Source of the DNA: Gammaproteobacteria bacterium
Lineage (GTDB): Bacteria > Pseudomonadota > Gammaproteobacteria > Steroidobacterales > Steroidobacteraceae
DNA length: 42,298 nt
Reading direction: 5' to 3'
Assembly (NCBI GenBank): GCA_027452045.1
Contig: DAIDHH010000196.1
Location: forward strand, 1-42,298
The notes under the pieces were generated by a model. That model was not told the DNA's origin. It did no database searches and saw nothing but the letters and a program-made list of their open reading frames with translations. The position numbers were made by a program, and so were the translations under genes. Shown here piece by piece: positions 1 through 42,298 of this stretch (position 1 is the first letter of the stretch; each line of letters begins with the position of its first letter).

Positions 1-130
<130 letters not shown>

Positions 131-208
131 TTAGCGTGCCATAGCGCCGAGCGCTGCATGCGCTCAGACGGTCTGGGAGCCTGTCCGGCTCCCGGGCAGA
201 GCCATTTT

Positions 209-224
209 TGCAGTTTTCGTGCCA
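209..224 (-). promoter_or_regulatory. Sigma-54 promoter of glnK
   Basis: The minus strand reads TGGCACGAAAACTGCA. The GG and GC dinucleotides are exactly ten bases apart, and only one position departs from the consensus TGGCACGRNNNTTGCW. The start point would fall about 12 bases beyond the GC, near position 198, giving a leader of roughly 100 bases before the glnK ATG. Two other TGGCACG strings nearby (135-141 on the minus strand and 253-259 on the plus strand) lack a correctly spaced GC. Confidence 0.75.
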
Positions 225-285
225 TCTCGGAAATCCGGATAAATCGCTGAGTTGGCACGCCCAGGCGCTTCGCGCGCGATACTTT

Positions 286-302
286 TGCACCATTATGGCG
301 CA
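286..302. promoter_or_regulatory. NtrC binding site (enhancer for glnK)
   Basis: TGCACC-ATTA-TGGCGCA is a near-perfect dyad, one base off the NtrC consensus TGCACC-N4-TGGTGCA. Its centre is about 95 bases upstream of the predicted sigma-54 start, a usual enhancer distance. A single further TGGTGCG half-site lies at about 327-333 and could be part of a weaker second site. The box also lies about 70 bases in front of the plus-strand flavoprotein gene at 368, but no convincing sigma-54 promoter faces that way. Confidence 0.65.
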
Positions 303-367
303 GCCTCGGCCCGGATGCGCGCTCCCATGGTGCGGGACTCGGGAGTGCTCCGGTAAGCTTCCCCTGC

Positions 368-1591
368 ATGCTCGAGAACATCGTCATCGTGGGCGCCGGC
401 CAGGCCGCCGTCCAGGCCATCGATACGCTGCGCCGCAAGGGCTTCGGCGGAAAGATCACGCTGGTGGGCGAGGAGCCCTGGCTGCCCTACCAGCGCCCCC
501 CGCTTTCGAAGAAATACCTGGCCGGGGCGCTCGAGCGCGAGCGGCTGCTGTTGCGCCCGCAACGCTTCTACGAGGAGCACTCGATCGAGACCAGGCTCGG
601 TCGGCGGGTCGTGGAGCTTGCCCGGCGCGAGCAGCGTCTGCGGCTCGACGACGGCTCGGAGCTGGCGTACGACGCGCTGCTGCTTGCCACGGGCGCCCGC
701 TCGCGGCCCCTAGGTGTGCCCGGCGCTGATCTCGAGGGTGTCCATACCCTGCGCACCATAGCGGACGTCGACAGGATCCGCGCGGGCCTCTCCACTGGGG
801 CGCGCCTGGTCATCGTGGGGGGAGGCTATATCGGACTCGAGGTGGCGGCGACCGCGCGCGAGCAGGGCCTCTCGGTCACGGTGCTGGAGACGGCCGCCCG
901 AGTCATGAGCCGGGTCACCTGCACGGAGGTCTCGGCGTTCTATGCGGCCGAGCATGCGCGCCACGGCGTGAGCATCCTCTGCAACTCGAATGTCCAGGCG
1001 TTCCTCGCGCAGCCCGCAGGCCGGCGCGTGCGAGCGGTCCTGACCGGCGACGGGCGGGAGCATCCGGCGGACCAGGTCCTCGTCGGCGTGGGTGCGATAC
1101 CCAACGTGGAGCTGGCCCTCGCGGCCGGACTCGCCTGCGACAACGGCGTGGTGGTGGATGAGTATTGCCGCACGGCCGATCCCGCCATTTACGCCGCCGG
1201 GGACTGTTGCAGCCATCCGAGCCCGCACTATGGCCGGCGGCTGCGCCTGGAATCGGTGGACAATGCGTTCGAGCAAGGCGCGAGCGCTGCGCTCAATCTC
1301 CTCGGCCTGGACACGGTGCACGACAAGGTGCCTTGGTTCTGGTCCGACCAGTATGACCTGAAGCTCGTCATCGTCGGCATTGCGCAGGGTTACGACTCGG
1401 TGGTGCTGCGCGGCGATCCCGCCGCGCGCGCCTTCAGCGCCTGCTATCTGCGCGGCGGTGAGCTGATCGCCCTCGACAGCATCAATACCGCGAAGGACCA
1501 GATGGCCGCGCGCAGGCTGATCGCGCTTCGCGCGCGGCCAGACCCGGGCCGGCTGGCCGATCCGGGCGTCCCGCTGAAGGAGATCGGTTGA
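368..1591 (+). CDS. FAD-dependent NAD(P)H:ferredoxin reductase (rhodocoxin/putidaredoxin reductase type)
   Basis: A 407-residue cytoplasmic flavoprotein. An FAD-binding GAGQAAV Rossmann motif is at residues 9-15, an ATGAR motif at about 107-111, a second nucleotide-binding motif VIVGGGYIGLEV at 148-159, and the FAD-contacting YAAGDC at 275-280. The C-terminal 80 residues (from PWFWSDQYD) match the Reductase_C domain of ferredoxin reductases that feed cytochrome P450s and ring-hydroxylating oxygenases. Length is normal for the family. No [2Fe-2S] ferredoxin, P450 or dioxygenase gene lies beside it here, so its electron acceptor is unknown. The ATG start gives a standard N-terminus with the FAD motif nine residues in, but the ribosome site (GGTAAG) is poor. 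A small CCGCGG/CCGCGG hairpin follows the stop and may separate it from cobU. Confidence 0.85.
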   Translation: MLENIVIVGAGQAAVQAIDTLRRKGFGGKITLVGEEPWLPYQRPPLSKKYLAGALERERLLLRPQRFYEEHSIETRLGRRVVELARREQRLRLDDGSELAYDALLLATGARSRPLGVPGADLEGVHTLRTIADVDRIRAGLSTGARLVIVGGGYIGLEVAATAREQGLSVTVLETAARVMSRVTCTEVSAFYAAEHARHGVSILCNSNVQAFLAQPAGRRVRAVLTGDGREHPADQVLVGVGAIPNVELALAAGLACDNGVVVDEYCRTADPAIYAAGDCCSHPSPHYGRRLRLESVDNAFEQGASAALNLLGLDTVHDKVPWFWSDQYDLKLVIVGIAQGYDSVVLRGDPAARAFSACYLRGGELIALDSINTAKDQMAARRLIALRARPDPGRLADPGVPLKEIG

Positions 1592-1658
1592 GCATGAGCC
1601 CCGCGGCCCTTGCCGCGGCAGTCCTTTCGCCCCCGTCCTGCAATCATCGTCCTCACCC

Positions 1659-2207
1659 ATGAAATCTTTCTTTCTCGGCGGCGCCCGCAGCGGCAAGAGC
1701 ACACTGGCCGCCCGCCAGGCGGCGCAATGCTCGAGCGATGTCTGCTGCATCGTCACCGCCACTGTGGCCGATCCGGAGATGGCCGCGCGCGTCGAGGCAC
1801 ATCAACGCGAGCGTCCCGGCCATTGGCGAGTGCGCGAAGCGCCCATCGAGCTTGCGGCGGCGTTGCGCGAGGAGAGCGGCGCCGCAGGCGTGCTGCTGAT
1901 CGACTGCCTGACGCTCTGGCTGACCAACTGCCTGTGGCCCCCGCCGGAGGGATCGGGTGCTCCGGTGAAGGAGATGGCGGTGGATCTCGCGGGCTGGCGG
2001 CGCGAACGGGATGCCTTCATCGAAGCGCTCTCGAGCGTCCAATGCCCGGTGGTCCTCGTCAGTAACGAAGTGGGCGGCGGCATCGTGCCCGCGAGCCCCG
2101 TTGCCCGGCTGTTCCGCGATGAGCAGGGCTGGCTCAACCAGGCCGTGGCGGGGGTCTGCGATGAGGTCTACTTCGTGGCGGCAGGATTGCCCCTGCGGCT
2201 CAGGTGA
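1659..2207 (+). CDS. cobU: Bifunctional adenosylcobinamide kinase / adenosylcobinamide-phosphate guanylyltransferase
   Basis: A 182-residue protein with an N-terminal P-loop GGARSGKS at residues 7-14. His48 in EAHQRERP corresponds to the histidine that is guanylylated in CobU. LIDCLTLWLTNCL and the SNEVGGGIVP segment are both family hallmarks. The enzyme phosphorylates adenosylcobinamide and then transfers GMP, giving AdoCbi-GDP for CobS. Length is typical. It runs toward the cobS-cobT pair on the other strand, and the cobU and cobS stop codons are only about 35 bases apart. No upstream corrin-ring genes are present, so this is the nucleotide-loop assembly/salvage portion of the pathway. I found no cobalamin riboswitch in the short space before it. 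Confidence 0.93.
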   Translation: MKSFFLGGARSGKSTLAARQAAQCSSDVCCIVTATVADPEMAARVEAHQRERPGHWRVREAPIELAAALREESGAAGVLLIDCLTLWLTNCLWPPPEGSGAPVKEMAVDLAGWRRERDAFIEALSSVQCPVVLVSNEVGGGIVPASPVARLFRDEQGWLNQAVAGVCDEVYFVAAGLPLRLR

Positions 2208-2241
2208 GCAAGCCTCTGCGCACGGGCGCTGCGATGAACGG

Positions 2242-2958
2242 TCAGGTGCCGGCGAGCGCCAGTGCGACCAAGAGCACGGTCTCGCAGACCTCGATCCCGG
2301 CGCCGAGGCAGTCGCCCGTCATGCCGCCGAGGCGCCTCTTCAGCCAGTAACCCCACCCGGCGATCACGAGTGGCGCGACGCACAGTACCGGCGCCAGCAG
2401 CACGCTGGCCCCGAGCAGCAGCATCATCCACGCCACGAGCCAGCCCGCATGCGGCGGTGACTGCGCGAAGCGCTCGCCCTGGCCGGGTTTGAGAGGCTCG
2501 AGCCAGCGCCCCCAGAGGAGAGGGCCCAGGCGGGCCCAGGCCGGGATGAGGGCGACGGCGTACAGCGTGAAGCCGGAAATTGAGCCGAGCGCGGCCGTCT
2601 TGACCAATAGCACCAGCACCACGCTCACCACACCAAAAGTGCCGACGTGCGGGTCCGAGAGCACGGTGAGGAAGCGGTCGGGATCGCGATGCGAGGCGGC
2701 GAGGGCGTCGGTGAGATCCGCGAGGCCATCGAGATGCAGCGCCCCGGTCAGCCATGCCCACAGCAGCACCCCGAGCGCGGCGGCGAGCAGCGGCCGCTCG
2801 CCCACGAAGGCGGCGGGCAACAGCGCGACGGCGCCGATACCCAGGCCGATGAGCGGGAACCAAAGCGCCGAGCGGGACAGCTCGCGCGCCGAGAAATCCT
2901 CGATCCGCCGCACGGGCAGACGGGTGAGGAACTGGGTCGCCAGTCTCAGGCTTCGCAT
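2242..2958 (-). CDS. cobS: Adenosylcobinamide-GDP ribazoletransferase (cobalamin synthase)
   Basis: A 238-residue inner-membrane protein with about six hydrophobic segments. It carries the CobS signatures HLDGLADLTDA and SDPHVGTFGV, acidic and metal-binding motifs expected for joining AdoCbi-GDP to alpha-ribazole (or its phosphate). The start at 2958 (MRSLRLATQFLTRLPV) matches the family N-terminus, and a purine-rich GAGGCGGGCGAG precedes it. An in-frame extension to 3066 overlaps the end of cobT and has no CobS-like sequence. It lies 19 bases behind cobT and is almost certainly translated from the same mRNA. CobT supplies its alpha-ribazole phosphate and CobU its GDP-activated corrinoid, so the three genes complete the lower ligand. 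Confidence 0.92.
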   Translation of the reverse strand: MRSLRLATQFLTRLPVRRIEDFSARELSRSALWFPLIGLGIGAVALLPAAFVGERPLLAAALGVLLWAWLTGALHLDGLADLTDALAASHRDPDRFLTVLSDPHVGTFGVVSVVLVLLVKTAALGSISGFTLYAVALIPAWARLGPLLWGRWLEPLKPGQGERFAQSPPHAGWLVAWMMLLLGASVLLAPVLCVAPLVIAGWGYWLKRRLGGMTGDCLGAGIEVCETVLLVALALAGT

Positions 2959-2977
2959 CGGCTCGCCCGCCTCGGTC

Positions 2978-4042
2978 TCAGGGGGATTTTCCCGAGACGC
3001 CTGCTTCGGCGAACGTGGCCATGTTGCGGTGCAGCGCGAGTGCCGCGCGCACGATGGGCAGCGCAAGTGCCGCGCCCGTTCCCTCCCCGAGACGCATGTC
3101 GAGATCCAACAGGGGCACCAGACCCAGTGCCTCGAGCGCGGCGCGGTGGCCCGGCTCCGCGGAGCGATGACCGGCCTGCATCCACTCGCGGCTCGCCGGC
3201 TCGAGGCGGACGGCCGTCAGCGCCGCGGAGGTGGAAATGTAGCCATCGACCAGCACTGGCGCGCCGAGTCGCGCCGCCTCCAGGTAAAACCCGGCGATGG
3301 CCGCGATCTCGAGCCCGCCGAGCTCGCTCAGCACCTCGATCGGCGCCGCATGGCCTGCATGGGCCTTCGCCACGCGCTCGAGCGCTCCTCGCACCACGTC
3401 GATCTTGTGTTTCAATCCCGGGTCGTCGACGCCCGTGCCACGGCCCACGATCCGGGCGGGGTCGCTGCCGGTGAAGGCGCAGATCAGGCAGGCCGCCGCG
3501 GTGGTGTTGGCGATGCCCATGTCGCCGGCGATCAGCAGCCGCGCGCCCCGGTCCACCGCCCGGCGGGCGCACTGCGCACCCACCTCGAGGGCCTTGCGGG
3601 TCTCCTCCGCCGTCATGGCCGCCGTCATCGACAGGTCGCGAGTCCCCGCACGCACGCGCTCGTTACGCACGCCGGCCGGCGGCGGTGCATCGGTTGCAAC
3701 GCCGACGTCCACCACCTCGATGCGGCAGTCGTGCAGATTGGTCAGCACATTGATCGCGGCGCCGCCGGCGGCGAAGTTTGCGACCATCTGGCCCGTCACG
3801 GCCGGTGGAAAGGCCGAGACACCCTGGGCCGCGACGCCATGATCGCCCGCGAACACGACCACCTCGCAGCGCGGCATGTCAGGGATGGGCTGACGCAGGC
3901 GTCCGGCCAGCCAGCAGGCCAGGTCTTCGAGTCGCCCGAGCGAGCCAGGAGGCTTGGTGAGTTGGGACTGACGTGCGCGGGCGGCGCTTTCGGCCGCTGC
4001 GTCTGGTGCCGGAATGGGCCGGTAAGGGAGGTCGCTGTTCAT
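2978..4042 (-). CDS. cobT: Nicotinate-nucleotide--dimethylbenzimidazole phosphoribosyltransferase
   Basis: A 354-residue cytoplasmic enzyme that moves phosphoribose from nicotinate mononucleotide to dimethylbenzimidazole, making alpha-ribazole phosphate. Visible family segments are LTKPPGSLGRLEDLA near the N-terminus, VFAGDHGV, GDMGIANTTAAA (phosphoribose/phosphate binding) and LGEGTGAA near the C-terminus. Glu320 of the last should be the catalytic base (Glu317 in Salmonella). I chose the start at 4042 (MNSDLPYRP), because the 20-residue in-frame extension to 4102 has no family similarity. It is first in a cobT-cobS pair. The 182 bases upstream, shared with the divergent radical SAM gene, do not contain a B12 riboswitch that I can fold or recognise. 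Confidence 0.94.
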   Translation of the reverse strand: MNSDLPYRPIPAPDAAAESAARARQSQLTKPPGSLGRLEDLACWLAGRLRQPIPDMPRCEVVVFAGDHGVAAQGVSAFPPAVTGQMVANFAAGGAAINVLTNLHDCRIEVVDVGVATDAPPPAGVRNERVRAGTRDLSMTAAMTAEETRKALEVGAQCARRAVDRGARLLIAGDMGIANTTAAACLICAFTGSDPARIVGRGTGVDDPGLKHKIDVVRGALERVAKAHAGHAAPIEVLSELGGLEIAAIAGFYLEAARLGAPVLVDGYISTSAALTAVRLEPASREWMQAGHRSAEPGHRAALEALGLVPLLDLDMRLGEGTGAALALPIVRAALALHRNMATFAEAGVSGKSP

Positions 4043-4224
4043 TGCTGCCTGGCTTTGTGGTTCGGGACTCGGGACGGATCGCGCGCCGCGCTCGAGGCGC
4101 ACTCCGACACGGTCGGTTCACGGGGGGCGTAAGAGTGGCAGCGCCGGCCTGTTCCGTCCAGCGGCCGCCGCCGCCGTGGCTGACCCTCGTCAGGTTCGCG
4201 CCGCTTTACGGCAAGGCTGGATAG

Positions 4225-5331
4225 ATGTACAGTCAAAGCATGGCGGTCTCGAGCGGCAAGGCACAGCGCAAACCCCTGCCGGGGCACGGGGCGCTCTCGA
4301 ACCCGGCCGGCCGCTTCGAGCGGCGCCAGATCGAGACGGTTGACGACGGGTGGTACCGGGAGGAGGTGCCCGAGACCGTGCCGCTGTCCCTCGAGCCTGA
4401 TCACGCCCGCAGCGTGATCAGCACCAACGATTCCCCCGACATCCCCTTCGAGCAGTCGATCAATCCCTACCGCGGCTGCTCCCACGCCTGCAGCTACTGC
4501 TACAGCCGTCCGAGTCACAGTTATGTCGGCCTGTCTCCCGGGTTGGATTTCGAGGCGAAATTGTTCTACAAGCGGGACGCCGCCGCAGTTCTCGAGCGCG
4601 AGTTGGCGCATCCCGGATATGTCTGCAAGCCGATCAACATGGGGTCCAATACCGATCCCTATCAGCCGATCGAGCGACGCATGCGCGTCACGCGCGAGAT
4701 CCTCCAGGTTCTCCTTCGCTGTCGCCATCCCCTCACGCTCGTCACCAAGGGTGCGCTCGTGCTGCGCGACCTCGACCTCATCGTGCAGCTCGCCCGCGAC
4801 AACCTGATCGGCGTCGGCATCAGCATCACCACGCTCGATGCCGGCCTCAAGCGCGCGATGGAGCCGCAGGCGGCCTCGCCCCAGGCGCGACTCGGGATCG
4901 TGCGCACCCTGAGCCAGGCTGGGGTGCCGGTCGGGGTCCTGGTGGCGCCGGTGATCCCCGCGCTCACCGACCACGAGATGGAAAGCATTCTCGAGGCGGC
5001 CGCCGAGGCGGGGGCGCGGTGGGCCACCTACACCCTGTTGCGCCTGCCCCATGAGGTGAAGGATCTCTTCAAGGAGTGGCTGGCCGCCCACTATCCCGAT
5101 CGGGCGGAGCATGTGATGTCGCTCGTGCGGCAGATGCGCGGGGGGCGGGACAACGATCCGCGCTTCGGCGCGCGCATGCGCGGGACGGGGTTGTTCGCAG
5201 AGCTTCTGCGCAGCCGCTTTCACATCGCCGCCCGGCGCCTCGGCCTCGACACGCAGCGCGCGGGCGGGCTCGAGGTCGGCCTGTTCAGGCCACCGCGCCC
5301 GCCGGCGCCGCAGCTGGCGCTCGATTTCTGA
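4225..5331 (+). CDS. PA0069-family radical SAM protein (SplB-like)
   Basis: A 368-residue protein with the 4Fe-4S/SAM motif Cys85-x3-Cys89-x2-Cys92 in GCSHACSYCYSRPSH, preceded by NDSPDIPFEQSINPYRG. These are diagnostic of the uncharacterised PA0069-like branch related to spore photoproduct lyase. Further segments (MGSNTDPYQPIE, LVTKGALVLRDLDL, APVIPALTDHEME) follow the usual order of the radical SAM barrel. The reaction is not known. The start at 4225 has a possible AAGGCTGGA site; a second ATG lies five codons in. It diverges from cobT and stands alone. A GGCCG/CGGCC hairpin (5335-5351) just after the stop could act as a weak terminator. I am sure of the family and make no claim about the substrate. 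Confidence 0.85.
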   Translation: MYSQSMAVSSGKAQRKPLPGHGALSNPAGRFERRQIETVDDGWYREEVPETVPLSLEPDHARSVISTNDSPDIPFEQSINPYRGCSHACSYCYSRPSHSYVGLSPGLDFEAKLFYKRDAAAVLERELAHPGYVCKPINMGSNTDPYQPIERRMRVTREILQVLLRCRHPLTLVTKGALVLRDLDLIVQLARDNLIGVGISITTLDAGLKRAMEPQAASPQARLGIVRTLSQAGVPVGVLVAPVIPALTDHEMESILEAAAEAGARWATYTLLRLPHEVKDLFKEWLAAHYPDRAEHVMSLVRQMRGGRDNDPRFGARMRGTGLFAELLRSRFHIAARRLGLDTQRAGGLEVGLFRPPRPPAPQLALDF

Positions 5332-5386
5332 TGCGGCCGTTTCGAGCGGCCAAGCGGAAAAAAACCTAAGCAAGCGGGCATTCCCT

Positions 5387-5446
5387 CTAGGGATTCGGGC
5401 GCCCCGGAGCGCCGCGATGCGCCAAGGACTCCAACGGGGGTAGGAT
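5387..5446 (+). promoter_or_regulatory. Promoter element copy A: CTAGGGATTCGGGCGCC-N36-GTAGGAT
   Basis: The 17-mer CTAGGGATTCGGGCGCC (5387-5403) is followed exactly 36 bases later by GTAGGAT (5440-5446). The same 17-mer and the same 7-mer recur with the identical spacing at 9697-9756, before the TonB-dependent receptor gene. TAGGAT would serve as the -10 hexamer, and no -35 box stands 17 bases upstream. The 17-mer would then lie near -60 to -45, where an activator usually binds. It drives the TPR gene that starts about 60 bases further on. The regulator is unknown; the LysR protein encoded between the two copies is one candidate. Confidence 0.6.
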
Positions 5447-5503
5447 CTGCCCACGGTACCGGGCTCAGACCCGGAGTTGGCGTGCAGTTCCGGGGGTCGA
5501 TCC

Positions 5504-7186
5504 ATGTCGCGGGAACCGAAAGAGCCGTGCGCGCGGCGCTGCGAGAGCCGAGCGCCTGCGGCCAGAGTGCGCGCAAGTCCCGGCCGGGCGGGCCGCACGG
5601 GCCTGCGCGCGCGCCTCACGTGCATTCTGCTGGCCCTCGCGCTCTGTCCTGCCGCCCGCGCGTGGAACGGGCCCGCCTGGCCCACCTGCCGGGGGGCGAG
5701 CGGCCCGTTCGGCCTGGGTGAAATTCAGTTTCCCAACTCGGGAGCGCCTGCGGCGCAGAAGGAATTTCTGCGCGGCGTACTCCTCCTCTACAGCTTCGAG
5801 TACGGCGCGGCGCGCAGCGCCTTTCGGGCCACGGAGCGCACCGATCCGAGCTTCGCCATGGCCTATTGGGGCGATGCGCTGACGTACGACGAGACGCTCT
5901 GGCAGGAGGAGGACGTGTCGGGTGCGCGAAAGGCGCTCGACAGGCTGGCGTCCACTGCCGCGGGGCGCGCGGCCAAGGCCGGGACGAACCGGGAGAGGAT
6001 GTACCTGGCATCCGTCGAGGCGCTCTATGGCGCGGGGGACAAGACGCAACGGGACGCTCGCTACAGTGCTGCGCTGCACGCCTTGGTGCGAACATATCCG
6101 CACGATCTCAATGCCCGCACGTTCTATGCGCTGTCTCTCCTTGGTCTGAGCAACGGTGTGCGCAACATCCGCAACTACATGCGCGCCGCGGCACAGGCCG
6201 AAGAGGTGCTGCAAGTCGACCCCTGCCATCCGGGCGCATTGCACTACCTCATCCACGCCACCGATGATCCGGTGCACGCGGTCCTGGGGCTGCAGGCGGC
6301 ACGCCGGCTCGCCGAGGTGGCGCCCGAAGCGGAGCATGCGGTGCACATGCCGTCGCACACTTACATGGCACTCGGCATGTGGGACGACGTAATCCGCGCG
6401 AACCTCGCGTCGATCAGGGTTGCCCGTGCCCATCACATGACCGGCTATCACCAGATGATGTTTCTGATCTACGCCTACCTGCAAAAGAATGAGCGTGGGC
6501 AGGCCGAGAAGTGGATACGGCGCATCGCCCATGATGCGGCCGTTCCCACAGGGGGAGCCCAGGCCAAGGGAGGCAACGTACCGGTCACGCTCTCGAATCT
6601 CGCCTCGGGCGCCGCCGAGGATGCCCGCATGAGGCTCGCGTACCTGCGCGCCATGTGGCTCATCGAGACCCGAGGCGCCCCCGGCGTCGAGGCTCGAACC
6701 CCTGTTGACAGTCACGGCCTGCGGTCCGTGTTGTATTTCGCCGCACAGGACTTCGCCCGCGGCATCACGGCGGGTAAGGACATTGCCGCGGCGCGGGCCG
6801 CACTGCGGCAACTCACAGCCCGCGTGGCCGCGGGGCGCACGGCACCCCATGGGGTGGCCACCGGCTGGCTCGACACGGTGACGCCTCTGCAGCTGAAGGA
6901 CGCGACACTCATGGGCGATGCGCTCGAGGGTGTGATCCGCTACCGGGAAGGCCATCGGCGCGCCGGCATTGCGCAGGTCGCTCAAGCTGCGGCGACCGCG
7001 GACCGCTTGCCCTACCAGTACGGGCCGCCCTGGTCCGCCAAGCCGCTCGATGAATTGCTCGGGGAGCTGTTGCTCGCCGACGGACGAGGCGCCGCGGCGC
7101 GTGCAGCGTTCGAAAGGACCCTGGCGCAATACCCGGGGCGCCGTCTCGCTCTGCAGGGCCTCGCGGCCTCACGGCGGGCGCATTGA
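5504..7186 (+). CDS. Secreted tetratricopeptide-repeat protein of unknown function
   Basis: About 560 residues from the ATG at 5504. After a long basic N-terminus comes a hydrophobic stretch LTCILLALALCPAARA, a signal peptide with a likely AxA cleavage site, so the mature protein should be periplasmic. An in-frame GTG at 5567 would give a more ordinary signal peptide, and an in-frame TTG at 5477 is less likely. The mature part is helical with TPR-like units: a YSFEYGAARSAFRATERTDPSFAMAYWGDAL unit near the N-terminus, DLNARTFYALSLLG, and HPGALHYLIHATDDP with a run of conserved histidines (HAVHMPSHTYM). It matches a group of uncharacterised bacterial TPR proteins I recognise only generically. 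The promoter element at 5387-5446 lies directly upstream. The lipocalin-like gene follows 37 bases later and is probably in the same mRNA. Confidence 0.7.
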   Translation: MSREPKEPCARRCESRAPAARVRASPGRAGRTGLRARLTCILLALALCPAARAWNGPAWPTCRGASGPFGLGEIQFPNSGAPAAQKEFLRGVLLLYSFEYGAARSAFRATERTDPSFAMAYWGDALTYDETLWQEEDVSGARKALDRLASTAAGRAAKAGTNRERMYLASVEALYGAGDKTQRDARYSAALHALVRTYPHDLNARTFYALSLLGLSNGVRNIRNYMRAAAQAEEVLQVDPCHPGALHYLIHATDDPVHAVLGLQAARRLAEVAPEAEHAVHMPSHTYMALGMWDDVIRANLASIRVARAHHMTGYHQMMFLIYAYLQKNERGQAEKWIRRIAHDAAVPTGGAQAKGGNVPVTLSNLASGAAEDARMRLAYLRAMWLIETRGAPGVEARTPVDSHGLRSVLYFAAQDFARGITAGKDIAAARAALRQLTARVAAGRTAPHGVATGWLDTVTPLQLKDATLMGDALEGVIRYREGHRRAGIAQVAQAAATADRLPYQYGPPWSAKPLDELLGELLLADGRGAAARAAFERTLAQYPGRRLALQGLAASRRAH

Positions 7187-7223
7187 GGCCTTCACCCGGA
7201 CACAGGCATCGGCAGGTACGCGC

Positions 7224-7742
7224 ATGAAGATGACTCGGCGCACGCTGATCGCGGCAACCGCGGCCCTGTCGGGGCCGGGAGTGGGCCGTGCGGCCGGACC
7301 CTCGGGTATGCGGGCCCGGCTGCTCGGGGCCTGGCGACTGTTGGATGCAGTGACGGTGTACGCCTCGGGCGCGACCGGTCCCTGGTACGACCGGCCGGGT
7401 CCCTACCGGGGCGTGATCATCTACGACGCCTCGGGCGCGATGTCCGTCCAGATCGCGAGCGCGCGGCCTGCCGCCCGCAGTCCCCCGGCGTTCCCCGACA
7501 TGACAGTGGCCGCGCAATTGGGCTACCTGGACTCCTATTACGCCTACTTCGGCCGATTCGAGGTGGATGCGGCGAGGTCCGAGGTCCGGCACTTCGTCGA
7601 CACGTCGCTGGATCCAACGGAGGTGGGCGTCACTTACGTCCAGAAGCTCACGTTGGAGCGAGGACGATTGACCCTGACGACACAGCCCTGGCGGGTGGGC
7701 GAGCAGTGGCGGCACAGCCGGCTGACGTGGATGCGCGCATGA
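7224..7742 (+). CDS. Lipocalin-like domain protein with Tat-type signal
   Basis: 172 residues. The N-terminus MKMTRRTLIAATAALSGPG has a twin-arginine motif followed by a short hydrophobic core, so export by Tat is likely. The body begins LLGAWRLLDAVTVYASG and contains GVIIYDASGAMSVQI, YYAYFGRFEVD, and VTYVQKLTLERGRLTL. This pattern of beta strands fits the lipocalin-like family of small secreted proteins (Pfam Lipocalin_5). The ligand is unknown. The start at 7224 is preceded by GGCAGGT; a second ATG two codons on would also work. It lies 37 bases after the TPR gene, and a strong hairpin follows 12 bases after its stop, so the two genes look like one transcription unit. Confidence 0.72.
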   Translation: MKMTRRTLIAATAALSGPGVGRAAGPSGMRARLLGAWRLLDAVTVYASGATGPWYDRPGPYRGVIIYDASGAMSVQIASARPAARSPPAFPDMTVAAQLGYLDSYYAYFGRFEVDAARSEVRHFVDTSLDPTEVGVTYVQKLTLERGRLTLTTQPWRVGEQWRHSRLTWMRA

Positions 7743-7754
7743 GGCCATGCGGCG

Positions 7755-7783
7755 ATGGGGCCGGGCACACAACCTGGCCCCAT
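7755..7783 (+). terminator. Hairpin terminator after the lipocalin-like gene
   Basis: ATGGGGCCGGG and CCTGGCCCCAT form an 11-bp stem with one G-U pair around the 7-base loop CACACAA. It starts 12 bases after the stop codon of the upstream gene. There is no T-run after it, as is common in GC-rich genomes, so termination efficiency is uncertain. Confidence 0.5.
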
Positions 7784-7854
7784 GCGCCGGCGCTCGAGGC
7801 GGGACCGACTCCGGTGCGCACGGCGAGTGTGCATTCCGCTCCTGGGGCAGCGAG

Positions 7855-8763
7855 GTGAGCCGGCGCCTGCCCCCGCTCAATGCCATTCGCGCTTTCGAGG
7901 CTTGCGCCCGGCTCGGCAGCCTCGCGCTCGCCGCCGCCGAGCTTTGCGTGACCCCGGGCGCCGTGTCGCAGCAGATCCGCAAGCTCGAGGACTTCTACGG
8001 CCGGCAGCTGCTCATGCGCAAGGGCAACCAGCTGATCGCGACGGAGATCGGGCAATCCGTCTACGAGACCTGCGCGGAGCTCATGGGCGAGCTGGCCTCG
8101 ATGACCCAGCACATCGTCGGCGGCCCGACGCGAACGCGCCTGGTCGTGAGCGCGCTGCCTTCGGTCGCGGCTCGCTGGCTCAATCGGCGGCTGCCCGAGT
8201 TTCTGAGTGTGCACCCGGACCTGCGAGTCGATCTGCGGATCGAGGATGATCCCGTCGATTTCTTCCGCGCCCGAATCGATGTGCGGCTCGCCTACGGTGC
8301 GCACTTCTACCCCGAGTTCATCGGCGTGCCGTTCGCACGCGATCGCGTGACGCCGATGTGCGCGCCGGCACTGATCGAGGCGGGACGAATCCAGCCCGGG
8401 AACGCCGCCACGCTCGCCGACGGGGACCTGGTGCACGTCCTGTGGCACACGGGGTTCTCGGCGTATCCGACCTGGGACGCCTGGTTTTCCGCGGCGGGAA
8501 TCCCCCGGCGCGTGCGCACCGAGCTCGGCCACCAGACGGACATGTCGAGCGCCGCGATCGATCTGGCGCAGTCCGGTGTCGGCGTCGCGCTCGGCCAACG
8601 ATTGCTGGCGGCAGATGCCCTGGCGGCCGGGTCACTGGTTGCGCCGTTCGAGCCGGCGATGACCCTGCCGTATCAATACTATGCGGTGCACACCCCCGGC
8701 GGCGCCCGGAACCCGACGGTCCGCGCCTTCATCGACTGGCTCGTGGCGAGCGCCGGACTTTAG
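7855..8763 (+). CDS. LysR-family transcriptional regulator (GcvA-like)
   Basis: About 302 residues from the GTG at 7855 (VSRRLPPLNAIRAFEACARLGS), which aligns with the usual LysR N-terminus. A longer in-frame reading to 7747 overlaps the hairpin and adds 36 residues without family similarity. The winged helix-turn-helix covers residues 4-64 (LALAAAELCVTPGAVSQQIRKLEDFYGRQLLMRKG), followed by the linker helix. The effector domain has the GcvA-like signature DPVDFFRARIDVRLAYGAHFYPEF and a C-terminal GVGVALGQRLLAADALAAGSLVAPF. It is a DNA-binding regulator with an unknown small-molecule effector. It lies 87 bases before the oxygenase gene on the same strand and may regulate that gene, the TPR/lipocalin unit or the TonB receptor. 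Confidence 0.88.
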   Translation: MSRRLPPLNAIRAFEACARLGSLALAAAELCVTPGAVSQQIRKLEDFYGRQLLMRKGNQLIATEIGQSVYETCAELMGELASMTQHIVGGPTRTRLVVSALPSVAARWLNRRLPEFLSVHPDLRVDLRIEDDPVDFFRARIDVRLAYGAHFYPEFIGVPFARDRVTPMCAPALIEAGRIQPGNAATLADGDLVHVLWHTGFSAYPTWDAWFSAAGIPRRVRTELGHQTDMSSAAIDLAQSGVGVALGQRLLAADALAAGSLVAPFEPAMTLPYQYYAVHTPGGARNPTVRAFIDWLVASAGL

Positions 8764-8850
8764 TTCTTTTGTGGGGGTGCAGCGCTTTTCTGACGTTTCA
8801 ATCCCCGCGCGCAATGCTAGTGTCGGCTCGACGAACCGGAGGCACAGGCG

Positions 8851-9642
8851 ATGCGCGACATTCTCGACCTCGAGCGCTACCCGATCGACCAGCCGCAGCG
8901 CCTCGAGCCGCTCGTGCGGCGGTGCCGGGCGGAGCTCGCGCGCGAGGGCATGTACAACCTGGAGGGTCTGGTGCGGCCCGAGGCGATCGCGCGCGCGGCG
9001 GCGGAAGTCGGGCCGAGGGCGGCCACGACTTCGTACACGCACGCACGCCGGCACAATGTCTACTTCCGTGATCGCATCGAAGGTCTGGAGGAAGACCATC
9101 CGGCCCTGGCGCGATTCCAGACGATCAATCACACACTGTGCGCGGATCAGCTCGCCGGCACGATCGTCGGGCACATTTATGAATATCCGCCTCTCGCGGA
9201 GTTTATCGCCCGAACAATCGGGGTGCCGCGGCTGTATCTCATGGACGATCCGCTCGCCCGCGCCAATGTGATGGAGTATCGGCCGGGCGAGGCGCTCAAC
9301 TGGCATTTCGATCGGGCGCGCTACACGACGACCCTTTTGATCCAGTCGGCGCAGGCCGGGGGCGAGTTCGAATACGCGACCGGACTGCGCACCGATGACG
9401 ATGAGAACTACGACGGGGTCGGGCGATTCCTCGGTGGCGAGAGCGGCGCGCTGCGCATCAACCCGCTGACCCCCGGGACGTTGAACGTCTTTGCCGGGCG
9501 CAACACCCTGCATCGCGTCTCGACCGTTCAGGGGGACCGCTCCCGCCTGGTCGCGGTCTTTTCCTACTATGACCAGCCCGGCGTGCAGTTCAGCGACGCG
9601 GAGCGTCTGGGGTTCTACGGCCGCACCCGACCGCTCGCCTGA
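8851..9642 (+). CDS. 2-oxoglutarate/Fe(II)-dependent oxygenase (ArpA / HalD-BesE-like)
   Basis: 263 residues. The iron ligands are the facial triad His152-x-Asp154 (NWHFD) and His221 (NTLHRV). Arg232 in GDRSRLVAVFSYYDQPG is the expected 2-oxoglutarate-binding arginine. The N-terminal MRDILDLERYPID, the THARRHNVYF segment and the C-terminal SDAERLGFYGRT match proteins annotated as ArpA or HalD/BesE-like oxygenases. Relatives that halogenate free amino acids replace the metal-ligand Asp with Gly. Here the Asp is present, so hydroxylation is the expected chemistry. The substrate is unknown, possibly a free amino acid or related small molecule. A GGAGG site stands just before the ATG. It follows the LysR gene and precedes the TonB receptor. 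Confidence 0.82.
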   Translation: MRDILDLERYPIDQPQRLEPLVRRCRAELAREGMYNLEGLVRPEAIARAAAEVGPRAATTSYTHARRHNVYFRDRIEGLEEDHPALARFQTINHTLCADQLAGTIVGHIYEYPPLAEFIARTIGVPRLYLMDDPLARANVMEYRPGEALNWHFDRARYTTTLLIQSAQAGGEFEYATGLRTDDDENYDGVGRFLGGESGALRINPLTPGTLNVFAGRNTLHRVSTVQGDRSRLVAVFSYYDQPGVQFSDAERLGFYGRTRPLA

Positions 9643-9696
9643 TTCCCTCCATCTGCTGGGCGGCTTCTCCCGAATCTTCGCAAACCGACATCAGCC

Positions 9697-9756
9697 CTAG
9701 GGATTCGGGCGCCTTGCGGCGCGCGAACGCGAGAAGCCCGCCTGCCAGGGTAGGAT
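9697..9756 (+). promoter_or_regulatory. Promoter element copy B: CTAGGGATTCGGGCGCC-N36-GTAGGAT
   Basis: This is the second copy of the element at 5387-5446: the 17-mer at 9697-9713 is identical, and GTAGGAT at 9750-9756 has the same 36-base spacing, while the 36 bases between differ. It lies about 120 bases before the start codon of the TonB-dependent receptor, leaving a leader of about 113 bases. Conservation of the two blocks and their spacing, but not of the spacer, argues for a functional bipartite promoter. Confidence 0.6.
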
Positions 9757-9875
9757 GGTTCGCGCAAGCACCGATCTGCCGGGAAGCGAGCCGCCGCTCG
9801 GGCATCGAATGGGCGGCCCGGCGAACAACGACCATCACGACAGGCACGACAGGCATTTCAGGCGGGGTAAGCTTC

Positions 9876-12500
9876 ATGCATTCGCGCACGAGAGTGGCGG
9901 CCGCGGTCGCGGCTGTTCTGAACGGTTCCGCGCTCTGTGGCATCGCTCACGCAGCCGAGGCCGACGTCGGTCACAGGGCGCAGCAGGCCATCCAGCTGCA
10001 GCAGATCGTGGTGACCGCGACCCGCACGCGCCAGAGCATCCAGAACGTGCCGATCACCATGCGCGCCCTCTCCGCCGCGCAATTGAGCGCGCTCAATTCG
10101 CCGACCCTGAATCAGTTCGTCGAGTACCTGCCGAACGTCACCGCCGCCAACGACGGGCCTGGGCAGACGAACGTCATCATCCGCGGCGTCTCAGTGGGGT
10201 CCGATGACATCCAGGGGACCGGCATCATCGGCTCGCTGCCGACGGTGGCGACCTACATCGATGACGAATCCGGGCAGGCTCCGGGACGCAACCTCGATGT
10301 CTACGCGGCCGACTTGAACCGCATCGAAGTGCTGGAGGGGCCGCAGGGGACGCTGTTCGGCGCCGGCGCCGAGGCGGGCGTAGTGCGCTACATCACCAAC
10401 AAGCCGAAGCTCGGCGTCACCGAAGGCAGCTTCACCGCCGACTACGAGGTGACTGCGCACGGCGACCCCAGCACCGGCGCCACCGGGGTCATCAACCTGC
10501 CCCTGGTGCGGGATCGGCTCGCGGCCCGCCTGGTGATCTACGATGAGCATCAGGGCGGCTACATCAACAACATACCGGCGACTTTCGCGCGCTCGCCCAC
10601 CGACCTGGTGTCGGTCAACTATTTCGGCGGCACGACGCCGCCGAACTCCGGTCCGATCAACAACTACGCGTTCGCAGGTCGGGCGATCAATCCCCTGAGC
10701 TACAGGGGCGCTCGCCTCGAGGCGCTCTACACGATTAACGACGACTGGCGGCTGCTGCTCACCCAGATGTATCAGAACATGGACGCCGAAGGAGTGTTCT
10801 GGCAGGAGGCGTACGATGGCCTCGGCAAGCCGCTGCCGCCGCTGTCGGTGGAGCTGTTCAATCCGGCCTACAACAAGGACAGGTTCGAGAACACCGCCTG
10901 GACGGTGCACGGGAAGGTCGGGCCGCTGCGGCTCCTCTACACGGGCTCGTATCTCGACCGCAACGTTCACCAGGAACAGGACTACACGAACTACTCGCGC
11001 GGCGAATACGCCGGGTATTATCAGTGCAACTACCCCGGCTACCCGTTCAATTCGAGCGGTCAGCCTACCGCGGGCTCATCGGGGTACTGCTACTCGCCGC
11101 GCACCTTCTGGAGCGACGTCGAGAACATGACGCACCAGCAGCAGGAGCTGCGCTTGAGCACCCCGCGTACCTGGCGGCTGCACGGGGTGCTCGGTCTCTT
11201 CTACGAGAACTATCACCTGAAGGAGAACACCGACTGGTTCTACGGCACCAGCCCGAACTTCAATCCCATCGGACCACCGACCATCGATCCGCAGACCGGG
11301 GGATACCTGCCGGCCACCTCGAATGTTCCGGGAGTGCGGCCGGCGGGTGACGCGTTCTTCGTGGACGCCCAGCGCGGCTACAGCCAGAAGGCGCTGTACA
11401 CGTCCTGGGATTTCGACCTGATCCCTCACGCGCTCACGGTGACTGCCGGCACGCGCTATTACTATCTGGACACCTACGAGACCGGTTCGAGCGTGGGCAG
11501 CTTCGGGTGCGAGGTGGGAGGGCCGTATGACGGCGGCTCTCCGCCCAACCCCTGCGTGAGCACGCCGCAGACCGGCGTGCTGAGCAATCTCGCCAATCTC
11601 ACCGCCCGGAATCTGCGCGCGATCTATCAGGGCTGGCGCTCGAGCGCGACGCTCACCTGGCATGTCACGCCGGACAAGATGATCTATGCGACGTGGTCGC
11701 AGGGCTACCGGCCGGGCGGCTTCAATCGCGGCCAAGGGGTGATCACCCCCAACTCGCCGCTCTACGGAATTTACACGGTGCCGCTCTCGTACTCGCCGGA
11801 TTCGCTCACCAACAGCGAAATCGGCTGGAAGGCCGACTGGCTGCATCACCGGCTGCGCGTGAACGGCGCGCTCTACCAGGACTATTGGGACAACGTGCAG
11901 CTGTCGATCTTCGATCCGGGGGTGACGGGCAGTCAGGACTTCGTCGCCAACGGGCCAAACTACCGGATCCGGGGCGTGGAGCTGCAGGTCGATGCCATTC
12001 CGGTCCGTGGCCTGACACTGCGCGTGGCGGGTGCGTGGAACAGCAGCGCCCTCATCAAGACTCAGAGCCTGATCGATCCGGCCACCGGCCAGCCGATCTC
12101 CATCGTCAATCCATTCGGCACGCTCGGCACGCCGCTCGCGAACTCCCCGCCGTTCAAGCTCAGCGCCGTGGCGCGCTACGCGTTCCCCATCGCGGTGCAT
12201 TATCAGGGCTTCGTGCAGGCGGCGGTGACTCACATCGCGCACTCGCTCGCCTCGACCGATCTGATCAAGAAGACGCTGCAGGGGCAGAGCGAGGCGTTCA
12301 ACGACCCCGGTTACACGACCCTCGACGCGTCGGTGGGGGTCTCCCGCGACCGCTGGACGGTGACCCTCTACGGGGTCAATCTCACCAACAGGCTCGGCAT
12401 CCAGTTCTCGAGCTACTCCCAGTGGGTCAAGGAGGAGGACGTCATCCGGCCGCGCACCATAGGCCTGAAGATCGGCTACAGCTTCCGCAACGCCGACTGA
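9876..12500 (+). CDS. TonB-dependent outer-membrane receptor
   Basis: About 874 residues from the ATG at 9876, which gives a signal peptide ending in CGIAHA. An in-frame extension to 9714 runs through the promoter element and is not real. After cleavage comes a TonB-box-like IQLQQIVVTATRTRQS. The plug domain follows (QNVPITMRALSAAQLSAL, PNVTAANDGPGQTNVIIRGV, DLNRIEVLEGPQGTLFGAGAEAGVVRYITNKP), then a 22-strand-type barrel with APGGFNRG-like YRPGGFNRG. It closes with NLTNR and RTIGLKIGYSF. Such receptors of the sphingomonad/Steroidobacter kind import scarce large or iron-bound substrates using TonB energy. The substrate cannot be read from sequence. The terminal aromatic is five residues from the end. 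Its last 25 bases overlap the end of the sulfotransferase gene on the other strand. Confidence 0.9.
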   Translation: MHSRTRVAAAVAAVLNGSALCGIAHAAEADVGHRAQQAIQLQQIVVTATRTRQSIQNVPITMRALSAAQLSALNSPTLNQFVEYLPNVTAANDGPGQTNVIIRGVSVGSDDIQGTGIIGSLPTVATYIDDESGQAPGRNLDVYAADLNRIEVLEGPQGTLFGAGAEAGVVRYITNKPKLGVTEGSFTADYEVTAHGDPSTGATGVINLPLVRDRLAARLVIYDEHQGGYINNIPATFARSPTDLVSVNYFGGTTPPNSGPINNYAFAGRAINPLSYRGARLEALYTINDDWRLLLTQMYQNMDAEGVFWQEAYDGLGKPLPPLSVELFNPAYNKDRFENTAWTVHGKVGPLRLLYTGSYLDRNVHQEQDYTNYSRGEYAGYYQCNYPGYPFNSSGQPTAGSSGYCYSPRTFWSDVENMTHQQQELRLSTPRTWRLHGVLGLFYENYHLKENTDWFYGTSPNFNPIGPPTIDPQTGGYLPATSNVPGVRPAGDAFFVDAQRGYSQKALYTSWDFDLIPHALTVTAGTRYYYLDTYETGSSVGSFGCEVGGPYDGGSPPNPCVSTPQTGVLSNLANLTARNLRAIYQGWRSSATLTWHVTPDKMIYATWSQGYRPGGFNRGQGVITPNSPLYGIYTVPLSYSPDSLTNSEIGWKADWLHHRLRVNGALYQDYWDNVQLSIFDPGVTGSQDFVANGPNYRIRGVELQVDAIPVRGLTLRVAGAWNSSALIKTQSLIDPATGQPISIVNPFGTLGTPLANSPPFKLSAVARYAFPIAVHYQGFVQAAVTHIAHSLASTDLIKKTLQGQSEAFNDPGYTTLDASVGVSRDRWTVTLYGVNLTNRLGIQFSSYSQWVKEEDVIRPRTIGLKIGYSFRNAD

Positions 12501-14521
12501 GCGTCGGCGCCGGCGGACTGCGCCGCGGCGAGCGGCCCGAGCGCCTCGCGCAACGCCGTGAGCCACGGTTCGTAGTGCCGCCATTGATCGAGGCCCTCGC
12601 GATACAGGGGTCTGCGCACCTGCTCGGAGCTCGCGGTGCGCACGCTTCGGGCCGTCGTATGGAACTCGAGACAGGCGGGCTCGAAGGGCAGCCCAAGGTG
12701 GTTGAGGATCCGGCGCACCTCACCGTCCAAGTCATCGACCAACTGCTCGTACTGCACGCGCAGCACCTTCCCGGGCAGTACGAGGTCCCAGTGGCGCATC
12801 AGCCGCTCGTACGTGCGGTAATAGCGGGCGATGTCCTCGAGGCTGTAGGTGAACTCCTGCCCTGAGGCGAACAGCTGCTTGAAGTTGCTGAAGCAGCAGG
12901 CCATCGGGTGGCGCCGCGCATCGATGATCTTCGCGTTCGGCAGGATCAGCTGCAGCAGTCCGACGTGGCGCCAGTTGTTCGGCATCTTGTCGATGAAGAA
13001 TGGCCGCTCGCCGCGGTACACCCGCGTGTCGCGCAGGTACTGCTCGCCGAGGTCGTGGCATTCCTGGGGTGTCAGATCCGCGAGCGCGCGCGGGTAGCGC
13101 CCCGGGCAGCCCCGCAGCTCGCGCCCGTTCAGCCGATGCACGAGGCGCGGGATCTCCGCGAGCTCCATGGTGCCTTCCACACACGAGTGCGAGGCGAGGA
13201 TCTGCTCGATCAGCGTCGAGCCGGCCCGTGGTAGCCCCACGATGAAGATCGGGTCCGGGCGCGGGCAACCCCAGCCTTGCCGCGCGGGGAAGAACCCGCC
13301 GCCCGTGAGCTCGATCTGACTCTCCACCCCGCGCTCGAGCGGCTCGATGTCGTAGCGCAGCTCGCTGCGTTTGAGCGCGTTGCCTGCGGCATAGTAGTGG
13401 AAAGACTCGCCGTACTCGGCATTCTCCTCGAGCGCCTTGCCGAGCGCGAAGCACAGGTGGTAGCGGTCCGCCGGCGCGAGCCTCGGGGAGGACTCCTCGG
13501 CGCGCATGCGGGCGATTTCGGCGTCCGGGAAGCGATAGGTCTTGAGATTGGCGAGACTCCAGTACGCATCTCCGAAGCTGGGCCGGGCCTGTGCGGCGCG
13601 TCGGTACGCCTCGATGGCCTGCTTCTGCTCACCCAGCGTCTTGAGCGCATGACCCACGGAGAGGTGCAGTTCCGCATTGTCCGGACTTGCAGCGAGCAGC
13701 TCGCGGTAGATGCGCAGCGCCTCCTCGTGCCGGCCGAGGCCGACGCAGCAGGTTGCATAGAGGGCGCGGTACGCCGCATGGCCCGGTTCGGCCTCAAGCA
13801 GCTTGCGCGCCTCTTCGAGCGCCTGCGCATGCCGCTGACGGCGGCTCAAGACCACGGCATAGTCGTAGTGCGCCAGCCGGTGTCCGGGTCTCGCCGCCAA
13901 CACGTGCTCGAGCAGCGCCTCGGCGTCATCGAGCACCCCGAGTTGTATGCCGATCTGTGCCAGCAGCCGCATCGCCTCGGGATGGTCGCCTTCGCGCAGC
14001 AGGAACTCGCGCAGCAGTCGCTCCGCGCCCGGCAACTCGCCTTCGGCCAGCATGCCCCAGGCGGTGCGCACCGCGGGCGGCAGGCGCTCGAGCTCGGCGA
14101 CCTGCCCGGCGGCGGCGGCCGCCTCCTGCGGCTCTCGAGCCGAACGATGGAGCACGCTCAGCGCTTTCCAGCTCGCCAGCAGCGCCGCATTGTGCGCAAC
14201 GGCGCGCTGGAAGGCGCGCAGGGCGTCATGCGGCTCGCCCAGGGCCAGGTGGCAGTGACCCCGCTCCTGGTGCGCGCGGCCGAACTGCGGGTGGAGGCCT
14301 TCGAGCCGTGTCAGCACCTCGAGGGCCTGGCGTACACGGCCGAGATACCGCAGGGACACCGCGTTCAGATACAGCGCGTCGCGATTCTCGGGGAGCTGGA
14401 GTGTAAGGGTCTGCGCCGCATCGAGCGCCGCATCGAAACGGCGCGCTTCGATGAGCTGGCGGATGCGCCGCAGCTCGGTTTCGGCCCCGGACCCGGCGGG
14501 CGCCGGCACTGGTGCATCCAT
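12476..14521 (-). CDS. Tetratricopeptide-repeat sulfotransferase
   Basis: 681 residues. Residues 1-330 are TPR repeats (for example EALRIYRELLAASPDNAELHLSVGHALKTLG). Residues from about 425 are a sulfotransferase domain. FIVGLPRAGSTLIEQ at 426-440 is the PAPS 5'-phosphosulfate loop, IIDARRHPMACCFSNFKQLF contains the 3'-phosphate-binding segment, and FFIDKMPNNW is a further family motif. The family transfers sulfate from PAPS; bacterial targets are mostly unknown. No signal peptide is present, so it is cytoplasmic. The gene faces the TonB receptor and overlaps it tail to tail by 25 bases. Genes of this type often sit beside TonB receptors in related bacteria, as I recall. The ATG at 14521 has a modest site (ACGGGCAAGACG). 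Confidence 0.85.
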   Translation of the reverse strand: MDAPVPAPAGSGAETELRRIRQLIEARRFDAALDAAQTLTLQLPENRDALYLNAVSLRYLGRVRQALEVLTRLEGLHPQFGRAHQERGHCHLALGEPHDALRAFQRAVAHNAALLASWKALSVLHRSAREPQEAAAAAGQVAELERLPPAVRTAWGMLAEGELPGAERLLREFLLREGDHPEAMRLLAQIGIQLGVLDDAEALLEHVLAARPGHRLAHYDYAVVLSRRQRHAQALEEARKLLEAEPGHAAYRALYATCCVGLGRHEEALRIYRELLAASPDNAELHLSVGHALKTLGEQKQAIEAYRRAAQARPSFGDAYWSLANLKTYRFPDAEIARMRAEESSPRLAPADRYHLCFALGKALEENAEYGESFHYYAAGNALKRSELRYDIEPLERGVESQIELTGGGFFPARQGWGCPRPDPIFIVGLPRAGSTLIEQILASHSCVEGTMELAEIPRLVHRLNGRELRGCPGRYPRALADLTPQECHDLGEQYLRDTRVYRGERPFFIDKMPNNWRHVGLLQLILPNAKIIDARRHPMACCFSNFKQLFASGQEFTYSLEDIARYYRTYERLMRHWDLVLPGKVLRVQYEQLVDDLDGEVRRILNHLGLPFEPACLEFHTTARSVRTASSEQVRRPLYREGLDQWRHYEPWLTALREALGPLAAAQSAGADAQSALRKL

Positions 14522-14635
14522 CGTCTTGCCCGTCAGGCGGGCGCGCCGAGGCGCGCAGGGTTCGTGCTCATCGAGGTCATCTTACGCCGGCGGGGCCGGT
14601 GATGCGCCCATGGACGAGCGCGATTACCCCGGCCC

Positions 14636-17071
14636 CTATGCGCGCATGCGCGAGCCCTCGGGATCGAACGGGGGCTCACTCAGCACCGTCGCCGCACGCC
14701 GCTCGCCCAGGATCTCGATCTCGAACGCGCGCTCGTGGGTCGCGCTCGCGAGCTCGACCGGGACGTACCCCTGTGCCAGGGAGCGATCGATGCGGTGCCC
14801 GTAGCCACCGGAGGTGACCCACCCGATGACCTTGCCGTCGTGCCAGATGGGCTCATCGCCGAGCACATCGGCATCGGTGGCCTCGACAGCAAAGCTCAGG
14901 CGCCGCAGCCTGCCGCCCGTCTCGCGCTCCTTCGCGGCGGCCGGGCGGCCGATGAACTCGGGCTTGCCGAGATCGACGAAACGCTCGAGCCCGGCCTCGA
15001 AGGGTCCATAGATCGGCCGCAGCTCGCGGTACCAGGTCGGATAGTTCTTCTCGAGCCGCATGCTGAGCAGCGCCCGCATGCCAAAGAGCACGAGCCCGAG
15101 ATCCCGGCCCGCGGAGCGGATCTCCTGGTACAGCCGCCGCTGGTGCTCGGGGGTCACCCAGATCTCGTAGCCGAGCTCCCCGGTGTAGCTCACCCGGTTG
15201 ATCATCGCCGGCACATTGGCCACCTCGAAGGAGCGGTGATCCATGAACCTGAACGCCTCGTTCGAGACGTCTTCATCGGTCAGCCGGGCGAGCAGCTCGC
15301 GCGAGCGCGGACCGGCGATCGCGAGCCCGATCAACCCCTGGTCGAAGCGGCGGATGCGCACCGAGCCATCGGCGGGCAGGTGGCGCTCGAACCAGCGCAT
15401 GTGATGGATCTGCGCCTGGGAGGAGCCCCACATCATGAAGCGCTCGGCGGCGGCGCGCGCGATCGTGAAATCGCCGATGAGCTTGCCCGTCTCGTTCAGC
15501 ATCGGGGTCAGGATCATGCGACCCGCGCGCGGCAGCCTGTTGGTCATGAGCAGGGCGAGGAAGCGCTCCGCGCCCGGGCCGGTGAACTCGTACTTGGCGA
15601 AGTTCGCGATCTCGGTCACGCCGACCGACTCGTGTACCCCGAGGCATTCGGCCTTGACGTGCGGGAAGTCGTTCGAGCGGTGGAACGAGATGACGTCGCG
15701 GGGCTCCACGCCCTTCGGTGCGAACCACAGCGGCGTCTCGAGGCCCCAGCTGTCGCCCATGACGGCCCCTTCCGCCCGCATCGCGTCGTAGAGGGGGGTG
15801 GTCTGTTGGGGGCGGGCCGCGGGCAGCTCCTCGTTCGGAAAGCGGATCGAAAAGCGCCGCGAGTAGTTCTCGCGCACCTTCTCGTTGGTGTAGCGACGCG
15901 TTGCCCACTCGCCGTAGCGGGCGACGTCCATCGCCCAGACATCGAAGCCCGGGTCGCCGTTGACCATCCACTGCGAGAGCGCAAGACCCACGCCGCCTCC
16001 CTGGCTGAATCCGGCCATGACGGCGCACGCGCACCAGAATCCGGGTTTGCCCTGAACCGGACCCACGAGCGGGTTGCCGTCGGGCGAGAAGGTGAATGGG
16101 CCGTTGATGATGCGCTTGATGCCCGCCTGGCGCATCGCCGGGAAATGCTCGAAGCCGAGCTCGAGGGAGGGCATGATGCGCTCGAGATCCGGCGGCAGCA
16201 GCTCGGCGCCGAAATCCCACGGCGTGGTGCGGGGCTGCCACGGCACGCAGGCCTTCTCGTAGGTGCCGAGGACGATGCCGTTGCGCTCCTGGCGCATGTA
16301 GATCTCGGCCTTGAAGTCGATCGCGTGCGGCATCTCGCGGCCGCGCGCGCGGTTGTACTCGATGACCTCGGGCATGTCGTCGGTCACGAGGTACATGTGC
16401 TCCATCGCGAGCACGGGCAGCTCGAGCCCGACCATGCGGCCCACCTCTCGCGCCCACAGTCCTCCGGCGTTGACGACGTGCTCGGTGTTGATCGTGCCGG
16501 CGGTCGTCTCGACGTCCCAGGTGCCATTCGATCGCGGCGTGAGCGCGGTGACTCGTGTGTGCTCGTAGATTTCCGCGCCGCCGATCCGGGCCGACTTCGC
16601 ATAGGCGTGCGTGGTGCCGTAGGGGTCCAGATTGCCGTCGGCGGCATCGAGCATGGCGCCGACGAAATATTTGTCTTCGATCAGGGGCAGGAGGTCGCGG
16701 GCCTCGCGCGGACTGAGGAGCGCGGTCTCGAGGCCGAGATAGCGCGCGCGGCCGTGCGCCATCTTGAGCCATTCCATGCGCTCGGGCGTGTCGGCGAGCA
16801 ACAGGCCCCCGGAGCGATGCAGCCCGCAGGCCTCACCGGAGATCCTCTCGAGCTCATCGTACAGGCCGATGGTGTAGCCCTGGAGCTTGGCGACGTTGGG
16901 GTCTCCGTTCAGCGTGTGAAAGCCGCCCGCCGCGTGCCACGTCGATCCCGATGTCAGTTGATCGCGCTCCACCAGCACGACGTCCTTCCATCCCGCCTTC
17001 GTCAGGTGATAGAGAACGCTGCAGCCAACCACCCCGCCGCCCACCACGACCGCTTGTGCGTGAGATCTCAT
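14636..17071 (-). CDS. Dimethylglycine/sarcosine dehydrogenase-like flavoprotein (FAD + GcvT domains)
   Basis: 811 residues. The N-terminal FAD domain starts VVVGGGVVGCSVLYHL. His46 in GSTWHAAGG matches the histidine that carries covalent FAD in dimethylglycine and sarcosine dehydrogenases. The second half is a folate-binding GcvT domain (LSMRLEKNYPTWYRELRPIYGPFEAGLERFV, then a GCV_T C-terminal barrel). The family oxidatively removes an N-methyl group and passes it to tetrahydrofolate. The start at 17071 has a clean AGGAG seven bases upstream; an in-frame TTG at 17086 lies within that ribosome site. A TTATGAT (17098-17104) could be its -10. It diverges from the AraC gene, so it likely belongs to the same regulon as the methyltransferase and sox genes. 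The methylated substrate is not proven. Confidence 0.85.
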   Translation of the reverse strand: MRSHAQAVVVGGGVVGCSVLYHLTKAGWKDVVLVERDQLTSGSTWHAAGGFHTLNGDPNVAKLQGYTIGLYDELERISGEACGLHRSGGLLLADTPERMEWLKMAHGRARYLGLETALLSPREARDLLPLIEDKYFVGAMLDAADGNLDPYGTTHAYAKSARIGGAEIYEHTRVTALTPRSNGTWDVETTAGTINTEHVVNAGGLWAREVGRMVGLELPVLAMEHMYLVTDDMPEVIEYNRARGREMPHAIDFKAEIYMRQERNGIVLGTYEKACVPWQPRTTPWDFGAELLPPDLERIMPSLELGFEHFPAMRQAGIKRIINGPFTFSPDGNPLVGPVQGKPGFWCACAVMAGFSQGGGVGLALSQWMVNGDPGFDVWAMDVARYGEWATRRYTNEKVRENYSRRFSIRFPNEELPAARPQQTTPLYDAMRAEGAVMGDSWGLETPLWFAPKGVEPRDVISFHRSNDFPHVKAECLGVHESVGVTEIANFAKYEFTGPGAERFLALLMTNRLPRAGRMILTPMLNETGKLIGDFTIARAAAERFMMWGSSQAQIHHMRWFERHLPADGSVRIRRFDQGLIGLAIAGPRSRELLARLTDEDVSNEAFRFMDHRSFEVANVPAMINRVSYTGELGYEIWVTPEHQRRLYQEIRSAGRDLGLVLFGMRALLSMRLEKNYPTWYRELRPIYGPFEAGLERFVDLGKPEFIGRPAAAKERETGGRLRRLSFAVEATDADVLGDEPIWHDGKVIGWVTSGGYGHRIDRSLAQGYVPVELASATHERAFEIEILGERRAATVLSEPPFDPEGSRMRA

Positions 17072-17287
17072 GCCGACTCCTGCCAATGTGCAGCCGGATC
17101 ATAAGCGGGCGGGCCCGGATCGGGCGGGCCGGACGGGAGTGTGCCGACCCAATTGTTAGGAATTCCGGCGATTTCGCAGCGACTTCCGGACGCCCGCCGG
17201 GACGCCTCCGGCGCCTCCCGCGACGGGGTGCGGCCCGGACTCGAAGCCCCCCGGGGCGCCGGGGATGGCACCGATGCCATTGCAAGC

Positions 17288-17310
17288 GGCCGCCCGAAAT
17301 CCTAAATTCC
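17288..17310 (+). promoter_or_regulatory. Possible operator: GGCCGCCCGAAATCCTAAATTCC
   Basis: This stretch is closely matched at 18480-18501: the first 12 bases are identical, and the TTCC end is shared after a one-base gap. It lies just before the AraC start codon in the space shared with the divergent dehydrogenase gene. The second copy lies just before the methyltransferase gene. Placement at both ends of the AraC gene suggests the AraC protein's own binding site. Read on the other strand, its TTCGGGCG core also resembles the elements at 5387 and 9697, so it may instead be a dispersed motif. Confidence 0.3.
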
Positions 17311-17317
17311 AGGGCGC

Positions 17318-18430
17318 ATGCCACCGCCACCCACCGCGACCCCCGAGTCCATCGGGCGGGACTTCAGCGACGAGCTGCCCGTGGCGCCCGTGGCGCCCGA
17401 GCAGGGTGGCCTTTTCCGCGCCTTTCTGGCAGGTCCCAGCGGCACTCTGGGCGATGCGTTCGCCAATCTCGAGCGCACGCCCGGCGTGCGGGTCATCGCC
17501 CGTCACCCGCGGCGCAGTCTCCTCGGCGCCCGCATCGACTTTCCCCCGCGCGAGGGCGATGGGTACTGGGAGCTCACGCGGATCGGTGAGGACGTCTACG
17601 TGGTGGTCGCGAACGTTTCCTACAAGAGCTCGCGCCGCGAGCTCGTGCCCGGCGACGGGATGATCCAGTTCTACTTCAAGCTCTCCGGCGATCTCACACT
17701 GGGGGTGAGCCAGACCGAGCCTTTGCGGCTCAATCGGCCGAGCCTGCTCGTGTACTTCCAACCCGTGGGATTCGACATGCACGAGTGGTCCGCGCCGCGG
17801 GTGCGCGAGCGCAGCGTCACCGTCAACGTGCGCACCGACTACCTCATCGAGAACTTCATGTCCTCCGCGGCGCAGCTGCCGCCGCAACTGAGCGCGCTCC
17901 TTCAGGACTCGCCGCGCGAGTTCAACTACTGTCAGCTGCCCCTCAATTCGCGCATGTTCGAGCTCGCGGCGAAGCTCGTCGACAGCGCGTATACGGGAGT
18001 GCTCGCGCTCGTGCACACCGAGGCGCTCATTCTCGAGCTGCTGTGCGCCGCCGTTGCGGAGTTCGGTGCAGTGGCCGCCGCGCCCATCGAGCAATTCAGC
18101 GAGCACGACCTGCGCTGCCTGCACGCCGCGCGCGGGCTGCTGCTCAAGCAGTTCGCCCCGGCGCCGACCATACGACAGGTGGCGAGGGCGGCGGGCATGA
18201 GCGAAACCTCGCTCAAGCGCGGCTTCAAGAGCCTCTTCGGCGAGACCATCTTCGATTTCTCCGTGCGCTGCCGCATGCAGCACGCGCTCACTCTGCTGCG
18301 CGAGCGGCACATGCCGGTCGCGCGGGTCGCGGAGGCGGTCGGGTACAGTCACCAGACCTCGTTCGCGACGGCCTTCCACCGGCACTTCGGCCTGCGTCCC
18401 AAGGATGCGCGGGGCCATCGGACCCGTTGA
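17318..18430 (+). CDS. AraC-family transcriptional regulator
   Basis: 370 residues. The C-terminal 95 residues are the two-helix-turn-helix AraC domain: IRQVARAAGMSETSLKRGFKSLFGETIFDFSVRCRMQHALTLL, then VARVAEAVGYSHQTSFATAFHRHFGLRPKDAR. The N-terminal part (residues 55-260) is a sensor domain with an AraC-like beta barrel region (VYVVVANVSYKSSRRELVPGDGMIQFYFKL) and no recognised ligand motif. It is probably an activator of the divergent dehydrogenase gene and of the downstream methyltransferase-permease-sox genes, responding to a betaine or methylated amine; this is inferred from position only. The ATG at 17318 follows a possible operator by seven bases and has no obvious ribosome site, so the start is uncertain. 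Confidence 0.88.
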   Translation: MPPPPTATPESIGRDFSDELPVAPVAPEQGGLFRAFLAGPSGTLGDAFANLERTPGVRVIARHPRRSLLGARIDFPPREGDGYWELTRIGEDVYVVVANVSYKSSRRELVPGDGMIQFYFKLSGDLTLGVSQTEPLRLNRPSLLVYFQPVGFDMHEWSAPRVRERSVTVNVRTDYLIENFMSSAAQLPPQLSALLQDSPREFNYCQLPLNSRMFELAAKLVDSAYTGVLALVHTEALILELLCAAVAEFGAVAAAPIEQFSEHDLRCLHAARGLLLKQFAPAPTIRQVARAAGMSETSLKRGFKSLFGETIFDFSVRCRMQHALTLLRERHMPVARVAEAVGYSHQTSFATAFHRHFGLRPKDARGHRTR

Positions 18431-18479
18431 AGGCGCGTGCCCACCGCCACCGTCCCTGCGTGCGCGGGGCCTCGGGTGG

Positions 18480-18501
18480 GGCCGCCCGAAACCCAAGTTC
18501 C
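18480..18501 (+). promoter_or_regulatory. Possible operator, second copy, before the methyltransferase gene
   Basis: GGCCGCCCGAAACCCAAGTTCC repeats the sequence at 17288-17310 with small changes. Downstream, GGTATGGT (-10-like TATGGT at 18548-18553) lacks a recognisable -35, as expected of an activator-dependent promoter. The methyltransferase ATG follows at 18578 after a GAGGCGG ribosome site. Confidence 0.3.
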
Positions 18502-18577
18502 TAGCAAGCGCGCCTGAGCGCCAAGCATCGCGAATGGGCAACTGCGGTATGGTCGGCGGCACTTCTCGAGGCGGATC

Positions 18578-20107
18578 ATGAAACCCAGTCGTCGCCACCC
18601 GGGGCAGGGCAGTCGGCCGAGCGCGCAGGCTCGCCCGAGCGCCTATCGGCAGCTGCGCAATCCGTTTGCGCCGCAGGGTGTCTTTTCCGAGGACGCGGTC
18701 GCGGCGATCCACGAGAAGGCTCTGCAGGTCAACGAGACGCTCGGCATCAAGGTGCTGCTGCCGGAGGCGCGCGCGCTCTACCGGCAGGCGGGCGCGCTGG
18801 TGGACGAAGAGACGCAGATCGTGCGCATCGGGCGCGAGATCATCGCCGAGGCCCTCAAGTGCTGCCCCCGCTCCTTCAATGGCCTCGGGGGCGACCCGCG
18901 GCGTACCGTCGACTTCACGCCGGGGTCGCTCGTCTTCCTCGGGGGCTCGAGCTGCCCGAACGTCAGCGACCTCGAGCGCGGCCGCCGGCCCGGCACACTC
19001 GCGGACTATGTCGAGCTGATCAAGATCTGCCAGCGCTTCGATGTGCTGCATCTCTCGGGCAACTACACCGAGGCACAGGATGTACCGGTGCACTTGCGCC
19101 ATTACGCGGCGATGCGCGCACAGCTGACGTTGTCCGACAAGATGCCGTTCGTGCACTCGCGCGGCCGGGAGCAGGTGGAGGACGCCTTCGCCATGATCCG
19201 CCTGGCACGCGGGCTCGATGAGCGGCAGTTCCGCCAGGCGGTGTACGCTCACACCGTGATCAACAGCAACTCCCCGCGCGTGCTCGACAACTCCATGGCC
19301 CAGGGGCTGATCGATTTCGCCCGCAACGGGCAGGTGACGATCGTGACCCCGTTCTGCCTCGCCGGCGCCATGGCACCCATCACCATCGCGGGGGCCCTGA
19401 CGCTGCAGCACGCCGAGGCGCTCGCGGGCATCACCCTCGCGCAGCTGGCTCATCCGGGCGCGCCGGTGCTCTACGGCAGCTTCCTGTCCAACGTGGACAT
19501 GAAATCAGGCTCGCCCGCCTTCGGCACACCCACCCACCTGCAGGCGACCCTCGGGGCCGGGCAGCTCGCCCGCCTGGTGGGCCTGCCATGGCGGGCCGGC
19601 GCCGGCACCGCGGCCAACGTCGTCGATGCCCAGGCCGCCTGGGAGACACAATTCTCGCTGTGGGCGAGCGTGCTCGCCGGCGCTACCCTATGCATCCACG
19701 CGGCGGGCTGGATGGAAGGCGGATTGACGCATTCCTACGAAAAGCTGATCGCGGACATCGAGGTGCTGCAGATGTTCGCGGAGCTGTGCGTGGCGCCGCC
19801 GGCCGATGAGGACGCGATCGGATTCGAGGCCATCGCCGAAGTGCAGCCCGGAGGACATTTCTTCGCCGCGGCGCACACCATGGCACGCTACCGCACGGCG
19901 TTCTACGAGCCGCTGGTGGCGGATACGGCCAATTTCGGCACCTGGACGGAGCAGGGCGCGCGCACCGCGACGGTCCGGGCCCACGAGAAGTGGAAACAGG
20001 CGCTCTCGCAATACACGCCGCCGCCGGCCGCCGAGGCCTGCGCCGCGGCGCTCGATGCGTTCATCGAGCGCCGCACGAAAGAGGGCGGCGCGCCGCCGCT
20101 CTCCTGA
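18578..20107 (+). CDS. MttB-family (trimethylamine/betaine) corrinoid methyltransferase, non-pyrrolysine type
   Basis: 509 residues matching the COG5598 trimethylamine methyltransferase family. Segments include FSEDAVAAIHEKALQVNETLGIKVLLPEARALY, VFLGGSSCPNVSDLERGRR, INSNSPRVLDNSMAQGLIDFARNGQ, TPFCLAGAMAPITIAGALTLQHAEALAGITLAQLAHPG and GAATLCIHAAGW-like LAGATLCIHAAGW. There is no in-frame TAG, so it is the pyrrolysine-free class. Known members of that class (MtgB on glycine betaine, MtpB on proline betaine) move one methyl from a quaternary amine to a corrinoid protein. No corrinoid-binding protein or reactivase is encoded in the window. It starts the run mttB-permease-soxBDAG, with the permease 13 bases behind. 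The substrate is inferred to be a betaine; which one is open. Confidence 0.85.
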   Translation: MKPSRRHPGQGSRPSAQARPSAYRQLRNPFAPQGVFSEDAVAAIHEKALQVNETLGIKVLLPEARALYRQAGALVDEETQIVRIGREIIAEALKCCPRSFNGLGGDPRRTVDFTPGSLVFLGGSSCPNVSDLERGRRPGTLADYVELIKICQRFDVLHLSGNYTEAQDVPVHLRHYAAMRAQLTLSDKMPFVHSRGREQVEDAFAMIRLARGLDERQFRQAVYAHTVINSNSPRVLDNSMAQGLIDFARNGQVTIVTPFCLAGAMAPITIAGALTLQHAEALAGITLAQLAHPGAPVLYGSFLSNVDMKSGSPAFGTPTHLQATLGAGQLARLVGLPWRAGAGTAANVVDAQAAWETQFSLWASVLAGATLCIHAAGWMEGGLTHSYEKLIADIEVLQMFAELCVAPPADEDAIGFEAIAEVQPGGHFFAAAHTMARYRTAFYEPLVADTANFGTWTEQGARTATVRAHEKWKQALSQYTPPPAAEACAAALDAFIERRTKEGGAPPLS

Positions 20108-20120
20108 GGCCGGGTCCGCG

Positions 20121-21506
20121 ATGGCAAGCGCATTCCAGGCGGAACGTCACAGCATCGATTTCATTCCGCTCACCGAGCGCTACGGCACGCCCGCGAGGCT
20201 GTTCACGCTCTGGTTCAGCGTCAATCTGCACATTCTGGGTGTTGCGCTCGGCGCGCTGGGCGTCGCCGCGGGTCTCACGCTCGGGCAGGCGATCATCGCC
20301 TATGCGCTCGGCAACGCAGTCGGCACGTTCATCATGGCCGCGCACGCGGCGCAGGGCCCGCAGCTCGGCATCCCGCAGATGATCCAGAGTCGCGCGCAAT
20401 TCGGAGTTCTCGGCGCGGCGCTCCCCCTGGTGGCGGTTGTCGTGATGTACGTGCTGTACACGGCCGCGGACCTGCTGATCATGCAGGGCACGATGCACTC
20501 GCTGTTCTCACTCGGGCGCAACGGGTCGCTCGTGGCGGTTGCGCTCGCAACGCTGGTCATCGCCTACATCGGCTATGAGCTCATTCATCGCATCGGCAAA
20601 GTGATGACGTTCCTGATGAGCGCGCTGTTCGCAGCAGCCACGGTGCTGCTCATCGTGCGCCATCCGGGCGCGGCCGCCGTGGTGCCGCGACCGGCGCAAA
20701 TGGGCGCGGCGTTCTCACTCGCGCTCGCGCAGGCGGCGTCCTGGTCATTCAGCTACGGACCTTACGTCGCCGATTACTCCCGGTATCTGCCGGCGGACGT
20801 CTCGCCGGCAAGGACTTTCTGGAGCACTGCGCTCGGGTGCTTTCTCGGCTCGACGCTGATCATGGCATTCGGCGCGTACCTGGCCTCGAGCACGCCGGAT
20901 CTGGGCGCGAATCCAGCCGCCGAGGTGACCGGACTGTTCGGACCGTTGCAGCCCCTGGCGCAGCTGCTGTTGCTCGTGGCGATCGTGTACGGCAACGTCA
21001 TGAACCTGTACAGCGCCTACATGTCCAGCTCGACCATCTTCTCGGGCTTTCACCGAATGCGCAGCATGGGCAGCGCGGGCAAGCTCGCGGTGATGTCCGC
21101 CACCATGGTGGCGGCAATCACGGTGTCGATCGCCTCGGAGGGCAATTTCCAGGGCTACTTCGCCAACGTGCTGAGCGCGCTCATCTACATGCTCGTGCCC
21201 TGGAGCGCGATCAACCTCGCCGACTTCTATCTGGTGCGCAAGGGTCACTATGACATCGGCGCCATGTACGATCTCGAGGGCTGCTACGGTGCGTACCGCT
21301 GGCGTACGATCGCGGTGTTCCTGATCGGTATCGTTGCGCAGGAGCCGTTCATGAGCTTCACGTTCTATCACGGCTGGGTGGCCGCGCGCCTGGGCGCGGA
21401 CATCGCCTGGGTGCCGGGCTTTTTGATCCCGGGCGCGCTCTATGTGTGGATCGAGCGTGGCCGGGCCCTGCAACCGAGCCTCGCGCCCCCGGATTCCGCT
21501 GCCTGA
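20121..21506 (+). CDS. NCS1-family permease (purine-cytosine permease-like)
   Basis: 461 residues with about twelve membrane segments. The N-terminal IDFIPLTERYGTPARLFTLWFSVNLHILGVALGAL and the later YGPYVADYSRYLP are typical of nucleobase:cation symporter-1 transporters. The start at 20121 has GAGG nearby; the open frame extends upstream to 19806, but that part overlaps the methyltransferase gene in another frame. It lies between the methyltransferase and soxB genes with gaps of 13 and 18 bases, so it should import the substrate of that pathway. NCS1 members mostly carry nitrogen heterocycles (cytosine, allantoin, hydantoins and, as I recall, urocanate in Pseudomonas hut loci). An NCS1 protein is not the expected glycine-betaine carrier (BCCT or ABC), which bears on the substrate question. 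Confidence 0.85.
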   Translation: MASAFQAERHSIDFIPLTERYGTPARLFTLWFSVNLHILGVALGALGVAAGLTLGQAIIAYALGNAVGTFIMAAHAAQGPQLGIPQMIQSRAQFGVLGAALPLVAVVVMYVLYTAADLLIMQGTMHSLFSLGRNGSLVAVALATLVIAYIGYELIHRIGKVMTFLMSALFAAATVLLIVRHPGAAAVVPRPAQMGAAFSLALAQAASWSFSYGPYVADYSRYLPADVSPARTFWSTALGCFLGSTLIMAFGAYLASSTPDLGANPAAEVTGLFGPLQPLAQLLLLVAIVYGNVMNLYSAYMSSSTIFSGFHRMRSMGSAGKLAVMSATMVAAITVSIASEGNFQGYFANVLSALIYMLVPWSAINLADFYLVRKGHYDIGAMYDLEGCYGAYRWRTIAVFLIGIVAQEPFMSFTFYHGWVAARLGADIAWVPGFLIPGALYVWIERGRALQPSLAPPDSAA

Positions 21507-21524
21507 CGCCCCCCGCCCGCGCTC

Positions 21525-22781
21525 ATGCTCCGCTACTCCCTTTCCCGGCTCGTTCGCCATGCGCTCACGGACCGGCCCTGGTCGCGCGCCTGGCGGGAGG
21601 CGAAGCCGCGAAATCGATACGATGTCGTCATCATCGGCGGTGGCGGCCATGGATTGGCGACCGCCTACTATCTGGCCGCCAATCACGGCATCCGCCGGGT
21701 CGCGGTGCTCGAGCGCTCCTACCTTGGCGCCGGCAACGTCGGGCGCAACACGACGCTGGTGCGATCGAACTACATGATGAACGGCAGTACGCAGTTCTTC
21801 GAGTTCTCGCTGAAGCTGTGGGAAGGGCTGTCGCAGGAGCTCAATTTCAACGTGATGCTGTCACAGCGAGGGCAGATCGTGCTGGCACACTCCCCCGCGC
21901 AGATGGATGGGCTCGCCCGCCGGGGCAACACCATGCTGCTCAACGGCATCGAGGCCGAGCTCCTCGATCGGGGGCAGGTGCAGCACCTGCTGCCCTATCT
22001 GGATTACTCGCCGGCGGCGCGCTTCCCCATCGCGGGCGGCCTCCTGCAGCGGCGCGCCGGGACCGTCCGCCACGATGCGGTCGCGTGGGGCTATGCGCGC
22101 GCAGCCGACGCACTCGGGGTCGACATCATCGAAGGCTGCGAGGTCACCGCAATCATGCACGACTCGAGCGGCGCACATGGGGTCGAGACGAGCCGCGGCA
22201 GGATTCTGGCGGATCGAGTCGCGATCTCCGTCGCCGGGCACTCCTCCCAGGTTGCGGCCATGGCGGGTCTCGAGCTCCCGATCGAGAGCCACCTGCTGCA
22301 GGCCTTCGTGACCGAGCCCATCAAGCCCTTCGTCGACCACGTGATCTCCTTCGGCGCGGAGCTCTTTTACATCTCCCAGTCGGACAAGGGCGGTCTCGTG
22401 TTTGGCGGGCACATCGATGGCTTCAACAGCTTCACCCAGCGCGGCCAGTTCCCGAAGGTAGAGGGCGTGGCGCAGTGCGCCCTCGCCCTGATCCCCGGCA
22501 TGTCGCGGCTGAAGCTGCTGCGGCATTGGGCGGGCATCCAGGACATGACCCCCGACGGCGCTCCGTTCATCTGCCGCACGCCAGTGCGAAACCTGTATTT
22601 CAACGGTGGCTGGTGCTACCAGGGGTTCAAGGCGACGCCCGCGGCCGGCTGGTGCCTCGCCGATACGATCGCGCGCGATGAAGAGCATCCTCTCGTGCGC
22701 TGCTATGGGCTCGGGCGCTTCGCGCAGGGGGGCGCGAGCCTCGATGAGTATGGTCATGGCCACTGGACCTACAGGCACTGA
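21525..22781 (+). CDS. soxB: Sarcosine oxidase-like beta subunit
   Basis: 418 residues with the SoxB-specific start MLRYSLSRLVRHAL, an FAD motif IIGGGGHGLATAYYL (residues 36-50), GRNTTLVRSNY, and His183 in AGTVRHDAVAWGYARAADALG, which matches the covalent-FMN histidine of heterotetrameric sarcosine oxidases. In those enzymes the beta subunit oxidises the N-methyl amino acid at FAD and passes electrons to FMN and oxygen. Two regions differ from the SoxB I remember: SNYMMNGSTQFFEF where SNYLWDEAA is usual, and NGGWCYQGFKATP where CGWGTGGFKATP is usual. Both lie near the flavin site, so a different amine substrate is plausible. soxD follows four bases later. Confidence 0.88.
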   Translation: MLRYSLSRLVRHALTDRPWSRAWREAKPRNRYDVVIIGGGGHGLATAYYLAANHGIRRVAVLERSYLGAGNVGRNTTLVRSNYMMNGSTQFFEFSLKLWEGLSQELNFNVMLSQRGQIVLAHSPAQMDGLARRGNTMLLNGIEAELLDRGQVQHLLPYLDYSPAARFPIAGGLLQRRAGTVRHDAVAWGYARAADALGVDIIEGCEVTAIMHDSSGAHGVETSRGRILADRVAISVAGHSSQVAAMAGLELPIESHLLQAFVTEPIKPFVDHVISFGAELFYISQSDKGGLVFGGHIDGFNSFTQRGQFPKVEGVAQCALALIPGMSRLKLLRHWAGIQDMTPDGAPFICRTPVRNLYFNGGWCYQGFKATPAAGWCLADTIARDEEHPLVRCYGLGRFAQGGASLDEYGHGHWTYRH

Positions 22782-22784
22782 AGC

Positions 22785-23078
22785 ATGCTGCGCATCGAGT
22801 GCCCACTTTGCGGCGAACGTCCCTACACCGAGTATCGTTATGGCGGCGATGCAGACAAGCGCCGGCCGATGCACGGCGCCGGGGGCATCGAGGCCTGGCA
22901 CGACCATCTGTTCCTTTTCGACAACCCCAAGGGTCCGCACCGGGAGTTCTGGCAGCACGTCCAGGGGTGCCGCCAGTGGCTCCTCGTCGTGCGTGACACG
23001 GCGACCAACATCGTGGCGGAGGTGGCATTGGCGAGGGATGCGCGGGGAATGGACCGGCAAGGCCCGGGCGAACGATGA
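22785..23078 (+). CDS. soxD: Sarcosine oxidase-like delta subunit
   Basis: 97 residues, the usual size. It begins MLRIECPLCGERPYTEYRYGGDADKRRP, a SoxD signature whose CPLC pair, with later His and Cys residues (HDHLF, VQGC), binds zinc. Tail WLLVVRDTATNIV matches the family. It is a small structural subunit of the four-subunit oxidase. It starts four bases after the soxB stop, and its stop overlaps the soxA start (ATGA). Confidence 0.9.
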   Translation: MLRIECPLCGERPYTEYRYGGDADKRRPMHGAGGIEAWHDHLFLFDNPKGPHREFWQHVQGCRQWLLVVRDTATNIVAEVALARDARGMDRQGPGER

Positions 23079-26059
23079 GCGCAGGATCGCACCGAGTGCG
23101 CTCGGGCGGGCGCATCGATCGCCGCGAGCCCCGGGCGTTTTCCCTCGATGGCCGGCGGTTGACCGGTTACCGGGGTGACACACTCGCCTCGGCGCTGCTC
23201 GCGGCGGGCGTGGCGGTGGTGGGCCGGAGCTTCAAGTACCATCGGCCTCGTGGTTTCGTCACGGCAGGCGTGGACGATCCGAATGGGCTGTTCACCCTGG
23301 GCACGGGTGGTCGCGCCGAGCCCAACGCGCAGGGCACCGTGGTGCAGCTTACGGACGGGCTGCGTGCCGCATCCCAGAATGCCTGGCCGTCGGTGCGCTT
23401 CGATGTCGGCGCGATCAACTCCTGGTTCGCGCCCGTGCTGCAGGCGGGCTTTTACTACAAGACGTTCATGGGACCGACCCGGCGCGCGTGGATGTTCTAC
23501 GAGCGCTTCATCCGCCGGGCCGCTGGCCTCGGCGCGGCCCGTCATGACCCCGACCCGGATCGCTACGAAACGCGCCACCTCTTCACCGATGTGCTGGTCA
23601 TTGGCGCCGGTCCGGCCGGGCTCAGCGCGGCGCTCGTCGCCGGGAGAGCCGGAGCGCGTGTGCTGCTCATCGAGCAGGACGGGCTGCTCGGCGGCACCCT
23701 GCTCAGCGATCCGGTGGACGGGCAGACCGAGTCATGGCGCGTACGGCTGGAGGCCGAGCTCGAGTCGCTCCCAGACGTGCGGATCCTGAGGCACACCACC
23801 GCCCTGGGCCTCTACGACGGCAACACCGTCATCCTGCTCACGCGGCGCGATCACTGCGCGCCGGATCCCGTGCAGGGCGAGGCGCTGCAGATCGTCACTA
23901 CCGTGCGGGCGAAGACGGTGATTCAGAGCACGGGTGCGATCGAGAGGCCTCTCGTATTCCCGGACAACGACCGCCCCGGGGTCATGACGGCTTCCGCCGT
24001 ACGGACCTATCTCAACCGCTATGCGGTGGCCTGCGGCCGGAACGCCGTGGTTCTCACCAACAACGACAGCGCGTACGCGGCGGCCTTCGATCTGGCGCCG
24101 CGGATCGATCGGGTGACCGTGATCGATGTGCGCCGCGCCATCCATCCGGCACTTGCGACGCAGGCGGCGTCATTGGGTGTCGAGGTACATGCGGCCACGG
24201 CGGTGACCGGCGTGCTCGGTCGCACACGGGTGCGGGGCGTCACCTTGACGCCCATCGACGGCGCGAGAGGTCGCTCGGCGGCGTGCGACCTCTTGTGCAT
24301 GTCGGGAGGCTGGTCGCCGCTGGTTCACCTGAGCTCTCATGGCGGCATCAAGCCTCGCTATCAGGCGGACAGCGCCGCCTTCGTTCCAGGGGGCTACGCA
24401 CCGGGACACTTTGGCGCGGGCGCGCTCACCGGGCGCTTCTCGCTCGGCGAAGCAGTGGCGACCGGGTGGCAGGCGGGAGTGCGGGCGGCGGCGGACTGCG
24501 GCTTCGAGCGCGCGGCGGGAGAGGCGCCGACGCTGCCGGAGGGTGCGCCGTGGGACACGGCGAATCATCGCATCGAGCCCGTCTGGACATTGGGCGGCGC
24601 ACGCGCCGCCAAGGCGGCCTTCGTCGACTTTCAGAACGATGTGACGGTGCGCGACCTCGAGATCGCGCACCAGGAAGGCTACGAGTCAGTGGAGCACCTG
24701 AAGCGCTTCACGACGCTCGGCATGGGCACCGATCAGGGCAAGACGAGCAACATCAACGCGCTCGCGATCATGGCGGGCCTGCGGGGCATCGAGTTGGCCG
24801 AGGCCGGCACCACGACGTTTCGACCGCCATTCGTGCCCGCGCGGCTCGGCGCGTTGGCCGGCCGGCACGTCGGCCGGCATTTCCGCCCCGTCAGGCGCTC
24901 GCCCCTGCATGCATGGCACCTCGGCCATGGGGCCGAGATGATCGAGGCGGGCCCCTGGCTGCGGCCCTGGTATTACCGCTGGGCGGGGCAGACCGTGGAG
25001 CTCGCCTACCTGGAGGAAATGCGACGGGTCCGTGAGGCGGTCGGCCTGTCAGATGTCTCGACGCTCGGCAAGATCGATGTCCAGGGTCCCGATGCGGCCG
25101 AGTTTCTCGACCGCCTCTACGTGAACGGCTTTGCACGGCTGCCGGTGGGCAAGGCGCGCTATGGGGTGATGTTGAACGATGCCGGCACCATTTTTGATGA
25201 CGGCACCACCACGCGTCTCGCCGAGACGCGCTATTTCATGACGACCACCACCGCCGGGGCCGCTGAAGTCATGTCCTGGCTGGAGTTCCTCGCGCAGACC
25301 GCCTGGCCCGAGCTGCGGGTGCACGTGTCGTCCGTGACGGATGAGTGGGCGGGGATCGCCGTGGCTGGACCGAAGGCGCGGGCGGTCCTCGAGCGGGCCC
25401 TGCCCGGGTGCGACGTGTCGAATGACGCCCTGCCTCACATGGGGTGCCTCGAGATCGAGTGGGATCGCGTGCCGGTGCGGCTCATCCGGCTTAGCTTCTC
25501 CGGCGAGCTGGCGTACGAGCTGTACGTTCCCGCCGACTACGGTACGGCCTTCTGGGAACATCTGCTCTCGAGCGGCGAGCCCTGCGGCATGCGGCCCTAC
25601 GGGCTCGAAGCGCTGGCGTCGCTGCGCATCGAGAAGGGTCACATCGCCGGTGCGGAGCTCGATCCGCGCCTCACTTTGAATGACCTCGGTCTCGGGCGCA
25701 TGGCGCGGCCCGAGAAGCCCTTCATAGGCCGCGAGCTCGCGGCGCGGCCGCTGTTGAATGTTCCCGAACGTCCGTCGCTGGTGGGGATCGAGTGCCTGGA
25801 GCCGGGGCCGCGGCTGCGCGGGGGCGCGATCCTGTTCGCCGCCTCGGATGAGATGAAGGGTCATGGGCGGGGCTATGTCACCTCCGTCACCTGGTCGCCG
25901 ACGCTCGGCAAATTCATTGCCCTCGGCCTCTACGCCGGGGGCCTGCAGCACCTCGGCGAGGAGATCGTCTGCGCCTTTCCGCTGTACGGCGAGCGGGTGA
26001 GGGCACGGATCACCTCGCCGGTCTTCCTGGACCCGAAAGGAGAGCGTCTGCATGCTTGA
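23075..26059 (+). CDS. soxA: Sarcosine oxidase-like alpha subunit
   Basis: 994 residues, normal for SoxA. The order is an N-terminal ferredoxin-fold domain (SGGRIDRREPRAFSLDG, DTLASALLAAGVAVVGRSFKYHRPRG), then INSWFAPVLQAGFYYKTFMGP, an NAD-binding domain with VIGAGPAGLSAALVAGRAGARV, and a C-terminal GcvT-type folate domain (YGLEALASLRIEKGHI). In the family this subunit binds NAD and tetrahydrofolate and takes the formaldehyde released at the beta subunit, making 5,10-methylene-THF. It overlaps soxD by four bases and soxG by eight, so the four subunits are translationally coupled. There are no signs of damage. Confidence 0.93.
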   Translation: MSAGSHRVRSGGRIDRREPRAFSLDGRRLTGYRGDTLASALLAAGVAVVGRSFKYHRPRGFVTAGVDDPNGLFTLGTGGRAEPNAQGTVVQLTDGLRAASQNAWPSVRFDVGAINSWFAPVLQAGFYYKTFMGPTRRAWMFYERFIRRAAGLGAARHDPDPDRYETRHLFTDVLVIGAGPAGLSAALVAGRAGARVLLIEQDGLLGGTLLSDPVDGQTESWRVRLEAELESLPDVRILRHTTALGLYDGNTVILLTRRDHCAPDPVQGEALQIVTTVRAKTVIQSTGAIERPLVFPDNDRPGVMTASAVRTYLNRYAVACGRNAVVLTNNDSAYAAAFDLAPRIDRVTVIDVRRAIHPALATQAASLGVEVHAATAVTGVLGRTRVRGVTLTPIDGARGRSAACDLLCMSGGWSPLVHLSSHGGIKPRYQADSAAFVPGGYAPGHFGAGALTGRFSLGEAVATGWQAGVRAAADCGFERAAGEAPTLPEGAPWDTANHRIEPVWTLGGARAAKAAFVDFQNDVTVRDLEIAHQEGYESVEHLKRFTTLGMGTDQGKTSNINALAIMAGLRGIELAEAGTTTFRPPFVPARLGALAGRHVGRHFRPVRRSPLHAWHLGHGAEMIEAGPWLRPWYYRWAGQTVELAYLEEMRRVREAVGLSDVSTLGKIDVQGPDAAEFLDRLYVNGFARLPVGKARYGVMLNDAGTIFDDGTTTRLAETRYFMTTTTAGAAEVMSWLEFLAQTAWPELRVHVSSVTDEWAGIAVAGPKARAVLERALPGCDVSNDALPHMGCLEIEWDRVPVRLIRLSFSGELAYELYVPADYGTAFWEHLLSSGEPCGMRPYGLEALASLRIEKGHIAGAELDPRLTLNDLGLGRMARPEKPFIGRELAARPLLNVPERPSLVGIECLEPGPRLRGGAILFAASDEMKGHGRGYVTSVTWSPTLGKFIALGLYAGGLQHLGEEIVCAFPLYGERVRARITSPVFLDPKGERLHA

Positions 26060-26801
26060 GCGTCGCTCGGCCCTCGAGTCCTTGGCCCCGCCGACCGGCA
26101 AGGGTGAGGGACGACCGCTCGTCATCGGCGAGGTGCGCGGCTTCGCGCTGCTGCAGGCGGCGGCCTTCGTGGGCACCGTCGCAGCGCTCGAGCGCGCCGT
26201 GCGCTCCGCGTTGGGAGTCGATTTGCCGAAGCGCATCGATGCGCCGCGCCGGGCGAACGGGATTTGCGTGTTCAAGACCGGCCCCGAGCAGTTCCTGCTC
26301 GTGGGTCCGCAGGATGCGCAGGTGGCATCGACGGAGCACGCTGGCCTCGAGTCGAGCTCGCACCCGGCGCCGCTCCTCGCCGGGGACGCCCGGCTGCGCA
26401 GGGTCGGGCCGGAGCCGGTGAGGCCCGCGGGCGCGACGGAATTCTGGGCCGACACTCTTCGGGAGGTCGTGCCGTCCGCCATGGGATCCCTCACCTCGCT
26501 GTCCCATGGCCGCACGAGGCTGTTCCTCGAGGGAGCGGCCGCACGGGAGGTCCTGTCCACGGGCATTGCCGTGGATCTGCACCCCGAGGTGTTTCGGTGC
26601 GATGCGTACGCGCTCACCGGCCTCGAGGACACCCCGGTTCTGCTGCACCGGACCGACTCCCAAAGATACGAGCTGTACGTGCTCAGGACGTACGCGGGCT
26701 GGGTCTGGGAATGGCTGACCGACGCCGCGCTTCCGTTCGGATACGAGGTCGTCAAGAAATCCCACGCCTCTTTGATCGTTGGACCAAACGTGCGAGCCTG
26801 A
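26052..26801 (+). CDS. soxG: Sarcosine oxidase-like gamma subunit
   Basis: 249 residues, a little longer than typical SoxG. It shares the family pattern: a weakly conserved N-terminal half, then TSLSHGRTRLFLEGAAAREVLSTGIAVDLHPEVF and TPVLLHRTDSQRYELYVLRTYAGWVWEWL. It has the fold of a GcvT domain without its folate site and completes the oxidase. It overlaps soxA by eight bases. Unlike many sox operons, no glyA or purU gene is linked to it here; the next genes are hutC-hutF, on the other strand. Confidence 0.85.
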   Translation: MLERRSALESLAPPTGKGEGRPLVIGEVRGFALLQAAAFVGTVAALERAVRSALGVDLPKRIDAPRRANGICVFKTGPEQFLLVGPQDAQVASTEHAGLESSSHPAPLLAGDARLRRVGPEPVRPAGATEFWADTLREVVPSAMGSLTSLSHGRTRLFLEGAAAREVLSTGIAVDLHPEVFRCDAYALTGLEDTPVLLHRTDSQRYELYVLRTYAGWVWEWLTDAALPFGYEVVKKSHASLIVGPNVRA

Positions 26802-27082
26802 CGTATGAAGACGCACAGCGCACGTTATGTGTACTAGCGCGTCTTTGTGTCAGCGGTAATTTCCCACGCGTCCTTGGAAAGAGGGGTGGTCTCGCCTACA
26901 GTGCACTCTTGAAACGGAGCGTTGTTGGCCTGCAACGGCGTCCGGTAAATCGAGAGGCGGCGGGAAGTGGCGAACGTCCGCGACCGGATGGCCAGCGTCG
27001 AGGTGCTGGCGACCGGTTGGCCCCGCCTGTATCAGGAGCTGGCGGGCATCCTGGTGCGTCTGAAAATGGCCCCTGGAGCGGC
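26802..27082. other. Intergenic space between soxG and hutC
   Basis: The space holds an inverted pair AAGACGC/GCGTCTT (26808-26845, loop 24 bases with a small inner stem), a possible weak terminator for the sox operon. A plus-strand promoter-like pair follows, TTGGAA (26874-26879) and TACAGT (26897-26902), spaced 17 bases. Downstream is a CGTTG/CAACG hairpin and a 57-codon frame from the GTG at 26967 to 27140 that runs into the 3' end of hutC antisense. I recognise no protein or RNA family. Confidence 0.35.
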
Positions 27083-27829
27083 TCAGGCGCGCTGGTGCCG
27101 GAACCGGGCGATGAGCCGATGTTGGTCGCACGGGTAGATCAGGCGCACGTGCGTGATGCGCTGCTCATCGAGCCAGGTATTGCGCTCGATGCTCAGGCAG
27201 GCCTTGTGCCGCGGGATCTCGAGACGGCGGGCAATGGCCGCATCGGCGTTGAGCGCGCAGATCTGATGCTCGGCGTCCGTCCAGGGAATGCGTTGCAGCA
27301 GCCAGCGGCCCGGCGAGGTCCGGGAGAATCGCTCGCGTCTCGCCTCGGGCACGGCCCGCAGGTTGATCAGCCGCTCCTCGAACGCATGCGGCCGCCCGTC
27401 GGCCCGGTGCAGACCGATGAGCGAGAGCACCGGGGTGCCCGCCGTGACGCCGAGTGCGCTGGCATCGTCGGCGTTCGCGGGCCTGACCTGCCGGTCTAGA
27501 CATTCGTAGTCGTAGGTCGAGCCGGCGGCCACGAGCTCCGCCTCGATGTCGTGAATCTCCAGCACCGATTCCTGGGGCCGCGGTGCGCTCACCGTCGTGC
27601 CGGCCCGCCGTCGGCGGGTGATCAGACGCTGCTCGGCGAGTGCGCCGAGGGCCTTGCTGATGGTCATCCGGGCGCAGCCGAAGGTTCTCGCCAGCTCGTG
27701 TTCGGAGGGGAGCTTGTGGCCCGCGGGCCATGCGCCGGAGACGATCTTCTGCCGCAGGGCGTCGTAAATCTCGCGGTATCGCGGCAGGGCGCCTGAGTCG
27801 GTGGGCTTGAGTGGCTCGAGCGCAGTCAT
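27083..27829 (-). CDS. hutC: Histidine utilization repressor HutC (GntR family)
   Basis: 248 residues. A GntR winged helix covers residues 17-85 (YREIYDALRQKIVSGAWPAGHKLPSEHELARTFGCARMTISKALGAL). The UTRA effector domain follows, with PHAFEERLINLRAVPEA and the HutC-typical AEHQICALNADAAIARRLEI and ACLSIERNTW. HutC represses hut genes and is released by urocanate (or, in some enteric bacteria, imidazolepropionate too). Its ATG begins one base after the hutF stop, so the two genes share an mRNA and HutC probably represses its own synthesis through the operators at 29240-29269. A GGTCTAGACA palindrome inside the gene (27493-27502) resembles those operators. Confidence 0.93.
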   Translation of the reverse strand: MTALEPLKPTDSGALPRYREIYDALRQKIVSGAWPAGHKLPSEHELARTFGCARMTISKALGALAEQRLITRRRRAGTTVSAPRPQESVLEIHDIEAELVAAGSTYDYECLDRQVRPANADDASALGVTAGTPVLSLIGLHRADGRPHAFEERLINLRAVPEARRERFSRTSPGRWLLQRIPWTDAEHQICALNADAAIARRLEIPRHKACLSIERNTWLDEQRITHVRLIYPCDQHRLIARFRHQRA

Positions 27830-27830
27830 G

Positions 27831-29198
27831 TCAGGTGCTCTGCAGCAGCCGGGTCAGGGTGCGGCGGTAGGCCGCATCGATCCGGTCGCGCCCGATGTGG
27901 CGCCGGTTCTCGACGACGGTTCGCCCACCCGCGATGACATCGCGGATCAGAGAGCGGCCCGCGGCGAACACCCAGGTGTCGATGACGGCGTCTTCGCCGC
28001 GCCCGGCGAGGTCGGGGTGGTCGGCGTCCAGGATCAGAAGGTCAGCCCGATTGCCTGCCGCAAGGGCGCCCACCGGCAGTGCGAGCGCCTGCGCGCCGCC
28101 CGAAAGGGCGGCCTGGTACAGGCTCTCGCCGGTGGAGGGCCGTGCCGAATCCGCAAGGACATTGCGCGAGCGGCGCACGAGCCGCTGGCTGTATTCCAAC
28201 TGGCGCAGCTCGCCGGCGGCATCGAGCAGGATGTGCGAGTCCGTGCCGACCGCCCAGTGTCCCCGGGCGTCCCGGTAGGCCGCAGCCGGGAATATCCCAT
28301 CGCCGAGATTCGCCTCCGTCACCGGACAGAGTCCGGCCACGGCGCCGCTTGCGGCCAGCTGTGTCGTTTCCGTGGGCGTGAGGTGCGTGGCGTGCACCAG
28401 GCACCAGCGCGCCGTGACGCCGGCATGGCGCAGCAGCCACTCGACCGGCCGCTCGCCGCAGAAGGCGAGGCAATCCTCGACCTCCTTCACCTGTTCGGCC
28501 GCATGGATGTGCACGGGGCCCTCGGGATACTGGCGCAGCAGCGCCTGCAATCGATCGCCCGTCACGGCCCGCAACGAGTGGGGCGCGACGCCGACGGCGC
28601 GGTGCGCAGTCCGGCCCAGCCGGGTGCGCACGCGTTCGACGATCGCCGCAAACGTCTCGAGATCGGTGATGAAACGGCGCTGGCCCGGCGTGGGCGGCGC
28701 GCCGCCGAACTGGCTGGATTCATAGAACACCGGCAGCAGGGTGAGGCCCATACCGGTGAGGTCGGCCGCCTCGGCGTGGCGCAACGCGAGCTCCGCCGGG
28801 TTCTCATACGCTGTCCCCTCGGGGCTGCGATGCAGGTAGTGAAACTCCCCGATGCTGGTGAACCCCGCCTCGAGCATGTCGGCGTAGGCATACGCGGCGA
28901 TCGCCTGCACGTCATCCGGCTCCATCCGCTCGAGGAAGCGATACATCACCTCGCGCCAGGACCAGAAGTCATCGCTCCCGGGACCGAGCCGCTCGGCGAG
29001 GCCGGCCATGGCGCGCTGGAAAGCATGACCGTGGACGTTGGGCAGGCCCGCAATGGCCATGGCAAAGCGCTCATCGCCGGGGGCCGCTGGGGTCCCGGCG
29101 TTGACCCCCTGGATCACCCCCGAGCGCACCTCGATGCGCACGTTGCGCCGCCAGCCGCCCGGCAGCCAGGCGGAATCGAAGAAGAATGTCCGGTTCAT
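27831..29198 (-). CDS. hutF: N-formimidoyl-L-glutamate deiminase
   Basis: 455 residues of the amidohydrolase superfamily. The metal-binding HxH is in [15 protein letters not shown]; other active-site segments are [31 protein letters not shown] and [10 protein letters not shown]. HutF converts formiminoglutamate to formylglutamate and ammonia, the branch completed by HutG. I chose the ATG at 29198 ([16 protein letters not shown]), which matches the family N-terminus and has GAAGG upstream; the open frame extends past it into hutI sequence on the other strand. Its promoter lies in the 91-base space shared with hutI, over the HutC operators. hutC follows one base after the stop. Confidence 0.94.
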
Positions 29199-29239
29199 GG
29201 CGCGAGCCTTCGGGGTTCTCCGGGAGGGGTTCCCTGATA

Positions 29240-29269
29240 TGTCTAGGCATATTATGATTTGCCTAGACA
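29240..29269. promoter_or_regulatory. Paired HutC operators in the hutF/hutI divergent promoter
   Basis: TGTCTAGGCA (29240-29249) and TGCCTAGACA (29260-29269) form a perfect 10-bp inverted repeat around a 10-base AT-rich spacer. Each arm is itself a near palindrome (TGTCTAGACA with one change), as expected for a GntR/HutC dimer site. The two sites are 20 bases apart, on the same face of the helix. The spacer contains TATTAT, a likely -10 for hutI, and CATAAT on the other strand for hutF. Bound repressor would therefore block both directions. Confidence 0.75.
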
Positions 29270-29289
29270 AAATAGAAGGCCCGGGCTCC

Positions 29290-30492
29290 GTGCAATTCGA
29301 TCGTCTCTGGCGCAACGCGAGGTTGGCGACCCTGGCGCCGCACCGTCCAGGTGTCGGCCTGGTCGAGCGCGGCGCCATCGGCATCGCGCAGGGCCGTATC
29401 GTCTTCGCCGGCGCCGAGGCGGATCTGCCCTCTGGAGCGCTCGCGAGAGAGGTCTTCGATCTCGAGGGACGCCTGCTCACCCCGGGCCTGATCGACTGTC
29501 ACACCCATCTCGTGTTCGGCGGCGATCGCAGCCGGGAGTTCGAGATGCGCCTCGCCGGCGCCGACTATCAGAGCATCGCCAAAGCCGGTGGAGGCATTCT
29601 GTCTACGGTGCGGGCCACGCGGGCGGCGAGCGAAGATGAGCTCGTGGCCTCGGCGCTCGAGCGCCTGCGCTGCCTGCTCGCCGAAGGAGTGACGACAGTC
29701 GAGATCAAGTCGGGGTACGGCCTCGATCTCGACACGGAGCTGCGGATGTTGCGGGCCGCCCGCACACTGGGACGACAGCATCCGGTCGATGTGGCGACGA
29801 CGCTGCTCGCGGCGCACACCATTCCGCCGGATCGCGATCGGGCCGAGTACATCGAGCTCATCGAGCGCGAGCTGATTCCGCAAGCCGCGCGCGAGGGACT
29901 GGCCGAGGCCGTCGACGGGTTCTGCGAAGGCATCGCGTTCACTCCCGCGGAGATCCGCCGCGTGTTCGAGGCGGCCCGCTCGGCGGGACTGCCGGTGAAG
30001 CTGCATGCCGATCAGCTCTCGGACTCGGGTGGCGCGGCGTTGGCGGCCGGGTTCGGGGCGCTTTCCGCGGATCACCTGGAGTGGACGGGCGCGGAGGCAG
30101 TGGCGGCGCTCGCTCGCGCGGGCACCATCGCGGTGCTGCTGCCCGGGGCGTTCTACAGCCTGAGGGAGCGCCGCCTGCCGCCCGTCGAGGCGCTGCGCCG
30201 TTCGGGGGTGCGCATCGCGGTGGCCACCGACTGCAATCCGGGCACTTCCCCGCTGTTGTCCGTCCTCATGGCCCTCAATCTCGCCGCGGTGCAGTTCGGC
30301 CTCACCATCGAGGAATGCCTTGCGGGCGTCACACGCGAGGCCGCGCACGCGCTCGGCCGTCAGCGCGACATCGGCACCCTCGAGCCGGGCAAGCGTGCGG
30401 ACTTCGCCATCTGGAACGTGGAGCGGCCCGCGGAACTCGTCTACTGGATCGGCCGCAATCCTTTGTACAAGCGTGTCTGGAGGGGTGATTGA
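29290..30492 (+). CDS. hutI: Imidazolonepropionase
   Basis: 400 residues from the GTG at 29290 ([17 protein letters not shown]), with GAAGG about 12 bases upstream. Upstream in-frame starts would run through the operators. Metal and substrate motifs are [55 protein letters not shown] and [11 protein letters not shown], all in HutI order. The enzyme opens imidazolone propionate to formiminoglutamate, the substrate of HutF. It is first in hutIHGU; its stop overlaps the hutH start. Confidence 0.95.
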
Positions 30493-32030
30493 GCATCGTC
30501 GTTCTGCAGCCTGGAAAGGTGACTTTGGGCGAGTGGGCGGCCGTCTACCGTGGCGCCGGCGTCTGCCTCGACGAGTCGTGCATTGCGCCCATCGCGCGCG
30601 GCGCCGAGGCGGTCGCGCGCATCCTGGCGCGCGGCGAGCCGGTCTACGGCATCAACACCGGCTTCGGGAAACTAGCGAGCGTGCGCATCGACACGGCGGA
30701 TCTCGCGAAGCTGCAGAGCAACATCGTCCTGTCGCATTGCGTGGGCGTCGGCGAGCCCATGCCCGTCGCGGTGACCCGTCTGATGCTCGCGCTCAAGATC
30801 GCCAACGTGGCGCAGGGTGCTTCGGGGGTCAGGCCGGAGACGGTGAGGCTGATGTGCGCTCTGCTCGATCGCAACCTGACACCCGTCGTCCCGTCGCAGG
30901 GCTCGGTGGGCGCCTCCGGCGATCTGGCGCCGCTCGCGCACCTCGCGGGAGCACTGATCGGTGTCGGTGAGATCGCACTGCCCACGGGGGAGCGCTTGAG
31001 CGCGCTCGCGGCGCTCGGCGCGGCGGGACTTGCGCCCCTCACGCTCTCGCCCAAGGAGGGCCTGGCGTTGCTGAACGGCACCCAGTTCTCCACCGCGAAC
31101 GCGCTGGCGGCTTTGTTCGACATCGATACGGTGTTCCAGTCGGCGCTGGTGAGCGGAGCGCTGTCGACGGAGGCGGCCAAGGGGTCGGATACGCCATTCG
31201 ATCCGCGCATCCATGTCCTGCGTGGTCATCGCGGGCAAATCGAGACCGCGCAGGCGCTGCGCGCGCTGATGGCTGGCTCGGCGATCCGCGCCTCCCACCG
31301 AGTGGGGGATCCGCGCGTGCAGGATCCGTACTGTCTGCGCTGCCAGCCGCAGGTCATGGGGGCGGCGCTCGATCTGTTGCGCTACGCGGCGCGCACGCTC
31401 GAATGCGAGGCCAACGGGGTGTCGGACAATCCGCTGATCTTCGCGGATACCGATGAGGCGCTCTCCGGAGGCAACTTCCATGCCGAGCCCGTCGCCCTCG
31501 CCGCCGATGCCATGGCGATCGCCCTGTGCGAAGTCGGCTCGCTCTCGGAGCGACGCATCGCCATGCTGGTCGACCCGGCGCTCTCGGGTCTGCCGGCCTT
31601 CCTCACGCCTCATCCCGGGCTCAACTCCGGACTGATGATGCCGCAGGTCACCGCCGCCGCGCTCGTCTCCGAGAACAAGCAGTGCGCTTATCCGGCGAGC
31701 GTCGACTCCATCCCGACCTCCGCGAATCAGGAAGATCACGTGTCGATGGCGGCGCACGGCGCGCGCCGGCTGCACCGCATGGCGGCCAACGCCGCGGCCG
31801 TCGTCGGCATCGAGCTCATCACCGCCGTTCAGGGCTGCGACTTCTACGGCAACCTGCGCTCGAGCGCGCCGCTCGAGGCGGTGCGCAAGGTAGTGCGCGC
31901 CAGGATTGCGCCGCTCACCGACGATCGTTACCTGCACAGCGATCTTCAGGCGGCGAGCGATCTGGTGCGCAGCCGCGCGCTCCTCGAAGCGGTGCGCGGA
32001 ATGCCGCTGCCGGCACTGGTGAGCGCATGA
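30489..32030 (+). CDS. hutH: Histidine ammonia-lyase
   Basis: 513 residues. Ala142-Ser143-Gly144 in [13 protein letters not shown] forms the MIO prosthetic group, at the same positions as in the Pseudomonas putida enzyme. [43 protein letters not shown] and [14 protein letters not shown] complete the family pattern. It removes ammonia from histidine to give urocanate. The start is a TTG at 30489 overlapping the hutI stop (TTGA). The choice rests on GGAGG five bases upstream and on [16 protein letters not shown] matching other HutH N-termini; the next in-frame GTG (30519) would cut that off. A weak start codon here may tune HutH to the amount of HutI made. Confidence 0.95.
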
Positions 32031-32854
32031 GCGAGTGGCTCGAGATCCATCGGGGCGAGGCCCCGCTCATCGTGAGCTTCCCGCACACCGGCACTGAGCT
32101 GCCGGCGCAGATCGAGCCGCATCTCGTGTCGTCGTGGCTCGCCCGCAAGGATGCGGACTGGTGGGTGCACCGATTGTATGACATGGCCCGAGAGCTCGGC
32201 GCTACGACGGTGCGCACGGGCATCTCGCGGACCGTGATCGACGTCAATCGGGACCCCTCGGGCGCCTCGCTCTACCCCGGGCAGACGACCACCGGCCTGT
32301 GCCCGCTCACCACTTTCGATGGCGAGCCCCTCTATCGAGGCGGGCAGGCGCCGGATGCCGCCGCCATCGCCGCGCGGCGTGAGCGCTGGTTCGACCCGTA
32401 TCACGCGGCGCTCGGCGAGGAGCTGCGGCGCCTGAAGGCGAAGCATCGGCGCGTGGTGCTGTATGACGCCCACTCGATCCGCTCGCGCGTGCCGCGGCTG
32501 TTCGAAGGCGAGCTGCCCCATTTCAACATCGGCACGTATCGCGGCGCCAGCTGCGATCCCGCCCTCACGCGCGGCATCGAGGCCGCTTGCGAGGATCCGC
32601 GCTTCAGCCGCATCACCGACGGCCGGTTCGTCGGCGGCTGGACGACCCGTCACTACGCGGACCCGCGGCACGGCGTACACACCGTGCAGATGGAGCTCGC
32701 CTGTCGCGGATATCTCGACGAGCCGTCCCTGCCCGACGCCGGCAATTGGCCTGCGCCCTACGATCCGGGGCGCGCCGCCCCGCTGCGCGCGCTGCTCGAG
32801 CGGGCGCTGCGGCACTGCATCGATTTCGCGAATTCCCAAGGAGCGAACCCATGA
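32027..32854 (+). CDS. hutG: N-formylglutamate deformylase
   Basis: 275 residues of the N-formylglutamate amidohydrolase family. Motifs are [74 protein letters not shown] and [13 protein letters not shown]; the His and Glu residues in these bind the metal. It makes glutamate and formate, the last step after HutF. The ATG overlaps the hutH stop (ATGA) and the stop overlaps the hutU start (ATGA), so translation is coupled on both sides. Confidence 0.94.
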
Positions 32855-34548
32855 CCTCATCTCAGGCAACGCGAACCCGGGTCGACACGCGGCGGGTCAT
32901 CCGGGCGCCCACCGGGACGCAGCGCACCGCCAAGAGCTGGCTGACGGAGGCGCCGCTGCGCATGTTGATGAACAATCTGGATCCTGAGGTCGGTGAGCGG
33001 CCCGCGGAGCTGGTGGTGTACGGCGGCATCGGGCGCGCCGCGCGCGACTGGGAGAGCTACGACCTGATCGTGTCGACTCTGCGGCGCCTCGAGGCCGATC
33101 AGACGCTGCTCATCCAGGCGGGCAAGCCAGTTGGGGTGTTCACGACCCACGCTGATGCGCCGCGCGTGCTCATCGCCAATTCCAACCTGGTGCCGCGCTG
33201 GGCGACCTGGGAGCACTTCAACGAGCTCGACCGCAAGGGGCTCATGATGTTCGGCCAGATGACCGCGGGCTCGTGGATCTACATCGGCAGCCAGGGCATC
33301 GTGCAGGGCACCTACGAGACCTTCGCTGAGATGGGCCGGCGCCACTACGGCGGCTCGCTCGCCGGGCGCTGGCTGCTCACCGCGGGGCTGGGCGGCATGG
33401 GCGGTGCGCAACCGCTCGCGGCGGTGATGGCCGGCGCCTCCTGCCTCGCCATCGAGTGCCAGCGTTCGCGCATCGACATGCGGCTGCGCTCGGGCTACCT
33501 CGATCACGCCACCGAGAGCCTGGATGAGGCGCTCTCGATCGTCGAGCGCGCCTGTGAGAGCGGCAAGCCGGTGTCGGTGGGATTGCTCGGCAACGCCGCG
33601 GAAGTGCTGCCGCGGATCTTCGCGCGCGGCGTGCGCCCGAGTCTGCTCACCGATCAGACCTCGGCCCACGATCCGGTGAATGGCTACCTGCCGATCGGCT
33701 GGAGCGTCGAGCGCTGGGTGGAGATGCGCGAGCGCGACCCGCAGGCGGTGGCGCAGGCGGCGCGCGCCTCGATGGCCGCGCACGTGCGTGCCATGTTGGA
33801 TTTTCATGCGGCCGGCGTGCCTACCGTGGACTATGGCAACAACATCCGGCAGATGGCCCTCGAGGAGGGCGTGAAGAACGCCTTCGACTTCCCCGGCTTC
33901 GTGCCCGCCTACATCCGCCCGCTCTTCTGCCGTGGTGTGGGGCCGTTTCGCTGGGCGGCGCTCTCGGGCGACCCGCAGGACATCTACAAGACCGACGCCA
34001 AGGTGAAGGAACTGCTGCCTCACGACCGGCAGCTGCATCACTGGCTCGACATGGCGCGCGAGAAGATCCACTTCCAGGGCCTGCCGGCGCGCATCTGCTG
34101 GGTGGGGCTCGGCGAGCGGCACCGCCTCGGACTCGCCTTCAACGAGATGGTGGCGCGCGGTGAGCTCCAGGCCCCGGTGGTGATCGGGCGCGATCATCTC
34201 GACTCGGGCTCCGTCGCCTCGCCGAATCGCGAGACGGAAGCGATGCGCGACGGCTCGGATGCCGTGTCCGACTGGCCGCTGCTCAACGCGCTGCTCAACA
34301 CCGCCTCGGGTGCGACCTGGGTATCGCTGCATCATGGCGGTGGTGTTGGTATGGGTTTCTCCCAACACGCGGGGCTGGTCATCGTATGCGATGGCACGCC
34401 GGAGGCGGCCAGGCGGATCGCGCGCGTGCTGTGGAACGACCCGGCGAGCGGAGTCATGCGGCACGCCGATGCGGGCTATCCGGAGGCAATCGAATGCGCG
34501 CGCCGGAACGGGCTCGATCTGCCCGGCATCCTCGGCGAATTGACATAA
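32851..34548 (+). CDS. hutU: Urocanate hydratase
   Basis: 565 residues, the usual length. The urocanase signature [10 protein letters not shown] contains the active-site cysteine, here Cys416 (Cys410 in P. putida). NAD-binding [17 protein letters not shown] is at about 179-195, with [16 protein letters not shown] and [11 protein letters not shown] also present. It hydrates urocanate to imidazolone propionate, which HutI uses. The ATG at 32851 follows a strong AAGGAG. It is last in the operon; a 12-bp hairpin follows 30 bases after its stop. Confidence 0.96.
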
Positions 34549-34578
34549 GCGACAGCTGGGCCGCGGCACGTGACATAT

Positions 34579-34609
34579 CGCGCCGCCCTTGAAACATAAG
34601 GGCGGCGCG
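34579..34609 (+). terminator. Hairpin after hutU
   Basis: CGCGCCGCCCTT and AAGGGCGGCGCG form a perfect 12-bp stem around the loop GAAACAT. It lies 30 bases after the hutU stop and before the next promoter, so it probably ends the hutIHGU transcript. No T-run follows (CGCGTACG), so it may instead protect the 3' end or act with Rho. Confidence 0.6.
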
Positions 34610-34655
34610 CGCGTACGTAGTCCTCACAGCTGAGAGCTTCGCCCCATTTCAGGCC

Positions 34656-34684
34656 TTGACTCTCTTGGGCACTCCGCTGACACT
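34656..34684 (+). promoter_or_regulatory. Sigma-70 promoter ahead of the c-di-GMP riboswitch
   Basis: TTGACT (34656-34661, five of six) and GACACT (34679-34684, three of six) are spaced 17 bases. Transcription would begin near 34691-34693, exactly where the riboswitch core begins, so position and spacing support each other. Confidence 0.55.
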
Positions 34685-34692
34685 TTGCGTCA

Positions 34693-34772
34693 GTGACAAA
34701 GGCAAACCCGTCGAAAGGCGGGGACGCAAAGCCACCGGTCTTCGGGACGACTCCCATGACGGCGGGGCCGCC
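34693..34772 (+). promoter_or_regulatory. Cyclic di-GMP-I riboswitch (GEMM-I)
   Basis: The leader has the GEMM-I core in order: GACAAAGGCAAACC (34694-34707), a CCCGTC/GGCGGG stem capped by a GAAA tetraloop, GGGACGCAAAGCCACCGG (34721-34738), which holds the tetraloop receptor and ligand-binding bases, and GGCGGGGCCGCC (34761-34772), like GCGGGGUUACCG in the Vibrio Vc2 aptamer. Between the last two is a short variable arm (GGGA/TCCC). The aptamer senses cyclic di-GMP, and the gene behind it starts at 34861, so about 90 bases remain for the expression platform. I see no clear terminator there, which points to control at translation or by another mechanism. An in-frame GTG at 34693 and an ATG at 34756 lie inside the aptamer and should not be taken as starts. 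Confidence 0.85.
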
Positions 34773-34860
34773 ACGATCGCACTTCGGCGCGATCGCTCGC
34801 TCCCCCGCCCGTGCCGAGTCGCCGCAGCCCGGGGCCCAACGAGCGAGAGTCCGAACCCAC

Positions 34861-36366
34861 ATGACCCCAGCGGAAAATCTGGCGTCAGTCGCCGAGACCG
34901 ACCCCGAGTCCCCGGAGGCCCCCGCCCCCGAAGCGGGCCCCTTCGTCATCAATCTGTGCTCCTCCAGCACGCCGATGGCCCTGCCGAAGGCGGACTTGCC
35001 GGAGTTGCAGCGCTTCAATTTCTTCGTCAGCCGCCGCTTCGAGGAGGGACGCGAGCGCTTCCGGCTGCACATGGGATATTTCGATACGCTCGGTGAAGCG
35101 GAGGGCTGGCTCGGGCTGGTGCGCGAGATCTATCCGGGCGCCTGGGCGGGCGAGGCGCCTGGCAAGAAGCTGCGGGCGCGTGCCGCTGCTGCTGCTGCGG
35201 TCCAGGCCGCGCACGCCACCGGGCCCCAGGCGGTGGGCGAGGCCGCGCCGCAGCAGGAGGAACCCGCGGCGGGGATCCCCGCCGAAGTGGCGGCTCGAGT
35301 GCCGACCCTGCATCCGCCTGCGCAAGCGCGCTCGAGCGCTGCGGAGGCGGTGGAGCGAAAAGAGGCCGCGGCCACGGAGCCGCCGCCCGCGGCGCAGGAG
35401 CTCGAGCTCGAGGTCTCGCAGCCGCAACTCGCCGAGGTGGTGAAATTGCCACCCCCGGTGAATGCGCGCAGCGGGCCGGCCGCGGCCCCGCGCGCGCCAC
35501 AGGTGCAGGCGCCGGCAGCGGCACCCCTGACGAATTCCAACATCAAGGAAGTGCTGGCGGCGCTCGATGAGCCCGCTCGCGGACAATTGCCGGCGGGGGA
35601 TACGCGCATCATGCCGGCGCTCAATCCTGCTGCCGCGATGCTGAGCGACCCGCAGGCGCTGCAGGTGCTCGAGGGACGCACGCAGGAGGGAGCGAAGCCT
35701 GCGGCCTTCGCCGTGCAGCTGCAATGGTCGGTGCAGCCCATCCTGCTCGACAAGGTGCCGCCGCTCGCGATTTTCAGTGCCTATTCGCTCTATTGCATCG
35801 AGGGCAGCCGCCAGGGGCGCAAGTGGTATGGGCTGCGCCTCGGGTTCTTCAACGACCCCATCTCGGCCAAGCAGGTTGCCGGCTACGTGCGATCGGAATT
35901 CGCTTCCGTCGCGGTGGTCCCGGTGAGCGCCGACGAGCGCAAGCGGGTGAGCGGCGAGAACGCCAGCGCCACGGTGCGCGCCGCGCCAAAGGCGCCCGAG
36001 AGCCGCAGCGCGCTCGACTCGGGCGAATTCAAACTCCTCGATCCGGATCACCCCGTCGCGAGCGGCACGGGTGCGACGGCAGCGACGCCGACCGCCGCTA
36101 CCTCGGGCGCCGCGACGGCGCCGCGCGCCGCGGTCCGAGAGCTGCGCCCGGCTTCCATCGCACGCCCCGGCGGCAAGATCAACGCGCGCGAGCGCCGTGC
36201 GCCGCAGACTCTGGAGGAGACTCTGGAGATCCTCGGCGCGCACCAGCTCACCATCGACGAGAGCAAGCATGGCGGCACCGGTGCCGGCGCATCGCGCAAG
36301 GCCGAAAAGAGTGCGCCCTTCACGCGGCTGCTCGAACGCCTGGGCGAGCGGGTGCGCAAGTCCTAG
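34861..36366 (+). CDS. Protein with two SPOR-like domains, under c-di-GMP riboswitch control
   Basis: 501 residues from the ATG at 34861. Residues about 26-97 (FVINLCSSSTPM, RFNFFVSRRFEEGRERFRLHMGYFDTLGEAEGWLGLVREIYPGAW) and about 279-360 (FAVQLQWSVQPI, IFSAYSLYCIEGSRQGRKWYGLRLGFFNDPISAKQVAGYVRSEFASVAVVPV) have the strand-helix pattern of SPOR domains, which bind denuded peptidoglycan. They are separated by a long Ala/Pro/Glu-rich linker, and a low-complexity tail leads to a basic C-terminal helix. No signal peptide or membrane segment is visible, so how it could reach the cell wall is unclear. The ribosome site is weak. It is the only gene behind the riboswitch and converges on the zinc-ribbon gene. 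Specific function unknown; a link to envelope or motile-sessile change is inference. Confidence 0.72.
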   Translation: MTPAENLASVAETDPESPEAPAPEAGPFVINLCSSSTPMALPKADLPELQRFNFFVSRRFEEGRERFRLHMGYFDTLGEAEGWLGLVREIYPGAWAGEAPGKKLRARAAAAAAVQAAHATGPQAVGEAAPQQEEPAAGIPAEVAARVPTLHPPAQARSSAAEAVERKEAAATEPPPAAQELELEVSQPQLAEVVKLPPPVNARSGPAAAPRAPQVQAPAAAPLTNSNIKEVLAALDEPARGQLPAGDTRIMPALNPAAAMLSDPQALQVLEGRTQEGAKPAAFAVQLQWSVQPILLDKVPPLAIFSAYSLYCIEGSRQGRKWYGLRLGFFNDPISAKQVAGYVRSEFASVAVVPVSADERKRVSGENASATVRAAPKAPESRSALDSGEFKLLDPDHPVASGTGATAATPTAATSGAATAPRAAVRELRPASIARPGGKINARERRAPQTLEETLEILGAHQLTIDESKHGGTGAGASRKAEKSAPFTRLLERLGERVRKS

Positions 36367-36393
36367 CGGCCTTGCCCGGCCGCTCCCGGCGGT

Positions 36394-36693
36394 TCAGCGC
36401 CCGAACAGCTTCTCGAGCTCCGCACGGGCCCTGGCGATCTCCGCGGTGTTGGGGGCAATGTAGGCGGCAGGCCGCGGCTTGAAGAAATCGCAGAAGTTGG
36501 CGTGCTCCTTGTCGCGCACTTCCTCCGCGATCGGCTCGCGGCAGTGCTTGGCCACCTGGGTGTCGTAGTCGAGGCACATCCGGCAGACGTGCAGCTCTGC
36601 CCGGCACTTCGGGCACTCCTCCAGGCGTCTCAGCGGCAGCGTCAGCGCCGCGAGCGAGGCGCCGCACTTCCAACAAACCAGCTCGTGTGACAT
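36394..36693 (-). CDS. Small zinc-ribbon protein of unknown function
   Basis: 99 residues from the ATG at 36693, which has GGAGG upstream; an in-frame extension to 36717 is less likely. Three CxxC pairs (CWKC, CPKC, CRMC) within the first 40 residues, then HC and FC cysteines, make a double zinc-binding fold probable. The rest is YDTQVAKHCREPIAEEVRDKEHANFCDFFKPRP and a charged C-terminal helix. It starts 45 bases after the stop of the UvrA-like gene on the same strand and may share its mRNA. Similar small proteins occur widely in proteobacteria without a known role. Confidence 0.7.
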   Translation of the reverse strand: MSHELVCWKCGASLAALTLPLRRLEECPKCRAELHVCRMCLDYDTQVAKHCREPIAEEVRDKEHANFCDFFKPRPAAYIAPNTAEIARARAELEKLFGR

Positions 36694-36738
36694 GCCAGGG
36701 AGCCTCCGGGCGGCCATCTTGGCCGATGGCCCGGTACT

Positions 36739-42298
<5,560 letters not shown>

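Follow-up and report, generated by a model that had tools for sequence, protein, structure and literature searches.

A conserved, putative betaine demethylation module located beside a complete hut locus

The window, as we call the whole 42,298-nucleotide stretch of DNA analysed here, carries genes for a dimethylglycine-dehydrogenase-like (DMGDH-like) enzyme, an AraC-family regulator, an MttB-superfamily methyltransferase, an NCS1 permease, and SoxBDAG-like subunits next to a complete hut locus. With modest confidence, we favour the reading that the former genes constitute a self-contained, corrinoid-linked module for the three-step demethylation of a betaine—most likely via the dimethylglycine–sarcosine route—that was inserted beside an older hut locus. 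The module is a conserved unit and its tie to hut is local; their adjacency is probably not functional, and a joint pathway, in which module and hut would together degrade a methylated histidine, is possible but not supported.

Gene content and layout of the window

Profile searches of the window recovered every gene named in an initial annotation of this DNA, each with an open frame and a family match (Table 1). The six hut proteins, SoxA, and SoxB pass their NCBIfam cut-offs, and SoxG passes that of Pfam only. The initial annotation had soxBDAG followed by hutCF and hutIHGU; these genes and their order stand, but hutC and hutF point leftward and converge on soxG, arguing that hut stands as a separate locus, equipped with a repressor gene of its own, rather than as the tail of the sox operon. 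A single transcription unit from MttB through hut is ruled out, as hutC–hutF run the opposite way. Apart from the two predicted HutC-like sites (Table 1), no further exact copy was present in the window; the sole one-mismatch site lies at 27493, inside hutC, and a sequence scan of the demethylase module found none with one mismatch or fewer. The consensus given for Pseudomonas HutC in the accessible part of the source is TGTA-N2-TACA (PMC12977541).

Between hutC and its usual neighbour, the window holds a block that starts after position 5331, longer than first described, and that also carries one unassigned ORF and the genes for a LysR regulator, a 2OG oxygenase, a TonB receptor, and a TPR protein. 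Genes were called with a home-made finder, which mis-calls hutI and low-GC loci, and, where no family scan is given, the names of genes in relatives (MFS, TonB, flagellar, and SoxG on contigs C21 and C133) come from visual inspection or from similarity to genes of the window.

Table 1. Features of the window and the matches on which their assignment is based
Feature	Position	Strand	Basis
DMGDH-like FAD/folate oxidoreductase	14636..17086	-	DAO + FAO_M + GCV_T (Pfam); top PDB match 5l46, human dimethylglycine dehydrogenase, 612.7 bits
AraC-family regulator	17318..18430	+	PF12833; divergent to DMGDH-like gene
MttB-superfamily corrinoid methyltransferase, non-pyrrolysine	18578..20107	+	PF06253, 612.8 bits
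NCS1-family permease	20121..21506	+	PF02133, trees
SoxB-like beta subunit, GGWCYQGFK type	21525..22781	+	TIGR01373, 607.5 (cut-off 529.45)
SoxD-like delta subunit	22785..23078	+	PF04267
SoxA-like alpha subunit with GcvT domain	23075..26059	+	TIGR01372, 1231.8 (cut-off 1164)
SoxG-like gamma subunit	26052..26801	+	PF04268 above cut-off; TIGR01375, 95.7 (below cut-off 143.95)
hutC repressor	27083..27829	-	TIGR02018, 279.2 (cut-off 220); convergent to soxG
hutF formimidoylglutamate deiminase	27831..29198	-	TIGR02022, 624.2 (cut-off 413)
hutI imidazolonepropionase	29239..30492	+	TIGR01224, 460.4 (cut-off 298)
hutH histidine ammonia-lyase	30489..32030	+	TIGR01225, 664.2 (cut-off 539)
hutG N-formylglutamate deformylase	32027..32854	+	TIGR02017, 398.6 (cut-off 279)
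hutU urocanate hydratase	32851..34548	+	TIGR01228, 952.3 (cut-off 375)
LysR regulator, GcvA-like	7747..8763	+	60% homologue in L189 and L358; adjoins DMGDH in other genomes
2OG-Fe(II) oxygenase, HalD family	8851..9642	+	PF23169; HxD...H pattern by eye; 66% homologue near module in L360
TonB-dependent receptor	9876..12500	+	TonB genes close to DMGDH in L043, L045, L047 as well
Two predicted HutC-like sites, TGYCTAGRCA	29240..29269		between hutF and hutI

Enzymes, corrinoid partners, and carrier of the module

The MttB frame (509 aa) matches PF06253 over its full length, far above the cut-off of 25, and has no in-frame stop or amber codon, hence no pyrrolysine codon; it scores below the trimethylamine cut-off (TIGR02369). 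The protein, 34–36% identical to 2qne and 4yyc, belongs to a separate 33-row clade (support 100/100) that groups neither with characterised MtgB (2qne) nor with the 4yyc type. According to the accessible text of PMC6855144, Y94, N199, R309, and H345 are the MtgB residues predicted for glycine betaine, Tyr94 by a docking model rather than by experiment. The window protein has S/N/R/H at these positions, and an MtgB encoded on contig C21 of the same genome retains all four. Across the clade, our alignment places S, A, C, or G at DhMtgB Tyr94—predicted to stack on glycine betaine—with the N, R, and H positions kept. These sequence features hint that the window MttB differs from the usual glycine-betaine enzyme, in line with the initial annotation. 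Among the 80 MttB-relative loci listed, 58 have a DMGDH-like gene nearby, and hut-like genes are absent from all 80. The SoxA/SoxB counts over these loci were set aside, since DMGDH cross-hits enter them.

Corrinoid partners of the MtgBCD type (MtgC, MtgD, and RamA) are present elsewhere in the genome: contig C133 encodes MtgC (PF02310/PF02607), a RamA-like protein (RACo domains), MTHFR, DUF1638, and an MtgD homologue (88.6%). The same contig holds a second related unit adjoining a GMC oxidoreductase gene, and the MtgB on C21 is of the 4yyc type and has its own Sox genes. The genome contains seven MttB genes and at least three Sox sets.

The DMGDH-like protein combines FAD oxidoreductase and GcvT domains with an STWHAAG motif, the His of which we take to link FAD. 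All four subunits (A, B, D, and G) of the heterotetrameric sarcosine oxidase family are found in the window and share with 1vrq and 2gag the histidine region KHD/RHD and the lysine of GFK, presumably functional residues; unlike these enzymes (CGWGTGGFK), the window SoxB reads GGWCYQGFK, with CYQGFK in place of the canonical TSOX motif GTGGFK. This SoxB motif and the DMGDH motif both recur in G272, a genome of a sister genus, and since CYQGFK occurs there beside choline genes, we dropped it as proof of a non-sarcosine substrate.

The NCS1 permease falls outside the carnitine/choline-linked branch and is sister to, not inside, a hut-linked (HutTu-type) branch (96/92, with long branches flagged; weakly placed, 80/45, in a smaller tree). 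HutTu (PA5099), which we take to be an NCS1 carrier, and the NCS1 carriers inside hut loci form this sister branch; of the 11 loci fetched from it with at least 45% identity, 5 lie inside hut loci. The window protein, 38% identical to the hut-linked NCS1 of L229, belongs to another subclade, with allophanate hydrolase, hisD-like, and hisC-like genes as neighbours. In the accessible part of its source, PA5099 is the urocanate carrier HutTu (PMC12977541). The initial annotation had taken the carrier to point away from betaines; its place outside the carnitine/choline-linked branch agrees with this, but NCS1 genes of another branch (branch B) adjoin carnitine-dehydrogenase-like, DMGDH, and sox genes, and the argument against betaines in general was dropped. 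The carnitine-3-dehydrogenase-like gene of L046 scores 529.7, below the NCBIfam cut-off of 592. When the class was searched for close relatives of this NCS1, 1 of 369 genomes matched, the window's own.

We infer transport, substrates, regulation, and electron acceptors of the module as parts of a scheme in which NCS1 would import a carboxylated quaternary amine (betaine) and AraC would regulate the module. The first methyl would go from MttB to a corrinoid protein and from there, via the MtgC/MtgD/RamA-like set on C133, to tetrahydrofolate; the other two would then be removed oxidatively, the second by the DMGDH-like enzyme and the third by SoxBDAG, again with transfer to tetrahydrofolate. Most likely, the route would lead from glycine betaine, or from a betaine that feeds into dimethylglycine, through dimethylglycine and sarcosine to glycine. 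The three successive N-demethylations proposed at the outset find support in the conserved module and in the corrinoid partners elsewhere in the genome.

Linkage of module and hut among related genomes

The order DMGDH–AraC–MttB–NCS1–SoxBDAG is complete in five genomes of the same genus (G000, G049, G021, G003, and G045) and partly readable in two others (G017, whose contig stops near the module, and G013); the MttB of G045 is an 84% orthologue of the window protein. Adjacency to hut is kept in G000 and G049 and, with respect to hutC, in G021; in G003 and G045, hut lies away from the module, with both hut flanks read. The ends of hutC and a radical-SAM gene are ~10 bp apart in G045 and 21.7 kb apart in the window, with the block between them. 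The module probably came to lie beside hut when, in one sub-lineage, this ~21.7 kb block separated hutC from the gene that usually adjoins it, a direction of rearrangement that we infer. The longest word shared by the block ends is 8 bases.

Among 13 genomes with a SoxB of at least 72% identity, module and hut are linked in two and apart in seven; in the other four (G117, G277, G282, and G270), the contig breaks off on one side of the module, before the distance to hut can be read. Linkage across lineages, as expected of hercynine catabolism joined to hut, was not found, and the functional tie to hut advanced by the initial annotation finds no backing here. Genomes with an unlinked module still hold hut, so unlinking alone does not exclude hercynine chemistry. 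Of the 28 genomes tested, 25 carry hutU (24 above cut-off); it is also found in G041 and G048, where the MttB search gave no match at 1e-60.

In G272, a choline choX–choW fusion and choV, above NCBIfam cut-offs, lie in the same run as homologues of the module's DMGDH (80%), SoxB (73%), SoxD (64%), SoxA (63%), and SoxG (33%) and a glycine-betaine-type MtgB (80% identical to the C21 protein). Measured from the end of this run at DMGDH, hutH is 134 kb away (140 kb from SoxB). Homologues beside glyA/gcv genes with no hut nearby had been named as the case that would speak against a methylated-histidine pathway; G272 comes near to it, although the neighbours are choline genes, not glyA/gcv. In G240, an isolated hutH is found 3 kb from the MttB of a related module and on the same strand; the two are separated by genes for an AMP-ligase and an MFS protein. 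With the window left out, this is one proximity in seven resolved lineages, with a rough chance of 4–5% (5–7% if ten are counted), and it was noticed post hoc.

Candidate substrates and known systems

It seems rather unlikely that the module demethylates another, non-histidine betaine with a bulkier or different side chain, its DMGDH-like and Sox enzymes being broad for N-methyl amino acids and hut incidental. Such a substrate would suit the small residue at Tyr94 with N, R, and H kept, the separate MtgB on C21, the second unit on C133, and the DMGDH-like but never hut-like neighbours of the MttB relatives listed; however, SoxB and DMGDH are 73–80% identical to those beside the choline-transport genes of G272, and the Tyr94 prediction, in the accessible text of PMC6855144, is a docking model and not an experiment. 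Import of hercynine or another N-methylated histidine by NCS1, followed by three demethylations to histidine for the adjacent hut, we hold to be unlikely: the adjacency in G000, G049 and, to hutC, G021, the hut loci in the NCS1 sister branch, the MttB pocket change alongside a canonical MtgB, and the lone hutH of G240 are set against the separation of module and hut in G003, G045, and five more of the 13 genomes, the choline genes beside the DMGDH and Sox homologues, a module in which the scan found no HutC-like site, and the rough chance of a G240-type proximity seen post hoc. Just as improbable is an elaborated form in which a remodelled-pocket MttB, paralogous DMGDH and Sox enzymes, and an NCS1 kin to hut-linked carriers would lead from hercynine via histidine into Hut, the hutC-side block and the G240 hutH being separate steps to a joined locus. 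The titles and abstracts listed on hercynine demethylation or catabolism, which took in no preprints and few subscription papers, contained no corrinoid or three-step route.

As for the betaine module on the dimethylglycine–sarcosine route, points that count against it are the 34–36% identity of MttB to 2qne/4yyc and its clade without the predicted glycine-betaine tyrosine; the C21 MtgB and its Sox genes would leave a second set for glycine betaine superfluous. Further such points are the position of NCS1 next to the hut-linked branch, the G240 hutH, and the contig ends in 4 of 13 genomes.

The accessible text on Ruegeria pomeroyi MtgBCD describes glycine betaine demethylation and genomes with as many as seven pfam06253 genes (PMC12478193). 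As there, an MttB-family enzyme is accompanied by a separate cobalamin-binding MtgC and pterin-binding MtgD, RamA, and DUF1638, with dimethylglycine and then sarcosine demethylation predicted downstream; in contrast to that system as described, the window MttB is of a distant clade and clustered with DMGDH, Sox, and NCS1, NCS1 replaces the BCCT carrier, and the corrinoid partners are on another contig (PMC12478193). With Desulfitobacterium MtgB (2qne, 9yce), the window MttB shares PF06253, the predicted N199, R309, and H345, and a lack of pyrrolysine, but it is 34% identical and has Ser at the predicted Tyr94. Eubacterium limosum MtpB, MtcB, and MtyB, likened here by description, are MttB paralogues that each act on one main betaine and have corrinoid partners in common; this organism is an anaerobic acetogen, for which the accessible text describes no DMGDH/Sox steps (PMC8604678).

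The locus carries a caution, as most of the support for a pathway inferred from a neighbourhood falls away once the neighbours are seen to travel apart in relatives. MttB paralogues without an assigned substrate are common in aerobic proteobacteria, and with seven MttB genes and at least three Sox sets, this genome is well suited to matching paralogue with betaine.

Gene content and conservation of the module

Every gene named in the initial annotation was located in the window, each with an open frame. MttB, NCS1, SoxB, SoxD, SoxA and SoxG follow one another on the plus strand, with small or no spacing from NCS1 onward. The histidine-degradation (hut) locus is split between the strands, with hutC and hutF on minus and hutI, hutH, hutG and hutU on plus, so that hutFC converges with the sox operon.

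When 99 related genomes were searched with the MttB, 50 gave matches at E ≤ 1e-60. The NCS1-bearing module was found in seven genomes, being readable in all eight genes in five (G000, G049, G003, G045 and G021, the last with MttB as two overlapping matches) and cut by contig ends in G017 and G013, and it is therefore a conserved unit. Its corrinoid partners are found on another contig of the window's genome, C133, and none in the window: a B12-binding protein, DUF1638, MTHFR, a protein with an MTHFR C-terminal domain and a RamA-like activase, together with a homologue of the pterin-binding MtgD (88.6% identity). The biochemical outline proposed initially, successive N-demethylations, is plausible, and its gene set is conserved across genomes.

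Positions of the dehydrogenase gene and of neighbouring or related gene groups
Feature	Sequence	Positions	Strand	Remarks
DMGDH-like gene	window	14636-17086	minus	divergent from AraC
HalD-family 2OG-Fe(II) oxygenase	window	8851-9642		HxD...H pattern; recurs near module; adjoins TonB genes and LysR
Same	L044	315-1106		adjoins TonB genes and LysR
Same	L360	332-1147		adjoins TonB genes
Second related unit	L054 (own C133)	966-10707		MttB 78% to window's, CYGGFK-type SoxBDA, GMC oxidoreductase, MFS (by eye); akin in L050, L051, L052
Third set	L247 (own C21)	735-7736		S. meliloti 4yyc-type MtgB with GTGGFK-type Sox genes; also in L251, L252, L256, L257 (G003, G045, G049, G017)
Homocysteine S-methyltransferase gene (PF02574)	L188	13937-14860		after MttB and DMGDH; resembles MtgE link to methionine synthesis
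GntR, TonB, hisC-like aminotransferase, NCS1	L229	4505-12147		recurring group
Same	L227	6492-12244		recurring group
Other-branch NCS1	L046	16058-19143		adjoins carnitine-3-dehydrogenase-like gene (under cut-off)
Same	L244	7507-10592		adjoins carnitine-3-dehydrogenase-like gene
Same	L263	3387-8380		adjoins carnitine-3-dehydrogenase-like gene (by annotation)
hutH beside AMP-ligase, MFS, MttB run	L358; L366 (G240)	3-5795 (L358)		sole hutH found, without nearby hut genes; flagellar genes (by eye) few kb past the run

The module and the hut locus across genomes

The initial annotation had tied the module to histidine degradation, a link that genome comparison did not bear out. Searching 246 order-level genomes with SoxB yielded 13 sites of at least 72% identity, which were compared with hutH positions and fetched flanks. 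Module and hut were linked in two (G000, G240) and apart in seven (G003, G045, G181, G207, G192, G043 and G272; on the same contig in G043, at 109 kb, and in G272), while in four (G117, G277, G282, G270) contig ends near the module leave the distance unreadable. Among 80 of at least 591 genome_contigs loci with MttB relatives (53–69% identity; 53 of the 80 being 20 kb or longer), none carried a hut-like gene nearby and 58 carried a DMGDH-like gene; hut genes were likewise absent from five plasmid loci.

Of 28 genomes tested for hutU, 25 have it (24 above the cut-off), and the other three are 62–84% complete. Unit and hutH occupy different contigs in G003 (C19, C83) and G045 (C8, C45), where the hut order is uvrA, zinc-ribbon, SPOR-like, hutUGHI, hutFC, radical-SAM, cobT, cobS, cobU and ferredoxin reductase (flank names assigned by eye where no family scan was made). 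The window has the same flanks, including cobU, cobS and cobT-like genes at 1.7–4.0 kb, usual hut neighbours outside the module-bearing block, yet hutC and the radical-SAM gene stand 21.7 kb apart; their ends are ~10 bp apart in G045, and ~0.9 kb lies between them in G048, which has no MttB match at 1e-60. On the simplest reading, the block would have been inserted in the G000/G049/G021 lineage, the alternative being loss or movement in other lineages. In G017, module and hut pieces each stop at contig ends.

The second linked case, G240, is a one-strand run of SoxBDAG, DMGDH (82%), LysR, MttB (55%), MFS, AMP-ligase and hutH, with no other hut genes within the 7 kb read past hutH. With the window set aside, since the finding was chosen from it, the chance of one such proximity among seven resolved lineages is roughly 4–5%. 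Since this proximity, which favours a hut link, was spotted after the fact, it is suggestive only.

The hut locus contains a repressor gene of its own, hutC. Two exact copies of a HutC-like palindrome occur in the window, both in the hutF–hutI interval, and permitting one mismatch adds a further site within hutC; the same window scan, exact or with one mismatch, found none at the module. For Pseudomonas HutC, the site described is TGTA-N2-TACA (PMC12977541).

Candidate substrates

Homologues beside glyA/gcv genes, without hut genes nearby, had been named initially as the case against a histidine link. A similar case was encountered in G272, where the homologues adjoin choline genes, with hutH 134 kb off. 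The run there comprises a choX-choW fusion, choV, MtgB (80% identical to the MtgB on contig C21 of the window's genome), SoxB (73%), SoxD (64%), SoxA (63%), SoxG (33%) and DMGDH (80%), the transporter genes exceeding choline NCBIfam cut-offs. Carnitine-dehydrogenase-like and branch-B (carnitine/choline-linked) NCS1 genes lie on its near side, and an MtgC homologue ~19 kb beyond. G272 and the window share the dehydrogenase motif STWHAAGGFHTLNGDPNVAKLQGY and, in SoxB, the motif GGWCYQGFK. Most simply, the window's DMGDH-like enzyme and SoxB would serve dimethylglycine and sarcosine.

In trees, the unit's NCS1 does not group with the branch whose neighbours are carnitine-like, choline and Sox genes, and for whose carriers transport of carnitine or related quaternary amines is suggested. 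It falls beside a branch in which five of 11 fetched loci are inside hut loci, a placement with long branches flagged by the tool and a join weakly backed by a smaller tree (80/45). Neighbours within its own subclade are mixed (allophanate hydrolase, hisD-like, hisC-like). In G002, the GntR/TonB/hisC-like/NCS1 group leads directly into hutH (85% to the window's), hutU being on a different contig.

Among described pathways, the nearest is the demethylation of glycine betaine by MtgBCD in Ruegeria pomeroyi (PMC12478193), whose authors count as many as seven pfam06253 genes in a genome and propose other methylated substrates. The window MttB belongs to a clade with 100/100 support, apart from the Desulfitobacterium MtgB (2qne) and the S. 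meliloti MtgB type (4yyc). It keeps three of the four glycine-betaine-binding residues that PMC6855144 predicts by modelling for DhMtgB, with Tyr94 replaced by Ser. The window's genome carries seven PF06253 genes, including the separate C21 MtgB, which is of the 4yyc type (733 bits) and accompanied by GTGGFK-type Sox genes. This pocket difference and the separate MtgB keep alive the initial proposal that hercynine (N-alpha-trimethylhistidine) or another methylated histidine feeds Hut, as does an NCS1 beside the hut-linked branch; the module–hut link, however, is not upheld among genomes, and we consider that substrate unlikely. Among the titles and abstracts listed in the one library searched, none dealt with demethylation of hercynine by a corrinoid or three-step route. 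Given its distinct clade, the Tyr94 exchange, the separate C21 MtgB and the seven PF06253 genes, the window MttB could well act on a different betaine.
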